Of a stretch of DNA of 64,000 bases, positions 1-64,000 are shown piece by piece (the first letter of the stretch is position 1; each line of letters opens with the position of its first letter). A program made the position numbers and the translations under genes. The DNA comes from Aureibaculum algae (GTDB lineage Bacteria > Bacteroidota > Bacteroidia > Flavobacteriales > Flavobacteriaceae). The DNA lies in the NCBI RefSeq assembly GCF_006065315.1, contig NZ_CP040749.1:1502501-1566500 (forward strand). The letters run 5' to 3'. The notes below the pieces were generated by a model. That model saw only the letters and a program-made list of their open reading frames with translations. It did not search any database and was not told the DNA's origin.

Positions 1-742
<742 letters not shown>

Positions 743-790
743 ACTCCCTGTTGGGCAACTAACAGGGAGTGAAAACTCTTTTTTTTTATA
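743..790 (+). other. 23S-5S spacer hairpin
   Basis: A perfect 10-bp stem (743-752 with 761-770) with an 8-nt loop is followed by a T-rich run at about 778-787. It sits at the 23S 3' boundary. It could be part of the rRNA processing stem or an attenuating hairpin between 23S and 5S. No tRNA gene is present in the spacer. Confidence 0.6.
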
Positions 791-883
791 AAAAAGCTGT
801 TTTTAATTTAATTACGATTTACTATATCATTATTTTTTATATGTCAACTCTTACAGTTTTGATAACTCAGAACTGAAACAGTT

Positions 884-993
884 TAAGGTGATTATAACGA
901 TAGGGCTCACCTCTTCCCATCCCGAACAGAGAAGTTAAGCCTATCAGTGCAGATGGTACTGCCACTAGGTGGGAGAGTATGTCGTCGCCTTTC
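884..993 (+). rRNA. rrf: 5S ribosomal RNA
   Basis: This is a typical Bacteroidota 5S rRNA. It contains the loop B/C signature CCCGAACAGAGAAGTTAAGCC near 920-940, the GATGGTACTGCC segment, and GTGGGAGAGTATGTCGTCGCC near the end. The terminal stem pairs AAGGTG with CGCCTT. End positions are good to a few bases. It is the last gene of the rrn operon. Confidence 0.95.
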
Positions 994-997
994 TTTT

Positions 998-1031
998 AAA
1001 CCTTCATTATTAATTTAATGAAGGTTTTTTT
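998..1031 (+). terminator. Terminator of the rrn operon
   Basis: A 12-bp perfect stem (AAACCTTCATTA at 998-1009 with its complement at 1017-1027) is followed by a T run, directly after the 5S gene. It is a classic intrinsic terminator. Confidence 0.85.
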
Positions 1032-1428
1032 ATGATATTTATGGGTTATTTGAACTCACTAAAATTGTAACCTTTATACAACCTATCATTTGAAATGGTA
1101 GGTATTTTTTTGAGAAAAATCAGCATAATTTAAACAAACATAGTATAGTCAAACTATAAAAATAAATAATAGTAAAACAAAAATAAGTAAAGACACATGA
1201 AAGCGATAAAAGAAAAAAACGGAAAAAATATGACTACAAATGTTGTAACAAGCACTATACCAAAACGAAAAATTTGGACAAATAGAAGAAGGTATTCATT
1301 GTAAATTAATAAATGAATTTTATGAAAATTCTCATTATAAAATAATGGGGATTTTTTTTTGCTTATATTGAAAATATTATTAAATAATTGCATTATAACC
1401 TATTTTTCTAGTTTCTTTGTGAAACCAA
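1032..1428. other. Intergenic region between rrn and porQ, with two further hairpin/T-tract structures
   Basis: Two more terminator-like hairpins are visible. One is at 1081-1111 (ACCTATCATT with AATGGTAGGT, then T7). The other is at about 1325-1361 (a stem with G-U pairs, then T9). Between them lies a 35-codon plus-strand ORF, listed separately. The minus-strand frame at 1154-1393 looks like low-complexity AT-rich noise. No tRNA is seen. Confidence 0.5.
1197..1304 (+). CDS. Possible small basic protein (35 aa)
   Basis: ATG at 1197 opens a 35-codon frame ending TAA at 1304. The product is very basic, with a KRK-IW-TNRRR cluster near the C-terminus, and a second in-frame ATG at codon 12. The frame lies between two terminator-like hairpins (1081-1111 and 1325-1361), so it could be its own short transcript. 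There is no recognised family and no clear Shine-Dalgarno, which is normal in this phylum. It could equally be chance or a small RNA. The function is unknown. Confidence 0.3.
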   Translation: MKAIKEKNGKNMTTNVVTSTIPKRKIWTNRRRYSL

Positions 1429-2460
1429 ATGAGACAAATTTTTATCATAGTGATTCTATCTATTTCAAACTTTACTTTCGCACAAGTAGGAGGGGAAAAT
1501 GTATTTAATTTTTTAAATGTAAGTACTTCAGCACGGCAGGCTGCCTTAGGAGGTGAAGTATTAACTTTATATGATGATGTTAATCAGCCTTTGTGGAATC
1601 CATCTACAATTAATAAAGAAATTGACAATCAGGCTTCTGTTAGTTATGTTGATTTTTTGGCCGATATTAATTACGGTTCAGCAACTTTGGCTCACTTAAT
1701 TAATCGACGAATAGGTACATTACATGCTGGAGTGACCTATGTAAATTATGGAACTTTTATAGCTGCAGATGAGAATGGACAAGAAACGGGAACGTTTAAG
1801 GCAAGAGATCTTGCGTTGTCAGTAGGCTATGCTTATAGAATTCCTAAAAGTAATTTTCACGCTGGTGCTAATCTAAAATATATTAGTTCTAGTATTGAGA
1901 ATTATACATCAAATGGAATTGCTGTTGATTTCGGCATCACTTATTTTAATGATACAAAGCCGTTTATTTTATCAGGGGTTATAAGAAATATTGGTTATCA
2001 GATTAATGTTTTTGATGAGGAAAGAGAAGCTTTGCCTTTAGAAATTGCTGTGGGTGCATCCTATAGATTGGCAAATGTTCCATTACAATGGCATATTACC
2101 ATTGATAATTTACAAAAATGGAATGTTGCTGTAAGGAATCCATCTGACAGTCAAACAAGTATAGATGGCGAAACTTCAAATGATAATATTTCATTTTTAG
2201 ATAATGCTTTTAGGCATGTGGTGGTAGGAGCAGAACTTTTTCCTGACAAGGTGTTTAATTTACGTTTAGGCTATAGTTTTAGGAGGGGTAAGGAATTACG
2301 ATTAACAGAAAGTAGAACTTTTGCTGGACTATCGGCTGGGTTCGGTTTACAATTAGGTAGATTAAAATTTAATTATGCGTTTACAAAATACCATCCGGTA
2401 ACGAATACAAATACATTTACCTTAAATATTAATTTAGCCAAGAAAAATTTTAATAAATAA
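1429..2460 (+). CDS. porQ: PorQ-like type IX secretion system protein
   Basis: This 343-aa protein has an N-terminal signal peptide ending near FTFAQ (residues 1-19), followed by a beta-strand-rich chain typical of the PorV/PorQ outer-membrane barrel family. The conserved opening VGGENVFNFLNVSTSARQAA matches the PorQ family. PorQ is an accessory outer-membrane component of the type IX secretion system, linked to modification and surface attachment of cargo. Its stop codon overlaps the cmk start (TAATG), the porQ-cmk pairing that is common in Bacteroidota. The start is the first ATG, in AT-rich DNA without a Shine-Dalgarno. Confidence 0.88.
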   Translation: MRQIFIIVILSISNFTFAQVGGENVFNFLNVSTSARQAALGGEVLTLYDDVNQPLWNPSTINKEIDNQASVSYVDFLADINYGSATLAHLINRRIGTLHAGVTYVNYGTFIAADENGQETGTFKARDLALSVGYAYRIPKSNFHAGANLKYISSSIENYTSNGIAVDFGITYFNDTKPFILSGVIRNIGYQINVFDEEREALPLEIAVGASYRLANVPLQWHITIDNLQKWNVAVRNPSDSQTSIDGETSNDNISFLDNAFRHVVVGAELFPDKVFNLRLGYSFRRGKELRLTESRTFAGLSAGFGLQLGRLKFNYAFTKYHPVTNTNTFTLNINLAKKNFNK

Positions 2461-3155
2461 TGTCAAAAAAAATAATTATTGCTATAGATGGTTTTTCATC
2501 TACTGGTAAAAGTACAATAGCCAAGCAATTGGCAAAGCAATTAGGATATGCTTATGTTGATACAGGTGCTATGTATAGGGCTGTAACTTTTTTTGCAATG
2601 CAACATAATTATGTAAGTGCTGATTTTTTAAAGGAGAAAGAGTTAATTGAAAATCTTAAAAATATTAGCCTGAAATTTAAGTACAACGAAAAATTGAAAT
2701 TTTCAGAGATGTATTTGAATGATAAAAATATAGAGAAAGAAATTAGAACGATGGAAGTTTCCCGCATGGTAAGTAAAGTAGCTGCGATTTCTGCTGTACG
2801 TAGAAAGTTAGTAGAACAGCAACAAGAAATGGGCAAGGATAAGGGGCTTGTAATGGATGGTAGAGATATTGGCACCGTAGTGTTTCCTGATGCTGAGTTA
2901 AAGTTATTTATGACGGCTTCTGCAGAAAAACGAGCAACGAGACGCTATAAAGAATTATTAGATAAAGGAGATAAGGTAAGTTTTGAAGAAGTTTTACAAA
3001 ACGTTCAGCAAAGAGATCATATTGATTCTACCCGTAAAGACTCTCCTCTTATTCAAGCAGAAGATGCTATTGAATTTGACAATAGTGATATGGGTTTAAA
3101 AGAACAATTTGAGAGAATTCTTAATATTACAGAACGCTATATTGCAAAAGCTTAA
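2460..3155 (+). CDS. cmk: Cytidylate kinase
   Basis: (d)CMP kinase, 231 aa, transfers phosphate from ATP to CMP/dCMP in pyrimidine nucleotide salvage. Visible signatures are the P-loop GFSSTGKST (residues 11-19), DTGAMYRAV (about 36-44), the DGRDIGTVVFPDA segment (about 138-150) and QQRDHIDSTRKDSPL near the C-terminus, all characteristic of Cmk. The length matches the family. The ATG overlaps the porQ stop by one base, so the two genes are translationally coupled in one operon. Confidence 0.95.
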   Translation: MSKKIIIAIDGFSSTGKSTIAKQLAKQLGYAYVDTGAMYRAVTFFAMQHNYVSADFLKEKELIENLKNISLKFKYNEKLKFSEMYLNDKNIEKEIRTMEVSRMVSKVAAISAVRRKLVEQQQEMGKDKGLVMDGRDIGTVVFPDAELKLFMTASAEKRATRRYKELLDKGDKVSFEEVLQNVQQRDHIDSTRKDSPLIQAEDAIEFDNSDMGLKEQFERILNITERYIAKA

Positions 3156-3161
3156 TTAGTT

Positions 3162-3794
3162 TTAAGGAATATTTAAATATTTATGTGTTTGTAATGAGAT
3201 TTTCCATTTTGGATTATTCATTACGTAATCAACAATCATCGGGGTCATTTTTTCTTGATTGCTCCATTCTGGTTGTAAAAATAAAACACAATCACTACCA
3301 ACTTGTTTCGCTTGTTCTTCTGCAAACTGGAAGTCATTTTTATTATAAATAATTACTTTCAGCTCGTTCGCATTATCATAAACTTCTTGCAATGGTAATT
3401 TGTTTTTTTTAGGCGAGAGGCAAATCCAATCCCATTTTCCAGTTAAGTTGTATGCACCTGAAGTTTCAATGTGTGTTTTTAATCCTTCTGATTGAAGGTG
3501 TTCTGTTAAATAATCCATGTTATACATCAAAGGTTCTCCGCCTGTAACAACTATGGTGTCGCTATATTTTTTTGCATTTTGGACTATTAGATTCGTCATT
3601 GTAGCAGGATGTAAATCGGCATTCCAACTTTCTTTTACATCACACCAATGACACCCAACATCGCAACCTCCAACTCTAATGAAATATGCTGCTGTACCTG
3701 TATGGTAGCCTTCTCCTTGTATAGTGTAGAACTCTTCCATTAATGGAAGAATTTCACCTTTATTTAATAATTGTTGCGTTTTATCATCTATCAT
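3162..3794 (-). CDS. queE: 7-carboxy-7-deazaguanine synthase
   Basis: Radical SAM enzyme, 210 aa, converting 6-carboxytetrahydropterin to 7-carboxy-7-deazaguanine in queuosine biosynthesis. The cluster-binding cysteines are C44, C48 and C51 (GGCDVGCHWCD, CxxxCxxC). The N-terminal FYTIQGEGYHTG motif and VVTGGEPLMY (about residues 83-92) fit QueE. It is convergent with cmk, with 6 bp between the stops. A TAnnTTTG box lies only a few bases upstream of the start, suggesting a very short leader. No queC or queD gene is nearby. Confidence 0.93.
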   Translation of the reverse strand: MIDDKTQQLLNKGEILPLMEEFYTIQGEGYHTGTAAYFIRVGGCDVGCHWCDVKESWNADLHPATMTNLIVQNAKKYSDTIVVTGGEPLMYNMDYLTEHLQSEGLKTHIETSGAYNLTGKWDWICLSPKKNKLPLQEVYDNANELKVIIYNKNDFQFAEEQAKQVGSDCVLFLQPEWSNQEKMTPMIVDYVMNNPKWKISLQTHKYLNIP

Positions 3795-3798
3795 GTTG

Positions 3799-3806
3799 CA
3801 AAGATA
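3799..3806 (-). promoter_or_regulatory. Putative -7 box for queE
   Basis: On the minus strand the sequence reads TATCTTTG, a perfect match to the Bacteroidota TAnnTTTG element, 4 bases before the queE ATG. A -33 TTG is not obvious. If used, the mRNA would be nearly leaderless. Confidence 0.45.
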
Positions 3807-3902
3807 GTCGGATTGTGTTAATAATGCTATAATTTTAGTATTTGGATTCTCACTTTAATTTTTTAATCTTACTTTTATAGTCTCAATTGACACTTAAAAA
3901 TT

Positions 3903-5414
3903 ATGAGCAAAAAAGATGAATTCTTTGATTATATAAACGAAGGATATAAAGCGAAAGGAGAATATATAACTTTAGGTTCTGCAATGTTAGGCGAAGAAAC
4001 AGTTACTGAAGCTTTTGTAAATATCCCATTAAAAACATTGAATCGTCATGGTTTAATTGCTGGGGCAACCGGAACAGGTAAAACAAAGACGCTACAAGTT
4101 TTAGCTGAAAATCTATCTGAAAAGGGAATTCCTGTTTTATTGATGGATGTAAAAGGTGATTTAAGTGGATTGGCGAAGGCAAGTCCTGGACATGCTAAAA
4201 TTGATGAACGCCATGCTAAAATCGGTTTGCCGTTTGAAGCAAAAGGATTTCCTGTTGAAATTTTAACCCTATCTGAGCAAGATGGAACGCGTTTAAGGGC
4301 TACAGTGTCAGAATTTGGGCCTGTATTATTATCAAGAATTTTGGATTTAACCGAGACTCAGAGTGGTATCGTTGCCATACTGTTTAAATATTGTGATGAT
4401 AATAAGTTGCCGTTATTAGATTTAAAGGATTTTAAAAAGGTATTGCAATACGCTACACAAGAAGGTAAAAAAGAATTAGAAAGTGAATATGGACGAATTT
4501 CAACATCTTCAACAGGATCTATTTTAAGAAAAGTTGTAGAAATTGAGCAGCAAGGTGGAGAATTATTTTTTGGAGAACGTTCTTTTGAGGTTAGTGATTT
4601 AACTAGAGTTGATGATAACGGTAAAGGAATGATTTCTGTTTTAAGATTAACAGACATTCAAGATAAACCAAAGTTGTTTTCAACTTTTATGTTGCAGTTA
4701 TTGGCCGAAATTTATGATACTTTTCCTGAGCAAGGAGATTCTGGAAGACCTGAATTAGTACTTTTTATAGATGAGGCTCACCTAATTTTTAATGAAGCAT
4801 CAAAAGCATTGTTAAATCAAATTGAGAGTATTGTAAAATTAATACGGTCTAAAGGTGTTGGTATTTATTTTGTAACTCAAAACCCTAAAGACGTTCCTTC
4901 AGATGTTTTGTCGCAATTAGGTTTGAAAATACAACATGCATTAAGAGCTTTTACTGCAAATGATAGAAAGGCGATAAAGCTTACAGCAGAAAACTATCCT
5001 GATTCTGATTACTATGATACCGCTGAAGTATTGACGCAATTGGGTATTGGTGAGGCATTGGTATCTTGTTTAAATGAGAAAGGAATTCCCACTCCATTAG
5101 CAAGAACAATGTTAAGAGCTCCTATGAGTAGGATGGATGTTTTAACGGATAAAGAGTTAAAAGAATTAATTGCTCAATCTAAAATTGCAAAAAAGTATAA
5201 CGAGGAAATAGATAGAGAAAGTGCTTATGAATTATTGGGAGAAAAAATTGAGAGAGCAGAGGAATTAGAAGTAAAAGAGAAAGAAGAAAAATCTAAAAAA
5301 AGTCGTAAAACTTCAACAAGAAGTAGCACAAGAATGAATCCTATTGTTAAATTGTTGACGAGTGCTACATTTATGAGAGGTGTTTTGGGAATATTAAAAA
5401 AAGCAATGAAATAA
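3903..5414 (+). CDS. HerA/VirB4-type ATPase, DUF853 (YjgR-like)
   Basis: 503-aa cytoplasmic P-loop NTPase of the FtsK/HerA superfamily. Walker A GATGTGKT is at residues 54-61, a Walker B-like LVLFIDEAHLIF is near 280-291, and an arginine-rich segment and YFVTQNPKDVP follow (about 318-328), all typical of the DUF853 family. The C-terminus (from about 430) is a Lys/Glu/Arg-rich charged region and a basic tail. The family is widespread but its role is poorly defined; a DNA translocase or pump is the usual inference. It is divergent from queE and is followed after 10 bp by a lipoprotein gene. Confidence 0.85.
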   Translation: MSKKDEFFDYINEGYKAKGEYITLGSAMLGEETVTEAFVNIPLKTLNRHGLIAGATGTGKTKTLQVLAENLSEKGIPVLLMDVKGDLSGLAKASPGHAKIDERHAKIGLPFEAKGFPVEILTLSEQDGTRLRATVSEFGPVLLSRILDLTETQSGIVAILFKYCDDNKLPLLDLKDFKKVLQYATQEGKKELESEYGRISTSSTGSILRKVVEIEQQGGELFFGERSFEVSDLTRVDDNGKGMISVLRLTDIQDKPKLFSTFMLQLLAEIYDTFPEQGDSGRPELVLFIDEAHLIFNEASKALLNQIESIVKLIRSKGVGIYFVTQNPKDVPSDVLSQLGLKIQHALRAFTANDRKAIKLTAENYPDSDYYDTAEVLTQLGIGEALVSCLNEKGIPTPLARTMLRAPMSRMDVLTDKELKELIAQSKIAKKYNEEIDRESAYELLGEKIERAEELEVKEKEEKSKKSRKTSTRSSTRMNPIVKLLTSATFMRGVLGILKKAMK

Positions 5415-5424
5415 ATAAAATTTT

Positions 5425-5973
5425 ATGAAAAAGTTAGTACTATTAATTTGTGTTGTGTCGTTAACCATGATTCAATGTAAAGAAGAAACAAATTATACTA
5501 TAGCTAAAGAGCAAGTAGGTAAAATAACAGGGACAACTCAAATACAAGAGTTAAAATCAATATTTAAAAACGATTCTATTGTATCACATTTAGGTAAAGA
5601 TAACGTTGCTGAAGCATCTTATGATGAATATTTAATATATAGTAAGGAAGGAGATCATTTATTAACCATTGTTCCTAAAACAGAGCAAGACTCCTCTTCA
5701 ACTATTGAGAATATTCAAATTTATGATAAAACTTATAAGACGACGAAAGGATTAGGTGTTAAGGGAGTTTTTAAAGATATTGTAGATAATTATACCGTGA
5801 ATAAGGTACAATCTACCTTTAGTACAGCTGTTTTATTTGTAGATGAACTGAATGCTACCATTACTATAGATAAAAAAGAGTTAGGTGTAAAAGATTTTGG
5901 TACTCAAAAAATTAAATTGGAGCAAATACCTGATTTAGCAAAAATTAAGGGAATTACGCTTTGGTTTAAATAA
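5425..5973 (+). CDS. Hypothetical lipoprotein
   Basis: 182-aa protein with a lipoprotein signal (hydrophobic residues 3-16, lipobox cysteine C18), so probably anchored in the envelope. The mature part is mostly beta/alpha with no recognised motif. It lies 10 bp after the HerA-like gene and 2 bp before the YkgJ-like gene, so all three probably share an operon. No function can be assigned. Confidence 0.75.
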   Translation: MKKLVLLICVVSLTMIQCKEETNYTIAKEQVGKITGTTQIQELKSIFKNDSIVSHLGKDNVAEASYDEYLIYSKEGDHLLTIVPKTEQDSSSTIENIQIYDKTYKTTKGLGVKGVFKDIVDNYTVNKVQSTFSTAVLFVDELNATITIDKKELGVKDFGTQKIKLEQIPDLAKIKGITLWFK

Positions 5974-5975
5974 GG

Positions 5976-6473
5976 ATGAGAGCAACACCAGAAAATTTAG
6001 CAGAGTTATGTAAAGAGAAAAAAACGGAGACAACGAAGTATTTTGCAAAACTCCGAAAAAAAACTCCTAAGAAATTAGATGTGACAATGCAGGAGTTGCA
6101 TGATGATGAATTTGAAAAATTTGATTGCTTAACATGTGCAAATTGTTGTAAAACAACAAGTCCAATTTTTACGAATAAGGATATATCTAGAATTTCTAAA
6201 CATTTTAGAATGAAGGAAATTAATTTCATTTCAACTTATTTACAAAAAGATGAGGATGATTTTATGATACTAAAGCAAGCACCCTGTACTTTTTTGGATG
6301 AAAGTGATAATACCTGTACGATATATGACGTGAGACCTAAGGCGTGCAGTGAATATCCTCATACAAATAGAAAAAAGTTTATTCAGTTAACAAATCTCAC
6401 CTTAAAAAACACCGAGATTTGTCCCGCTGTATATAATATAATTGAAAAGTTGAAGGTAAAATTACCCTTATAA
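5976..6473 (+). CDS. YkgJ family cysteine-cluster protein
   Basis: 165-aa protein with the UPF0153/YkgJ cysteine pattern. CLTCANCCKTTSP lies near residues 50-62, and CTFLDESDNTCTIYDVRPKACSEYP follows in the second half (given here as key Cys residues spaced C-x9-C-x9-C). The family is thought to bind zinc or an iron-sulfur cluster; its biochemical role is unknown. The start ATG is 2 bp after the preceding stop with GGATG context. It is probably the last gene of the HerA-like operon. Confidence 0.85.
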   Translation: MRATPENLAELCKEKKTETTKYFAKLRKKTPKKLDVTMQELHDDEFEKFDCLTCANCCKTTSPIFTNKDISRISKHFRMKEINFISTYLQKDEDDFMILKQAPCTFLDESDNTCTIYDVRPKACSEYPHTNRKKFIQLTNLTLKNTEICPAVYNIIEKLKVKLPL

Positions 6474-6541
6474 GATTTGTTAGGAATTTTCTTACGCAAC
6501 CATATTTCTTTTTTACATCATACAAGTATTAATTTATAACT

Positions 6542-6997
6542 ATGATACGGAGCACATTTTTTTTATTGGTTTTATTAGTTTCATTTAGTTCATGTGATAC
6601 TGACGATGAAGTTGCTATTAGTGATTTTGAAATAGCAAAATCCAAATGGAAAAACCTCCAATTTAAAGATTATACCATACAAGAGAATACCTCTTGTTTT
6701 TGTGGTGGGTTGTTAGAATGGACGACTAAAGTGATAAATAACGAAAAGGACACTGTTTATTTTGATGATTCTAAACTGTATAAGGGGCAAACCTACCAAA
6801 TGGTTTTAGACGGAGCTAAAACAATTGATGAGGCTTTTGATTTTATAGAACAATTTGATGTAACAACAGTATATTCATTTGAAGTAGTATACGATGAACA
6901 ATTTGGATTTCCCAAAAGTATTTTTATAGATGATGTAGAAAATATGGCCGACGATGAAATCGCCTATTTATGTAGTAATTTTACACCAACGAAATAA
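6542..6997 (+). CDS. DUF6174-like lipoprotein
   Basis: 151-aa lipoprotein with hydrophobic residues 5-15 and lipobox cysteine C18 (SFSSC). The mature part has the pattern W-x5-DYTIQ...SCFCGG followed by a strand-rich domain and VVYDEQFGFPKSIFID. This resembles the DUF6174 family of small secreted proteins, which share a Y-x-n-CFC motif. Function is unknown. It is 69 bp after the YkgJ-like gene and convergent with the serine hydrolase that follows. Confidence 0.65.
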   Translation: MIRSTFFLLVLLVSFSSCDTDDEVAISDFEIAKSKWKNLQFKDYTIQENTSCFCGGLLEWTTKVINNEKDTVYFDDSKLYKGQTYQMVLDGAKTIDEAFDFIEQFDVTTVYSFEVVYDEQFGFPKSIFIDDVENMADDEIAYLCSNFTPTK

Positions 6998-7006
6998 TTT
7001 TCATGA

Positions 7007-8107
7007 TTATTTTAGAAATATTTGTTCTAATTGATTCCCCAATTCCTTTATTTTAGCATTAGATAAGTTTGATAAAATAACGATGATAACTTTTTCATCT
7101 GGATACATTAATAGGAGGGAAGAGGCTCCAATACCACCACCAGAATGAGAATAGCGATGCGTTTCTTTTTTTGTAGTATTTGTAGCAAATCCAATTCCAT
7201 AATTGGTTTTTTTACCATCATTTAAAACTTGTGATGTGACCAATTCAGTTACAATTTTATTGTCTACTAATGTGGGGTTGATAATTTCATTACCAAATAG
7301 AATTAGATCATTTGCTGTAGATAGAAAGCCACCCCCAGCAGCTTTAAATTCATTATTAACTTCAGGGCCAATAATTATATCACCAGCATTGGTTTTTTTG
7401 TAAAATTGAGTTTTATGAGGTACAATTGAATCTGCTATTTCTAAAACTGTATTATTCATTTTTAAGGGTTCAAAAACTTCATTTTTCATATAAATAGAAA
7501 AAGGTTGATTGGCAGTTTTTTGAACTACTTCACTCAATAAATTCCATCCATACGTACTGTATTTATAATCTGTACCTGGTTTAAATAATAAAGGATCGTT
7601 TTTGAATATACTTAGGCCTTCAGTAATATTCATTTTTTTGTTTAGTAGAAACTCTTTTCCTTTATAATGCCTAATTCCTGCAATGTGACCGGCAACTTGT
7701 TTTACTGTAAAATCATATTTCTTTTTAGGATAATTAGGTAAATATGTATAAATACTTGTATTAAAATCTAATTTACGGTCTTCTACTAGTTTAGCCAAGG
7801 CTAAAGCAGTTAATGATTTAGAGATGCTCGCAATTCGAAATTGTGTTTTTGCAGGATCAACTTTTGATTGTTTTTCAAGATCTCCATATCCCAAACCGAT
7901 TGAATAAGTGATACCATTATTTTTAGAAACAGCTATGGCTAAACCAGGAATTTTTTCTTTTTGTAAAAATAGAAGTGCTATAGTACTAGCAGCGTCATTT
8001 TGCTTTTGGTAACTAGAAGGAGGTGGTAAAGGTCGTTTTGGCGGAGCTGATTGTGCCGTACAAAAATTATATACTAGGATTATTATTAAAAATAGTAACT
8101 TTTTCAT
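7007..8107 (-). CDS. Serine hydrolase, class C beta-lactamase / D,D-peptidase-like
   Basis: 366-aa exported protein (signal peptide to about residue 19, then a Pro-rich linker). The active-site SxxK is S94-I-S-K97. The second motif is a YST variant (Y183-S-T) in YKYSTYGWNLL, as in LACTB-type enzymes, and HSGGGIGA near residue 322 replaces KTG. It is probably a periplasmic peptidase or esterase acting on peptidoglycan peptides or D-amino-acid substrates. Its ATG overlaps the upstream namZ stop by one base (TAATG), so it is coupled to muramidase synthesis. Confidence 0.85.
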   Translation of the reverse strand: MKKLLFLIIILVYNFCTAQSAPPKRPLPPPSSYQKQNDAASTIALLFLQKEKIPGLAIAVSKNNGITYSIGLGYGDLEKQSKVDPAKTQFRIASISKSLTALALAKLVEDRKLDFNTSIYTYLPNYPKKKYDFTVKQVAGHIAGIRHYKGKEFLLNKKMNITEGLSIFKNDPLLFKPGTDYKYSTYGWNLLSEVVQKTANQPFSIYMKNEVFEPLKMNNTVLEIADSIVPHKTQFYKKTNAGDIIIGPEVNNEFKAAGGGFLSTANDLILFGNEIINPTLVDNKIVTELVTSQVLNDGKKTNYGIGFATNTTKKETHRYSHSGGGIGASSLLLMYPDEKVIIVILSNLSNAKIKELGNQLEQIFLK

Positions 8108-9363
8108 TAGTTATAGATTAGATATTTTAATCTTATTTTTTTAAAGTTTTCAATATCTGCTTGCCAAGTTTTTTTTATTTCCTCTGAGGATAATCCTTGT
8201 TCAATTTGTTGTTGCATTTTTTTTGTACCTGCTAGTTTAGGCATAAAGTTATTGAAAAAATTCTCCTTATCCTTACTTTCATTAAAGGTTTCTATCAGCC
8301 ATTCCAAATTAATTGAATTTAACTTTTTGACAGTTCTTAAGTCTTTTCCATAACATAACTCGCCTTTAAATTTGGGGTTTTTAGCACCTTCATTTGATTG
8401 TGGTTTAAAAGTGAAATTTCCCTTTGGTAAAAATGGAGCTCCAAATATTTGGAATTGCATTTCAGTACCTCTACCAGCACTTATGTCAGTACCTTCAAAA
8501 AAACATAGACTAGGGTATAAATTTATTGATACATCATTAGGTAGGTTCGGAGAAGGCTTAATAGGTAGACTATATGGCGTTTGATGCGTATAGTTTTTTA
8601 AAGGCATCACTGTTAAGTCACATTTCACATCGTTTTCTAGCCATTTTTCACCATTTATCATTTGAGCATATTCACCTATCGTCATTCCATACACAATAGG
8701 TACAGGATGCATTCCTACAAAACTCTTATATTTTTCTTCTCTCATGGGGCCGTCAATATAATGCCCATTCGGATTAGGACGATCAATTACTATTAAAGGA
8801 ATATTAGCTTCAGCACAAGCCTCCATTACATAGTGTAAAGTTGATATATACGTATAGAATCTTGTACCAACATCTTGAATATCAAAAATTATAATATCTA
8901 AATCTTTTAACTGTTCAGAAGAGGGTTTTTTATTTTTACCATATAATGATATTGTTGGTAACCCTGTAATAGGATCTTTACCATCAGCAATTTTTTCACC
9001 GGCATCTGCTTTACCTCTGAAGCCATGTTCAGGTGCAAAGACTTTTTTAATGTCAATATTTAAAGATATTAAGGTGTCAACAAGGTGCGTAAAAGTATTT
9101 ATTTTATTTTTGACCACACTAGTGTGGTTACCTACAATACCTATACGTTTTTGTTTAATTAAACTCAGGTAATTTACTGGTGTAGAAATTATTATATCAC
9201 TAGAAATATCTGATAGTGACAAGCTGTCATGTACTGTGTTTTGACTAATTTGGGTGTTGTTTGTTGCGTTTTCACTAGTGGATTTATCTTTACATGAAAT
9301 CAATGTGAAAACCAAAATAGAAACCCAAAAGAAATACGTATTTTTGAAATTGAAATTTATCAT
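8107..9363 (-). CDS. namZ: Exo-beta-N-acetylmuramidase NamZ-like (DUF1343) lipoprotein
   Basis: 418-aa lipoprotein (lipobox C24, FTLISC). The DUF1343 signatures are present: GIVGNHTSVV, FAPEHGFRG, DIQDVGTRFYTYISTLHYVM, IVIDRPNPNG and a C-terminal EGTDISAGRGTE. NamZ enzymes remove terminal MurNAc from peptidoglycan fragments during muropeptide recycling. It forms an operon with the serine hydrolase at 7007-8107, which would suit cell-wall turnover. Its start codon is only 5 bp from the divergent permease start. Confidence 0.88.
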   Translation of the reverse strand: MINFNFKNTYFFWVSILVFTLISCKDKSTSENATNNTQISQNTVHDSLSLSDISSDIIISTPVNYLSLIKQKRIGIVGNHTSVVKNKINTFTHLVDTLISLNIDIKKVFAPEHGFRGKADAGEKIADGKDPITGLPTISLYGKNKKPSSEQLKDLDIIIFDIQDVGTRFYTYISTLHYVMEACAEANIPLIVIDRPNPNGHYIDGPMREEKYKSFVGMHPVPIVYGMTIGEYAQMINGEKWLENDVKCDLTVMPLKNYTHQTPYSLPIKPSPNLPNDVSINLYPSLCFFEGTDISAGRGTEMQFQIFGAPFLPKGNFTFKPQSNEGAKNPKFKGELCYGKDLRTVKKLNSINLEWLIETFNESKDKENFFNNFMPKLAGTKKMQQQIEQGLSSEEIKKTWQADIENFKKIRLKYLIYN

Positions 9364-9368
9364 AAGGT

Positions 9369-10601
9369 TTGAACTACGAGTTATTTTTAGCTAAAAGAAT
9401 TATTACTGGTAAACAGCATAAAAGTAGTATATCTTCATCAATTATAAAAATTGCTATTACCGCAATTGCATTAGGAATTATTATCATGTTAATTTCTATT
9501 GCCACTACTGTTGGTCTTCAAAAAAAGATCAAAGAAAAAATTTCCGGTTTTAATGGTCATATTCAAATTGCGAATTATGAGGATAATAATTCTCAAATTA
9601 CTGTAAGTCCCATTTCTATAAATCAAGATTTCTATCCCGAATTTAAAAATGTTGAAGGAATAAAAAACGTTCAAAGTTTTGCAACCAAGGCAGGAATAAT
9701 TAGAACGGAGTCAAATTTTGAAGGGGTAATTTATAAAGGTGTAAATACCGATTTTGATTGGTCATTTTTCAAAACCTACTTAGTAGAAGGACATCTATTA
9801 AATATTACAGATAAAACATCTAATGATGTTTTAATATCTAAATTTATCTCGGAAAGACTGAATCTGAAATTGAATGACAAGTTTAACCTGTTTTTTATAA
9901 AAGATGACGGTTCACCACCCAATAGAAGAGTGCCAACGGTTGTGGGTATTTATAATTCAGGGTATAAGGAGTTTGATGAAAATTTTATTATTGGAGACAT
10001 CAAAATTATACAACGATTAAACAAGTGGGAAGCAGATCAAATTGGAGGGTTTGAAGTGATATTAGATGATTTTGATCAATTAGAAGAAAAAGGAACAGAA
10101 GTTTATAATCAAGTAGGGTCAACACTCAATGCACAAACCATTTCTGAAAAGTATGCACCTATTTTTGAATGGCTAGATCTTCTTGATACAAATATTATTG
10201 TCATTATTATCATCATGATATTGATAGCGGGCATTAATATGATAACGGCATTACTTGTATTAATTTTAGAACGGACACAAATGATTGGTATTTTAAAATC
10301 TTTAGGGAGTTCTAATTGGAGTATCCGTAAAATATTTTTATATAACGCCTCTTATCTAATAGTAAAAGGATTATTTTGGGGTAATATTATTGGAATAGGC
10401 TTATTATTAGCTCAAAAATATTTTGGCTTTATTAAACTAAACCCTGAAAATTACTATGTAAATGAGGCACCAGTTTATATCAGTATTAATATGGTCTTAA
10501 TACTTAACATTAGTACATTAATTTTATGTTTGCTAATGTTGTTAATTCCATCTTATATAGTTAGTAAGATTAACCCTGTAAAAGCAATAAAATTTGATTA
10601 A
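9369..10601 (+). CDS. LolC/LolE-type ABC transporter permease
   Basis: 410-aa inner-membrane protein with the MacB/FtsX layout: one N-terminal TM (about residues 25-48), a large periplasmic domain (about 50-270), and three C-terminal TMs (about 278-300, 325-350, 370-395). The SKINPVKAIKFD C-terminus is typical of lipoprotein-releasing permeases. The start is TTG at 9369, fixed by the in-frame TAA at 9363-9365 directly before it. No ATPase or partner gene is adjacent. It is divergent from namZ with 5 bp between the start codons. Confidence 0.82.
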   Translation: MNYELFLAKRIITGKQHKSSISSSIIKIAITAIALGIIIMLISIATTVGLQKKIKEKISGFNGHIQIANYEDNNSQITVSPISINQDFYPEFKNVEGIKNVQSFATKAGIIRTESNFEGVIYKGVNTDFDWSFFKTYLVEGHLLNITDKTSNDVLISKFISERLNLKLNDKFNLFFIKDDGSPPNRRVPTVVGIYNSGYKEFDENFIIGDIKIIQRLNKWEADQIGGFEVILDDFDQLEEKGTEVYNQVGSTLNAQTISEKYAPIFEWLDLLDTNIIVIIIIMILIAGINMITALLVLILERTQMIGILKSLGSSNWSIRKIFLYNASYLIVKGLFWGNIIGIGLLLAQKYFGFIKLNPENYYVNEAPVYISINMVLILNISTLILCLLMLLIPSYIVSKINPVKAIKFD

Positions 10602-10672
10602 ATTTGTAATCGAGTTTTTTAAATAAAGTATCTGTTATAAAGATTTAAGAATAAAAAGATAAATATTACAAA

Positions 10673-12061
10673 ATGAAATACGACGTAATTATCATAGGAA
10701 GCGGACCTGGAGGATATGTAACTGCAATTAGAGCATCTCAATTAGGTTTCAAAGTTGCAATTGTTGAAAAAGAAAAATTAGGTGGAATTTGCCTTAACTG
10801 GGGTTGTATACCAACCAAAGCTCTATTAAAAAGTGCTCAAGTATATGAGTATTTGAAACATGTAGATGCTTATGGTTTAAAAGCCAAAGAAATAGATAAG
10901 GACTTTTCTGCGGTAATTCAAAGGAGTCGTAATGTTGCGGATGGTATGAGTAAGGGGGTTCAATTCTTAATGAAAAAGAATAAGATTGACGTCATTGAAG
11001 GATTTGGAAAAATTAAAGCTGGAAAAAAAGTTGATGTTACTGATACTAATGATAAAGTTACTGAGTATTCAGCTGATCATATTATAGTGGCAACGGGTGC
11101 TCGTTCTCGTCAATTACCATTTTTACCTATTGATGGTAAAAAAGTTATTGGTTATAGAGAAGCAATGACTTTACCAAAACAACCTAAAAAAATGATTGTT
11201 GTTGGTTCTGGTGCAATTGGTGTTGAGTTTGCTTATTTCTATCATTCAATGGGAACTGAAGTAACCATAGTTGAATATTTACCGAATTTAGTGCCTTTAG
11301 AAGACGAAGAAGTTTCTAAGCAATTTGGACGTTCTTTCAAAAAGTCAGGTATAAAAGTAATGACTGAAAGTAGTGTTACTAAGGTTGATACTTCTGGTAG
11401 TGGAGTAAAAGCGTTTGTTAAAACTAAAAAAGGCGAGGAAGTATTAGAAGCAGATATTATTTTATCAGCTGTTGGAATAAAAACAAATATTGAAAACATA
11501 GGATTAGAAGATGTTGGTATTGCGACCGATAAGGATAAAATTATTGTAAATGATTTTTATCAAACCAATTTACCTGGTTATTATGCAATAGGAGATGTGG
11601 TTCATGGTCCAGCTTTAGCTCACGTAGCTTCTGCAGAAGGTATTACTTGTGTTGAGAAAATTGCTGGATTAAATCCTGAAGCCATAGATTATGGAAATGT
11701 TCCAGGTTGTACATATGCTACTCCTGAAATAGCTTCTGTTGGAATGACTGAGGCTCAGGCTAAGGAAGCGGGTTACGAATTAAAAGTTGGTAAGTTTCCT
11801 TTTTCTGCATCAGGTAAAGCTCAGGCCTCTGGAAACCCTGAAGGATTTGTAAAAGTAATCTTTGATGCGAAGTACGGAGAATGGTTAGGTTGTCATATGA
11901 TTGGAGCAGGTGTTACAGATATGATTGCTGAGGCTGTATTGGGAAGAAAATTAGAGACTACAGGACATGAAGTGTTAAAAGCTATTCACCCTCACCCAAC
12001 AATGAGTGAAGCTGTTATGGAGGCTGTGGCTGATGCATATGATGAAGTAATTCATTTATAA
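10673..12061 (+). CDS. lpdA: Dihydrolipoyl dehydrogenase
   Basis: 462-aa FAD-dependent disulfide oxidoreductase (E3) of 2-oxoacid dehydrogenase complexes. It has the FAD-binding IIGSGPGGYV (residues 7-16), redox-active disulfide C40/C45 in GGICLNWGCIPTK, the NAD-binding IVVGSGAIGVEFA (about 178-190) and the catalytic HPHPTMSE near the C-terminus (H441, E446). The length is normal. It is monocistronic, followed by its own terminator and then the IS3 insertion. Confidence 0.96.
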   Translation: MKYDVIIIGSGPGGYVTAIRASQLGFKVAIVEKEKLGGICLNWGCIPTKALLKSAQVYEYLKHVDAYGLKAKEIDKDFSAVIQRSRNVADGMSKGVQFLMKKNKIDVIEGFGKIKAGKKVDVTDTNDKVTEYSADHIIVATGARSRQLPFLPIDGKKVIGYREAMTLPKQPKKMIVVGSGAIGVEFAYFYHSMGTEVTIVEYLPNLVPLEDEEVSKQFGRSFKKSGIKVMTESSVTKVDTSGSGVKAFVKTKKGEEVLEADIILSAVGIKTNIENIGLEDVGIATDKDKIIVNDFYQTNLPGYYAIGDVVHGPALAHVASAEGITCVEKIAGLNPEAIDYGNVPGCTYATPEIASVGMTEAQAKEAGYELKVGKFPFSASGKAQASGNPEGFVKVIFDAKYGEWLGCHMIGAGVTDMIAEAVLGRKLETTGHEVLKAIHPHPTMSEAVMEAVADAYDEVIHL

Positions 12062-12121
12062 TTGACTATATAAATAGATTAAGCTTTTAAAGCTTAATTG
12101 TATTATTGGAAAATAAACAAT

Positions 12122-12154
12122 AAAAAACCCAAAGTATTTTGCTTTGGGTTTTTT
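12122..12154 (+). terminator. lpdA terminator
   Basis: A 13-bp inverted repeat (AAAAAACCCAAAG with CTTTGGGTTTTTT) around a 7-nt loop ends in a T run. It works in either direction on paper. A second small palindrome (TTAAGCTTTTAAAGCTTAA) lies at about 12079-12097. Confidence 0.85.
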
Positions 12155-12207
12155 GCTTTTATGAAGTGTCCCGTCCTGAAATAGCGATACACTAAAACTT
12201 TAGTGTA

Positions 12208-12642
12208 ATGAAAACAATAGCAAAGACGGGTTACGTAAAGCGTAGCCAAAAAGATTATTCGCTTTCTTTCAAACTTCAATTGGTTGATGAAATTGAATCT
12301 GGCCAACTTAATAGATTAGATGCCCATCTTAAATATGGAATTCAAGCGAGATCTACAATCACACAATGGTTAAGAAAATATGGTACATTTGATTGGGAAA
12401 ACCTATCCGTTACCACTATGACAAAGACACCAGAACAGAGGATTATCGAATTAGAAGCAAAAGTAAAACTTCTTGAGAAGCAAAAGGCACGAGCAGAACA
12501 CTTAGCTGAGCGAGCAGATAAGAAAGTAATTATCTTCGATATGTTGGTAGATATGGCAGAGAAAGAATATGATATTCAAATAAGAAAAAACTACACGCCC
12601 GAGTTATCGAAAACTTCAAAGAAGAACACAAAGAAACAATAG
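12208..12642 (+). CDS. IS3-family transposase OrfA
   Basis: 144-aa DNA-binding subunit. The N-terminal helix-turn-helix (about residues 10-60, with RSTITQWLRKYG) should bind the IS ends. A coiled-coil/leucine-zipper follows (about 75-120, IIELEAKVKLLEKQKA). Near the 3' end the slippery heptamer A AAA AAC is at 12585-12591, in the right phase for -1 slippage. Ribosomes that do not shift make OrfA alone. Confidence 0.92.
   Translation: MKTIAKTGYVKRSQKDYSLSFKLQLVDEIESGQLNRLDAHLKYGIQARSTITQWLRKYGTFDWENLSVTTMTKTPEQRIIELEAKVKLLEKQKARAEHLAERADKKVIIFDMLVDMAEKEYDIQIRKNYTPELSKTSKKNTKKQ
12585..12591 (+). promoter_or_regulatory. Programmed -1 ribosomal frameshift site
   Basis: A AAA AAC sits exactly in the X XXY YYZ phase of orfA (codons AGA-AAA-AAC). 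After a -1 slip the frame runs without a stop into the DDE domain. This sets the ratio of OrfA to OrfAB. Confidence 0.82.
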
Positions 12643-13508
12643 TTTCTACCTGTAACTTACTTGGGCTTAATAGACAGGTTTATTATAGAGCACTTAAATC
12701 AAGAGCTTACAGACAATCTATTGCACAAAAGGTAATTGCTTTAGTGCGTGCAATCCGTAACGTGATGCCTAAACTAGGCACAAGAAAATTATATCACATA
12801 CTCAAATCGGAGTTGTTGATATTGAATGTAGGAAGAGACAAACTATTTAGAATACTTAAAGCAAATCATATGCTTATAAAACCTAAAAGAAACTATCATA
12901 TAACAACTGATTCTCATCATAGATTTAGAAAGCATAAAAATATTGTAAGTACTATGGAGATAAACAGACCAGAACAGATCTGGGTTAGTGACATTACCTA
13001 TGTTGGAACAAGAAACAATCCATCGTACCTAGCATTGGTTACTGATGCTTATTCAAAAAAAATAGTTGGATATAATCTTTCTAATAGTCTTGCGGTAGAA
13101 GGCTCATTACAAGCCTTAGAGATGGCTCTAGAAAATAGACACTACAGAGAAAAGCCGCTAATCCATCACTCAGATAGAGGATTACAATACTGCTCTAATG
13201 ACTATCAAGAATTGTTAGAGATTAATAATATAAAAGCTAGTATGACCGAAAAATATGATCCTTATGAAAATGCAATCGCAGAAAGAGTTAATGGTATATT
13301 AAAACAAGAATTCAGTATTGCTAAAAATATTGAAAATATTCATCTCAAGAGTAAATTAATTACTAATGCAATCAAAATATATAACAACCTTAGACCGCAT
13401 TTATCAAACTATATGTTAACACCAACAGAAATGCACAAGCAAAATAAACTCAAAAGAAAACAGTATAAATCAAAAAAGCTTAACGATATTAGTGTCGTTA
13501 AGCTTTAA
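12591..13508 (+). CDS. IS3-family transposase OrfB (made as OrfAB by -1 frameshift)
   Basis: DDE integrase. The reading frame is open from the slip site at 12585-12591 (the part visible after an in-frame start at 12744 is 254 aa; upstream codons read into a typical N-terminal HTH_21-like segment with NLLGLNRQVYYRALKSR). Catalytic residues are D in WVSDITYVG, D in HHSDRGLQYCS and E in ENAIAERVNGILKQEF. The product is probably the OrfAB fusion, the active transposase, rather than a separately started protein. Confidence 0.9.
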   Translation, partial: LHARVIENFKEEHKETIVSTCNLLGLNRQVYYRALKSRAYRQSIAQKVIALVRAIRNVMPKLGTRKLYHILKSELLILNVGRDKLFRILKANHMLIKPKRNYHITTDSHHRFRKHKNIVSTMEINRPEQIWVSDITYVGTRNNPSYLALVTDAYSKKIVGYNLSNSLAVEGSLQALEMALENRHYREKPLIHHSDRGLQYCSNDYQELLEINNIKASMTEKYDPYENAIAERVNGILKQEFSIAKNIENIHLKSKLITNAIKIYNNLRPHLSNYMLTPTEMHKQNKLKRKQYKSKKLNDISVVKL

Positions 13509-13695
13509 GTTATAAATTTAATCCTTTAATAATCTGTATCGGTTATTTAGGACTAGACAAAGCTTTTATTTTTATTCTTTGGTAATTTGACCATACGGAT
13601 TACCTTATCCTAAAAACCCTTAATACAGGGGTGTTATGTAGCTTTAGCTCCTTTAGTTTTGTGATGGAAATCATTTAAACGATAAAGACTATACC

Positions 13696-14763
13696 ATGAC
13701 ACTAAAAAGAATAATTGTACTCTCACTTTTTTCAATTGTATTTTATGCTTGTAATAATAACATTGATGAAAATTTGAATAATCAGGCAAATAGCATTTCT
13801 GTACAGAAATCATCAGCTTATGATCAAAAATTAATGAAAATAGCCTCAGTTGATAAAAGTTTTGCTAATTATTCGGTTAGAGCTTTTGAAGTTTATAATG
13901 ATTATGTCAGTTTATTTGGAAGTAACCCTGATAAAATAGAATTGGATAAAATTGTTAATTTTTCTCAAATTGACGATTCCCAAATTCATTCTTTAAAACT
14001 TTTAGATAGTGCTATTACTTTACCAGTTTTGAAAGAGCTCAATCCATTTATTAGATCTTATAAAATAAATGCAAGAGCTTTTGCGGTAACCATAAATAGC
14101 TGTAAGTCTTATTTTACGAAGAAGGAATATAAAAAAGATAAATATGATCAGGCAGGCGTATTGCATAAACTAACTATAGATATCTATTCTAAATTTAAGA
14201 AATCAGACAGTATTTTAAGAATAAAAAGCAAAAAAATAGCTCAAAGTTTAGAAAATGAATATTTGTACTCCTTGAATGAAGCAGGATTAGAAGTTGAGTA
14301 TTTAGCACTAGTAGGGAAAAAGGATGTGGATAATTTAAACACCTTACTAAGTTCTAGTACTTATAATGATTTAAAAGTGGAAAAACTAGCTAGTTTACAT
14401 GACAAAATTGAAACCACTTTTAACAAGTTAACGGAGTTAAAGCAAACTGATCTAAAGCAATTCAGTCATAATACAACAGTCTATTATTCAAATTTAGAAC
14501 AATTGAATCAATCTTTTAATGAACTTATTCAACGTAAACATGATAAGAAGAAGTTTTCCAAAGACGAGTTGAAAAAGCTAAATGAAAATAAAATAGCTGC
14601 TAGTTCCGTAAATGGCTCAATAGAAGCGGTATTACTTTCCTGTGAAAAATTAACGGATTCTTTTAAGGATTATAAATCAGATAAGGCTTATACTAATCCT
14701 AAAATAGCGAGTACAAAAACGGAAATTGCCAATAGTGTTAAAATACCAAGTGCAATTAAATAA
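13696..14763 (+). CDS. DUF3829-like lipoprotein
   Basis: 355-aa lipoprotein (lipobox C19, FYACNN). The mature chain is almost entirely charged helix, with many Lys/Glu/Leu/Ser residues, resembling the YiiG/DUF3829 family of helical lipoproteins. The C-terminal 25 codons overlap, on the opposite strand, the end of the membrane protein gene at 14688. No enzyme motif is visible. Function is unknown. Confidence 0.7.
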   Translation: MTLKRIIVLSLFSIVFYACNNNIDENLNNQANSISVQKSSAYDQKLMKIASVDKSFANYSVRAFEVYNDYVSLFGSNPDKIELDKIVNFSQIDDSQIHSLKLLDSAITLPVLKELNPFIRSYKINARAFAVTINSCKSYFTKKEYKKDKYDQAGVLHKLTIDIYSKFKKSDSILRIKSKKIAQSLENEYLYSLNEAGLEVEYLALVGKKDVDNLNTLLSSSTYNDLKVEKLASLHDKIETTFNKLTELKQTDLKQFSHNTTVYYSNLEQLNQSFNELIQRKHDKKKFSKDELKKLNENKIAASSVNGSIEAVLLSCEKLTDSFKDYKSDKAYTNPKIASTKTEIANSVKIPSAIK

Positions 14764-15359
14764 ATTACAGCTAATTGACGATTTTCTGATCTTATAGAGC
14801 TAAAGTAATTATGTGCAAATGGAATACTGATCGGTATAAATATAAGCAGTAGGGTATAGCCTATGGTTTTTGTAATTGTTGGAGTGTCATTTTCTTTTTT
14901 AATATAGATCGCTCTTGCTGCATAATGGCAAATTACGGGATACGAAATTAAGAGTCCAATACTATTAATCCACTCCGAAAAAGCATAAAAAACATATCTT
15001 AATTCTTCTTTTATTAAGGTTATATACGATAAGCCAATATTAAAAATTATATAAATAAAGAAAAACAGATATGCAATACGAAACCATTTCAAAGGAATAC
15101 CTAAATCCGTTTGATCTACAGACTGTACTGCTTCTTTTAGCCAAATTGTTATAATTAAAATGGGAATTAAAAAGAGATAATTAATGGTTAAAGTTAACGT
15201 TGAAATAAAATTTTTAATAGTGTTATCAGAAGTCTCTATATTTTGATATGTCACTGAAAGCGTTGTGTGTAGAATCATTAATACCAAAGGAAGTATCACC
15301 ACTAAAATGGCTAATTTTTTTGAAGATATATTGAAAATAAAATTGGAAATACTTTTCAT
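14688..15359 (-). CDS. Hypothetical six-TM membrane protein
   Basis: 223-aa integral membrane protein with about six hydrophobic segments (near residues 15-35, 52-72, 90-115, 130-150, 165-185, 196-222). No family is recognised. Its last 76 bp overlap the convergent lipoprotein gene; both frames look genuine, so mRNAs from the two would be complementary at their 3' ends. No function is assigned. Confidence 0.6.
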   Translation of the reverse strand: MKSISNFIFNISSKKLAILVVILPLVLMILHTTLSVTYQNIETSDNTIKNFISTLTLTINYLFLIPILIITIWLKEAVQSVDQTDLGIPLKWFRIAYLFFFIYIIFNIGLSYITLIKEELRYVFYAFSEWINSIGLLISYPVICHYAARAIYIKKENDTPTITKTIGYTLLLIFIPISIPFAHNYFSSIRSENRQLAVIYLIALGILTLLAISVFVLAILGLV

Positions 15360-15469
15360 TGATTAGTAACCTTCTTGTTACGTTATTAAATAACGTAGTG
15401 AACTCTCGTATAGTGTAAATGAATGGTTTTAAAGAATATTGAGGTCATTAATAAATGTGAATGGCTATA

Positions 15470-16210
15470 CTATTTTCTTAAATTTAATGGGTTTGGTTTA
15501 TTTCTAGGATCTTGATTTAACAATATAACCATACTTAAAAATAACTCAGGTTCATTATCATAAAAATGATGCGGTTTTTCAAAAAATGTTTCTAATGAAA
15601 CAGAGAAGAGTTCAATTAAATTACTTCCGGCATAATCTCTTAAAACCACATTTTCTTTATTTTTTATTTTCAGGTATTTTAAATGAGCATGCTTTTTCCA
15701 TTTTTCAAAAGCATTTTCTTTAAAAATTCGACTTAAATAGGACCTTGCAGTATTTTCAAAAATCAAACAATGACCAAACTCATGAATGGCCAAATTTAAT
15801 GCATCGTCATTTATTTCAAACCCTTTTTTAACGGTAGGCCATGACATATTAACGCGTTTTGTACGTAAGTTTACATCGCCATCTAAAAGTACATTATTAT
15901 GCTTGTAAGCATATGATGAAGGAGTAATAAATACATGGTTGAATTTGGATAAAGTGTGCATGTTCAATCCAAATGTTATTTGAGCAAAAGCACTTGAAAT
16001 AATGGTTTTCATTTTTTGCGTCAAGATAAAATCAGGTTTAGAATCGAAATTGGTTCTAAAGCGAAAAATTAAGGTTCTAACAAGAAAGGTTTCTTTCTTT
16101 TTCTGAGACAACCCTTCATAATAAATATTAGAATGCATTAATATTTTATGACACTCCTCTTTTGTAGATGATTTAAAAAGGTAACTAAGCGATTTATAAA
16201 TTAGTTTCAA
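15470..16210 (-). CDS. Zinc-dependent peptidase, MtfA/M90-like
   Basis: 246-aa protein with the metallopeptidase motif H143-E-F-G-H147 inside a helix (LAIHEFGHCLIF) and the upstream segment typical of MtfA-like enzymes (VNMSWPTVKKGFEINDDALNLAIHE, quoted here only as a region at about 120-145). A downstream acidic/Tyr region (DYAGSNLIELFSVSLETFFE) would supply the third ligand. M90 peptidases include MtfA, which in E. coli acts on the Mlc regulator; the role here is unknown. It is followed on the minus strand by nothing close and preceded by a 136-aa gene 22 bp away. Confidence 0.78.
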   Translation of the reverse strand: MKLIYKSLSYLFKSSTKEECHKILMHSNIYYEGLSQKKKETFLVRTLIFRFRTNFDSKPDFILTQKMKTIISSAFAQITFGLNMHTLSKFNHVFITPSSYAYKHNNVLLDGDVNLRTKRVNMSWPTVKKGFEINDDALNLAIHEFGHCLIFENTARSYLSRIFKENAFEKWKKHAHLKYLKIKNKENVVLRDYAGSNLIELFSVSLETFFEKPHHFYDNEPELFLSMVILLNQDPRNKPNPLNLRK

Positions 16211-16232
16211 GTTAATCTAGTAATTAGTAGAA

Positions 16233-16643
16233 TTATAAAGAACTAAATCCAACTATATCATTCCTAGTTTCTGTTTCTTCGAAGTTACTTTCTGTTTGGT
16301 TAGGTTGACCTAATAAAGAGAGGAAATGTGTTTTTAAATCTGGAAACTCTAACATCAATTCTCTAAAACTAGTAGTGGCTGTTTTTGATATAAAATCGCT
16401 AATTAATTTGACAAAAGATTTAATGGATGCTTTGCTAATAATTAGAATGTTACCAAAATTGGTGTTAAAAGCAGTAAGTTGGGAGTAAAGCGTAATTGCT
16501 GCCTTTTTTATACCATGTTTTTTTACATGAATATATGCCAATCTTAAATGGGCTTCATAGGTTACAAGTACTGGTGGTAAAGTACAATTTTCAAATTGCT
16601 GCTCAAATTGCTGGTCGGTTAATAGTTGGTGCTTTTCGGTCAT
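16233..16643 (-). CDS. Hypothetical protein (136 aa)
   Basis: Small, mostly helical soluble protein, starting at the ATG before EKHQLLTDQQFEQQFENC. No domain is recognised. It lies 22 bp upstream of the M90-like peptidase and is probably co-transcribed with it, which suggests a shared function, but nothing in the sequence says what it is. Confidence 0.6.
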   Translation of the reverse strand: MTEKHQLLTDQQFEQQFENCTLPPVLVTYEAHLRLAYIHVKKHGIKKAAITLYSQLTAFNTNFGNILIISKASIKSFVKLISDFISKTATTSFRELMLEFPDLKTHFLSLLGQPNQTESNFEETETRNDIVGFSSL

Positions 16644-16749
16644 GACCTAGGTTTATTTTAATTATTACATTAATAAATAATTGGTTAGGTTATTTAATAA
16701 TTTATATTATTTTCTTTATAACTATTATTCCATAGGTGCACAGTGTTTC

Positions 16750-17454
16750 TTATTCCTTTACAACACCTAACGTTGCTATTTGTCCCATTCTAATATTCCA
16801 ATCCTTTTCAGAGAGCAAATATCCTTTTTCGTCGAAGATTCTAATTTCTGCCGTATTAGGACCAGAAAAACCTTCATTAAGGGCTTCAATGTCTATCCGA
16901 TTATAACCTTTTATAAGGTCAATATTTATAATGTAATAGAGTCCCTTTAGACTTACACTAGATTTTAACATTTTCTCATTTAAGAAAACACGTATTCTAT
17001 CTCCATCAACTAGACTATGGTCTCTCACTTCAATTCTCACCGTATTAGAACTACTATGTAATGTTCCTAAACTAAAGTCGCTAGAACGTTTTACGTTACT
17101 AACATCTTTTCCGTTAAAGTATTTTTTTGTGAGTATATCATCTTCATCTTCATCTGGTCCGGTATTCGTCATAAAATTAGAGACTTTTTTCTTTGAAATT
17201 TCAGGAGGATTAAAATATTTATCAACATTTGACTTAAACCCAAGTAAATAAGGCTTTTTTTCGACATTGAAAATGGATTCTTTTTCAGAAGTGTCCAAAA
17301 TAGATAAATCAATTGTTTTTAATACTTTCTGATTATCATTTATTAAAAGTATTGTTTTTTTTGGAACAGAATCTAGTTGTGCAATTAATTGACAGCCACT
17401 TCCTATAAATAGGATTAGGCAAAAGAGAGGTTGTATAAAACGATTTAGATACAT
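16750..17454 (-). CDS. Secreted hypothetical protein
   Basis: 234-aa protein with an N-terminal signal peptide (residues 1-26, FCLILFIGSGCQLIAQ; the cysteine could make it a lipoprotein). The C-terminal half carries a beta-sandwich-like segment, SNTVRIEVRDHSLVDGDRI, followed by VFLN and NRIDIEALNEG, a pattern seen in many Flavobacteria secreted proteins. Function is unknown. A TACTTTTG box lies about 60 bp upstream of its start. Confidence 0.65.
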   Translation of the reverse strand: MYLNRFIQPLFCLILFIGSGCQLIAQLDSVPKKTILLINDNQKVLKTIDLSILDTSEKESIFNVEKKPYLLGFKSNVDKYFNPPEISKKKVSNFMTNTGPDEDEDDILTKKYFNGKDVSNVKRSSDFSLGTLHSSSNTVRIEVRDHSLVDGDRIRVFLNEKMLKSSVSLKGLYYIINIDLIKGYNRIDIEALNEGFSGPNTAEIRIFDEKGYLLSEKDWNIRMGQIATLGVVKE

Positions 17455-17510
17455 TACTACTTTATATCAATAGTTATACCGAAGATTAGATTGTCGGCTA
17501 CATTAGTTGC

Positions 17511-17518
17511 CAAAAGTA
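17511..17518 (-). promoter_or_regulatory. Putative -7 box for the 16750-17454 gene
   Basis: On the minus strand it reads TACTTTTG, matching TAnnTTTG, 57 bp before the ATG. The -33 element is not clear. Confidence 0.35.
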
Positions 17519-17644
17519 GATAAAAATAATACGTGATTTTGTTAAAAATTAATTAATACTTGTAGTTATGTCATTTAAAACCTTAGGAAAGGTCAAAATT
17601 ATTTAATTTTTAATGTATTTTTGGAAAAAGATAAAACAATAATT

Positions 17645-18148
17645 ATGGCAGCAATAACTTTAAAAGGAAATAGTATACACACAACAGGTGAATTACCAAA
17701 AGTTGGAGCACAAGCTCCTGATTTTAAGTTGGTAAAAACGGATCTTTCAGAATCTACCTTATCAGATTATAAAGGTTCTAACGTAATATTAAATATTTTT
17801 CCAAGCGTTGATACAGGCACATGTGCAGCTTCAGTAAGACATTTTAATAAGGAAGCTTCAGAATTAAAGAATACAAAAGTTTTATGTATTTCAAGAGATT
17901 TACCTTTTGCACAAGCAAGATTCTGTGGTGCTGAAGGAATTGAAAATGTAATTAATTTGTCCGATTTTGCCACAGGTGATTTTGGTAAGGATTATGGATT
18001 AACAATTTCTGATGGACCTTTAGCTCATTTACATTCAAGAGCCGTTATTATTTTAGATGCATCAGGTAAGGTAATATATGAAGAGCAAGTACCAGAAATA
18101 GTTGACGAACCAAATTATAAGGCAGCATTAGAAGCTTTACATAGCTAA
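17645..18148 (+). CDS. tpx: Thiol peroxidase (atypical 2-Cys peroxiredoxin)
   Basis: 167-aa antioxidant enzyme reducing hydroperoxides with thioredoxin. Peroxidatic C60 is in FPSVDTGTCAASV and resolving C94 is in ARFCGAEG, matching the Tpx spacing. LHSRAVIILDASGKVIYEE is the conserved C-terminal block. The start is the ATG at 17645, giving the usual MAAITLKGN terminus; an upstream in-frame TTG at 17621 is less likely. It stands alone and may be oxidative-stress induced, but no operator was recognised. Confidence 0.95.
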   Translation: MAAITLKGNSIHTTGELPKVGAQAPDFKLVKTDLSESTLSDYKGSNVILNIFPSVDTGTCAASVRHFNKEASELKNTKVLCISRDLPFAQARFCGAEGIENVINLSDFATGDFGKDYGLTISDGPLAHLHSRAVIILDASGKVIYEEQVPEIVDEPNYKAALEALHS

Positions 18149-18255
18149 TAATTTTTATTATTAGTATAAAAAATAATTTTCGCTTAGACATAAAAAAAGC
18201 AGTAGACTTATTGTGTGTAAGCGAAACTTTATATTGATGTAGAAATATTAATTCA

Positions 18256-18627
18256 ATGAAAAATCCGAACGATAGTTTTTTAAAGGGCAGGCTAAGGAGT
18301 TTGAAATTTGCTTTAAGAGGGGCCTTTTTACTGATTACTACAGAACATAGCATAATGGTGCAGTTTTCTATTGCAGTATTAATAACCATTTTTGGATTTG
18401 TAATGCAAATTTCTGCTACGGAATGGATGTTTCAACTGTTGGCTATAGGAATGGTTTTAGTTGCGGAGTCCTTAAATACAGGAATTGAAAAGCTTTCAGA
18501 TTTTATACATCCAGACTATCATAAAAGGATAGGGTTTATAAAAGATATTTCTGCTGGAGCAGCAACCTTTGCTGCAATTATTGCCGTAATTATTGGTTTA
18601 ATAATTTATATTCCAAAGTTTTCTTAA
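18256..18627 (+). CDS. dgkA: Diacylglycerol/undecaprenol kinase family protein
   Basis: 123-aa inner-membrane kinase of the DgkA family with three TM helices (about residues 20-32, 38-65, 97-122). The family motif with catalytic Glu, AESLNTGIEKLSDF (about 74-87), is clear, as is the amphipathic ALRGAFLL start. It phosphorylates diacylglycerol or undecaprenol, recycling lipid carriers of envelope synthesis. It lies directly upstream of ftsK with 121 bp between. Confidence 0.9.
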   Translation: MKNPNDSFLKGRLRSLKFALRGAFLLITTEHSIMVQFSIAVLITIFGFVMQISATEWMFQLLAIGMVLVAESLNTGIEKLSDFIHPDYHKRIGFIKDISAGAATFAAIIAVIIGLIIYIPKFS

Positions 18628-18664
18628 ACTTTCGCAACAAAATTAATAACTCTATTATTTTGTG

Positions 18665-18672
18665 TACTTTTG
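18665..18672 (+). promoter_or_regulatory. Putative -7 box for ftsK
   Basis: TACTTTTG matches the Bacteroidota TAnnTTTG consensus, 76 bp before the ftsK ATG. No convincing -33 element was found. Confidence 0.4.
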
Positions 18673-18748
18673 TCGCTCAATTAGCTCAAGCAATTTTTGT
18701 TTAAGTTAATGTGCTTATAATCAAAGACTACAGACTATTTAACTACAA

Positions 18749-21151
18749 ATGGCAAAAAAGAAAAAGACTACAACTAAAACAGCATCAAAGACCAAGAAAA
18801 AAAACGGTATTGTTAGTTTTTTTAAGAGTAAACAAACACACCTTGTTTTTGGTATTTTCTTAGCACTTTTTGGTATCTTCTTATTAGTATCTTTTCTATC
18901 CTTTTTTAATACTTGGAAGGCAGATCAAAGTCAATTGCATTTGTTTTCTGATCGTTTGGCAGAGACCAAAAATTTATTAGGAAAGATAGGTGCAAATATT
19001 AGCCACTTTTTTATTTATAAAGGTTTTGGTATTTCCGCATTTATTATTCCTTTTTTAATGTTTTTCTCTGGGCTTTACATCTTATTCAATATTTCGTTTA
19101 AAGCTATGAGAACGGCATGGTTCTGGGGAGTAGTTTTTATGATTTGGTTGTCAGTAGCAGTAGGATTCTTTTTTCCGAAAAAGGCTTTGTTATCGGGTGT
19201 TATCGGTTTTGAACTTAATGACTATCTCATAGATTTTATTGGTAAAATTGGTATTTTCTTAATTTTACTTTTTACAGCCTTGGCTTATGTAATTTCTAAA
19301 TTTAAAGTAACACCAGAAAGTTTAAAGGCAAATCTTCCGAAAAGGATTACAAAAAATTCTAAAAGTGTTGGTATTGATGATATAACAGATGAAGGTTATA
19401 TCGCAGAAACGATTCCGGAAAAACCACTTTCAGAATTAGAATTAAAAGTAACTACAAAGAAAGCAGATCCTGTTCAAAAACAAGAACCTAAAATAGTGGT
19501 TAAGGAAGAGGTTAAAGTAACACCTAATAAGTTGGAAGTTACTCCAACGGTACATGAAGAGGTGAAGATTGAAGTTGAAAAAACATTCGAAGAAGATCAC
19601 CTTGTAGAAAGTCTTTCTAATAAATTAGTGGATGACTTTGGTGAGTTTGACCCGACTTTAGAACTTTCAGAATTTAAATTCCCAAGCTTAGACTTATTAA
19701 AGGACTACGGCAATGAGAATATAACCATTGACCAAGAAGAACTTGAGGCCAACAAGGACAAAATTGTAGAGACTTTAAATAATTATAAAATTGGTATAGC
19801 TAATATTAAAGCGACCATTGGACCGACAGTTACCTTATATGAAATTGTTCCAGAAGCCGGTGTAAGAATTTCTAAAATTAAAAATTTAGAAGATGACATT
19901 GCTTTGTCATTAGCCGCTTTGGGTATTCGTATTGTTGCACCAATTCCTGGTAAAGGAACGATTGGAATTGAGGTGCCAAATAAAAATTCGACTATTGTAT
20001 CGATGAAGTCGGTATTATCTACGCAGAAATTTCAAACTTCTAAGATGGAATTGCCGTTGGCATTAGGTAAAACAATTTCGAATGAAACTTTTGTAATTGA
20101 TTTAGCTAAAATGCCTCACTTGCTAATGGCGGGTGCTACAGGTCAAGGTAAATCAGTTGGTTTAAATGCGGTGTTAACTTCTTTACTTTATAAAAAGCAT
20201 CCTGCAGAAGTTAAGTTTGTATTGGTAGATCCCAAAAAAGTAGAATTGACCCTGTTTAATAAAATTGAGCGTCATTATTTAGCCAAATTACCAGACAGTG
20301 AAGATGCGATTATTACAGATACAACCAAAGTTATACACACATTGAATTCATTGTGTATTGAGATGGATAATCGCTACGATATGCTTAAGGATGCATATGT
20401 AAGAAATATCAAAGAATATAACGTAAAGTTTAAGACAAGAAAATTAAATCCCGAAAACGGACATGCATTCTTACCCTATATTGTATTAGTAATTGATGAG
20501 TTTGCAGATTTAATTATGACAGCAGGTAAGGAGGTTGAAACACCTATTGCTCGTTTGGCACAATTGGCAAGGGCAGTTGGTATTCATTTGATAGTGGCAA
20601 CGCAAAGACCATCAGTAAATGTTATTACAGGTATCATTAAGGCGAATTTCCCAGTTAGGGTAGCCTTTAGAGTAACTTCTAAAATAGATTCTAGAACTAT
20701 TTTAGATGCACAAGGAGCAGATCAATTGATTGGTAAAGGGGATATGTTAATCTCTACAGGTAATGAAGTTACAAGGTTGCAATGTGCTTTTGTCGATACC
20801 CCAGAAGTTGATAGAATAACTGATTTTATAGGCTCGCAAAGAGCATATGCAAGTGCACATCTATTACCAGAGTATATTGGTGAAGAAAGTGGCACAGGTA
20901 TTGATATAGACATGTCAGATAGAGATGAACTGTTTGAAGATGCGTGTCATGTTATCGTAAATGCACAACAAGGTTCAGCTTCATTATTACAAAGAAAATT
21001 GAAATTAGGTTACAATAGAGCGGGTCGGATTATAGATCAATTAGAGGCTGCAGGTATTGTAGGTAAATTTGAAGGAAGTAAGGCGAGACAAGTTTTAGTG
21101 GCTGATATTTTAGCCCTAGAGCAATTATTAAAGGACGAAAAAGGGCTATAG
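18749..21151 (+). CDS. ftsK: DNA translocase FtsK
   Basis: 800-aa protein that pumps DNA at the division septum and activates dimer resolution. A basic N-terminus (Lys/Thr-rich, 1-22) and four to five TM helices (about 30-185) are followed by an acidic linker (about 215-320) and the RecA-like motor, with Walker A GATGQGKS near residues 461-469 and Walker B VLVIDEFADLI near 585-596. The C-terminal winged-helix gamma domain (about 735-795, QGSASLLQRKLKLGYNRAGR) should read orienting sequences. The length is typical of Bacteroidota FtsK. Confidence 0.95.
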   Translation: MAKKKKTTTKTASKTKKKNGIVSFFKSKQTHLVFGIFLALFGIFLLVSFLSFFNTWKADQSQLHLFSDRLAETKNLLGKIGANISHFFIYKGFGISAFIIPFLMFFSGLYILFNISFKAMRTAWFWGVVFMIWLSVAVGFFFPKKALLSGVIGFELNDYLIDFIGKIGIFLILLFTALAYVISKFKVTPESLKANLPKRITKNSKSVGIDDITDEGYIAETIPEKPLSELELKVTTKKADPVQKQEPKIVVKEEVKVTPNKLEVTPTVHEEVKIEVEKTFEEDHLVESLSNKLVDDFGEFDPTLELSEFKFPSLDLLKDYGNENITIDQEELEANKDKIVETLNNYKIGIANIKATIGPTVTLYEIVPEAGVRISKIKNLEDDIALSLAALGIRIVAPIPGKGTIGIEVPNKNSTIVSMKSVLSTQKFQTSKMELPLALGKTISNETFVIDLAKMPHLLMAGATGQGKSVGLNAVLTSLLYKKHPAEVKFVLVDPKKVELTLFNKIERHYLAKLPDSEDAIITDTTKVIHTLNSLCIEMDNRYDMLKDAYVRNIKEYNVKFKTRKLNPENGHAFLPYIVLVIDEFADLIMTAGKEVETPIARLAQLARAVGIHLIVATQRPSVNVITGIIKANFPVRVAFRVTSKIDSRTILDAQGADQLIGKGDMLISTGNEVTRLQCAFVDTPEVDRITDFIGSQRAYASAHLLPEYIGEESGTGIDIDMSDRDELFEDACHVIVNAQQGSASLLQRKLKLGYNRAGRIIDQLEAAGIVGKFEGSKARQVLVADILALEQLLKDEKGL

Positions 21152-21188
21152 GCCGTAAAAAAAGATTTAAATAGATAAGATTATAAAA

Positions 21189-21830
21189 ATGAGAAAGATA
21201 ATTACTACCGTTATATTAATTCTTAGTATTTCATTTGCATATGCACAAGATGATGCAAAAGCAAAAAAGTTATTAGATGATGTTTCTAATAAAATAAGTA
21301 AATATGAAAATATTTATGTTCAGTTTAAGTATAACTTAGACAATACAAAGGAAAAGGTACATCAAGAAACAAGAGGTGATGTAACTATGAAGGGAGATTT
21401 GTATAATGTTAATTTTTTAGGTACTAATCAGTTTTTTGATGGTAAAAAAACCTACACTATTATTACAGAAGATGAAGAGGTAAACATTTCTGATGCAGAA
21501 GATAATGAAGAAGGCACCATTACACCTTCAAAATTTTTTACATTCTATAAAAAGGGATTCAATTACAAGTGGGACGTCATTGAAGACATAAGTGGAAGAA
21601 AAATACAGTATATAAAATTGATACCGATTGATAGTAATTCTGATATAAAACATATCTTATTAGGTGTTGATATTAATACAAATCATATTTATAAATTGAT
21701 TGAAACAGGTAATAACGGAACGGTTACTACGCTAACCGTTTCTGAATTTAAAACGGATCAAGCAATATCAAAAACACTTTTTACTTTTGATAAATCTAAA
21801 TATGAAAATTACATTATAAATGATCTATAA
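21189..21830 (+). CDS. LolA-like outer-membrane lipoprotein carrier protein
   Basis: 213-aa exported protein (signal peptide to about residue 20, FAYAQ). The mature chain matches the LolA fold: an early helix with AKKLLDDVSNKISKYENIY, beta strands, then FKTDQAISKTLFTFD at the end. LolA carries lipoproteins through the periplasm to the outer membrane. It follows ftsK after 37 bp, an arrangement also common elsewhere (ftsK-lolA), so the two are probably co-transcribed. Confidence 0.85.
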   Translation: MRKIITTVILILSISFAYAQDDAKAKKLLDDVSNKISKYENIYVQFKYNLDNTKEKVHQETRGDVTMKGDLYNVNFLGTNQFFDGKKTYTIITEDEEVNISDAEDNEEGTITPSKFFTFYKKGFNYKWDVIEDISGRKIQYIKLIPIDSNSDIKHILLGVDINTNHIYKLIETGNNGTVTTLTVSEFKTDQAISKTLFTFDKSKYENYIINDL

Positions 21831-21950
21831 GCTTATTTAGTAACTAGATTGAATTGAAATTTTTCATTGCTTATAGTTCGTAATAAATTAGAATTCATAT
21901 AAGTTTATAAGTACGCTAATGTTTCGACTGTCTTATTCCAAATTAAGCTT

Positions 21951-21958
21951 TACTTTTG
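21951..21958 (+). promoter_or_regulatory. Putative -7 box for lptF
   Basis: TACTTTTG (TAnnTTTG type) lies 22 bp before the GTG start of the LptF/G gene, in a 149-bp gap after lolA. The -33 element is not clear. Confidence 0.4.
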
Positions 21959-21979
21959 TAATTCAGTAAAACATTTTAT

Positions 21980-23425
21980 GTGAAAATCTTAAACAGATAC
22001 ATACTAAAAAGTTTTTTAGTACCTTTTTTAGCAACCTTTTTTATTATACTGTTTGTACTTGTAATGCAAGTACTTTGGTTACAGTTCGATAAAATTGCTG
22101 GAAAAGGTATTGGTGTTGGGCATATTATGCAGTTTTTAGGGTATATAGCTCAAATGCAGATTCCATTGGCATTACCCATTGCAATTTTACTTTCTTCAAT
22201 TATGGCTTTAGGGTCACTTGCAGAAAATTATGAATTTGCAGCAGTTAAATCTGCTGGTATTTCATTGCAACGTTTTATTAGACCTCTTGTAATTTTAATG
22301 GTATTATTAAGTGGTTTAAATTTTTTATTTTTAAACTATGCCTTTCCAAGGGCAGCATTCAAATTTAAAAATATGCTATCCGATTTGAAAAAAACGGAAC
22401 CGGCATTAGCCTTAATACCAGGTACTTTTAATGATGAAATACCAGGATATAGTATTAAGTTTGATGAAAAATATGGTAAAAATGATAACCTCCTAAAAAA
22501 TGTTCTCATTTATACTGATTTAGATCAGAATCAGCCCAACGTAAAAATAATTACGGCAGAAACTGGAGAAATTACAACGGAGAAAGGAAGTAAGTATATG
22601 ACGCTTATTTTAAAAAATGGAAATCGATACGAAGAATTACCAGAAAAGAAGCGAGATTATAAAAATGGGGCAACATTACCAGGTACCAAAACAACTTTTA
22701 CCGAAGCTCTGATTAATATTGATATAGAGGACATGAGCAATGTTGACTCTAAAGATTATAAACAAGATAGGGAAATGTTGAGTTTAAAACAGCTCAATTA
22801 TTATTCTGACTCATTGAAAGTACCCTATGATGATTATATAGCCTCTAAAGCAAAAATATTTTTGGTTAGAGCTGGTATTAAAAGTAAAGATAAAGACACC
22901 ACTGATTTTTCAAAAATAAATGAAAATATTTTAGAAAATTTTGATGATGAAGGTAAAGGTCAGGTATTAAATAATGCTGTTGAACTTTCTAAAAACACAT
23001 TAGATGATATTGAAGGATTTAATTCTGTATTAAAAAACAAACGTAAATTTTTAAATGTCTATGATACTGAATATCATAGAAGATTGGCATTTTCTTTCGC
23101 TTGTTTAGTGTTATTTTTTATTGGAGCTCCTTTAGGTTCAATTATCCGAAAAGGAGGATTTGGGTTTCCAATGATAATGGCTATTTTAATATTTGTTATT
23201 TATTTCTTTATTTCTACGTTAGGTAGAAATATGGCGTGGGCCAGTACGGTAACAGCTCCATTAGGCGGTTGGATGGCTACAATTATTTTATTACCATTTG
23301 GTATTTTCTTGATGATAAGAGCTACCAAAGAAAAAGGTATCATTAATTTAGATACATTTTTAAACCCAATTACCAAATTTTTTAAAAACCTCTTTAATAA
23401 TAAAGATAAAAAAGTAATTAAGTGA
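21980..23425 (+). CDS. lptF: LptF/LptG family permease (YjgP/YjgQ)
   Basis: 481-aa inner-membrane component of the LPS export complex. TMs lie at about residues 13-35, 55-78, 98-118 and, after a long periplasmic region (about 120-360), 368-388, 396-415 and 425-445. This is the YjgP/YjgQ layout. The start is GTG at 21980 (the ATG just upstream is out of frame). Its TGA overlaps the ribB ATG by one base. The assignment to LptF rather than LptG is not certain. Confidence 0.87.
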
Positions 23426-24570
23426 TGATTTCAACACAAGAAAATAAAGTAGAATTGAATTCCATAAAGGAAGCAATTGCTGATATTAAAAAAGGAAAGG
23501 TAATAATCGTAGTAGATGATGAAGATCGTGAAAATGAAGGAGATTTTGTTGCGGCTGCAGAATTGGTAACGCCCGAAATGATAAACTTTATGGCAACTGA
23601 AGGTCGTGGATTAATTTGTGCACCAATTGTAGGAAGTAGATGTGATGAATTAGGTTTAAACATGATGGTTCAAGACAATACGGTTTTACATCAAACCCAA
23701 TTTACTGTATCAGTCGACTTAATCGGAAATGGCTGTACCACAGGTATTTCAGTCCATGATAGAGCAAAAACAATCAAGGCATTGGTTGATGACAATACAA
23801 AACCACACGATCTAGGAAGACCAGGTCATGTTTTTCCTTTAAAAGCAAAAAATGGAGGAGTCTTAAGGAGAACAGGGCATACAGAAGCTGCTGTGGATTT
23901 GGCAAGGTTAGCAGGTTTGAAACCGGCCGGAATCCTTGTTGAAATTTTAAATGAAGACGGGTCAATGGCAAGGTTACCTCAACTATTGAAATTTGCTAAG
24001 AAATTTGATTTAAAAATTATTTCAATTGAAGATTTAGTTGCCTATAGAATGCTTCACGATTCTTTAATAGAAAAAGTAGAAGATTTTCCTTTAAAAACAC
24101 GCTTTGGAGAATTCAGACTTAGAGCTTATAAACAAACTACAAATAGTCAGGTGCATTTGGCATTAACGAAAGGAAATTGGGATGAAAATGAGCCTGTTTT
24201 GGTTCGTGTAAACTCAACATTAATTAATAATGATATTATTAGATTATTAACGAGTAAGCCAGATGATATGTTTAGTCGCATGTTTAAAATGATTAATGAT
24301 GAAGGTAAAGGGGCAATTGTTTTTATTAACCAAGAAAATCAATCTTTTAACCTATTAAATAGACTAAACTTAATAAAAGATTTACAAGAAGACAATACAA
24401 CCAAAGTACCAAAAATAAATCCTGATACAAAAGATTTTGGTATTGGAGCACAGATTCTTCATGATATAGGTATTTCTAAATTAAGAATTATTTCTAATAA
24501 TGATCAAATTAAAAAACGTGTAGGAATTATTGGTTATGGTTTAGAAATTGTTGAAAATGTAGGGTATTAA
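23425..24570 (+). CDS. ribB: 3,4-dihydroxy-2-butanone-4-phosphate synthase with degenerate GTP cyclohydrolase II domain
   Basis: 381 aa. Residues about 8-210 are a RibB domain ([37 protein letters not shown]) making DHBP for riboflavin. The C-terminal part (about 215-381) aligns in layout with GTP cyclohydrolase II, but the zinc-binding cysteines are gone: the usual RVHSECLTGD region reads [10 protein letters not shown], with no CxC after it. That domain is therefore probably inactive or structural, and a separate ribA would be needed. The start is the ATG at 23425; a GTG one codon earlier is less likely. Confidence 0.88.
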
Positions 24571-24586
24571 TTTGTACTTCTGATCT

Positions 24587-25630
24587 ATGAATTTCTTGCG
24601 AAAATTATTATATCCTTTTTCTTTATTATATGGGGAGATTACATCCGCAAGAAATATTTTTTATGATAAAGGAATTCTAAAATCAACACAGTTTGATATT
24701 CCGACTATTGTAGTTGGAAATTTAAGTGTAGGAGGAACTGGAAAAACACCGCAAGTTGAATATTTAGTTAGACTATTACAAGATAAGTACAAGGTTGCTA
24801 TCTTAAGTAGAGGGTATAAAAGAAGTACTAAAGGATTTATTATTGCTAGTCCAAAAAGTACCGCATCTGAAATTGGAGACGAGCCGCTACAGTATTATAA
24901 GAAATTCTCGAAGGTCATTGTTGCAGTTGATGCAGATAGAGTGAACGGTATTCATCAATTAACTCAATTAGTAGATAACCCTGAGGTTATTTTATTAGAT
25001 GATGCTTTTCAGCACAGAAAAGTAGAAGCTGGTCTCAATGTTTTACTAACTCCATATAACGATTTGTATGTTGATGATAAAATGTTACCCACAGGTAATC
25101 TAAGAGAAAAGGTGAGTGGGGCGGAACGTGCAAAATTGATTGTGGTTACCAAATGTCCCTCTGAATTAAATGAAAAGGAACAATTCGAAATCACTAAAAA
25201 ATTAAAAGCAGAGGTTCATCAAACGGTTTTTTTTTCTAGGATTAAATATAGCGAGACTATCATTTCAAAAACGGCTACAATTACTTTAGATACTTTATCT
25301 TTGTACAAGGTGTTATTAGTTACGGGGATTGCGAAAACGGAACTGTTACTTGATTTTTTGAATTATAAAAAGGTTAATGTTCAGCACTTAAGGTTTGCCG
25401 ATCATTACAATTTTACCGAGAAGGATATTGAAAAAATAAGCACTACGTTTGAAGGTATTCAATCGGATAAGAAAATAATTTTAACTACTGAAAAAGATTA
25501 TGTCAGGAGCTTTATAGACTCCAAATTTGAGGTGTATTACTTACCCATTGAAACCAGTTTTATAGAGCATCAAGGAGATTTTAATAGGATTATTACAGAT
25601 TATGTGGAACAAAGTACAAGAAACAGTTAG
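24587..25630 (+). CDS. lpxK: Tetraacyldisaccharide 4'-kinase
   Basis: 347-aa lipid A biosynthesis kinase that phosphorylates the 4'-position of the disaccharide precursor at the inner membrane. It has a hydrophobic N-terminus, Walker A VGGTGKTP (residues 48-55), SRGYKR (about 76-81), [11 protein letters not shown] (about 130-140) and TEKDYVR near the end (about 302-308), all LpxK signatures. It overlaps the following phosphorylase gene by 29 bp. Confidence 0.93.
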
Positions 25631-26414
25631 CTTTTTAAAGGAAAAAGGATTTTTAAATGCAGATTTCGGAATTGTTTTAGGTTCGGGATTGGGAGGTTTG
25701 GTTGATAGTATATCTGTTGAACAAAAACTGTCCTATTCAGAAATCCCTCATTTTTCTAGATCCACAACACCTGGACACTCCGGGTTTTTAATTTATGGAA
25801 CTTTGTCAGGTAAGAAGGTGATTGCCATGCAAGGAAGATTTCATTATTATGAAGGTTGGTCTATGCAAGAGGTCGTTTTTCCAATTCGAGTATTGAAGTA
25901 TTTGGGTATTGAAAATTTAATACTTTCAAATGCCTCTGGAGGTGTGAACTCCAATTATAAAGTAGGTGATATTATGATTATTAAAGATCATATAAATATG
26001 ATGCCAGAGCATCCCTTACGAGGACAGAATGATGATCGTTTCGGTCAACGCTTTGTAGATATGCACGAAGCTTATAGTTTAAAAATGATAGCGAAGCTTA
26101 AAGAGGTTGCTTCAAAAGAAGATATCTCCTTACAAGAAGGTGTTTATTTGGGATTACAAGGGCCAACCTTTGAAACACCTGCAGAATATAAAATGGTGAA
26201 ATTAATGGGAGCTGATGCTGTTGGAATGAGCACCGTACCTGAAGTAATTGTTGCCAAACATATGGGGATGAATTGCCTTGGTGTTTCTATTGTAACTGAT
26301 TTAGGAGTAGAAGGTCAGGTAGTTGCCGTTTCTCATGAAGAAGTTCAGGATGTGGCTAAAAAAGCTGGAAAAACCCTTAGTTTATTGGTAGAGAAGTTTG
26401 TAGGCCTAAATTAA
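25602..26414 (+). CDS. Purine nucleoside phosphorylase
   Basis: 270-aa enzyme of the trimeric PNP/MTAP family cleaving inosine or guanosine with phosphate in purine salvage. Signatures: GIVLGSGLGGLVD (about residues 23-35), the PGHSG motif, QGRFHYYEG (about 82-90), SNASGGVN, and GPTFETPAEYKM (about 186-197) with the substrate Asn in VSIVTDLG. The start ATG lies inside the lpxK 3' end (29-bp overlap), so translation is coupled. Confidence 0.93.
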   Translation: MWNKVQETVSFLKEKGFLNADFGIVLGSGLGGLVDSISVEQKLSYSEIPHFSRSTTPGHSGFLIYGTLSGKKVIAMQGRFHYYEGWSMQEVVFPIRVLKYLGIENLILSNASGGVNSNYKVGDIMIIKDHINMMPEHPLRGQNDDRFGQRFVDMHEAYSLKMIAKLKEVASKEDISLQEGVYLGLQGPTFETPAEYKMVKLMGADAVGMSTVPEVIVAKHMGMNCLGVSIVTDLGVEGQVVAVSHEEVQDVAKKAGKTLSLLVEKFVGLN

Positions 26415-26479
26415 AAGTTAAGCCTACACTTTTGAAGTACAAAAAAGAGTATAATTTTAGCTCTAACAGCATTAATGGT

Positions 26480-28069
26480 TTATTCAGGCAACAACACCTT
26501 ACCACTTAATTCAACGGCAAGTTTTCCATGATCCCTAACCAATTTTCCATTAACCAACACTTGGTCAAAACCTGTTGCTAATTGATGTGGATTCACATAG
26601 TCCGCTGGTGCTTTTATGTTTTTTGGATCAAAAATGAGAATGTCTGCTTTGTTGCCAATGGTAAGGGTTCCACGTTTTTTTAGTTGTAGAATTTCAGCAG
26701 CATATGAAGTCATTTTACGTACAGCTTCTTCTAAATTTAAGATACTATCTTTTACCACATAGGTCTCAATAATTTTGGCAAATGTACCATGACCACGAGG
26801 GTGATGACCTGTTTTACTACCATCAGAACAGATTCCAATAATCGGGTCTTTTAAAAAGGTTTCTTGTAATTCTTTATTCATTACAAAATAAGCCCCAGAG
26901 GAACCTTGTGGACCTAAATCGTCAATTAAAAACTGTTCAAAAGGTTTGTTTTTTGAAGCAGCTGCCTCTGCTAATGTTTTTCCGGTATAAGGAGCAGAAC
27001 CTAATAAGGTTGCTTCTGGTCCATTTCGTAGATTCACTTTGTTTCTAATAAAATCTTCTAATTCTTTTCTCCTGTTTTTCTTAGCTATTGCAAATTGTTG
27101 AGGTGTTTTAGACCAATCGGGGAAAACAATGGAAATACCTGTATAACTTGCCATATATGGATACATATCGGCTGTTATTTGAATTCCAGACTTTCTGATT
27201 TTTTTGATGGTATCTAAAATTTCATTGGCTCTTTCTTGTCCTTTACCGTAAACCGATTTTAAATGAGAAATATGAACACGTGCATTTGATCCTTGTCGGC
27301 TCAATTCTTTAATAGATTCTATGACTGCATCATCATCTTCATTACGCATATGGCTCATTACCATTTTGTTTTGCTCACCTGCTATTGCTGCCAAGGCTAC
27401 TAATTCACTTTCTTCAGCGTATAAACCTGGTGCATATTCTAGTCCCGTTGACAAACCAAAAGTATATTTTAAACGCTCCTTTAATAATGATTTTAATTTT
27501 TCCAATTGAACCTCATTAATTTTAGATTTGACACCAATGCCTGCTAAATTTCGCAAGGTGCCATGCCCCACAAATTCAATAATATTTACGCCTAAATTTT
27601 GCTCATTAACGTTGTCTAAATACCCTTTTAAATCTTTACTATTAGTACTAGAACCATCTTGACCCAATACAATACTGGTAACACCCATGGCTAAAAAATT
27701 CTCAAAATCAGGAGTACTTAAAGGGTTTCCATGAGCGTGTAGATCTATAAACCCCGGACTCACAGTTTTGCCTTTTGCATCAATTGTTTTGCCAATTTTT
27801 AACTCAGGGTTGGTCAAATTACCGATGTAAACAATACTATCACCATTTATATAAATAGTTGATGTATAAGCTGGTTTACCTGATCCGTCGATTATAGTGC
27901 CATTAATGATAGCAACATCAACAGCATTAATGTTAGGTTGAACAACAGTTTCTTGTCTTTCGATTTGTGACTCTTTTTCGCTTTTTATTTTTTCATTCTT
28001 ACATGACGTAACGGTTATGAATAGTAGGATAAAAGCTAAAAGGAAATATTTAGATGAGGAAGTTTTCAT
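26480..28069 (-). CDS. D-aminoacylase-like amidohydrolase lipoprotein
   Basis: 529-aa envelope lipoprotein (lipobox C23). It belongs to the N-acyl-D-amino-acid deacylase branch of the amidohydrolases. The first metal motif HxH is present (PGFIDLHAHG, about residue 108), then MSHMRNEDDD (about 240), ARVHISHLKSVYGKG (about 257-271) and ICSDGSKTG (about 415) give the remaining ligands. It would hydrolyse N-acyl or peptide bonds next to D-amino acids. It is the last gene of the five-gene minus operon starting at 33771. Confidence 0.85.
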   Translation of the reverse strand: MKTSSSKYFLLAFILLFITVTSCKNEKIKSEKESQIERQETVVQPNINAVDVAIINGTIIDGSGKPAYTSTIYINGDSIVYIGNLTNPELKIGKTIDAKGKTVSPGFIDLHAHGNPLSTPDFENFLAMGVTSIVLGQDGSSTNSKDLKGYLDNVNEQNLGVNIIEFVGHGTLRNLAGIGVKSKINEVQLEKLKSLLKERLKYTFGLSTGLEYAPGLYAEESELVALAAIAGEQNKMVMSHMRNEDDDAVIESIKELSRQGSNARVHISHLKSVYGKGQERANEILDTIKKIRKSGIQITADMYPYMASYTGISIVFPDWSKTPQQFAIAKKNRRKELEDFIRNKVNLRNGPEATLLGSAPYTGKTLAEAAASKNKPFEQFLIDDLGPQGSSGAYFVMNKELQETFLKDPIIGICSDGSKTGHHPRGHGTFAKIIETYVVKDSILNLEEAVRKMTSYAAEILQLKKRGTLTIGNKADILIFDPKNIKAPADYVNPHQLATGFDQVLVNGKLVRDHGKLAVELSGKVLLPE

Positions 28070-28175
28070 TGATTGTTTAAATTAAATTGTTTATTACCTA
28101 ATATGATATGTACGTCACCCTGAAACGAGTGCTGCATGACGTCTTTATTTATTATTGCTATAACAAGCAATTAGA

Positions 28176-28946
28176 TTATTTAATAATTTTTAATGCCCAT
28201 TGATCTTGAGCTTTTAATAAATTTCTTAGTGCATGTTTTAAAATCCATTTTCTTTCTTTAGTAGGATTCACATTCCATTTTTCTATTAAATTTCTTCCAA
28301 TTTCAGGATTGTCTTTTAAGATATCATTTATACAATTGGCAACCGATTTTTGAACATATTTGGAAGGGTCATTTTTTAAATTATTCAAGATGGGGATAAT
28401 AGGTGTTGGATTTTCTATAAATACATCCAATTTTTTTGCCCATGGTAATCTTGGCCTCACACCTTCACTAGACAATCTTCTAATATGTTTATTTTGATGT
28501 TGTGACCATGTTGTTAACATGGCTAATGTTTTTTTTGTATCGTTTACTAAATAAGGACGAATAGCATATTCTCCTGTATTTCTTTTAGTAATTTCAGCTA
28601 TGGCGTTCATGGAAATATCAAAATGTCCCATGCCGTATTTTTCAACATATTTGGCAATAGGCATAATCCAATAATAATTGGTAAACATACCTGTCTCTTT
28701 CTCGTTTTCTGGACCTAAAATGGCCACAAGTATTTTTATGTTTTCGGGTATTGAATTCCCTAAATGCATATGGAAGGTGTCAGCAATGAGCTCAACACGG
28801 TCTTTTAATTCCAAAGCATCAATTTTACCGACAACAGTACTAACAAATTGGTCTCTCGGAAAATTAGAATCTTCGCCAAGGATTTTATCTGAAAGCATTT
28901 CTGCAAGTTCCTGATCAAACCAATATTTTAACTTTTTGAATGCCAT
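28176..28946 (-). CDS. AlkD-like DNA alkylation repair / HEAT-repeat protein
   Basis: 256-aa all-helical protein resembling the DNA alkylation repair (AlkC/AlkD) fold of HEAT-like repeats: WSQHQNKHIRRLSSEGVRPRLPW near residues 155-175 and NNLKNDPSKYVQKSVANCINDILKDNPE (given as a region, about 190-220). These proteins remove alkylated bases such as 3-methyladenine and 7-methylguanine. Its presence inside a hydrolase operon (20 bp downstream of the acylase) is unusual; no mechanistic link is seen. Confidence 0.82.
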   Translation of the reverse strand: MAFKKLKYWFDQELAEMLSDKILGEDSNFPRDQFVSTVVGKIDALELKDRVELIADTFHMHLGNSIPENIKILVAILGPENEKETGMFTNYYWIMPIAKYVEKYGMGHFDISMNAIAEITKRNTGEYAIRPYLVNDTKKTLAMLTTWSQHQNKHIRRLSSEGVRPRLPWAKKLDVFIENPTPIIPILNNLKNDPSKYVQKSVANCINDILKDNPEIGRNLIEKWNVNPTKERKWILKHALRNLLKAQDQWALKIIK

Positions 28947-28966
28947 TTATTATTAAAAGGTATTAC

Positions 28967-31147
28967 TTATTCTTTATCTCCCGGATGATATGTTTTTTCA
29001 GCTCTGGCTTCTACATCTTCACGGTAATAAGGCACATTTTTAAATTCAACGTCTGCGTAGCGTTGAGCTTGATCGTCAAAATGAGGAGAATTGGGATCTC
29101 CACTTTGTCCACCTGCTAGCATTGATTTCGCTTTTACCTTATCACCAAATTCTACCACAGCCACAAAACTGTTTCCTCTGGTGCCATAAATACGTTTTGT
29201 TTTTTGTTTAGAACGCATGCCAAATGCAGCTAAAGCACCCCATCTCGCCGTTGTTAAGCCAACCGCAATGCTTGGAGCGTTATCATCGAATTTTTGCTCA
29301 ATAGCTCCTGTTAAACGTTGATATCTGCTAATTTCTCCCCATGGGGTATTCCACGTTCCAAAATCTTCAGTGAGATGAGAAATACTTTTCTTTAACATCG
29401 TTAATCTTTCTGCCATAGGAGATTTTTTTCCCATAAAAGCAACTTTTTCCATTTCGTTTAATCCATTTGGAAAATTACCTTCACGGAGGTAAAATTGACC
29501 ATAAAAATGAGCTAAAGACATGGCGACACTCTCTTTAGAAACAGAAAAATCCCATTTGTGTAAAACATCGATGGCTTCTTTTAGTTCTGGATCTTTTGGT
29601 GAAGATTTGTCATAGGCATCAATTAATCCTGGTATAGAAATTTCAAAAGCAGGCAAATAAGGATCGTAAGCCATAGTTATCAGTTTATCAATCGTTAAAT
29701 CCTTACTTTTTTCTAATAATCGGATGGCATGCACACCTCTAAAATTCTCACGATCAAGTGACATATAATTTGGGTAATCCTCCTGTTTAGGACTATTTTC
29801 ACCCGCACTTGTAAAAGGGGTAGAGTTACAATTTTGAATCCAACCCACTTCAGGATTTATCACCGTAATGTTTTCATCAACAGTATGTAACCCGTTCCAA
29901 TCGGTTTCAGGGTTACTTCCATCGACAGGATTGGTATAATCAAATTTCACATTACGCTTTGGTATAAAGTTCCCATGATAGTACGCAATATTTCCGCCCG
30001 CATCAGCATATACCGTATTGTTAGAAGAATTGGTACGGATGTTCATCATTTCTCTAAACTCTTGGTGTCCATTTAGTTTGGTACGTGTAAAGGATTGCTC
30101 CAAGGCTTTTACGGGATCCCACATAATGGCTGTTGTTACCCAATTGGAATCAATGGCATGTGTTATTGGACCGCGATGGGTTCTAAACATGTTGAATTTT
30201 TTCTCCGTTAGAGAATCACCAACTTTATATTTCAAGGCAACTTCAAGCTCTTTAACAGGACGTTGTTCGTCTCCGTATGTATAGGTATATCCGTTATCTG
30301 TTTTAGTAATGTCTTCTAAAAATTCATCTTTAATATCGGTATAGGTTGAGGTATGCATCCATCCCGTTTTCTCATTAAATCCTTGATACACAAAAAACTG
30401 CCCCCAAGTAACCGCTCCATAAGCATTTAAACCTTCTTCACTCACCACATGAACTTCACCACGGAAAAAGAAAGAAGTATGTGGGTTAATTAGTAACATA
30501 GCTTTACCAGATGCTGTACGCTTACCTGAAATGGCAAATCCGTTAGAGCCTGCTGGTTCTTTTTCTAAGAAAGGTTCTTCAGTTTCATTAAAGGCAATTT
30601 TTTCTGTGGCATTTTCCTTTCCATAAAACGCTCCAATTTTTTTAGTTGAAATACCTTCAATATCGCCACCAATGGAGCCTTCACTAAAATACATGGGCAT
30701 CCAAGGTTCAAAACGGTTTAATAATCTCGGTGTAACTTCAGGATGTGTAAACAAATAATAATTGATTCCATCCGCAAAAGCGTTACATAACTTTTTTAAC
30801 CACTCCGGACTTTTCTCATAATTAGCAATGGCTTCGTCTTCGGTCATATATAATTTTGCACGCAAATCACTATATAAAGCGTTTTCACCTTCAACTTCCG
30901 CCAAGCGACCAGTAGCCCAAATATAATTTTGCTCCACCCGATTAAAATCATCTTCACATTGAGCATACAATAAGCCAAAAACAGCATCGGCATCTGTTTT
31001 GCCATAAATATGTGGTACACCAAAATTGTCACGAATAATTTCAATGTTTTCTGCTTGGTCTTGCCAATGTTGTACTTCTTCTGAAACTTTTGGAGACTGT
31101 TTACAACCTATAACAAGCAGTAAAAGGAGAATGGAAAGATATTTCAT
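28967..31147 (-). CDS. Penicillin acylase family Ntn-hydrolase lipoprotein
   Basis: 726-aa exported precursor (lipobox C15) of the penicillin G/AHL acylase family. The maturation site is G200-S201 in EKEPAGSNGFAISG; Ser201 becomes the N-terminal nucleophile of the beta chain. IIRDNFGVPHIYGKTDADAVFG (region about 38-58) is the family start. Family members cleave amide-linked acyl groups from penicillins, acyl-homoserine lactones or lipopeptides. The substrate is unknown here; the neighbours point to N-acyl amino acids or lactams. Confidence 0.88.
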   Translation of the reverse strand: MKYLSILLLLLVIGCKQSPKVSEEVQHWQDQAENIEIIRDNFGVPHIYGKTDADAVFGLLYAQCEDDFNRVEQNYIWATGRLAEVEGENALYSDLRAKLYMTEDEAIANYEKSPEWLKKLCNAFADGINYYLFTHPEVTPRLLNRFEPWMPMYFSEGSIGGDIEGISTKKIGAFYGKENATEKIAFNETEEPFLEKEPAGSNGFAISGKRTASGKAMLLINPHTSFFFRGEVHVVSEEGLNAYGAVTWGQFFVYQGFNEKTGWMHTSTYTDIKDEFLEDITKTDNGYTYTYGDEQRPVKELEVALKYKVGDSLTEKKFNMFRTHRGPITHAIDSNWVTTAIMWDPVKALEQSFTRTKLNGHQEFREMMNIRTNSSNNTVYADAGGNIAYYHGNFIPKRNVKFDYTNPVDGSNPETDWNGLHTVDENITVINPEVGWIQNCNSTPFTSAGENSPKQEDYPNYMSLDRENFRGVHAIRLLEKSKDLTIDKLITMAYDPYLPAFEISIPGLIDAYDKSSPKDPELKEAIDVLHKWDFSVSKESVAMSLAHFYGQFYLREGNFPNGLNEMEKVAFMGKKSPMAERLTMLKKSISHLTEDFGTWNTPWGEISRYQRLTGAIEQKFDDNAPSIAVGLTTARWGALAAFGMRSKQKTKRIYGTRGNSFVAVVEFGDKVKAKSMLAGGQSGDPNSPHFDDQAQRYADVEFKNVPYYREDVEARAEKTYHPGDKE

Positions 31148-31189
31148 TTTTGAGTTTAATTTTAGCGTATGGTAGTAAATGTAGTTAAT

Positions 31190-32098
31190 TTAATTAGTAC
31201 TGACATAATCATAAATGGTCTTAGAAATTCTAGCTAACTGTTGGGTTGCTGTATCTGAATTTTTAATGTTTTTAGAAAGAATTACTAAAACGTATGACTT
31301 GCCATCTGGTAAATACACAATTCCTGCGTCATGATGAACACCTGTTATGGAACCTGTTTTATGTGCTACTTTTAACGTTTTAGGTAAATATTTCGGAATT
31401 ATACTTTTAAACAGCTGATCTTCTAAAACAGCAATCATAGCTTTTGAATCTGCTTCTGAACCTGCTTTATGTTGGGCAATGGCTTTCATAATTATCATTA
31501 AATCTCTTGCAGTCGTTGAGTTACTCAGACCCTTTTCAAACGCTTTTAAATCTTCTACACCACGTAAAACTTCGATGTCTTTAGCTCCTAAATCACGCAT
31601 GGTTGCCGTTACTTTTTTAGCATCTACCAATTCAATTAAGACATTGGTAGCTAAATTACTACTTGCGGTTATCATGCTGTACATTAAATCTTTTATCGCA
31701 ACTTTTTTGTTAATTTTATTGTAGACAATATGGTCACTATCAACGCCAATATCCATACTGTATAAACTACTATCTACAATACTTTTGAATTCATTTTTTA
31801 AGAAAACGGAATCATTTAGGTTAAACTTTCCTTGAGCTGCTTGCTTAAAAAGTTCAATCATCACTGGGACTTTCATGGTACTTGCGGCATGAAATTTTTC
31901 GTCAATATTTATAAATAGACTGTCTTCTGGTGCTGAGAGATTAAAAAAGGCAACGGCTACTGTTCCGTCAATAGAATCAATCTGCGATAAGATTGTTGAT
32001 TCAAGGTTTTCTTTATGAGATGTTTCTTTTTTACAGGAACTAATCGCTACTAAAAAAAGAAGAAGCAAACCTGTCGTCATTGTATTTTTAAGAGTCAT
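31190..32098 (-). CDS. Class A beta-lactamase-like serine hydrolase
   Basis: 302-aa lipoprotein (lipobox C22). It keeps S73-T-M-K76 (SxxK), a S-S-N version of the SDN loop in ITASSNLATN (about 148-157), a possible omega-loop Glu in RGVEDL (about 182), and HKTGSITG (KTG, about 262-269). These are the class A fold hallmarks, but the Asp of SDN is Ser and the ELN motif is changed, so true beta-lactamase activity is uncertain. A D,D-peptidase or amidase role is possible. It lies 20 bp after the upstream amidohydrolase. Confidence 0.83.
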   Translation of the reverse strand: MTLKNTMTTGLLLLFLVAISSCKKETSHKENLESTILSQIDSIDGTVAVAFFNLSAPEDSLFINIDEKFHAASTMKVPVMIELFKQAAQGKFNLNDSVFLKNEFKSIVDSSLYSMDIGVDSDHIVYNKINKKVAIKDLMYSMITASSNLATNVLIELVDAKKVTATMRDLGAKDIEVLRGVEDLKAFEKGLSNSTTARDLMIIMKAIAQHKAGSEADSKAMIAVLEDQLFKSIIPKYLPKTLKVAHKTGSITGVHHDAGIVYLPDGKSYVLVILSKNIKNSDTATQQLARISKTIYDYVSTN

Positions 32099-32118
32099 TA
32101 TTCAGTTCATTTTAGGGT

Positions 32119-33771
32119 TTATTTTCTATAACCAGGACCGTGCACAACTCTTCCTGGCTTTTTATTGGTATGTTCACCACCTTTTAATACTTGTGTTCCG
32201 TTTACAAAAACATGCATCATACCACTAGCATATTGATGTGGTTTTTCAAAAGTGGCATGATCTTCAATTTTATCAAAATCAAAAACAACAATGTCGGCAT
32301 AATTACCCACCTTAAGACTACCGCGTTTTTTAAGCTTTAGATTTGTTGCAGGTAAAAATGTTAATTTTCGGATGGCTTCTTCTAGAGAGATGACTTTCTC
32401 ATCTCTAGTATATTTACCTATAACTCGTGCAAAATTACCGTAAGCACGTGGATGTGTACTGTATTTTAAAAAGTCACCTTCAGCTGCGTAAGAACCTGCA
32501 TCAGAACAAAAACTCATCCAAGGTAAAGCCACTTGTTTTTTCACATTTTCTTCAGACATCATAAAGTATACGGTACTTACGTCACTTCCGTTTTGTACTA
32601 CCAAGTCCATCGCGGTTTCTTCGGGTGAAGTATTTCTCATTTTAGCTACTTCAGCTAAGGTTTTTCCGGTTAAATATCTAAGGCTGTCATTGCTAAATCC
32701 GGCCAATATCATTTTCTCAGCAGAACCTGCAGCTTGCATTAAACTTTCCCATTCAATGGCAGGTTTCCGCATGTCTTCTAATACTTTTTTACGAATTTTA
32801 GGGTCTTGTAAACGTTCTGCCCATTTGTTATAACCACCTTCTTGAACCCATGGAGGCATGGACGCATCTAAACCTGTTGAACCTGCAATATAACTATACA
32901 TATTCGCGGTAATGGTTAATCCAGCTTTTCTTGCAGAGTCAATTTTGGCAACAACGGCGTCATATTTATGCCAATTGTCTTTTCCACTCATTTTAAGATG
33001 GTAAATTTCGGCTCGAATATTCGCTTCTTTAGCTATTCGAAGGAGTTCATCGATACTTTCTAATAATTTATTTCCTTCACTACGGATATGTGAGGTGTAT
33101 AACCCATCATATTTTGCAGCAACTTTAGAGATTTCAATTAATTCTTCGGTGGATGAGTAAAAGGCAGGAGCATAAATCAATGAAGATCCGATACCCATGG
33201 CACCTTCTTCCATTGCCTGTGTTACCATTATTTTCATGGAGTCTAATTCTTCTTCTGTAGGAGCTCTATCTTCATAACCCACAGTATTAATTCGCAACGT
33301 AGTGGCTCCGATAAAAGAAGCAATATTGGGAGAGACGCCTTTATCAACTAGGGCATTTAATTTGTCGTTTAAAGAAATCCATTCTATGGTATTATTTACT
33401 GTATCTACTTTCTTTGTTGGGCCCATAGAAGTTCCTTCTCCAAAAACTTCTAGAGTAACACCTTGTTTTATATCGCCAAGAGATCGTCCATCTGTATTTA
33501 ATGCTGCGGAAGCCCAGCTTAACATATTGATAAAGCCGGGAGAAACCACCAAACCAGTGGCGTCAATTTCCTGATTAGCTGTTTTATTTTTTAAATCGCC
33601 TATGGCAGCAATAGTATCTGCATTAATGCCAATATCTCCAATACTAAATGTGTTTCCTGTTCCATCTATTATTTTACCGTTTTGTATTAGAATGTCATAA
33701 TCAGGTTGCTTTGTACAACTTAACATTGACAAAAAGGAAAAAAAAATGACAGTTATTTTTAGTATATTCAT
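32119..33771 (-). CDS. D-aminoacylase-family lipoprotein lacking the first HxH metal motif
   Basis: 550-aa lipoprotein (lipobox C19), paralogue of the 26480 gene. It keeps TSHIRSEGN (about residue 230), AEIYHLKMSGKD (about 253) and FCSDAGSYAAEG (about 425), and the Gly-rich C-terminal LKVGNYADIVVFD. However, the segment that should read PGFIDxHxH reads PGFINMLSWA, so both histidines of the first metal site are gone. It may use one metal ion or have a different substrate. It is the first gene of the operon running to 26480. Confidence 0.82.
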   Translation of the reverse strand: MNILKITVIFFSFLSMLSCTKQPDYDILIQNGKIIDGTGNTFSIGDIGINADTIAAIGDLKNKTANQEIDATGLVVSPGFINMLSWASAALNTDGRSLGDIKQGVTLEVFGEGTSMGPTKKVDTVNNTIEWISLNDKLNALVDKGVSPNIASFIGATTLRINTVGYEDRAPTEEELDSMKIMVTQAMEEGAMGIGSSLIYAPAFYSSTEELIEISKVAAKYDGLYTSHIRSEGNKLLESIDELLRIAKEANIRAEIYHLKMSGKDNWHKYDAVVAKIDSARKAGLTITANMYSYIAGSTGLDASMPPWVQEGGYNKWAERLQDPKIRKKVLEDMRKPAIEWESLMQAAGSAEKMILAGFSNDSLRYLTGKTLAEVAKMRNTSPEETAMDLVVQNGSDVSTVYFMMSEENVKKQVALPWMSFCSDAGSYAAEGDFLKYSTHPRAYGNFARVIGKYTRDEKVISLEEAIRKLTFLPATNLKLKKRGSLKVGNYADIVVFDFDKIEDHATFEKPHQYASGMMHVFVNGTQVLKGGEHTNKKPGRVVHGPGYRK

Positions 33772-33832
33772 CTGTAAGAGCGTAGTTTAGGTTTAGGATT
33801 AACGAAGTTACAATTATTATGGAAATTGAAGG

Positions 33833-33864
33833 TAAAAAAAAAGACTATCATTTCTGACAGTCTT
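33833..33864 (-). terminator. Terminator after the CHRD gene
   Basis: On the minus strand AAGACTGTCAGAAATGATAGTCTT forms a stem (10 paired positions, region 33841-33864) followed by a run of ten T. It lies 24 bp past the CHRD stop and separates it from the hydrolase operon. Confidence 0.75.
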
Positions 33865-33887
33865 ATCATCGGTATAAAAATACTTTA

Positions 33888-34709
33888 TTATCTTATTTGT
33901 CCACGCATTAAACCTCCAGGATAATCACTAGAGTGTACATTAACGTAAAGGGCATCAGTTTTTAATGTAGCAAGCATATCAGCATCTAAGATCATAGTTT
34001 TAGTCACACCCAATTGTGTGTCATCAGTCAACTCAAGGTTGATTTGAACGTCACCGTTTACAGTGGCATCTCCGCTATGAATATGACCAGCAGTAATGGC
34101 GTCTCCTGTTTGTAAATCTGTAACAGATACATTATAATAAACTTTATCTCCTATAATTCTAAAAATGGCAGTTCCACTATCATTTCGATCTGTGATCGAA
34201 GGAATTTCATTAGTTGGTGATAACATTACATTATAGGCCTCATCTATTACTTGGTCTAATTGACCACGAACCAATCCATTAGGGTTTTCAGTTGAATGTA
34301 CATTAACATATACATCATCGCCTAATAGTGTTTCCACTTGAGCCTCTGTTAATTGTACAATTCCCGTAGCTTCATTGCCTTGAAATACAATATCGGTACC
34401 ATTTACTAAGCTAATAGCGGGTGCACCTGTAGAAACAGGATCGCCGGTATGTAAGTGTGCCACAGTTAATTCATCGCTTGCTGAAAGATCATTAACAACA
34501 ATTGAAAATTCAATTTGATTTTCTGAATTTAAAACCAATAAAAATGTTCCCGTTTCATCTCTGTTTTCAACAATTGGAATTTCATTTTCTGTAGTTAAGG
34601 AAATATTTCCTGACGCAATAATAGTTGGTCCTGAACCATCAGTGTCATTACAACTTGTTGTAAAACCTATTAAAACCGTACAACATATTAATAATAGTGC
34701 TTTTTTCAT
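33888..34709 (-). CDS. Lipoprotein with two CHRD domains
   Basis: 273-aa lipoprotein (lipobox C20) with two tandem CHRD (chordin-like) domains, about residues 35-145 and 155-272. Each begins with E-I-P and shows the pattern VAHLHTGDP or AGHIHSGDA, and each ends VNVHSxxxPxGLxRGQ. CHRD domains occur in secreted bacterial proteins; the ligand is unknown, although metal binding through the conserved histidines is plausible. It is monocistronic with its own terminator. Confidence 0.86.
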   Translation of the reverse strand: MKKALLLICCTVLIGFTTSCNDTDGSGPTIIASGNISLTTENEIPIVENRDETGTFLLVLNSENQIEFSIVVNDLSASDELTVAHLHTGDPVSTGAPAISLVNGTDIVFQGNEATGIVQLTEAQVETLLGDDVYVNVHSTENPNGLVRGQLDQVIDEAYNVMLSPTNEIPSITDRNDSGTAIFRIIGDKVYYNVSVTDLQTGDAITAGHIHSGDATVNGDVQINLELTDDTQLGVTKTMILDADMLATLKTDALYVNVHSSDYPGGLMRGQIR

Positions 34710-35066
34710 TGAGATATAGTTAAGTTTTTACCTACTTCAGTTTTGAGTCTTTTTTCGGCTAGTTCCGACTTAATTAATGATGCCTTAGTTGCTGAAGGGT
34801 TGTGTATAAAAATGAATTATTTTTTTACTATTACAAAATACGCTATAAATGAGAAGTTTAATTGATGCATTTCCACAAGTTGATGGCTCAAATGCTAAAA
34901 ATTTAGCATATTTTTAAATTTACCGTCATTTGGAAGTATCAATTCGTTTTATGGCTAACTAATATTGACTGTGTTTAATTGTTTTATAATAACCGAAAAG
35001 TTAGAAAATTTAGTTTTTAGTAGCGAAAGATTATTTTTGAAATAGAAAATTATAAATTTTAGTCTT
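34710..35066. other. Intergenic region (357 bp)
   Basis: AT-rich. It must contain the promoter of the CHRD gene (minus strand). I see no ORF worth calling, no RNA gene and no clear terminator for the DUF1801 gene. Confidence 0.5.
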
Positions 35067-35486
35067 TTAAGCCCCAAGTAGGGGTAAATGCTTAATCTTA
35101 TGGTATGTTAAAGCCATTGAAATACAGTGCTTTAATTCGGTTTCAGGGATGTTGTCATTAAGTTTAAAAACAATGGCTCTATTCCCTTCAAATTCAAATG
35201 TGTCTTTATAAATTGTTTTAAAAGTAGTTACTAATTTAGAAGTGCATTTGAAGTAAATGGCAAATTGTTCTGGTGTTTTAGTCTTCCAATCGATTCTAAC
35301 AGTACTGCCGATTTTGGATAGATAACTAGGTTCTCCCCATTTTAAAGTTTCTTCTAAATTTTCAAGGCCTTCAATTTCGGAAGCAGCTTCTATAATTAGA
35401 GCTCTTAATTGATTCATTTGTTGTTGAACCTCTGGTGGATAAGCGTTAAAAACTTCTTTAGTTTTTGGGTTAGTGGTTAATTTCAT
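35067..35486 (-). CDS. DUF1801 domain protein
   Basis: 139-aa small alpha/beta protein with the DUF1801/YdhG-like core: YPPEVQQQMNQLRALIIEAA, then ETLKWGEPSYLSKIGSTVRIDW and FAIYFKCTS. The family (iron-chaperone frataxin-like fold YdhG) has no firmly known function. It is monocistronic. Confidence 0.85.
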   Translation of the reverse strand: MKLTTNPKTKEVFNAYPPEVQQQMNQLRALIIEAASEIEGLENLEETLKWGEPSYLSKIGSTVRIDWKTKTPEQFAIYFKCTSKLVTTFKTIYKDTFEFEGNRAIVFKLNDNIPETELKHCISMALTYHKIKHLPLLGA

Positions 35487-35638
35487 TGTATTCTAAACGT
35501 TATTTTAGTTTCCAACATCCTACTACAAATTCTGATAATAGTAAAAGGATTATTCAAATATAACGATAAAAGCTGAGGTTAATTAAAATATGAGTTCTCT
35601 GGTGCTTTAACGATAAATGACAGGTTAATAGGGGGTGA

Positions 35639-35953
35639 TTAATTTTGAACATCAGTAGAGGTACTGGTTTTCTTAAGTTTAGATGTATTGTAAAGTTTTA
35701 TACATCCCATAATTACAACATGAGTAAGTACGAATATGGCTCCAAAAAATAATACACCAAGTGAATTTCCATATCTTAAATTAGTAGAATCTAAAAGTAC
35801 ATATAGCATTATTAGTGAATAAATTGCGAAACATAAAGCATTCCATTTGTAAAAGTTTTTATGTTCAGCCGAGAACAAGTTATAAGCTAAAAAAACAAAC
35901 ATTACCGCATATGCAATGTAAAGGATATTAAATTCGATAGTGGTTGGAATCAT
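35639..35953 (-). CDS. Small hypothetical membrane protein
   Basis: 104-aa protein with about three to four hydrophobic helices (residues 8-22, 36-52, 66-90) and a short hydrophilic tail rich in Thr/Ser. No family is recognised. It stands alone between two unrelated genes. Confidence 0.5.
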   Translation of the reverse strand: MIPTTIEFNILYIAYAVMFVFLAYNLFSAEHKNFYKWNALCFAIYSLIMLYVLLDSTNLRYGNSLGVLFFGAIFVLTHVVIMGCIKLYNTSKLKKTSTSTDVQN

Positions 35954-36044
35954 TTTTTTATTTCTATGTTTCGCATAACCTTAAAGCTCTAAGGTTAATT
36001 TTATTTGTTCAATTTTTATAATGATACTAAAATGATAATGATAA

Positions 36045-36082
36045 CTAAAAAATGAAAAGTTACGCTTGTATAAACGTAACTT
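36045..36082 (-). terminator. Terminator downstream of the acuI-like gene
   Basis: An 8-bp perfect stem AAGTTACG/CGTAACTT (36057-36082) is followed on the minus strand by TTCATTTTTT. It lies about 57 bp after the stop of the oxidoreductase gene. Confidence 0.65.
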
Positions 36083-36138
36083 CTCAATGTTTAAATTTAA
36101 GTTTTTATTTTTTAGCTACTATAATGAGAGATGTTTAT

Positions 36139-37137
36139 TTATACTTCTAATGTAACCAAGGTTCTTCCTTTTAATTTTCCTTTTAATATTAAAGCAATCT
36201 TTTCATTTAATTCATTTAAAGATATTTCATCAGCAGCTTCGGTTAATTGGTCATTTTTCCATTCCTTAGATAACTTATTCCATACTTTTTCTCTGTAGGT
36301 CATTGGGTAGTTTTGAGAGTCTATACCAATTAACGTAACACCTCTTAAAATAAAAGGAAAAACGGTTAAATCAAGCTTTGGAGAAGCCACATTTCCGCAG
36401 CAAGTTACAACACCCATTGGATGTGTAGATTTAATGATGTTTTCTAGAATCACACCACCTACGGTATCAATACCTCCAGCAAAACGTGACTTTAAAAGAG
36501 GCTTTTTGTCCATTTTTTCAAAATCTTTTCGCAATACAATTTCATCAGCTCCAAGTTTCTTTAAAAATTCAATTTCAGTTTCTTTACTTGTAATTGCCAC
36601 AGTTTTATAGCCCAGTTTTTTTAATATAGTGATGCTTAATGAACCTACACCTCCGGTAGCACCTGAAACTATGATCGGTCCATCTTCGGGCTTAACTATT
36701 TCGCTTAATCTTAATACTGACATTCCTGCGGTTAATCCTGCCGTTCCAATAGTCATTGCTTCCTTCATGGTTAGATTTTCGGGTAGCTTTACCACCCAAT
36801 CTTCTGGTACTTTAACATATTGAGCAAAGCCACCATCTGTATTCATTCCTAAATCGTAACTGGTGACAATAACTTGGTCTGATACTTTAAATTTATTAGA
36901 TTCGGATGACACTATTGTACCGGCCGCATCAACTCCTGGGGTATGCGGATAATTTCGCGTTACGCCTTTATTACCAATACTAGACAACGCATCTTTGTAG
37001 TTTAAAGAACTGTAGTGTACTTTTATCAGTAATTCACCTTTTTCCAAGGGCGTAAAAGGTATTTCTTTAATTGAAGAAATATAGTTTCCGTCTTTCTCTT
37101 CTACTCTAAAGGCTTTGTATTTTGATTGCTTGTTCAT
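36139..37137 (-). CDS. acuI: YhdH/AcuI-type NADPH quinone oxidoreductase
   Basis: 332-aa zinc-free medium-chain dehydrogenase of the YhdH/YhfP family; AcuI reduces acrylyl-CoA with NADPH. Signatures: SSLNYKDALSSIGNKGVTRNYPHTPGVDAAG (region about 46-78), the nucleotide-binding GATGGVGS (about 160-167), and GGIDTVGG near 217-224. It is divergent from an HxlR regulator gene 141 bp away, which very likely controls it. The exact substrate is not certain. Confidence 0.87.
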   Translation of the reverse strand: MNKQSKYKAFRVEEKDGNYISSIKEIPFTPLEKGELLIKVHYSSLNYKDALSSIGNKGVTRNYPHTPGVDAAGTIVSSESNKFKVSDQVIVTSYDLGMNTDGGFAQYVKVPEDWVVKLPENLTMKEAMTIGTAGLTAGMSVLRLSEIVKPEDGPIIVSGATGGVGSLSITILKKLGYKTVAITSKETEIEFLKKLGADEIVLRKDFEKMDKKPLLKSRFAGGIDTVGGVILENIIKSTHPMGVVTCCGNVASPKLDLTVFPFILRGVTLIGIDSQNYPMTYREKVWNKLSKEWKNDQLTEAADEISLNELNEKIALILKGKLKGRTLVTLEV

Positions 37138-37217
37138 AGTTGCTGTTTCTATATGTTTTACTTACTTTTACAACAAATTTCGGTCAAAATATTCTGATAT
37201 ACAAGAGCTTACAAATT

Positions 37218-37239
37218 GTTCACTAACGAACATTTTGTT
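37218..37239. promoter_or_regulatory. Possible HxlR operator
   Basis: Two adjoining short inverted repeats, GTTC-N6-GAAC (37218-37231) and AACA-TTT-TGTT (37229-37239), lie in the divergent promoter region between the oxidoreductase and hxlR. Winged-helix HxlR dimers bind such dyads. This is inferred from position and symmetry only. Confidence 0.4.
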
Positions 37240-37278
37240 CCGTTTTGTCTGTTTATAAAGCGTTTAAGCATAAAAAAA

Positions 37279-37602
37279 ATGAAAAAAAGTTATTGTCCTA
37301 TTGATACTTTTATAAATACAATTAAGGGGAAAAGAAAAGGCACCATCATTTTACATCTTTTTCAAGGAGATAAGAGGTATAGTGAGTTGGTTAGATTAAT
37401 GCCTGATATTAGTGAACGTATGATTTCTAAACAACTTAAGGAGTTGGAGAAAGATAGTTTGATTCACAGACAAGTATTCCCAGAAGTGCCACCTAGGGTA
37501 GAGTATAGCTTAACAAAGCTGGGCAAAGACATACATCCTGTTTTAAAAGGAATGTATAAAGGTGGCTTACTTTTTGAAAATAGTATTGAAAGTGTCGATT
37601 AA
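37279..37602 (+). CDS. HxlR family transcriptional regulator
   Basis: 107-aa winged-helix regulator. The HxlR pattern is clear: Cys near the N-terminus (YCPIDTF), KGTIILHLFQGDKRYSEL, ISERMISKQLKELEKDSLI (recognition helix) and PPRVEYSLTKLGK (wing). HxlR proteins often sense aldehydes or quinones through that N-terminal cysteine. The start at 37279 gives the normal family length; a longer frame from 37216 has an atypical leader. It probably represses the divergent oxidoreductase. Confidence 0.88.
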   Translation: MKKSYCPIDTFINTIKGKRKGTIILHLFQGDKRYSELVRLMPDISERMISKQLKELEKDSLIHRQVFPEVPPRVEYSLTKLGKDIHPVLKGMYKGGLLFENSIESVD

Positions 37603-37666
37603 TTATGAAACACTATCTCACTTAACAAATTGACCTTTGAATCTATAAAACAAATATGACAAGGTT

Positions 37667-39472
37667 TTAATTATTTTCGTTTAGGTAATAGTCACGAAGG
37701 ATAAAAAATGCCTGCTTTTTCATTCCTTGTTCAGATATTAACCCTTTTCTATTAAAATCATCTTGAATTCTTTTTAATGGACGTCTTGAAGAACGGAAGT
37801 CCATCAAAATCCATGGAGATAAACCTGCTAAAAAATCAATATTTCTCATCATCTCAATATTGGTTCTATAGACCTCTGCTTGATATTCTTCTGTCCAACG
37901 TTCATTCTTTTCACCATGTAAACCGTATAATGCTCCACCACCTACTTCACTCATAATCATAGGTTTGTTATAGGTACTAGCCCATTTTAATTTTGAACAA
38001 CTCTCGGTTGATCCAGCATACCATCCACAATAATTATTTATACCAATTACGTCTACAGCTTTTCCAAGAGGATCTTCTATTAAGTTTTCATCTTTGCCAT
38101 AACCTTGCGTATCTAAAGCAGCGGTAATTAATCGGGTATTATCAAGTTCTCTAGCTTGTTCCACTAGATTCTCTATAAAAGACAATCGTGCCTCACTTTC
38201 AGGTGTTTCATTGGCCATTGACCATAAAACAATTGCAGCTCGGTTTTTATCACGCGAAATCATTTCGGTAAGTTGATTCTTTGCGTTCGCATAGGTATCT
38301 TTATTTTCAAATTGTATGGTCCAATACACTGGTATTTCAGACCAAATTATAAAGCCCATTTTTTCTGCTTCACGCACCATTGTTTCACTATGAGGGTAGT
38401 GTGCCAATCGTATAAAATTACAACCTAATTCTTTTGCCCAATCTAACAGTATTTTACATTCTTCTTTAGAAACAACACGTCCTGTTTTGAACGGGGCTTC
38501 TTCATGAATACTAATCCCTTTTAAAAAGATATCTTTTCCATTTAATAAGATTTTAGTGCCTTTGGTTTCTATGGTTCTAAATCCAATTTGATCTGTAATT
38601 TTATCCGTTGCTGTTTTTAAAATGACTTCATACGTTTTAGGATTTTCAGGCTCCCAAAGTACTGGCTTCGTCTTCATAGAAAATTTAGCGATACCATTTT
38701 GTACAACGGTATTTACATTTTTTTTAAGTTCAGGGATGCTTACGTTTACAGCATCACCATCTTTTCCATTTTTAACAGACACCCAACCTTCAATAGTTTT
38801 GGTATTTCCTTTTGGTAACTGAATTGAATAATCGGCTATATGCGATATTGGCGTTTTAACTAAATGTACTGATCTTGTAATTCCTCCATAATTCCACCAA
38901 TCTTGATTTACAGTAGGTACATTTTCTTTTTTCCGTTTGTTATCTACTTTTACAACTACAAAATTATTTCCTTCTTTCAATTTATCAGTAACTTCAAATT
39001 GAAATGGGGTATAACCACCTACGTGAGAACCGATACGTTCACCATTAAGATATACGATAGCTTCATAATTAACAGCTTCAAAATATAAGAAAGCCAATTC
39101 ATTACTATCAATAGTATAATTAAAGTCTTTTTTGTACCAAACCGTACCTTCATAATAGTACAATTTGTCCATTTGCGTATTCCAATCACCAGGAACCATC
39201 AATTGCGAACTGGTATCAAAGTTATATTCGATGAGGTCAGATGGTGATTCCATTTTTTTATTTTTAAAGTATCCATCATCTTTTACCTGTAATCTATGGT
39301 TGTAATAACCATTCTCAAGAGGATCGACAATAATATCCCACATGCCATTTAATTCTATTTTTTCTCTCGAGTCAATATTTTGTAATAAGTCAGAAAATCC
39401 AGTTTCTTGAGCTGTTAGTGGTGTATTTAAAATAATTACAAATACAATTAGGATGCTTTTAATTAATTTCAT
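37667..39472 (-). CDS. Glycoside hydrolase family 2 (beta-glucuronidase-like)
   Basis: 601-aa exported enzyme (signal peptide to about residue 21). It has the three-domain GH2 layout: sugar-binding jelly roll (about 30-205), immunoglobulin-like (about 205-300) and TIM barrel (about 300-598). The acid/base Glu is in LWSMANETPES (about residue 418) and the nucleophile in IMSEVGGGA (about 506). The WYKKDF and SIHEEAPFKTGR segments are typical of beta-glucuronidases. The substrate is unproven. No SusC/SusD pair is adjacent. Confidence 0.87.
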   Translation of the reverse strand: MKLIKSILIVFVIILNTPLTAQETGFSDLLQNIDSREKIELNGMWDIIVDPLENGYYNHRLQVKDDGYFKNKKMESPSDLIEYNFDTSSQLMVPGDWNTQMDKLYYYEGTVWYKKDFNYTIDSNELAFLYFEAVNYEAIVYLNGERIGSHVGGYTPFQFEVTDKLKEGNNFVVVKVDNKRKKENVPTVNQDWWNYGGITRSVHLVKTPISHIADYSIQLPKGNTKTIEGWVSVKNGKDGDAVNVSIPELKKNVNTVVQNGIAKFSMKTKPVLWEPENPKTYEVILKTATDKITDQIGFRTIETKGTKILLNGKDIFLKGISIHEEAPFKTGRVVSKEECKILLDWAKELGCNFIRLAHYPHSETMVREAEKMGFIIWSEIPVYWTIQFENKDTYANAKNQLTEMISRDKNRAAIVLWSMANETPESEARLSFIENLVEQARELDNTRLITAALDTQGYGKDENLIEDPLGKAVDVIGINNYCGWYAGSTESCSKLKWASTYNKPMIMSEVGGGALYGLHGEKNERWTEEYQAEVYRTNIEMMRNIDFLAGLSPWILMDFRSSRRPLKRIQDDFNRKGLISEQGMKKQAFFILRDYYLNENN

Positions 39473-39716
39473 GGTTGGTTTTTGTTCAAGGTTATTCTTT
39501 TCAACATTTATTTTTTTTAATGTAAACCTTAATTTTTAATAGGGCTAATGCTGTTGAAAACAATAATAAATGTGTTTATGAAAGTGTTGTTTTTTAACAG
39601 AACTAAGTTAATGAAAGATAATGAGTGAGCAGTTAAATGCGGTTAAAATTTTTCCGATATTATCATCATACATACTTAAAAAAGTACTTGGAAAAAATTC
39701 AAAAGTTACTGTTGAT

Positions 39717-40904
39717 TTACTCTTTGTTATTTAGGTGTCTCGCTAATGATACGCCCATACTTGCACAGGCTTGTAATAGATATCCACCAGTAGGAGCATC
39801 CCAGTCTACCATTTCGCCAATACAATATTGATGGGGTAAAACTACAAGTTCAAAATTTTTAGAAATTGCTTTTAAATCAATTCCTCCTACGGTAGAAATG
39901 GCTTCGTCAATGGGAGCGGTATTCATTATTTCTAAAGGAAATTCTTTGATGTTTTTAGTTAGTATATCTATATTTAAATAGGATGCTTTTGGTAGATAGG
40001 TTTTTAATAGATCAATTTGAGATGTACTTAGTTTTAGTTCTTTTTTTAAGGTCTCCGTGGTATTTCTATAAGTAGATAATGTTAGTTTAGAATGTACATT
40101 TTCTACAGTAAGCGAAGGTTTAAAATCAATAAAAATCGTTGCATTTGATTTTGCATTCAACTGTTCTCTAATTTGTGGACTTAATCCGTAAATGGAATTT
40201 CCTTCTAATCCAAATTTAGTAATAACTGCTTCTCCTTTCTGAGTAATGGAATTGCAAGTAATAGTGATATTTTTTAATGGAGTTCCTTCATGCTTTTTAA
40301 TAAAATCAGGTTTCCAATCAATTTGATATCCACAGTTTGAGGCTTGAAATGCTTTTGTCTTAATTCCCTTTTTAGAAAAAATATCTCGCCAGATGCCGTC
40401 AGATCCCGTAATTTTCCAACTGCCACCGCCTAATGAGAAGACGGTATAGTCTGTTTGTGTTGTTTTGTTATTAAGTATAGGATTGTTATGATTATCCCAA
40501 CCAGAAAAAGTTTGCTCATATTTGATAATGACTCCTTTTTCTTTGAGGGTATTGAGAATGGCATTCAGCACTTCAATAGGTTTAATTCCTTCTGTTGGAT
40601 ACACTCTTTTGCTGCTTCCTACATAGGTGGAAATCTCAATTTGATCAAGCCAATTTCTAAAATCAGTATTCGTGAAGTCAAGTAATGCTTTATCTAAGAA
40701 ATTATTTGGAGTATAGCGTTTAATAAATTTATCAATTGATTCTGAGTGTGTTAAGTTAAAACCACCTTTACCAGCAACTAAAAATTTACGACCAGCCGTT
40801 TTGTTTTTTTCATAGATAGTAATCGCAAATTTTTCAGCATCTAAAAAAGCAGCCAATACTAAAGCTGATGGTCCGCCACCTATAATTGCAATTTGTTTTT
40901 TCAT
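39717..40904 (-). CDS. NAD(P)/FAD-dependent oxidoreductase, HI0933/BaiN family
   Basis: 395-aa flavoprotein. N-terminal Rossmann motif IAIIGGGPSALVLAA (residues 5-19), GRKFLVAGKGGFNLTHS (about 38-54) and the C-terminal GGIDLKAISKN... and GEMVDWDAPTGGYLLQACASMG (region about 355-380) define the HI0933-like family. The biochemical role of the family is not settled; flavin-linked reduction is likely. It is monocistronic. Confidence 0.86.
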   Translation of the reverse strand: MKKQIAIIGGGPSALVLAAFLDAEKFAITIYEKNKTAGRKFLVAGKGGFNLTHSESIDKFIKRYTPNNFLDKALLDFTNTDFRNWLDQIEISTYVGSSKRVYPTEGIKPIEVLNAILNTLKEKGVIIKYEQTFSGWDNHNNPILNNKTTQTDYTVFSLGGGSWKITGSDGIWRDIFSKKGIKTKAFQASNCGYQIDWKPDFIKKHEGTPLKNITITCNSITQKGEAVITKFGLEGNSIYGLSPQIREQLNAKSNATIFIDFKPSLTVENVHSKLTLSTYRNTTETLKKELKLSTSQIDLLKTYLPKASYLNIDILTKNIKEFPLEIMNTAPIDEAISTVGGIDLKAISKNFELVVLPHQYCIGEMVDWDAPTGGYLLQACASMGVSLARHLNNKE

Positions 40905-41056
40905 GAAACGAAAATAGTTGTTATTTAAATGCCTAAAACACTATTCGTTAATAGCATACTGTATTTGGTTAAGCCATGATTTAATTTGATGTTACCTCAT
41001 ATATATTATACCACAATACGCCTCAAATATGAGGTTTTTGGCACCTTTCAAGTTAT

Positions 41057-42901
41057 CTAAATACCTTCAACAAATTTTAAAAAGACTTTTTTATGAAGGT
41101 CAAGATCCATATTTGGAGAAAGTGAGGCACGTACAATATAATCTTTATCACCTTCTTTGGTTGTTCCTTGTGTTGAGGTGGCTGGTATTGTCCAATAACA
41201 TCCTTTTAACTGACCATAACTCACACAGAACTTACTCTCATTAGGAATTTCTGTAATCATTAAATTGATTAACTTTAAATTCAAAGCTCTTTTATAGGTC
41301 TCTTTTTCTTCATCAGTTTTTCCTTTTGTAGGAAGATCTAATGAAAACACAGAAGGGGTAAATCCTTGTGCTGCCAACTCTTTTGAAACAAAATTAATTT
41401 TCGCATCTGGTAATACGTCATGGATAAAGTTTACAAATTCACGCGTATTTTTATAAGCATCAGCTATCCTTTGATTCATAGAAGGCAACTGTTTTGCTAA
41501 TATCTCATATTGAAAAGCTGTAGCTTCATTATCGCAAATTGTTAGATGCAATTCTATTTTGTCCATCAATGCTGCCGTTTTTGTGTTTCCTACACAATAG
41601 CCAGCAGTACATTTTCCACCACTAGGGAATTTTGAGCCACTAGCAAATGAAATAGTCCTAACGGTTGATAGTATGTCACCTTCGCCTAAAAAGTGGACAT
41701 TTGGACAAAATGTTTGATCTAAAATAAATACAGGATCGATGGCTATATTACCCGTTGGAGTTTTTCTTTCTTTATGTAAAGCTTCTTTTAATTTTTTTAG
41801 ATCAGGAACTTCAACTCTCGGATTTGTTGGAATTTCAGCTATGATGTATGGAATGGCATCTTCTTTGGCAATTTTATCTAAAACGATAGTAATACTTTGT
41901 ACCATATCATTATCACCATCTACAGGTAAATCTACTATTTCAACATTGTCAATACAAGCGGCAACACGTCTGGCTTGATCATTTGTACCACCATAACAAT
42001 TAGGAGGAACAATGAATTTGATTGCTTTACCTTTATGATTTTCTAAAGCATCATGAATAAGCCCCATCATAATAGCATATTGAATGGATAATCCACTTGA
42101 AGCCACGAGTGGTTTCGTAGTTGTATTTGTAATTTTTACAATGGAATCTAATACACTTGTTTTATTAGGCTCGCTAATATTTTTCTTAGTTTCGATAGAA
42201 GATTTTGCTATAAGCGACTTTAAAGCAGCGAGAGCATTAGCTGGCGTCATAGCAATGGTTTCTCTTCGTCTTACATGCTGAATATCGGAAACATAATTTT
42301 CATTTTGTTTGCCATTTAAAACTAAAACACTACCCAATTGTCCATAAAGCCCTATGAAAAAGTCAATCTTTGAATTTGTATGAATTGCACCAATTTCATC
42401 TTGTTCTGAAATAAAGATTGTACTTCCATTAAACTCAGAAATGTCATCTGTGTTTTCCACTTTCTTTAGCTCAAAGTTGTAACCATACACACGTTTTATG
42501 ATTTCAGCATCAAAAAAGGCTGGTAAAGCTTCCGTATAAACGATTTGTGTATTTTTATGAGCTAATAAATTTTTTCTTAGCACAGCCAAAACAGGAACTG
42601 ACTTAGACGAAAAACTGATTACATTTTCTGATTTTAAATCATGTAATTTAGCAATGGCCCATTCGAGTACGCAAGATAAAGGATGACCTAAACGAATGTA
42701 ATCATACGCAGTTGGTAAATTATTCAGTGCTGCAGCTTCAGAATTATGATCATTAAATAACGTTTCAAACTGCTCTAAAAATTGAGTTTTCGCCAACTTT
42801 TCATCATAAATATCTAATCGATGCGTTGTCATACTCAACCAGCCAGTTGGCATATTTTCTAATACCTCATTAATAAAATTGAGAATTCTATTTTCTTCCA
42901 T
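41057..42901 (-). CDS. PLP-dependent enzyme, Cys/Met-metabolism-like
   Basis: 614-aa protein. The central part (about residues 250-500) resembles PLP-dependent cystathionine-type enzymes, with a putative Schiff-base lysine in FASGSKFPSGG and a cofactor-binding Asp in IDPVFILDQTF; the N-terminal ~230 residues look like a second, incomplete aminotransferase-type half. It could be a cystathionine synthase/lyase relative, but the length and long N-terminus are unlike the canonical 380-aa enzymes. The start at 42901 (ATG) is preferred over an upstream TTG. Confidence 0.65.
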   Translation of the reverse strand: MEENRILNFINEVLENMPTGWLSMTTHRLDIYDEKLAKTQFLEQFETLFNDHNSEAAALNNLPTAYDYIRLGHPLSCVLEWAIAKLHDLKSENVISFSSKSVPVLAVLRKNLLAHKNTQIVYTEALPAFFDAEIIKRVYGYNFELKKVENTDDISEFNGSTIFISEQDEIGAIHTNSKIDFFIGLYGQLGSVLVLNGKQNENYVSDIQHVRRRETIAMTPANALAALKSLIAKSSIETKKNISEPNKTSVLDSIVKITNTTTKPLVASSGLSIQYAIMMGLIHDALENHKGKAIKFIVPPNCYGGTNDQARRVAACIDNVEIVDLPVDGDNDMVQSITIVLDKIAKEDAIPYIIAEIPTNPRVEVPDLKKLKEALHKERKTPTGNIAIDPVFILDQTFCPNVHFLGEGDILSTVRTISFASGSKFPSGGKCTAGYCVGNTKTAALMDKIELHLTICDNEATAFQYEILAKQLPSMNQRIADAYKNTREFVNFIHDVLPDAKINFVSKELAAQGFTPSVFSLDLPTKGKTDEEKETYKRALNLKLINLMITEIPNESKFCVSYGQLKGCYWTIPATSTQGTTKEGDKDYIVRASLSPNMDLDLHKKVFLKFVEGI

Positions 42902-43048
42902 TATTTTCACCTTTATATAGACTGGCAAGGTACAATTAATTAGATTTTTTTTTAGGTATTTCAGCGTGTATTATTAGGCTTCGTCAAAAAATAATTAGCA
43001 ATGACTTTATAGTTCACCTAATGAATAACTAAAGAGTTTAACTATTAT

Positions 43049-45814
43049 TTATTCATATAAACTCAATATTTTTTTCACTTCTTTTTTAATAGAATTTATC
43101 TGTTGCATTTTATGTAGTGTTGCAGCTATATTTTTAGGTATAGGCTTATTTACAATCTGTAAGACTTCATAATAGTAATGCAGAATTTTACTAAAGCCTT
43201 TGGGGATGTTTTCAAGGGTAATATTGGTAAGAATTACTTCAATGGTTTGATGTAATACATCTATAAACACGCCTTTTAATTGGAATAAACGATCAAACTG
43301 TTCTGCAACACGTGCCATAGGAATAGCATTTGCTTCATTGGCAACCAATTTAGATGTGGCCAGTGTGAATTCATCCAAATTTAAATACTGATGCGTTATA
43401 AGCAACTCTAACCAATCAAAAGCACCGGTACGAATGGGTGTTTTGCTACAAAATAAAGATAAAGTAAGAAATAAATAGCCTGCTTTATGAAGTGGTACTG
43501 GGTGTTCTGCGTTATATTTTACTACTTCTAAAATAGACTTTGTTTCGCTGGCTTCTATATCTGACAGGTAGTTAAATGCGTTTAAAATTAGGTTTACATA
43601 TAAAGGGTCTTGTAAATAACCATCTCTAGAAAACCAATGGCTTACATCTGCAATAATAAATTCTGTATTGGTTAAGTGATGTTCTAAGTAACTATTTTGA
43701 GTTACGTTTACGGTATAAATATCTGCATGTTTTATATTTTGTTCTAAATATGCCCAGCTATATTTTCGATCTTCAGAATATCTGCGTGCAACGGTCCAGT
43801 CCCATTCGGTAGGCGTTTTATACCAATCTTGGTTTTCATGTTTTGATATGGTGGCTTCAATCGCTTTGTTCGGATTTTTAAGAGTGTAAGCCGTTAGCCA
43901 AATGGAATCTAGATTTTTTATTTTTTGGGGATTAAAACTGGCCTTGTCATCTAATAAAAAGGCAAGAATGTCATCATGTTCTTGAGATATAGATGGTCTT
44001 TCTTTTGGTATGGGAGACCATCTGTTTAGCCTACACATTGCAGTACAGAAATCGGTTTCATTGGGTATTTGATTTACTTTTTTATAAAGTTCTAAGCGTT
44101 CAAAAAAGACAATAGGATCAATTTCAAAATGGTTATGTGTTGGTGTACTCAACAATGGAAGTACTTTTTTAAGCTGAATTTGATCTAAGACATATACCAC
44201 TCTTTTAAATCGATAATACAACGCATACCATCTATTGGCAGTATATAAAAAACGGTCTTCTTTTTTTACTTTTTGCTCCCATTCCTGTTTTTCCATACTG
44301 AAATTTGATGGAGTAGGCGAGAGCCACATACAAATAAGTTCAGCCACCATAACATGATGTACACCTACACGAGCTGTAATATCTAAATATTGTTCTTCTG
44401 CAATTCTTTTGGCTTGTTTTAATGCAGGTTGTAAGGTTTTATAATTGGTGTCTTTGAGGTTATAGTATCTAAGAATACCTTCTAGAAATAATTCGTAATC
44501 TAACACATCATTGCTTTTAAGCACTTTAGAAGTTAGAAAAATGAAATCATCTTCACTATCTATATATTGTATCTTGTTTTTGGCATTACAAGGTTCTGGA
44601 ATATATGCTTTCTGGAGATATGTGTCATAAGAAACAGCAACTTCACTTTCTCCTAATAAAGCACTCAATGCTGACTTTACTTCAGAATGCATTGTGTCTA
44701 TAAAAGGAAGTAGAGCTTCTTTTACCTCTTCATTTGGTTCAGGTAAAAGTTCATAACATTTTTGTGCAGCCAATTGTACTTTATTATCTTCTTGAAGAAA
44801 AATAGGGGCTAAATTTACACAGCATAGTTCAACGAGGTTTTTGTCTTTTTTTAATCCTTTGTAAAGAATTGCCAAAGCCGTTTTTAGTCCACCAGTTAAT
44901 TTTTCTGAATAGACAATGCCATCTAACGAGTTTATAAAAAGGTTCCAGTCAAATGATTTGTGGTTCGCAATTTTCTTTAACTCTTGTAATCCAAAATTAA
45001 CAAGTAAATTTCTGTCATTATATAACAGTTGTATCAATTGATTTTGGCAAACACTATTTTCTTCAGCTGTAAAAGCTAAATCTCTATAAATGTTTTTTGC
45101 CCATCCATGCGTGGTCTGTTTAAGCGTTGGGTTATTAAAGGCTTCAAATAACTTTTGCTGAATAGTGGCTCTAGGTATGCGACCACTAGTTACTAATTCT
45201 ATAATAATGGCAGCTATATTAAATTCTCTATCTAAAAAGAAAGCACTATCTACACCCAATTCCATTTCAAAAACAGCCATTAATATGTCTATTGTAAAAT
45301 CGTCTTGAGGAAAGAAAGCATAGAATTTTTCTTTCATGCCTTCTTTAAAATCCTTGCTGTAACTGGCTCCATGCCATACATTGAATCGTGTTAAGCAGGC
45401 CACAAATATTTGACGATCAAAAGGGACTTTTCCTCTGTTGTATAATTCTCTAATTACACTGTACGGAATTCTTGTTAAAAAACTTTCTGGAGATGCGATA
45501 TCAGCTTTTATTTCTTGATATCGTTTTTCTGGATTTTCTAAATTATAAAACACAATTAATTCCGCAATATCTACGTCATCAAGTGTTTGTAAATCAATGT
45601 CTAGCTCTTTTATATTTAAAACACTGGAGTGTATTCTAGCCACAATACGAAGTATAAGACTTTGTTTTGCAGTATAATTCTCAGTAGACAACTTTAGCAG
45701 ATGTTCATCAAGATATTTCCGTTCTTCCCATACTTTTCCTTTAATCCAATTACAAGTGCCTGTTACTTCTTCATTTTTTATACGGAGTTCATAGTCTTTA
45801 CAAATTTTTTTCAT
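43049..45814 (-). CDS. Large helical-repeat protein paired with SWIM protein (DUF6493-like)
   Basis: 921-aa cytoplasmic protein, almost entirely alpha-helical, with HEAT-like stretches and no catalytic motif I can identify. Its ATG overlaps the stop of the SWIM zinc-finger gene by 4 bp (ATGA), so the two act as a pair. Large proteins of this type (tentatively DUF6493) accompany SWIM proteins in other bacteria. The role is unknown. It lies just left of the cassette array, but I see no good cassette end at its 3' side. Confidence 0.6.
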   Translation of the reverse strand: MKKICKDYELRIKNEEVTGTCNWIKGKVWEERKYLDEHLLKLSTENYTAKQSLILRIVARIHSSVLNIKELDIDLQTLDDVDIAELIVFYNLENPEKRYQEIKADIASPESFLTRIPYSVIRELYNRGKVPFDRQIFVACLTRFNVWHGASYSKDFKEGMKEKFYAFFPQDDFTIDILMAVFEMELGVDSAFFLDREFNIAAIIIELVTSGRIPRATIQQKLFEAFNNPTLKQTTHGWAKNIYRDLAFTAEENSVCQNQLIQLLYNDRNLLVNFGLQELKKIANHKSFDWNLFINSLDGIVYSEKLTGGLKTALAILYKGLKKDKNLVELCCVNLAPIFLQEDNKVQLAAQKCYELLPEPNEEVKEALLPFIDTMHSEVKSALSALLGESEVAVSYDTYLQKAYIPEPCNAKNKIQYIDSEDDFIFLTSKVLKSNDVLDYELFLEGILRYYNLKDTNYKTLQPALKQAKRIAEEQYLDITARVGVHHVMVAELICMWLSPTPSNFSMEKQEWEQKVKKEDRFLYTANRWYALYYRFKRVVYVLDQIQLKKVLPLLSTPTHNHFEIDPIVFFERLELYKKVNQIPNETDFCTAMCRLNRWSPIPKERPSISQEHDDILAFLLDDKASFNPQKIKNLDSIWLTAYTLKNPNKAIEATISKHENQDWYKTPTEWDWTVARRYSEDRKYSWAYLEQNIKHADIYTVNVTQNSYLEHHLTNTEFIIADVSHWFSRDGYLQDPLYVNLILNAFNYLSDIEASETKSILEVVKYNAEHPVPLHKAGYLFLTLSLFCSKTPIRTGAFDWLELLITHQYLNLDEFTLATSKLVANEANAIPMARVAEQFDRLFQLKGVFIDVLHQTIEVILTNITLENIPKGFSKILHYYYEVLQIVNKPIPKNIAATLHKMQQINSIKKEVKKILSLYE

Positions 45815-47178
45815 AATTCAAATTCTTCAAGTAATTGTTTTAATTCTTTTTCAGTATTGTTCTTTAATATTTGTGTTGCCAGAATATGTTTACATGCACC
45901 TCTACTCGTTTGATGAGTGGCAAACCATGTGCAGGTACACAACGTTTTATGAGGCGTAATAATTACTTTATGAAAAAGACCGCTACCTTTTATTTTTGTT
46001 TCTGTTTCTTCATCTGAATTTTTCACCCATTCATAGTCCCCCTTTTTTATAAGTTTGAGTGCATTTTTGTATCGCGGATTTAAACTTTCTACGCTACTCA
46101 TTTTAAAAGGTAGTTTTCGGTAATAGTAGTTACCTTCATTTAAATCAAAACCAAGCAAGCCCATGGCCGAAAGACGTGTAGCTACACTTTTAAATTCGAT
46201 AGAAGGAAGGTCTTTTAAAATAGGGTCATCTGGCGAAAATTCTTCATTAATATGAGCATAGGTATTTAGTTTTTGCATCCATTCTTCAGGAATATCTTCT
46301 ATCAAATTTTCTAATGTATTTCCTTCTCCAGAAAATCCTCTCCAAAAACTTCTTGAAAGTATGGCTGTAAAGCGGACATTAGAGAGTTCAAATTGAAAAG
46401 CGGTAGCTTGTTCTGACTCGGTAATATAAATTATAAGTTTCTGGGCAAGTGGACGAAGATTTTCTAAGAGTCGCAACCGATGAATACCACCAATGCAGAT
46501 GCTTCCCTTTGTATTTATTGGAGATAGAGCCGGCTTTTTACCTCTAAAATTTAAGTAGTAATCATCTTTAACATCTCCTTTGGGTATTGCTCTAAAAAGT
46601 AATTGTATTTGCAATTTGTCTAGCACGGCTACTTCCTTCATGGCTGCACTTAACAACTGTACGGTTGCCATACCTTTAATCCATCGAATAGGGAGCGAAA
46701 CTTTTTTCTCAATTACCTTATGATCTTGTTTTTGCATGACAAACTCTTTTTTTCCTATTGAAAAAAAGACATGTTCACCTTTGTTAATTTTGCTTAATGC
46801 AGCAATCATTTCGGTATTGAAGTCTACGTTTGTAGTGCCTTGTTGTAAAAACTCACCATCTAACGCCTCTGGTAAAATAGTTACTTTTCCGTAAACGCTG
46901 CAACACGATGAAAAACCTTCTAAACGAAGTTTTTCTCCTCCGGCTGTAATTACAGGATCACGTAATGCACTGCCAAGAGGCATAAAATTAGAAGCTACAA
47001 TTTTAGATAGCGTTAGTAGGCTTCTAGCAATGGTATACGGTTCTTTAAGTTTTCCCCAAAAGAAACAAGGGACTTCTTTTTCTTCAAAAGACTCGTTATA
47101 GTGAGATAAAAAAATTTCGCTTCCGTTCTTTCCTTTTGTAATTGTAGAAGGCTCGTTGTATTGATAGGTAATGTCCAT
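45811..47178 (-). CDS. SWIM zinc-finger protein
   Basis: 455 aa with a C-terminal SWIM domain, C-x-C-x(n)-C-x-H: CTCTWFATHQTSRGACKHIL (about residues 413-432), a zinc-binding protein- or DNA-interaction module. The rest is alpha/beta without a recognised enzyme motif. It is upstream of, and translationally coupled to, the 921-aa gene. Neither a MoxR ATPase nor a VWA protein, which often accompany SWIM proteins, is nearby. Confidence 0.8.
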   Translation of the reverse strand: MDITYQYNEPSTITKGKNGSEIFLSHYNESFEEKEVPCFFWGKLKEPYTIARSLLTLSKIVASNFMPLGSALRDPVITAGGEKLRLEGFSSCCSVYGKVTILPEALDGEFLQQGTTNVDFNTEMIAALSKINKGEHVFFSIGKKEFVMQKQDHKVIEKKVSLPIRWIKGMATVQLLSAAMKEVAVLDKLQIQLLFRAIPKGDVKDDYYLNFRGKKPALSPINTKGSICIGGIHRLRLLENLRPLAQKLIIYITESEQATAFQFELSNVRFTAILSRSFWRGFSGEGNTLENLIEDIPEEWMQKLNTYAHINEEFSPDDPILKDLPSIEFKSVATRLSAMGLLGFDLNEGNYYYRKLPFKMSSVESLNPRYKNALKLIKKGDYEWVKNSDEETETKIKGSGLFHKVIITPHKTLCTCTWFATHQTSRGACKHILATQILKNNTEKELKQLLEEFEL

Positions 47179-47423
47179 TAAAACGTTGGTTTTATGCTTT
47201 TGTTATGCAGAACGATTGTGCATTGTACTGTTATATTCAAAAATATCAATTCCATTTATTTTTAACGACATTTTTTGTTAAAAGGTATTTGATAGATTTT
47301 TCAGGTGCACAATTTATTTTAAAAACTAAGAAGTTGGTCGTAGTTTATGAGAAATTGCAGCGATATTATGGTATAAAACGGAAGCCTTGTGTTGTTTATG
47401 AATATTGTTGTGTGTAGTTTTAA
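47179..47423. repeat. Possible first attC site of the cassette array
   Basis: A gene-free stretch begins ATTAAAAC and ends at the core-like GTTTTAA (47417-47423). It contains GCTTTTGTTATG, similar to the 5' arm of the attC at 55192, but its two halves pair poorly. The start of the next segment (GTTTTA) is complementary to that segment's end (TAAAAC at 48110-48115). A weak case; the 70-codon plus-strand frame inside is probably noise. Confidence 0.35.
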
Positions 47424-48097
47424 TACATTGCTTGATTGTTTTCGACTTTAAATAATTCCAAACTCATTTTCTGATATATTTCAGATTCCATTTCCAATTT
47501 ACAACCTATTAACATTGGTGCTTCTTCTGAGGTTGTAAAGCACCAGTCTAGATTTTCTGAAAAGAGACAGGTTTCTAATTGAAATCGATATGTACCTTGA
47601 ATCTCAAAATATTTTTCTAAGTCAATATCAATATATTCTTTTTGTAAATTTGAAGCATTAGTATATTCTTCTGAATCGTAGATTAGAAGATTCAACTTTG
47701 ATTTTTCAGACAACTTTTTTAAAGATTCCTTTAGTTTAAATATAGTTAAATTGTCCAAAAAACAAGTTCCGGGTGTTTCCGGTATAAGATTTACAGTTTT
47801 GTTTGAAAAGGGAACATTAAATTGGTTTGCTAAATCCATTATTGATATCGGCCGATAAAGTTTCTCATTATTTAATAAAACGTTAAACTCTTGTTCAATC
47901 TTCACTCGTTTGTTTATTTCCTCAAACGTTTCTTTTTGCAAAGGATAATCATCAAAAGGAAAATTTTCAATTATACCGTATACCCAATGGACGATAAACT
48001 TGGATTCGAAAAATTCAGGGATATAATGTTTCGCGAAATTCCAATTTGTAGATTTTCGATTATTATAGAACTGATGAAAGTCGTTAAAAATGTTCAT
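47420..48097 (-). CDS. Hypothetical protein, cassette gene
   Basis: 225-aa soluble protein, acidic, without signal peptide or known domain. It starts with MNIFNDFHQFYNNRKSTNW. The stop codon (47420-47422) lies within the core-like GTTTTAA, and the ATG is about 18 bp from the core of the next attC, so it fills its segment as a cassette gene does. No function is assigned. Confidence 0.6.
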   Translation of the reverse strand: MNIFNDFHQFYNNRKSTNWNFAKHYIPEFFESKFIVHWVYGIIENFPFDDYPLQKETFEEINKRVKIEQEFNVLLNNEKLYRPISIMDLANQFNVPFSNKTVNLIPETPGTCFLDNLTIFKLKESLKKLSEKSKLNLLIYDSEEYTNASNLQKEYIDIDLEKYFEIQGTYRFQLETCLFSENLDWCFTTSEEAPMLIGCKLEMESEIYQKMSLELFKVENNQAMY

Positions 48098-48290
48098 TTT
48101 TAAATTACCTAAAACGTGTTTGTATATGATACGTTGCGTGGTTTGTCAGGTAATTTAGCAAATAAAAACCAGATAGAAAATCCGCGAGTATTTTCGTAAG
48201 TAAGCCAGCATTAGCAATGGATTATAGCAACCATGTAAAAGCAGTATCCAAAGTTTAGTTAATAACTTTAAGGTTCAAAAACTTATTATT

Positions 48291-49346
48291 ATGAAAACAA
48301 AGGATACTACTAGATCAAAGTTATTTATTGGAATTGACGTACACAAGCGAAGTTGGAAAATTCGTACTGCAACGGATCTTTTTGATGGATCATCGTTAAC
48401 TATTCCACCAGATGCATTTAGTTTAAAAAAGTATGTGGATAGGCATTTTAAGGGATATACTGTTTATTGCTGTTATGAATCGGGTTGTTGTGGCTTTAGT
48501 CATTATCGACATTTTATTTCATTTGGATGGCATGCAAAGGTTGTTAACCCTGCAGATGTTCATCGTCCAGCCAAGGCCCAGTTTCAAAAGACCGACAAGA
48601 TCGATGCACGTATGTTATGTAAAGAATTAAAGGATGGCCGACTCAAAGGAATTCATGTTCCTTCAATAGAACGAGAGCAGTTAAGATGTTTGTTTCGTCG
48701 AAGAAATGAGCTGGTTAAAGAACATCGAAAAATAAAGACTCAAATAAAGATGCAATTGTTGTATTTGGGGATTGAAATTCCAAAGCCATTTGACAATAGT
48801 CATTGGTCTCATAATTTTAGAGATTGGTTAAGAAATTTGACTTTTGAATATCCTACAATGGATTATTGTTTTGAGACACGTCTTATTACCTATGAATATA
48901 TAGATAAGCAAAAGCGAGATGTGAGTACAAAATTACGTGCCTATTGTCGTAAGCATTATAAGAAAGATTATTATTTATTACGATCAGTTCCGGGAGTAGG
49001 AGGCATAGTAGCTTGTGGATTATTATGTGAATTGGGTGATTTAAGGCGTTTTAAAAATTTCAAACAATTAGCCAGTTATGTAGGATTGGTTCCCTGGGTA
49101 CACCAAAGTGGAGATAATCTCAAAACTTCAGGGTTAACCCCAAGAGCAAATCGGCTAATGCGTAGTTATTTGGTAGAAGCTACTTGGCAAGCGTTGCGTT
49201 TTGATCCAGTTATGCAGGCCTATTATCGGTCACATTCAGGTAAAGATGTCAAACGCATATTGGTAAAAGTAGCGAGGAAACTCTTGAGTCGAATTCATGC
49301 AGTAATTAGAACTGAAATTCCTTATGAAGTAGGTGTAGTTAGTTAA
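48291..49346 (+). CDS. IS110-family transposase (DEDD)
   Basis: 351-aa RNA-guided DNA recombinase of the IS110 family. The N-terminal RuvC-like domain has D16 in IGIDVHKRSW, E in CCYESGCCG (about 63) and the DxxD of QKTDKIDARMLC (about 102-106). The C-terminal Transposase_20 domain has LLRSVPGVGGIVACGLLCELG (region about 228-248) and a candidate catalytic Ser in HQSGDNLKTSG (about 272). The frame is intact, so the element may be active. It runs opposite to the cassettes. Confidence 0.92.
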   Translation: MKTKDTTRSKLFIGIDVHKRSWKIRTATDLFDGSSLTIPPDAFSLKKYVDRHFKGYTVYCCYESGCCGFSHYRHFISFGWHAKVVNPADVHRPAKAQFQKTDKIDARMLCKELKDGRLKGIHVPSIEREQLRCLFRRRNELVKEHRKIKTQIKMQLLYLGIEIPKPFDNSHWSHNFRDWLRNLTFEYPTMDYCFETRLITYEYIDKQKRDVSTKLRAYCRKHYKKDYYLLRSVPGVGGIVACGLLCELGDLRRFKNFKQLASYVGLVPWVHQSGDNLKTSGLTPRANRLMRSYLVEATWQALRFDPVMQAYYRSHSGKDVKRILVKVARKLLSRIHAVIRTEIPYEVGVVS

Positions 49347-49660
49347 ATAAAAACATAAAACAAGCTTAAAACTCATTATAAAATTGGCACAAAAGATAGG
49401 ACAACAAAACACCGTAGGTGAAACTCTAATACAGTTATCACATATTTATAGCAAGTTGCCTTGTTTGCCAAAATCATCATAGAGATGCTGGTGGATTCGC
49501 TAAAGACGGATACCACATATAGGATGCGGAGTTTTATAAAGCTAGCATTGAATTATTGATAACGCAAAAAGCGTAATCAACAGTTCAACACTAAAAATAA
49601 TATCATGAATTAAAAAAAAGAAAAATATTGTATATTTAACCTAAGACTCGGGAAAGTGCT
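49347..49660 (+). ncRNA. Candidate bridge-RNA region of the IS110-family element
   Basis: This 314-bp stretch after the transposase has no convincing ORF. IS110-type elements encode a bridge RNA in a non-coding end, which in the IS1111 group is 3' of the gene. CATATAGGATGCGG (about 49520-49535) resembles the right flank (CATAGGATACGATG, about 49664-49677), as expected of a target-binding loop. I did not fold it, so this rests on position and that similarity. Confidence 0.35.
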
Positions 49661-49690
49661 TTACATAGGATACGATGTTGTATGCAGTTT

Positions 49691-51379
49691 TTATATATTT
49701 TCAATATCAAACAAATTATCCAACGCTTGTTTTTTCTCTGTACTTAATGTTGGTACTGAAATGAAAAGTCTATTTTTTGCTCTACTTATTGCAACGTAAT
49801 TTATTCTTTGTTCTTCATCACTCTCTAAATCTGAATTAATTAAAAATTCAGTATCACTTTCATCTTTTAATACTAACAATACATTATTGAATTCATCACC
49901 TTTCGATTTATGTATTGTTTTGTGTAGGCTTAAATCTTCAGGAATTGAGACACAAAGTAATAATTGGTTAAAGGAATAATCTTCATAAAATATTTTAATA
50001 CCACCTCCAGTTACTTTTGAAATGCTATTATCAAGATTTTCTTTTACAAAATTAGAGAAATCTAATAATGAAGAACCTTTATAATCATCATACTTATCCA
50101 ATAGCAGAGTTATATATTTTAATGCTTTGCGTTTACCTTTTAATTTATCCTTTTTATAATTAAATAGTTTCTCTAATTCTTTGATGGAATCTTTAAATTT
50201 ATTTTCCCTTGCATATGCAATCGATTTTATACACGAGTGAATTAATCTTTTTCTTTTACTATTTGAATCCTTTGCAAGTAATTTGTTTAACAGCTTGCTA
50301 TCAAGACCAACACCACTTATCTCAGCTTTCATAGCATTTGATGTGATATTGTTTCTAGAAAGAGAATTAACTTCTTCAACAGAGCAAAGAACCTTAGCTC
50401 TCCTTAACGCTAACGTCATGTCTCCAATTAAAATTTTGGGTTTTTGAATTGATGTATCTCTATAAGATATTTGTGTTATATCTGTTCTAATTGAATTTAG
50501 GAGTTCAATTATTTCATTACTGCTTCTTCTGTTTTCATTTAATTTGTATTCCAAAACATTAGGTAAATTAAAAGTTTCAAATTGAGTGTAATCTGCTCCT
50601 TGAAATTTATATATCGATTGGTATGGATCACCAATTACTCCTGTTATTGCTCCTTCAAAACCAAGAGTCTTAAATATTTCAATTTGAATCGGGTTACAAT
50701 CTTGAAATTCGTCTACAACTAGATAGGGGAATTTGGCGAGTAAAACTTTTGCAACAAAAGGATGTTGTTTAAGAATTTGGTAACTAAAAAAAAGAACATC
50801 ATCGTGATGAATTAACCCTTTTTCCCAAGTCATTTTTTTGTATTCTAAATAAGAATCATTTCTAATTGGATATTTTCCAGCTCTAAAAGGGTATGGCGTT
50901 TTTACTACTAAATCATCGTTGTCTATTTTCCATCTTAATTTTTTAAAAGCATTTACAACTACATCATCTTCTCTAATTCTTTGTTGTCCAGTTCTTGTTT
51001 TCCAATCATTTAAAAAGCTATAGTTAGATAGGACGATATCATCATGACCATCAATCTTACTGATGTCTAAATTATACTGTTCTGCAATAAATGAAACATA
51101 TGGCTTTACAATATGTTTGTAGAAAAAACTATGGATTGTTGAGACTTCTACTTGTGCTGACGAAGTTCCTAAACGACTATAAATAGTTTCTACAGCAGTA
51201 TTTGTGTATGTGATACAGGCTACTTTTCTAGTTATTGATAGCTTACTTGAATTATGTAAAATGTTTTTAATGTGATTAACTAGCCAATAAGTTTTCCCTG
51301 CTCCAGGTCCAGCTGAAACTTTGAAATTATTATCAATATCAGTTATTTTGTAATCAGAGTTAATGATAATTATTGACAT
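49691..51379 (-). CDS. gajB: GajB-like UvrD/PcrA-family helicase (Gabija)
   Basis: 562-aa superfamily 1A helicase. Walker A is VSAGPGAGKT (residues 21-30), motif II VVDEFQDCNPIQ (about 222-233), motif III GVIGDPYQSIYKFQG (about 247-261), motif V/VI HKSKGDEFNNVL and INYVAISRAKNRLFIS (about 528-543). It follows and overlaps by 10 bp an OLD-family ATPase/TOPRIM gene, the GajA-GajB order of the Gabija anti-phage system. GajB is thought to sense DNA ends or nucleotide depletion and activate GajA. Confidence 0.87.
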   Translation of the reverse strand: MSIIIINSDYKITDIDNNFKVSAGPGAGKTYWLVNHIKNILHNSSKLSITRKVACITYTNTAVETIYSRLGTSSAQVEVSTIHSFFYKHIVKPYVSFIAEQYNLDISKIDGHDDIVLSNYSFLNDWKTRTGQQRIREDDVVVNAFKKLRWKIDNDDLVVKTPYPFRAGKYPIRNDSYLEYKKMTWEKGLIHHDDVLFFSYQILKQHPFVAKVLLAKFPYLVVDEFQDCNPIQIEIFKTLGFEGAITGVIGDPYQSIYKFQGADYTQFETFNLPNVLEYKLNENRRSSNEIIELLNSIRTDITQISYRDTSIQKPKILIGDMTLALRRAKVLCSVEEVNSLSRNNITSNAMKAEISGVGLDSKLLNKLLAKDSNSKRKRLIHSCIKSIAYARENKFKDSIKELEKLFNYKKDKLKGKRKALKYITLLLDKYDDYKGSSLLDFSNFVKENLDNSISKVTGGGIKIFYEDYSFNQLLLCVSIPEDLSLHKTIHKSKGDEFNNVLLVLKDESDTEFLINSDLESDEEQRINYVAISRAKNRLFISVPTLSTEKKQALDNLFDIENI

Positions 51380-53427
51380 AATTCTTCTATTGCGTTTTTA
51401 ATATATTGAGGAACATTAAATTCTATAAAATCAGTTGTTCCTTTCTTTTCTAAATTTTTAGCTAGAATGTAAGATAGCTCCAGAGCATTTTCTCCTTTGC
51501 CAACAGAGTTTAAATATCTAGATGCAATAATGGATTTTTTCTTTTCTTCAGCATCTAAAATAGTATTGAGGTTTATAGAATCCTTGATTCTAGTATTTGC
51601 ATCACTATCTCTTAGTTTATCTAATAAATTTTGAACAGTTGAACCTGTAGTAACAAATTCAGACATTAAATCATCTAATTCTTGTTTATTAGTAATTGAG
51701 TCTGTAAGTAGTAATTTTAAAGAAGGATTACTCATTAATAATTCATATTCTAAAGTTTTGCCCTTATCTGTTTCAGGACTAAAGAATGTTATATTTTGAT
51801 GAGTGTCTTTTAAGTATCTATCAGCACTTGGGTTTGATTGATAATCAAAGGTAGCTAAGTCTTGATTGTATTCAAAAGGGTAACATTTTTTAAAATTACC
51901 TCTAGTTTTCTCTTTCCTCTCAGGGTCTCTATCAGTAATACAAACAATTTTTTTATGAATAGTATTCTCTTTCTCGCTATCAAATAAATGCAAGAAGTGA
52001 TCAAAATAACGACCTCCAACATTTATAACTGCAACGTGATTATCCTCCAGTGATTTGCCAATATAATTGGCAAAAATTGACATTAGAAGTTGTTCTGCAA
52101 TACCTTCAACGAATAATATTTTTTGAGCAAATAGCATATCCGATTTCGTTGCATCTAAAAATCTCTGAACGTATTTTTTATTTTTCTCTTCTGGAAATAC
52201 TCTATTAGGATAACCTATTGTGGTTTCTCCATTTTCACTGTGTAAACAAATAATTTCATCTAAAGAAACTGCTGAAGTAATATGGGTAGAATGAGTGGTT
52301 ACAAATATTTGACGAACTTTTTTCTCTTTTTTATTTTCATTCAAAAATTTAAGAAATTTATACTGCATTGCAGGATGAAGGTGAGCTTCTGGCTCTTCAA
52401 TAGCCAGAGTTGTAAAAACTTTAGCATTATTATCTAAGTAATCGACATCTGCGTTTACTTGCATTTTGGCAAGTAATAAAGACATAAAAATTAAATTGTT
52501 ATATCCTAAACCATTATGTGAAGCAGGAATTTTGATACCTGATTCATATTCAACAATTAGTTTAAGAACTGAGTACATTTCATTTTCAGAAATACTTCCT
52601 TCAAAAGTAGGTTTTGCATTATTAAATGAAGCCCCTGTTTTTTCAGCATATGAAAGAATTTCTTGTTTCCCAGCTCTTATTCTTTCACTTAAATCTTCAA
52701 TTAGAACATCTGCTTGTTCTGAAAATGATTCTTTTTTAGCTTTAATTTCTGAATACTTTATTTCTGGTGTTTTGGTTTCATCTATTTTTATTTCGTAATC
52801 CATAAAGAAATCAAATACTTCTCTTAAAAGAGTGTTTCGACCTGTTAGCATATCTCTCTCAACATCTCGAATTGCATCTAAAAATTGAAAATCAATTTTT
52901 TGTAATGATTCAGAATCAGCAGTTGCTTGGTTTGTTATTTCTCCACCCCATATTTTGTATCCGTAATATCTTATAAATTCATGTTTTATTAACTTCCATG
53001 CTTTTTCTATTTCGGTTGGAGTCTCATCAGTCAATGCTGATAATGCTTTTATATATTCTTCATGTTTTTTTTCTGGCAAGAAAAATTCATAGGTTAATAA
53101 TGCTTCGTATGAGCTATCCAGTTTTGTTAGCCAGTTAGAGATAGTTACTAAATCATCTGGAGTTTCTTCTTCTCCTTTTGTTATCGTAACGGATATGGTG
53201 ATTTTTGGAGGAGCAGATTTTAACTCTGCTAATGTGACATTTTTATTAAAGTCGTCTGTATATAGTCGTTTTGGCTTTTCGTTGTCAATGACTAATGATA
53301 GGGCTTTAATTAAGTTGGTTTTCCCTGCGTTATTGTGTCCTATAATTACGTTAACACCATCATTAAAAACAATTTCTTTATCCTTAAAATTTCTGAAATT
53401 ATTTATGTGAATTTTAGATATATACAT
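51370..53427 (-). CDS. gajA: GajA-like OLD-family ATP-dependent endonuclease (Gabija)
   Basis: 685 aa. N-terminal ABC-type ATPase: Walker A IGHNNAGKTN (residues 29-38), then TLAIEEPEAHLHP (about 338-350) and VTTHSTHI (about 365-372). The C-terminal TOPRIM nuclease has the Glu in ILFVEGIAEQLL (about 436) and the DxD of CITDRDPE (about 498-500). GajA cleaves DNA and acts with GajB in phage defence. The pair fills one cassette bounded by complementary core sites at 49678 and 53472, so the whole system looks mobile. Confidence 0.87.
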   Translation of the reverse strand: MYISKIHINNFRNFKDKEIVFNDGVNVIIGHNNAGKTNLIKALSLVIDNEKPKRLYTDDFNKNVTLAELKSAPPKITISVTITKGEEETPDDLVTISNWLTKLDSSYEALLTYEFFLPEKKHEEYIKALSALTDETPTEIEKAWKLIKHEFIRYYGYKIWGGEITNQATADSESLQKIDFQFLDAIRDVERDMLTGRNTLLREVFDFFMDYEIKIDETKTPEIKYSEIKAKKESFSEQADVLIEDLSERIRAGKQEILSYAEKTGASFNNAKPTFEGSISENEMYSVLKLIVEYESGIKIPASHNGLGYNNLIFMSLLLAKMQVNADVDYLDNNAKVFTTLAIEEPEAHLHPAMQYKFLKFLNENKKEKKVRQIFVTTHSTHITSAVSLDEIICLHSENGETTIGYPNRVFPEEKNKKYVQRFLDATKSDMLFAQKILFVEGIAEQLLMSIFANYIGKSLEDNHVAVINVGGRYFDHFLHLFDSEKENTIHKKIVCITDRDPERKEKTRGNFKKCYPFEYNQDLATFDYQSNPSADRYLKDTHQNITFFSPETDKGKTLEYELLMSNPSLKLLLTDSITNKQELDDLMSEFVTTGSTVQNLLDKLRDSDANTRIKDSINLNTILDAEEKKKSIIASRYLNSVGKGENALELSYILAKNLEKKGTTDFIEFNVPQYIKNAIEELCQ

Positions 53428-53465
53428 TGGTTATTTTATTTTGAATGGAGTTGTTTCGTAATTGC

Positions 53466-53820
53466 ATACAACTATTTTATAAACGCAATACGTTTATCTC
53501 CGTTAAAATTATTATAGTTTTTTCTTGTAATTACGTAGCTAAAGCGAACAGCACTTCAATAGGGATGGAGTAGGGTTTTATTTAGCGACTGCCTACCAAA
53601 TATAGCCATAAAATGGCAATACCACAAATGAAAATTTGAGAGGTACAAGAGTTGAAAGTATACAATGAAAACTTAGTTTTTATTACTGTTTGTAATAAGT
53701 TGTTAAAAAAGGCTGTTGCTTTTACTACATCAGGCTTAATATATGATGGGAATTATAAAAGTACTTTAGTGGTAAATTAATGTGGTTTTACTGGTTTTTT
53801 AGCACAGTACTTTGTTGCCT
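53466..53820. repeat. Long attC-like repeat, copy 1 (355 bp)
   Basis: It starts ATACAAC and ends with core GTTGCCT. It shares the family's landmarks with four other copies: ATAAACGCAATACGTTTAT at the start, GGAGTAGGGTTTTATTTAGC, ATAGCCATAAAATGGCAAT, and TTTTTTAGCACAGTACTTTG at the end. This copy has about 37 extra bp (about 53633-53675) compared with the others. Confidence 0.8.
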
Positions 53821-53828
53821 ACCATATT

Positions 53829-54245
53829 TTATCTATTCATCCCGAAACTTTGTCCGAAAATGAGCTCTTCATTTTTATTCCAAGAATAAGTAAAGTAATA
53901 TCTGGGCTTTTCATCCGATTCGGCATGAGTAATGTCCATACAAATTGCGTCCGATTTTTCACCTAAATCATTTATAGGTATTCTAACATCATAAGTGATC
54001 ACATAAGCTTTAATTTGTCCTTCCGCGAAAAGTTTTTCGAATTCCATTGTCATTCCATCAATCAACTTTTGACTTTCGGGAAAATCTGTTTCTTCATTTT
54101 CAATTCCAACACCTACTAATTCGCCATCATTTTTTATTTGTGCTCCAAAAGGATAATATTCTTTTCCTTTATTCAACATGTATTCAGCGAATTGATGACA
54201 ATACTCAATAATTCCTTCGATATCCTTTTCAACTTCTTTTTTCAT
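53829..54245 (-). CDS. Hypothetical cassette protein (138 aa)
   Basis: Small acidic soluble protein with no known domain (KKEVEKDIEGIIEYCHQFAE start; FTYSWNKNEELIFGQSFG end). It fills the segment between repeats: the segment begins GTTGCCTACCATA (53814) and ends with its near-perfect complement TATGGTAGGTAAC (54257), and the ATG is 6 bp from that core. Its leader and promoter must therefore lie in the repeat. Confidence 0.68.
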   Translation of the reverse strand: MKKEVEKDIEGIIEYCHQFAEYMLNKGKEYYPFGAQIKNDGELVGVGIENEETDFPESQKLIDGMTMEFEKLFAEGQIKAYVITYDVRIPINDLGEKSDAICMDITHAESDEKPRYYFTYSWNKNEELIFGQSFGMNR

Positions 54246-54250
54246 ATGGT

Positions 54251-54568
54251 AGGTAACTATTATACAAACGCATTACGTTTATCCCCGTTATAATTAGTAT
54301 AGTTTTTTCTTGTAATAACGTAGCTAAAATGAACAGCACTTCAATAGGGTTGGAGTAGGGTTTTGTTTAGCGACTGCCTACCAAATATAGCCATAAAATG
54401 GCAATAACACAAATGAAAAACTACTCTTAATTATTGTTTGTAATAAGTTATTAAAATAGGCTTTGGCGATTGCTAAATCAAGATTAATATATGATGGGAA
54501 CTATAAAAGTACTTTTGTGGTAAACTAATGTGGTTTTACTGGTTTTTTAGCACAGTACTTTGTTAGCG
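54251..54568. repeat. Long attC-like repeat, copy 2 (318 bp)
   Basis: AGGTAAC to core GTTAGCG. Nearly identical to copies 3 and 5 across its length, including the GATGGGAACTATAAAAG and AGCACAGTACTTTG blocks. Confidence 0.82.
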
Positions 54569-54581
54569 GTAGTTTTTTATT

Positions 54582-55172
54582 TTACCAAACGCAGAGCCAA
54601 TATATTAGTTCATTCTCTTTTTCGTTTGTAGCAATTCCTCTCGAAAATCCATTTTTCCATTTTTCGGGCAAATTATTGTTTTTAGTCAGATACTCTTTAT
54701 TCATAAATTTACCTGATTTACTTTCAAGAACATAGATTTTATTATGTTCAGTCAAATACTTACTATTGAGTCCGAAATCTCTTTCATAAGAATCGAAATT
54801 TGGTATTGGAATTCCAGTTTCTTTTTTTTCGTAATTTAATGTGTCTCCGATTATAATGAATATGCTGTCAGTTGGTTTATAAGATTTTATTTTATTCAAT
54901 TTCAGCTTTCTGATAACAGTATTGAATTCAGTCGAATCTACTTCGTGTGAAAAAATCAAATTAGCCATTCCAATTCCGTAAGCACCTGCTGGATATCCAA
55001 TTGTTAATTGTCTTTCAGATTTTAGAATGTTTGGGAAATGGTCAGTTAATTCAGGATTAAATTCGTTCAACCCTTTAGAATAATTTAATAAAAATCGTTT
55101 TTCATTTTCATTTTTGTTATTCGAACAAGATGTTATTATAATTAATAAAATGAAGTAAAAATTATTTCTCAT
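54582..55172 (-). CDS. Hypothetical lipoprotein, cassette gene
   Basis: 196-aa lipoprotein (hydrophobic residues 5-13, lipobox C16 in IITSCSN). The mature part includes a Gly-rich IGYPAGAYGIGMAN segment and no recognised enzyme motif. It sits in a segment that begins GTTAGCGGTA (54562) and ends with the near complement ACTGCTAAC (55198). Envelope location is inferred from the signal. Function is unknown. Confidence 0.65.
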   Translation of the reverse strand: MRNNFYFILLIIITSCSNNKNENEKRFLLNYSKGLNEFNPELTDHFPNILKSERQLTIGYPAGAYGIGMANLIFSHEVDSTEFNTVIRKLKLNKIKSYKPTDSIFIIIGDTLNYEKKETGIPIPNFDSYERDFGLNSKYLTEHNKIYVLESKSGKFMNKEYLTKNNNLPEKWKNGFSRGIATNEKENELIYWLCVW

Positions 55173-55191
55173 TTAGTTGGGTTCAAATTAC

Positions 55192-55376
55192 TGCTAACGG
55201 TTTTGTTATGAACAGTACGGGCGTAAACTAGCGTTTGCTTTCCGCCACGCACATAGCGAAATCTTTTTGTTTTGTTTTTTCTTTTCCTTTTTAAAGCCGA
55301 ATCAAAAAGATTTGGCGGACTTGGTTAAAAGCTCTAAACTTTGGATTAAGCACCAAAACCGTATTAATTATAGCTT
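55192..55376. repeat. attC site of a different family
   Basis: It starts TGCTAAC (55192-55198). Outer arm ACGGTTTTG (55197-55205) pairs with CAAAACCGT (55354-55362). An inner stem joins CCGCC and AAATCTTTTTG with CAAAAAGATTT and GGCGG (about 55242-55318). This is the hairpin architecture of attC. On the right side no clear GTTRRRY core is left (it reads GTATTAATTATAG), so the site may be degenerate. Confidence 0.65.
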
Positions 55377-56246
55377 TTATTCTTTATTTTTAATGTAATC
55401 ATCTCTTTCCCAATATCCATTTCTATAGTTGTTTTCTAGAAATTCTTGCCTTAACTCAGTTAGAACAATTCCCAACCAATTAGTTCCCTTCCATTTGAGT
55501 ATGTTATTAGCGTCTGTATCATCAGCTGTTAAACCGATTCCCCAAACTTTATCTGTTGGGCTAGCTTCAACTAGAGTCTTTCCTTTTGTTGACAGCAAAA
55601 GTTCTAGATAATCAATGTTTTGTTCAAACTTTGCCTTATTTCCTTTGTATACTATGTCTATAGCATTTCGAGTCCATATTTCTAAATCAAAATTCTTAAC
55701 CTCTCGACCTAAACTTTTTTGTTCACGAACATTATTGGAAGCCATTATTTTATCTGCAATTTTATTATCATCAAATAATTTAGCCTTTCCGTACATCATA
55801 TATTGTTCCGCACTATTAAAAGTCAAACCGTCTATTTGAAATTCTGATTTGTTCCATTGAGAAAAAGGATGCTTAGTTTCATAAAAAAAGTAATATTCCT
55901 CTTTCAAACAATTTGGTTTATACCATCCAATATCTCCACCAGATAAACCAAATTCAACAAATTTTTGATTGAAGTATCCTGCTTCAACTGACTTTAGAGG
56001 AAAGTCAGGGTAATCGATTAAACAAGTTCTCTCCTCATTTGAAATATTAATACCTCTTTCTAAATGTTTATTAAGAATTATAGGTTGCCTTTTGGTATTA
56101 TTTAAAAAGTCTTTTAGTTGATTTACAAATGCGTAATTACAATTATCGAAGTTTTCATCCAGAATTATTTCGTGTAGGCTAGCGTGCATTTCTCCACCAC
56201 ATAGTTTTCCGTTTCCAATTCTATATTGATAATATTTAAAGTTCAT
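55377..56246 (-). CDS. NADAR-domain protein (YbiA-like)
   Basis: 289 aa. The C-terminal ~150 residues are a NADAR domain: FNSAEQYMMYGKAKLF, LGREVKNFDLEIW, KFEQNIDYLELLLSTKGKTLVEAS, VWGIGL and NWLGIVLTELRQEF. NADAR enzymes hydrolyse N-glycosidic bonds and can remove ADP-ribose from guanine, acting as antitoxin to DarT-type toxins in some systems. The N-terminal ~125 residues are of unknown type. No toxin gene is in the same segment. Confidence 0.82.
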   Translation of the reverse strand: MNFKYYQYRIGNGKLCGGEMHASLHEIILDENFDNCNYAFVNQLKDFLNNTKRQPIILNKHLERGINISNEERTCLIDYPDFPLKSVEAGYFNQKFVEFGLSGGDIGWYKPNCLKEEYYFFYETKHPFSQWNKSEFQIDGLTFNSAEQYMMYGKAKLFDDNKIADKIMASNNVREQKSLGREVKNFDLEIWTRNAIDIVYKGNKAKFEQNIDYLELLLSTKGKTLVEASPTDKVWGIGLTADDTDANNILKWKGTNWLGIVLTELRQEFLENNYRNGYWERDDYIKNKE

Positions 56247-56260
56247 TTTTTTGTAATTGC

Positions 56261-56579
56261 TGCCAACTATTGTATAAACGCAATACGTTTATTCCCATTA
56301 TAATTAATATAGTTTTATTCTTGTAATAACGAAGCTAAAGTGAACAGCACTTCAATTGGGGTGGAGTAGGGTTTTATTTAGCGACTGCTTACCAAATGTA
56401 GCCATAAAATGGCAATAACACAAATGAAAAACTAGTCTTAATTACTGTTTGTAATAAGTTATTAAAATAGGCTTTGGCTGTTGCTAAATCAAGATTAATA
56501 TATGATGGGAACTATAAAAGTACTTTTGTGGTAAACTAATGTGGTTTTACTGGTTTTTTAGCACAGTACTTTGTTGTGC
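56261..56579. repeat. Long attC-like repeat, copy 3 (319 bp)
   Basis: TGCCAAC to core GTTGTGC. The same internal order of conserved blocks as copies 2 and 5. Confidence 0.82.
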
Positions 56580-56587
56580 TTTCGTTT

Positions 56588-57046
56588 TTATTCAGCAACT
56601 TTCACAACTTCCCCTATTTCATATAATTCCTCAACCGCCAATTTTAATTTCTGCCAGTTAACACCTTCGACTTCTTTTTTATACTTTCCAGTTGATTCCA
56701 TATATCCAAGTAGAAACCAGGAATCAATATGGCCAAATTCCGGCGGATTTTTTAGAACCACTTCGACGCGTTGCTGAAGTTTTTTATTGTAAAACCCACA
56801 TTCGAGACCATGAAAATTATAATTCCATTTTTTTGAAAGTTCTCCTCTCCTTGGAATATTCTCATTATTTCTAGCGATTAATCGCTCATAGTCTTCCGAA
56901 CTTTCTATGTCAAGATTGAATTTTTCTCCAAGCTTGAACATCAATTCCTTTCCCTCGTTGCGATAATCAAATATGGCTTTTTTGACTATTTCAAGATTGA
57001 TCTTTTTACTAGGTCTTAAAAGATTTTCAATCCACTTTTTAATCAT
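56588..57046 (-). CDS. Hypothetical cassette protein (DUF6896-like)
   Basis: 152-aa soluble protein. ENIPRRGELSKKWNYNFHG-LECGFYNKK and PPEFGHIDSWFLLGYMEST resemble small proteins tentatively grouped as DUF6896, some of which accompany toxins as immunity proteins; this assignment is from memory and weak. The segment begins GTTGTGCTT (56573) and ends GAAGCACAAC (57077), complementary over 9 bp. Confidence 0.6.
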   Translation of the reverse strand: MIKKWIENLLRPSKKINLEIVKKAIFDYRNEGKELMFKLGEKFNLDIESSEDYERLIARNNENIPRRGELSKKWNYNFHGLECGFYNKKLQQRVEVVLKNPPEFGHIDSWFLLGYMESTGKYKKEVEGVNWQKLKLAVEELYEIGEVVKVAE

Positions 57047-57070
57047 TTAATTCAGATTTAGACAAATGAA

Positions 57071-57390
57071 GCACAACTATTGTATAAACGCATTACGTTT
57101 ATCCCCGTTATAATTAGTAAAGGTTTTATTCTTGTATTTACGTTGCTAAAGCGAACAGCACTTCAATTGGGTTGGAGTAGGGTTTTATTTAGCGACTGTT
57201 TACCAAATGTAGCCATAAAATGGCAATAACACAAATGAAAATTTAGTCTTAATTATTGTTTGTAATAAGTTGTTAAAATAGGCTTTGGCTGTTGTTACTT
57301 CGAGGTTGCCTTACCACCATAATTATAGACAGGCTTAATTGGTGAATTAATGTGGTTTTACTGGTTTTTTAGCACAGTACTTTGTTAGGG
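57071..57390. repeat. Long attC-like repeat, copy 4 (320 bp), internally divergent
   Basis: GCACAAC to core GTTAGGG. The first 220 bp and the last 45 bp match the family, but the segment at about 57290-57345 differs: the usual GATGGGAACTATAAAAG block is replaced by TTGCCTTACCACC...AGACAGGC. Possible patchwork of two repeat versions. Confidence 0.78.
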
Positions 57391-58584
57391 TGCGTTTTTC
57401 TTATTTTCCTTTATTATTTCAGGTAATATTTTATTCAATTCAGAATATCTCTCCATATTCATTAGGCTATCACGTACTTCTGTTAATTGGTAAATAAGTA
57501 TTTCGGGAATATTATATTTTACACCAATACTCTTTCGTCTCTCTGTCTCTGTATAGTTTTTGTATTCATCCCATTCAATTCTAGGTGTATTAACTAAATT
57601 TATCTGTTCTTTCAAAATATCAAAAAGTTCTTTTGTTTCGTTTGAATTACTTTCAAAGTAACCAATTTGTTTTAAAATGTCTTTTGGTAATGCGTAAGGC
57701 CAATTTTCTAAAGAATTTCGTCTATGATTATACCAACTTCCTCTTTTAAAATTATGGATTACAATTTTCTGAAGAACAAGAGTGTCAATTGATAGTTCAT
57801 TCCCTTTTGCAAAGGCTGTTTTAATACTGTTCACTTGTTCAACGGAACTTTCAGCGTGCCATTTTTTAAGTATTTCAATTGTTTTACTGTCGTATTCAAT
57901 TCCGTAATTTACTTTCGATTTAGAGATTTCTTTGTCAATGTATTCATAGTCCTTTTCGTATCGTTTAAAATAAGCATTATTAAGTTTTTCTTGGTCAACT
58001 GTAGTTGTTTTAGAAAGTGTAAATGCTGTAATCGTACAAATAAGTAATGAAAGAAATATCCATTTTCCTGCTCGATAAACAAGTCTAACTGAAAACCAAC
58101 TTTGAGCAAAAACTACAATTGGAATAAGAACAAATAAAATCCAATAATCATTATATAGATTTAACTGGTTATCATAACCTGGAGTTCCAAACAATATAAA
58201 TGGCAATATCGAACCAAATCGAGCAATCATCATTAAGATTAACCAAAAAATTAATAAAGCATTTGTTCTTGACAGTTGTTTATAAAGTTTGTCCATTTTT
58301 CTTGTACGAGTTCGATTACCCATCCAAATCCAAATAGTAATTGCAAGTCCTAAGACAGTTGATAGTGAAGCGAAAAAGTAGTTAAAAAAGGTTAACTCTT
58401 GATTTTCTATAATTAATAAGTCGGCTGACGTACTCGTAAAAAACCGAAAAACTTCTCTTGCTTGATTAAAAGCCAAGGAAATTGATAAGGCTGAAATAAA
58501 ACCTGCTAGAATTCCAAACCAAAATCTTTGTTTTCCAATATTTTGAACTGATATTTTGCTCTTATTAAAACTTATTCTTGTCAT
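57385..58584 (-). CDS. Hypothetical membrane protein, cassette gene
   Basis: 399 aa with five predicted TM helices in the N-terminal half (about residues 22-42, 67-88, 110-135, 146-170, 174-193) and a soluble, charged C-terminal domain (200-399) that would face the cytoplasm or periplasm. No known family is recognised. The segment starts GTTAGGGTGC (57384) and ends GCACCCTAAC (58629), complementary over 10 bp. The stop codon lies inside the core sequence. Confidence 0.65.
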   Translation of the reverse strand: MTRISFNKSKISVQNIGKQRFWFGILAGFISALSISLAFNQAREVFRFFTSTSADLLIIENQELTFFNYFFASLSTVLGLAITIWIWMGNRTRTRKMDKLYKQLSRTNALLIFWLILMMIARFGSILPFILFGTPGYDNQLNLYNDYWILFVLIPIVVFAQSWFSVRLVYRAGKWIFLSLLICTITAFTLSKTTTVDQEKLNNAYFKRYEKDYEYIDKEISKSKVNYGIEYDSKTIEILKKWHAESSVEQVNSIKTAFAKGNELSIDTLVLQKIVIHNFKRGSWYNHRRNSLENWPYALPKDILKQIGYFESNSNETKELFDILKEQINLVNTPRIEWDEYKNYTETERRKSIGVKYNIPEILIYQLTEVRDSLMNMERYSELNKILPEIIKENKKNAP

Positions 58585-58622
58585 TCAGTTTTTTGAATTC
58601 AACGGATTTTTGTCATAATGCA

Positions 58623-58819
58623 CCCTAACGGTTTGTGTATGAAACGTAGCGTATAAAAAGACACTAGCTTTTCGGATTAACACAGAGCCGAATTTTTATG
58701 TTTTTCTTATTATCTTTTTTCTCAATAAGCCAAATTTAAAAATTTGGCGACTTCGCAAAAGTGACCAAGCCATTGAATTAAGCCACTAATTTCCATATTA
58801 TTTTTATACGGAGTTACCC
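58623..58819. repeat. attC site of a different family
   Basis: CCCTAAC (58623-58629) to core GTTACCC (58813-58819). The left arm GTTTGTGTATGAAACG faces the right arm TTTTTATACGGA. A perfect 9-bp hairpin (GCCAAATTT with AAATTTGGC, 58729-58748) lies inside. About 197 bp, shorter than the long family. Confidence 0.65.
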
Positions 58820-58826
58820 AACGTTT

Positions 58827-59642
58827 TTATTCAGCTTTTTGTTTTAATTTTAGTTTTTCGCCATTCAATTCAGCCAGTTTACCTTTTTTTAAACGAAATT
58901 CCAAGTCATTAAATTGAATCCATTTCGCACTTGACAATGCAAAACTTATATTATCATCCTTATTCAGGTTTCGAGATTTTAAAATCAATGTATCATCAAT
59001 GTTTTTCCAAAATCCTTCTGTAAAATCAGAACCGTGTCCTTTGTTTATCCAAAATTTGAATGTTCTATCTTCTTTTATAATTAGTTTAGCTTCGAATCTG
59101 TCTTTGGTTCGTCCTTCATATTTGCCATAGAATAATCTTGTTTTTCTATTTGGTGGCTCAATTTGCATTAACGAATACATTTTATCATTAAATAGTTCGA
59201 TGAATTTTTCGTCCCTAAATCCATCTGTACAAGTATGGCAAAATTTTAAATTAGTAATCTCGATATTCTTTAATTTAAGAGTATCAATCATTTTATCAGG
59301 ACAACCAGAATAACCTCCAACAGCACTTACTAAAATTCTTTTTCCATCCAGAAATAGTGCAGTTGCTATTTGGTTAATTCTATTGTCCAACCATTCATTG
59401 TCACTTTCGTTCAATTTAAAATCCTTTCTAAATCCGCTATAGATTTGGATACTACTTATTGTATTTAATTCTGTCTGCAATAATCTACTTTCAGGTTTAT
59501 TTATTGAGTCAGATTCTAAACTTTTTGGAATATAATTTATCAAATCATAATACTCTTTTTCATACAGAGTAGATGATTCAGGATTTTGAGCAAAAATTAA
59601 TGTGCTAAAAATAAAACTTAATATGAAAACTGTTTTTCTCAA
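58827..59642 (-). CDS. Secreted hypothetical protein, cassette gene
   Basis: 271 aa with a signal peptide (residues 1-19, FSTLIFAQ). The rest is beta-rich and contains VSAVGGYSGCPDKM, then FCHTCTDGFRDEKF with two cysteines; no known family. Late segment KLIIKEDRTFKFWINKG resembles a lipocalin-like strand region. The segment runs from GTTACC (58813) to GGTAAC (59654). Function is unknown. Confidence 0.62.
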   Translation of the reverse strand: MRKTVFILSFIFSTLIFAQNPESSTLYEKEYYDLINYIPKSLESDSINKPESRLLQTELNTISSIQIYSGFRKDFKLNESDNEWLDNRINQIATALFLDGKRILVSAVGGYSGCPDKMIDTLKLKNIEITNLKFCHTCTDGFRDEKFIELFNDKMYSLMQIEPPNRKTRLFYGKYEGRTKDRFEAKLIIKEDRTFKFWINKGHGSDFTEGFWKNIDDTLILKSRNLNKDDNISFALSSAKWIQFNDLEFRLKKGKLAELNGEKLKLKQKAE

Positions 59643-59738
59643 ATGTTAGGTAACGTTGGTATAAGGATAGTACGCCAAATAAAAGAAGTTACTTCCATAA
59701 ACTAAACATTGTATTGGCGTATTAGCTTTATACTTTGT

Positions 59739-61581
59739 GTGTGCCCAGCATGGGCATCTTTACCTTACGAAAGTAAGGAATTAATCTAGAGGGTGCAAGA
59801 CCCTTATGGGCAGGGGTAACGCCTTGAACCATTAGTAAGCTGCAAGGTTGCCAACCGTGAGGTTGGGACTGAAGGAAGCAGGACTACAAAGCTCGGTTCC
59901 GACGAACAGAAACCGTATATGAGGCATTAATGCACGGGTAAGCAAACACATCATTGTAACGCCCAAAGAGTACCAAAAGTGCATTTATGTAGATACGGCA
60001 GAGATTGAGTGAAAGAAGATGTCATTACCTGGGGAGGTCTCCAAAGTTACGTGTAACTATATGGAGAAGTCAGCAGAAGTCAAAATAACCAATTACCTGA
60101 TAGGTTGGTGAAGGACAGAACGATAATGGTCTTTAATGAACTTAGGAGTTGTTTTACGTTACGGATAGATTTCCAGTAAAATGATAGCCTTTGATTAAGC
60201 GAGACAGCAAATCAATTTAAGTATTAATGATTAAACAATTAACAAGTAAACAGAATCTAAACGACGCCTATGAGCGGGTGTATCGCAACAAGGGTTCAGC
60301 AGGAATAGACAGGGTTCATATTACTGAACTAAAATCTATATTGCAGACCCAAGGTAAACGATATATTTGGCAAATAGAAAGAGAGACCTATCAGGTGTCC
60401 CCAATATTGGGCGTTGAAATACCAAAAAGCAACGGGAAGAAACGATTACTCGGTATTCCTACAGTTGTTGACAGGGTGTTTCAACAAGCATTGCATCAAG
60501 TTTTGCAACCCATATTCGAGCCAGACTTTCAACAGCATAGTTACGGATTCAGACCACAACGCAATGCCCATCAGGCAATTGCACAAAGCCTTGAGAATAT
60601 CAATTCAGGTTCTAAGGATATAGTAGATATAGATTTAAAGAGTTTCTTTGATGAAGTAGAACACTATATACTTTTAGAATTGATTTACAAAAAGGTAAAA
60701 TGCAAACCAACGATGAAGCTACTGCGTTCATTTCTTAAAGCCCCGATACTGACGGGTGGTAAACTACACAAACGGAAAAAAGGTGTTCCGCAAGGTTCGC
60801 CTTTAAGTCCATTGCTCTCTAATATCTTGCTCAATGAGTTAGATAAAGAACTAGAGCAACGAGGACACCGCTATGTAAGATACGCTGATGATTTCAGTAT
60901 CTACGTTAAGAGTAAAATGTCAGCAAAACGCGTAGGAAATAGTATCTACAAATTCCTGCTAGACAAACTTCAATTGCCAATAAACAGAGAGAAAAGTGGC
61001 ATACGTAAGCCTTTAAATTTCCAAGTACTAGGGTTTGGTTTTGTACCAACCTATAAGAAAGGCGAAAAAGGTAAATATCAACTGGTGGTAAAACCGTCTA
61101 AATGGAAAGAATTTAAGGAAAAACTTAAATATCTTACTAAAAAGACGATACCCACAAGTTTTGAAGAACGTATCGACCGTATCAATCTGTTGATACGTGG
61201 TTGGATAAATTACTTTAGACCGGCATCCATTCAAGCGAAGCTTAAAAAGCTGGAAGAATGGTTGAGAAACCGATTACGGTATTGCATATGGCATCATTGG
61301 AAGAAACCAGAACGAAAACGGAAAAATCTGATTCGTTTAGGTATTGACCAAGGGCAAGCCTACGCATGGAGTCGCACAAGATTAGGAGGATGGGCAGTAG
61401 CACAAAGTCCTATACTAGGTACTACCATTACCATAAAACGGTTAAAAATGAAAGGTTATGTTAGTTTAATCGAATACTACAAACGATAAGTTTCATTATC
61501 GAACCGCCGTATACGAGACCCGTATGTACGGTGGTGTGAGAGGCGAACTCTGTCAGTTACTGGCAGAGCCGTCTACTCGAT
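59739..61581 (+). mobile_element. Group IIC-type self-splicing intron
   Basis: The 5' end reads GTGTGCCCAGCATGGGC, a standard group II start. Domain V (61503-61535, ACCGCCGT ... ACGGTGGT) carries a CGC triad as in class IIC. Domain VI follows and the intron ends CTACTCGAT. It has 1843 nt with the reverse transcriptase in domain IV. It lies opposite to the cassette genes at the GT|T core, as IIC-attC introns do. Confidence 0.88.
60227..61489 (+). CDS. Group II intron reverse transcriptase/maturase
   Basis: 420 aa. The reverse transcriptase domain (about residues 30-290) has the LLGIPTVVDRVFQQALHQVL block, HSYGFRPQRNAHQAI, VPQGSPLSPLLSNILLNELD and the active-site YADD (about 219-222). A maturase domain X follows (about 300-400, INLLIRGWINYFRPAS). 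No HNH endonuclease domain is visible, which suits class C introns that use single-stranded or hairpin targets. The frame is intact. Confidence 0.93.
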   Translation: MIKQLTSKQNLNDAYERVYRNKGSAGIDRVHITELKSILQTQGKRYIWQIERETYQVSPILGVEIPKSNGKKRLLGIPTVVDRVFQQALHQVLQPIFEPDFQQHSYGFRPQRNAHQAIAQSLENINSGSKDIVDIDLKSFFDEVEHYILLELIYKKVKCKPTMKLLRSFLKAPILTGGKLHKRKKGVPQGSPLSPLLSNILLNELDKELEQRGHRYVRYADDFSIYVKSKMSAKRVGNSIYKFLLDKLQLPINREKSGIRKPLNFQVLGFGFVPTYKKGEKGKYQLVVKPSKWKEFKEKLKYLTKKTIPTSFEERIDRINLLIRGWINYFRPASIQAKLKKLEEWLRNRLRYCIWHHWKKPERKRKNLIRLGIDQGQAYAWSRTRLGGWAVAQSPILGTTITIKRLKMKGYVSLIEYYKR

Positions 61582-61600
61582 TGTAAGACGTTGGTGTGTC

Positions 61601-61750
61601 ATGTCAGATTCTAAAGAACGAGACGATATAATTAGGCAATTAGCTGATGCTAATAAAGATTTTAAAAGTACAAATAAATATCTTAGCTGGACATTAATTT
61701 TACTATCCATTCTATTAGTTGTAAAAATATTGCAATTCCTGATATTATGA
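61601..61750 (+). CDS. Possible small membrane protein (49 aa)
   Basis: ATG at 61601 gives a 49-codon frame: a hydrophilic start (SDSKERDDIIRQLADAN) and one C-terminal TM segment (about residues 29-49). It overlaps the 3' end of the minus-strand gene at 61683 by 68 bp on the opposite strand, so one of the two may be chance. It begins 13 bp after the repaired attC core. Unconfirmed. Confidence 0.3.
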   Translation: MSDSKERDDIIRQLADANKDFKSTNKYLSWTLILLSILLVVKILQFLIL

Positions 61751-62177
61751 TAGCCCATTTAGCTCGCTTTCTTGTTTTGGGAAACTCTTTTAAAGTCTCC
61801 TTGGATAATTCTAAATCAACTTTTGATTTTTCAAATTCAAGTTTATCACGATTTCTTTTGTCCTTTAAATCTTTATACAATGCTTTAAATCCACCCTGTT
61901 TTTGGAAATTAAGAGTATTTGAGTTTGCAGAAGCAAATTCTCCGTCTTTTGTAGAGTTACATTTGCAAAGTTCGTATTTTTTAAGTATTCCTAAATACCT
62001 GGTAAATTCTTTAGATGCGTCAAAGTCAGGCGTGAGCGTTCCATACCCTTTTTCGTCAGTCAGTTTTATATGTCCAGATTTAATGAGGTCGTCAGCACTA
62101 ACACTAAAGCTAGTTTTAAGGCATTGGTCTATAATAAAGTCCAATGCCTCAATATCAGATTTATTAAATTCCTTCAT
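61683..62177 (-). CDS. Hypothetical cassette protein with C-terminal TM anchor
   Basis: 164 aa. Soluble N-terminal domain with an EALDFIIDQCL start, then a charged coiled-coil-like stretch (about 100-135, KDKRNRDKLEFEKSKVDLEL) and one C-terminal TM (about 143-160). No known family. Orientation agrees with the other cassette genes. Function is unknown. Confidence 0.6.
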   Translation of the reverse strand: MKEFNKSDIEALDFIIDQCLKTSFSVSADDLIKSGHIKLTDEKGYGTLTPDFDASKEFTRYLGILKKYELCKCNSTKDGEFASANSNTLNFQKQGGFKALYKDLKDKRNRDKLEFEKSKVDLELSKETLKEFPKTRKRAKWAIIISGIAIFLQLIEWIVKLMSS

Positions 62178-62247
62178 TGAATTTTTATTTTTAACGTTCT
62201 ATAATTCATTCCCGCGTAACAGTTGTAAGATTTTTAAATTTTAAATT

Positions 62248-62433
62248 ATGTCTGAAATTAACATATCAGAGTGCAATCCAAAAGTTCAAAAATTCGTTAG
62301 TGATTTTTTTGAAGCAAATGAAGAACTAAATAAATTAGATAAACTTATTACTTTGATAAGGCAAAATAAAAAACTATTTGAAAAATACGATCACGAAATA
62401 AGTTTATCCTTTCGAGGGGAAAACATACTATAA
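62248..62433 (+). CDS. Small hypothetical protein (61 aa)
   Basis: Helical, acidic 61-aa frame starting MSEINISECNPKVQKFVSDF. Its stop at 62433 abuts the stop of the convergent gene at 62434 without overlap, which favours both being real. It is on the opposite strand to most cassette genes. No known family. Confidence 0.45.
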   Translation: MSEINISECNPKVQKFVSDFFEANEELNKLDKLITLIRQNKKLFEKYDHEISLSFRGENIL

Positions 62434-62697
62434 CTATTTAAGCCTTCCTTTCGTTTTATTTTCAAAGTCAACACAACAAAAATCTGTACAGTATAAAATA
62501 CCACTTTTAGTATTTGAATTAGTTGAAAAAATTACAGTTCCTTTAGAATCCTCTTTACATTCATCACACACAAGCCCTTTAAATTCATTTTCAAAGAAGT
62601 TTTTTGCGTCTCCATGAAATTCGCTTTTAAATATTTTTACAGAACTCTCATTTATTTCATCATCATTTATTTCCCTTGTTATAATTTTTATTCCCAT
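62434..62697 (-). CDS. Small hypothetical protein with CxxC pairs
   Basis: 87-aa protein with CDEC (about 44-47) and a later YCTDFCC (about 69-75), which together could bind one zinc ion. No recognised family. It is the last gene before repeat copy 5; the segment end TTACAAC (62756-62762) is complementary to GTTGTAA. Confidence 0.55.
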   Translation of the reverse strand: MGIKIITREINDDEINESSVKIFKSEFHGDAKNFFENEFKGLVCDECKEDSKGTVIFSTNSNTKSGILYCTDFCCVDFENKTKGRLK

Positions 62698-62755
62698 ATT
62701 TTAAATTTTACTTACCTTCTTTCTTTACCCATACTTCTTAACCCTTTTTAATGGT

Positions 62756-63074
62756 TTACAACTATTGTATAAACGCAATATGTTTATCCCCATTATAATT
62801 ATTATAGTTTTATTCTTGTAATAACGTAGCTAAAGCGAACAGTACTTCATTTGGGGTAGAGTAGGGTTTTATTTAGCGACTGCCTACCAAATGTAGCCAT
62901 AAAATGGCAATAACACAAATGAAAATTTAGTCTTAATTATTGTTTGTAATAAGATGTTAAAATAGGCTTTTACTATCGCTACATCAGGCTTAATATATGA
63001 TGGGAACTATAAAAGTACTTTTGTGGTAAATTAGTTTGGTTTTACTGGTTTTTTAGCACAGTACTTTGTTGTGT
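62756..63074. repeat. Long attC-like repeat, copy 5 (319 bp)
   Basis: TTACAAC to core GTTGTGT. It is close to copies 2 and 3 over its full length. Confidence 0.82.
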
Positions 63075-63083
63075 TTAGTTATT

Positions 63084-64000
63084 TTAAAAATTAGCTAATA
63101 ATGTTTCTATTTCAGCAATTATGGGTTCAGTTTGTGGATTAGAATCTGCTTTGGATAAAATATCATAAGTCGTGTTCAATGATTGACTTATTATAGTTTG
63201 TTTCGGTTTTTCTCTTTTTAATTGATTTAAAACTCTTTCTGATTCAGATAAAATATCTTCTTTGTCATCTGCCTTTAATTCTAGTTTATCAACTATTTTA
63301 TTAATTTGTTCAACAAGGTTTTTTATCTCTTCTTTTTTTAAGCTACTTATTTCCAGTTGTTGAGTTATGTTTGTCCCTGTCGCTGTATTAATTTTTGAAT
63401 TATCACCTGTGTTTATAGTGTTCCCTTCTCCAACGTTTGACATATTGTACTGATTTCCCATAATTACATTAATAGTCTTAGTAATATCTTCTTTTACATC
63501 ATCGCTAATATCTTCAATGTTTTTTGGTAAATCTGGAAATTCGGTTTCTAGGTTTAACATAAAATCTAAAAATTTGCTTCTAATTTCAGTTAGAGTTTGC
63601 GTAATTGTAGAAATATGAGTCATTTTCTTTATATCTCTTATTTCGCTTTTAAATCCGCTTTCTTTCATATGGCGAGTTAATAAAGCCCAAAAATCAATAG
63701 GAAGAATTTTAATAAGCGTGTCGTTATCTTTGTGGTTTACATAACTTTCTAATGTTTTTACGCTATCTCGAAATTCAAATTGAACAAAGAAGTTTCTTAA
63801 ATTTTCATCACTAATAAACGAAATTGGAACAGGTGTGTTTTCTTGTAAAGCATAACCTTGTCTTAAAGTACAAGATGAAGTCGCACTACCAACTCTATAT
63901 TCAGGCAGAGTATCACTCATAGAATATCCATTAATCTCCTTATTTACCCACTCTAGTAATTTTTTGTTTTTTAGTCTAGAAGCAAATACTTTAGTCTTGA
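63084..64000 (-). CDS. Large hypothetical protein, 5' end outside window (partial)
   Basis: The frame is open from the stop at 63084-63086 to the window edge with no in-frame stop, so at least 305 codons are present and the N-terminus lies beyond 64000. An ATG at 63918-63920 is internal to a continuous protein-like sequence (RLKNKKLLEWVNKEINGYS just before it), so it is probably not the real start. The C-terminal part contains GNTINTGDNSKINTATGTN and helical charged regions. No known family is recognised. Confidence 0.7.
   Translation of the reverse strand, partial: KTKVFASRLKNKKLLEWVNKEINGYSMSDTLPEYRVGSATSSCTLRQGYALQENTPVPISFISDENLRNFFVQFEFRDSVKTLESYVNHKDNDTLIKILPIDFWALLTRHMKESGFKSEIRDIKKMTHISTITQTLTEIRSKFLDFMLNLETEFPDLPKNIEDISDDVKEDITKTINVIMGNQYNMSNVGEGNTINTGDNSKINTATGTNITQQLEISSLKKEEIKNLVEQINKIVDKLELKADDKEDILSESERVLNQLKREKPKQTIISQSLNTTYDILSKADSNPQTEPIIAEIETLLANF

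Follow-up and report, generated by a model that had tools for sequence, protein, structure and literature searches.

The window analysed here is a 64,000-nucleotide stretch of the Aureibaculum algae chromosome. From position 48113 onward, gene-carrying segments (cassettes 1 to 9) alternated with hairpin-bearing sites as follows (window coordinates).

48113..48237, plus strand: attC-like hairpin site of the 119-nt class (covariance model R1 from other genomes, E 1.8e-13); far end interrupted, as read by eye, by an IS110-family element
48291..49346, plus: 351-aa IS110-family transposase of the element sitting in that attC site (NF033542 215.5 bits, cut-off 140; PF02371, PF01548)
49677..53472, minus: cassette 1, Gabija pair (PADLOC), paired ends GTTGTATGCA / TGCATACAAC; GajB at 49691-51379, minus (E 4.4e-224), and GajA at 51370-53427, minus (E 6.1e-302)
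53473..53813, plus: 330-nt repeat A, short attC-like hairpin with IS110-derived insert
53814..54257, minus: cassette 2, 138-aa protein (ORF) without family match, paired ends
54258..54561, plus: 330-nt repeat B
54562..55198, minus: cassette 3, 196-aa protein (ORF), lipoprotein-like start by eye, paired ends
55196..55381, plus: attC-like site of the 183-nt class, right end degenerate (no GTT); end-to-end model match, E 0.82
55382..56266, minus: cassette 4, NADAR-domain protein of 289 aa, gene 55377-56246 (PF08719, E 2e-48; PDC-M42C by PADLOC)
56267..56572, plus: 330-nt repeat C
56573..57077, minus: cassette 5, DUF6896 protein of 152 aa (PF21837, E 2.3e-16), paired ends
57078..57383, plus: 330-nt repeat D
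57384..58629, minus: cassette 6, 399-aa protein, also in congener G514 with different neighbours (BLAST, junctions, block identity)
58627..58815, plus: attC-like site of the 183-nt class; weak end-to-end model match, E 1.6; both neighbouring cassettes paired
58813..59654, minus: cassette 7, 271-aa protein with TTG start, without family match, paired ends
59652..59738, plus: attC-like site of the 88-nt class (model R1 match 59652-59739, E 6.6e-4)
59739..61581, plus: group II intron, reverse transcriptase 60227-61489 (Rfam RF02001, E 1.2e-26; TIGR04416 387.8 bits, cut-off 300; junctions)
61582..62762, minus: cassette 8, 164-aa and 87-aa ORFs (minus) and a 61-aa ORF (plus)
62763..63066, plus: 330-nt repeat E
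63067..64000, minus: cassette 9, AbiTii-like protein (PF18864; PADLOC AbiTii), continuing beyond the window

Beyond the window, the array continued to about 69.3 kb with an AbiGi-like gene (PADLOC) and others. Most ORFs taken as genes lay on the minus strand (almost all, in the original prediction), the exceptions being the 61-aa ORF, the transposase of the IS110 element and the reverse transcriptase of the intron.

The prediction had described the region as an integron cassette array with segments set between repeats. Hairpin sites did separate the segments, but the repeats were not of one kind, since five 330-nt copies occurred together with shorter hairpin sites. The 330-nt repeats, which were 70-94% alike across the genome, were not plain attC sites either, each being a short attC-like hairpin with an IS110-derived insert. 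The hairpin TATAAACG...CGTTTATA, sometimes altered, was found with nearly all of the 20 aligned repeat copies. One IS110 copy (L050) adjoins a different attC-like hairpin, which favours the view that this hairpin is part of the host attC rather than of the insert. The match of the insert to the two examined IS110 copies, of which one was intact and the other interrupted, was confined to its right half. Consensus RNA folding of its left half yielded no conserved structure (-1.0 kcal/mol), which leaves the idea that the insert still encodes a guide RNA unsupported. The 48291-49346 protein carries the DEDD and Transposase_20 parts of an IS110-family transposase, and an identical copy occurs in the array at 3.81 Mb.

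A search by structure model, proposed with the prediction, recovered the sites at 48113-48237 and 59652-59739, whereas the two sites of the 183-nt class stayed at control level (E 0.82 and 1.6 against 1.0 and 1.5 for the best control matches). The site at 55196..55381 was 76% identical to a site at 1.393 Mb (E 5.3e-26), and the one at 59652..59738 had 86 identical nt in common with a site of the 0.556-Mb array. The Rfam search found no attC-like family in the window. The group II intron was inserted at TTTGT/T inside an R box, in the orientation opposite to the cassette genes, as reported for group IIC-attC introns, which enter the attC bottom strand at TTGT/T opposite to the cassettes (PMC7923331).

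The segment ends obeyed the cassette pairing rule, as expected where the two ends come from a single circular cassette. Pairs were located at 49677/53472, 53814/54257, 54562/55198, 56573/57077, 57384/58629 and 58813/59654, so that six of the seven predicted pairs lay within 1 base of their expected positions. The seventh, given as 61582/62762, did not pair as it stood, but did so once its start was rejoined across the group II intron (first two GTT bases at 59737-59738, intron at 59739-61581, remainder from 61582). A 26-nt stretch of this start also recurred unchanged in a cassette of the 0.556-Mb array. The complementary runs were exact as listed, except that the pair 53814/54257 was mismatched at its fourth base, as the letters given with it already revealed. 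Over the 10 positions past GTT/AAC, the true pairs matched at 7-9 (mean 8.1, n=7), whereas wrong pairings averaged 3.6. All seven predicted segments were paired, and only the true assignment, 1 of 5040 permutations, reached the observed match sum. No matched start was seen in segment 55198-56266, where the start pairing of cassette 4 is lost, indicating that one site is degenerate. Plain dispersed repeats were also considered and rejected.

Inverted repeats at both segment ends could suggest that the segments are individual small transposons, bounded by terminal repeats of their own. However, the end repeats differed between segments and matched best within a segment, unlike those of a transposon family; the stems between segments covaried as units, and Pfam found no transposase among the cassette genes of the window. 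We regard this explanation as scarcely credible.

Cassette turnover was then evident at the same chromosomal site in two congeners. Their left flanks were 97% and 95% identical to that of A. algae, but the cassettes were almost entirely different, and the arrays were 12 kb and about 8-9 kb long compared to 22 kb here. The expectation that relatives would carry different cassettes between the same sites was thus borne out, in support of a cassette array. One cassette was common to the A. algae array and G514, with identity ending at the AAC/GTT core. In 100-nt blocks, its gene was 93-100% identical and its 330-nt site 85-95%, so site and gene were not simply moved together; conversion among repeats or homologous recombination may contribute to this pattern, which qualifies the gain and loss of cassettes seen at the core. 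Sister platforms within the genome told the same story. Those at 2.76 and 3.81 Mb, with identical 381-aa recombinases, shared the same sequence through ...CCCTTCGTTG, after which the first cassettes differed, and a 6.9-kb difference between them also had its junction at GTT. In the 95% identical pair at 0.554 and 1.394 Mb, 46 nt were common to both up to ATATGTTG, beyond which the two differed. Sister copies were therefore identical to GTTG and continued into other cassettes, as at an attI-type insertion point beside the recombinase gene.

The similarity of the 330-nt repeats across the genome, and the greater divergence of the repeat segments than of the gene in the shared cassette, could instead reflect passive homologous recombination through dispersed IS110-derived repeats, with the end pairing a fossil. 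We consider this improbable, as the examined junctions fall at GTT and the end pairing is kept in other genera with unlike sites. Recombination at a site already carrying an IS110 insert was considered separately and dropped, since the block identities gave no firm support.

Four recombinases were found elsewhere in the genome, each directly followed by an attI-like hairpin and a cassette starting at GTT. No recombinase-family match was seen between 1.395 and 1.925 Mb, meaning that no recombinase lies within 150 kb of the window array; because the array is far from all four, the enzyme serving it is a guess. None of them was a canonical integron integrase. No IntI was above the cut-off in the complete genome, and the recombinases scored 198.6 and 177 bits with TIGR02249 (cut-off 265). 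The box-to-box spacing was 58-59 aa in 38 of the 39 measurable family rows (63 in one) and 100 in 6/6 IntI rows, with three further rows of each kind not measurable and outside these counts. IntI4 residues 178-242 were left unaligned with the recombinase, which thus has no IntI additional domain. Nine IntI rows formed one clade (100/100) with every family row outside, although long branches leave the order of neighbours unsure. The 381-aa recombinase matched NF040815 (XerA) at 238.8 bits (cut-off 220), while the 386-aa copy, at 184, was below it; the best PDB match was 4a8e, named probable tyrosine recombinase XerC-like. The recombinases of this genome and close relatives had about 110 extra N-terminal residues. 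The AlphaFold model of the recombinase was of moderate confidence (mean pLDDT 76.8, pTM 0.49, 11 sequences). A zinc-finger ORF lay upstream of the recombinase in 65/107 loci, often divergent. The IntI-specific insertion is reported to be essential to integron function (PMC8138268), so the mechanism of an enzyme lacking it has to differ to some extent.

The layout recurred in many relatives: a hairpin at attI, cassette ends complementary over 9-10 nt, and attC stems that covaried strongly and had fixed G.T wobbles in favour of one strand. Both attI tests were run on 78 of 80 loci, with L189 and L215 excluded as their matches reach the contig end. When all GTT up to 200 nt from the recombinase were allowed to compete, p 0.05 was reached in only 17/52 loci, 26 of the 78 being too short and left out. 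A strict hairpin rule found a site in 34/78 loci and in 0/4 of those of A. algae, whose stems are bulged. Of the 78 loci, 21 combined a strict hairpin with 1 kb or more of downstream sequence; in 16 of these the attI GTT had a complementary end of at least 9 nt, compared to 43/758 random GTT. With hand-picked GTT, 15/24 gave p up to 0.05, and four of the other nine had less than 500 nt downstream. Internal sites with complementary ends numbered 75/92, compared to 28/718 in the control; each site chain was begun from whichever GTT had the best complementary end, so the start is biased but the 92 internal tests are not.

In the attC stem, 96.9% of cells were paired, 15 of 16 inner pairs covaried and one G.T pair was invariant in 24/24; the invariance of AAC/GTT is by construction, because it was required in site choice. 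R-arm position 10 was a top-strand A.C in 58/74, and the L arms held 183 A.C against 14 G.T, plus 1442 Watson-Crick pairs and 96 others. The bottom strand was the more stable in 78 of 88 sites and equal in 2, these 88 being the sites with at least 9 nt among 112. Covariation and strand asymmetry thus indicate sites conserved in structure with a bottom-strand AAC core.

A free AAC-stem-GTT scan was too strict or too noisy (74 matches for the looser form, 44-kb control), and a covariance model was used instead, built from 24 sequences of 15 loci, chosen among 44 listed (the whole length class numbering 57); at least one training sequence came from a genome that was also searched (G095). The site model matched 159/295 sampled genomes of class Bacteroidia. 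Among 296 genomes, 60 had both recombinase and sites, 21 the recombinase only, 33 sites only and 182 neither (Fisher 2e-21), and sites were present in 14/14 genomes with full-length recombinase matches of 51-100% identity. Thresholds and draft genomes may explain some of the mismatches (21/81 recombinase-bearing genomes without a site, 33/93 site-bearing genomes without a close recombinase).

A canonical integron or CALIN, with its IntI elsewhere in the genome or lost, would account for the architecture, the AAC/GTT core and the intron of IIC-attC type, and IntI was above the cut-off in 70/247 genomes of the phylum sample. Against this, the complete A. algae genome lacks such a match, canonical IntI was found in 1/295 genomes of the class compared to 159 with site matches, and the sites adjoin a non-canonical recombinase with an attI hairpin. 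As a weak control, 12 canonical IntI loci with flanks of up to 1.5 kb were searched with the site model, which gave no match at E up to 5. We therefore think a canonical system of this kind unlikely. Very probably, the region is part of an integron-like platform with a non-canonical integrase, as a cassette array that has no recombinase nearby, and its cassettes look as if they were moved by a recombinase related to, yet distinct from, the known integron integrase.

From the sequence patterns, we propose that the integrase would be a non-canonical IntI relative without the IntI-specific domain, often with a divergently transcribed zinc-finger partner. It, or paralogues in trans, would excise and insert circular cassettes in the window array, using a folded single attC strand at G/TT. 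The bottom strand (relative to the genes) is the one proposed, because only there do the fixed A.C mismatches become G.T wobble pairs. The attI would be a half-site, a palindromic stem adjoining GTT, and IS110-type elements and a group IIC-type intron would parasitise the sites.

Similar hairpin sites in many relatives suggest that the whole bacterial group may use integron-like gene-swapping. On balance, we favour the view that a second integron-type platform, IntI-independent or pre-dating the extra IntI domain, is standard equipment of class Bacteroidia, with a XerA-like integrase and zinc-finger partner, a hairpin attI, attC strand identity set by fixed G.T wobbles rather than extrahelical bases, and defence genes among its cassettes. 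It would have been overlooked because searches require the IntI domain, for lack of which it is not filed as an integron though integron-like in its working. No earlier description of such a platform was found in the literature searched. Integrons are reported to be rare in Bacteroidetes, a complete-genome survey giving one complete integron within Bacteroidetes proper, in Salinibacter ruber (PMC9024848). If such sites do occur in about half of class genomes, as in those sampled, a major system of cassette exchange has escaped notice. The platform would also test the purpose of the IntI domain, as a related enzyme seems able to handle folded attC in its absence, and how the folded strand is chosen. 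The Gabija, AbiTii-like and AbiGi-like genes, as examples rather than a measure of enrichment, connect the exchange of cassettes with turnover among phage defences.

Compared with known systems, the platform resembles integrons in its tandem cassettes, mostly in one direction, with complementary ends, in a GTT insertion point next to the recombinase, in arrays without a recombinase, and in structurally conserved sites with the bottom-strand 5'-AAC-3' core reported for integron attC (PMC4792948). Archaeal integrons, too, are reported to have an attI that lies 3' of the integrase gene (PMC9668308). Unlike integrons, its recombinase lacks the IntI-specific insertion of about 42 aa and has an extra N-terminal region, its cassette ends are complementary over 9-10 nt and do not follow the GTTRRRY consensus reported for integron cassettes (PMC7923331), its strand asymmetry lies in fixed G.T wobbles, its attI is itself a palindromic hairpin, and a divergent zinc-finger gene is common. 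The 381-aa recombinase is XerA-type by NF040815; unlike that type, the platform recombinases are tied to cassette arrays and attI hairpins, occur in four copies in the genome and carry the N-terminal extension. The window array may be likened to a CALIN, a type defined by at least two attC sites with no integrase close by: it has attC-like sites, those at 48113 and 59652 called by our own covariance model, and no adjoining recombinase. It differs in that no match in this genome passes the IntI cut-off. As with IS1111-attC and IS110 elements, an IS110-family transposase and IS110-derived inserts lie in attC sites, but in five of the window sites the derivatives are short and lack a transposase gene. 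Finally, the intron is like group IIC-attC introns in its TTTGT/T insertion in the R box and its orientation, and unlike them in that its host site belongs to a non-canonical system.

The segments between the repeats begin and end with matched sequences, as the original prediction of a cassette array at 47420..64000 had stated. In seven segments, the two ends of each fitted each other better than they fitted the ends of the other segments. The true pairing was the best of 5040 permutations, with a mean of 8.1 of 10 positions matching compared to 3.6 for wrong pairings. With G.T pairing allowed on the plus strand, the true pairs reached 8-10 of 10 and the wrong pairs 5.5, an early hint of a strand effect in the sites. 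The call of a real cassette array, and the pairing ends given as its reason, were borne out. The window (G000:C1:1502501-1566500; G000 denotes the A. algae genome) belongs to a single-contig chromosome of 5.17 Mb, and the array extends in window coordinates from approximately 47.2-47.4 kb to approximately 69.3 kb, followed by housekeeping genes (named by eye).

The same locus was compared in two congener genomes, G513 and G514. The left flank was 97.2% and 94.8% identical to the two congeners, and the right flank approximately 94-95%. The DNA between the flanks measured 22 kb in A. algae, 12.2 kb in G514, and approximately 8-9 kb in G513, and the genes within it mostly differed among the three genomes. 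The cassette at 57384-58629 was common to A. algae and G514, one further cassette (91%) was common to G514 and G513, and an acetyltransferase-like gene (named by eye) was located at the right end of the array in all three. For the cassette common with G514, identity stopped on the right side within one base of ...GCACCCTAAC and on the left side at the AAC of the repeat. The gene of this cassette was 93-100% identical per 100-nt block and its repeat 85-95%; therefore, a simple co-travel of gene and site does not fit.

The Gabija pair (GajA and GajB) is complete and lies in a single cassette, the first of the window, at 49691-53427. Further cargo of the window array comprises AbiTii-like and AbiGi-like genes, a NADAR protein, and several unknowns.

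The 330-nt repeat has five copies in the window and at least 29 full or partial matches genome-wide (40 of 69 candidates scored), and many of the partial copies retain one half only. A short hairpin starting directly after AAC forms its left end, and its right half aligns, at 72-84% identity across stretches of 51-159 nt, with the 3' end of an IS110-family transposase gene located elsewhere. The 330-nt repeats thus resemble short attC-like sites that carry IS110-derived DNA beside the R-box GTT. Twenty copies of the left half of the IS110-derived element were aligned, and the right half was missing in some. Short elements of IS110 origin that lack a transposase gene occur genome-wide, for example at window 53473-53813 and in the fetched loci L041 and L046. 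The window sites without this insert were matched by the site model (R1, a covariance model trained on 24 attC-like sites from other genomes), two of the four weakly:

48113-48237, site without IS110-derived insert
55196-55381, site without IS110-derived insert
58627-58815, site without IS110-derived insert
59652-59739, site without IS110-derived insert

Among these four, an IS110 element splits one site and a group II intron splits another; the intron is positioned at TTTGT/T in the orientation opposite to the genes. This insertion point and orientation are those that PMC7923331 states as the rule for group IIC-attC introns.

When the A. algae genome was searched for the integron integrase family, nothing exceeded the cut-off, and four ORFs of 381-386 aa matched parts of the family. 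They form two pairs, one of identical proteins of 381 aa (2.76 and 3.81 Mb) and one of 386-aa proteins that are 95% identical (0.554 and 1.394 Mb). One of the four is 98% identical to an Aureibaculum luteum protein. Within each pair, the DNA past the stop codon is the same until a hairpin and GTTG, and then different cassettes follow. In three of the first cassettes, the end is complementary to the start (TATTGCCAAC for GTTGGCAATA, GATGACAAC for GTTGTCATC, and TGTGGGCAAC for GTTGCCCACA), and the listed cassette genes adjoining the recombinases have the same direction as the recombinase. The 2.76-Mb and 3.81-Mb arrays have in common several blocks that are at least 99% identical, separated by stretches in which they differ; the junction of one such stretch, 6.9 kb long, is at GTT, and two other stretches look like insertion sequences. 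Candidate defence genes are present in the array past the 0.554-Mb recombinase too. At locus L105 (approximately G000:C1:2783044-2784700), an apparent insertion sequence with terminal repeats, judged by eye, interrupts an attC-like site at its GTT core; this element is present in one sister array and absent from the other.

Relatives of these recombinases were found at an E-value of 1e-50 or lower in 81 of the 296 genomes of the order, and the best 80 named loci came from Flavobacteriia, Cytophagales, Bacteroidales, Saprospiraceae, and a few others. A palindrome often stood after the recombinase stop codon, with GTT 3-7 nt beyond it (34/78 loci by a strict rule). With the GTT set by this hairpin rule, a complementary cassette end of at least 9 nt was present in 16 of the 21 loci with enough sequence, compared to 43 of 758 random GTT. 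A hand-picked GTT set gave 15/24 at p ≤0.05, and an earlier, blunter test on all GTT within 200 nt of the recombinase gave 17/52. Internal array sites picked by the stem alone had complementary ends of at least 9 nt in 75 of 92 cases versus 28 of 718 nearby GTT. In canonical IntI loci, whose flanks were short, the strict hairpin-GTT was found 3' of the integrase in 0/11 and the site model had no match in 12. The contigs of 26 of 78 relatives (L145, L147, L151, L154-L156, and others) stop within 350 bases past the recombinase match, as if arrays defeat assembly. In Persicobacter (L222), a 395-kb plasmid carries a relative that is 43% identical, with a zinc-finger-like ORF upstream. Tyrosine recombinases adjoining IS91-family transposases in Vibrio furnissii and Sinorhizobium fredii (L224, L225) are 32% and 38% identical to the family over approximately two thirds of its length.

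The site model gave at least 50 matches in the A. algae genome at an E-value of 0.01 or lower (150 of 4232 candidates scored), all but three (at 2.02, 2.70, and 3.03 Mb) in clusters already seen. Every match at 1.21-1.69 Mb is on the plus strand, with the genes on the minus strand, and those at 1.98-3.83 Mb are on the minus strand, save one at 2.275 Mb; this pattern is perhaps tied to replication direction. In a 44-kb part of the window that served as a control, the best matches reached E-values of 1.0 and 1.5, and a 20-kb control locus (L039) had no match up to 5. At 1e-6, sites were matched in 93 of the 296 genomes of the order: 60 genomes had both recombinase and sites, 21 the recombinase only, 33 sites only, and 182 neither (Fisher 2e-21). 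In a sample of the class, 159 of 295 genomes had a match, a figure that is an estimate because the model gives rough E-values and the search covered real genomes only. The integron-like system is probably widespread in the class. Canonical IntI exceeded its cut-off in 1/295 genomes of the class sample and 70/247 of a phylum sample; the sole class-sample genome with it, G328, also has one site-model match.

The 381-aa recombinase scored 238.8 for the XerA family NF040815, above its cut-off of 220, and 198.6 for the integron integrase family TIGR02249, below its cut-off of 265. The one 386-aa copy scored was below both (184 and 177, respectively). The spacing between two conserved boxes was 58-59 residues in 38 of 39 measurable family rows and 63 in one, compared to 100 residues in 6/6 measurable IntI rows; three rows of each were not measurable and are outside these counts. 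In the tree, nine IntI rows grouped as a single clade (100/100) that excluded the family, and owing to long branches the nearest neighbour is unsure. Approximately 110 residues precede the SAM-like domain of the recombinase. Upstream of the recombinase, 65 of the 107 loci examined have a small divergent gene with the motif CxxC...GR..(FY)C...C, and two copies searched (131 and 114 aa) had no Pfam or NCBIfam match. This zinc-finger-like gene was noted among L113-L125 and L142-L191. According to PMC4792948, IntI has a specific domain, and PMC8138268 describes the insertion of the integron-like subgroup as not fully conserved, yet essential for integron function. Because the IntI domain is absent, the system is not filed as an integron. 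What is new is the machinery, an integron-like system with a different integrase. From the sequences we infer recombination itself, and the system would work like an integron. No earlier description of such a system was found among the open-access titles and abstract openings listed, and the literature beyond these may hold one.

The attC-like sites have lengths grouping near 55, 84, 119, and 183 nt. When 24 sites drawn from 15 loci in relatives were aligned on a 19-pair stem, 96.9% of its cells were paired, compared to 75.2% after shuffling and 31-50% when slid, and 15 of the 16 inner pairs varied on both sides. One G.T pair was invariant in 24/24 sites and another was present in 18/24; at such positions the top strand shows A.C mismatches (183 A.C versus 14 G.T in the inner arms, and A.C at outer arm position 10 in 58/74). 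The bottom strand was the more stable fold in 78 of 88 sites, with 2 equal. In canonical attC, the strand is chosen by extrahelical bases, as PMC4792948 describes, whereas the sites here have fixed G.T wobbles and no fixed bulge among the 16 inner pairs. The wobble pairs could do the strand-choice job that extrahelical bases do in canonical attC.
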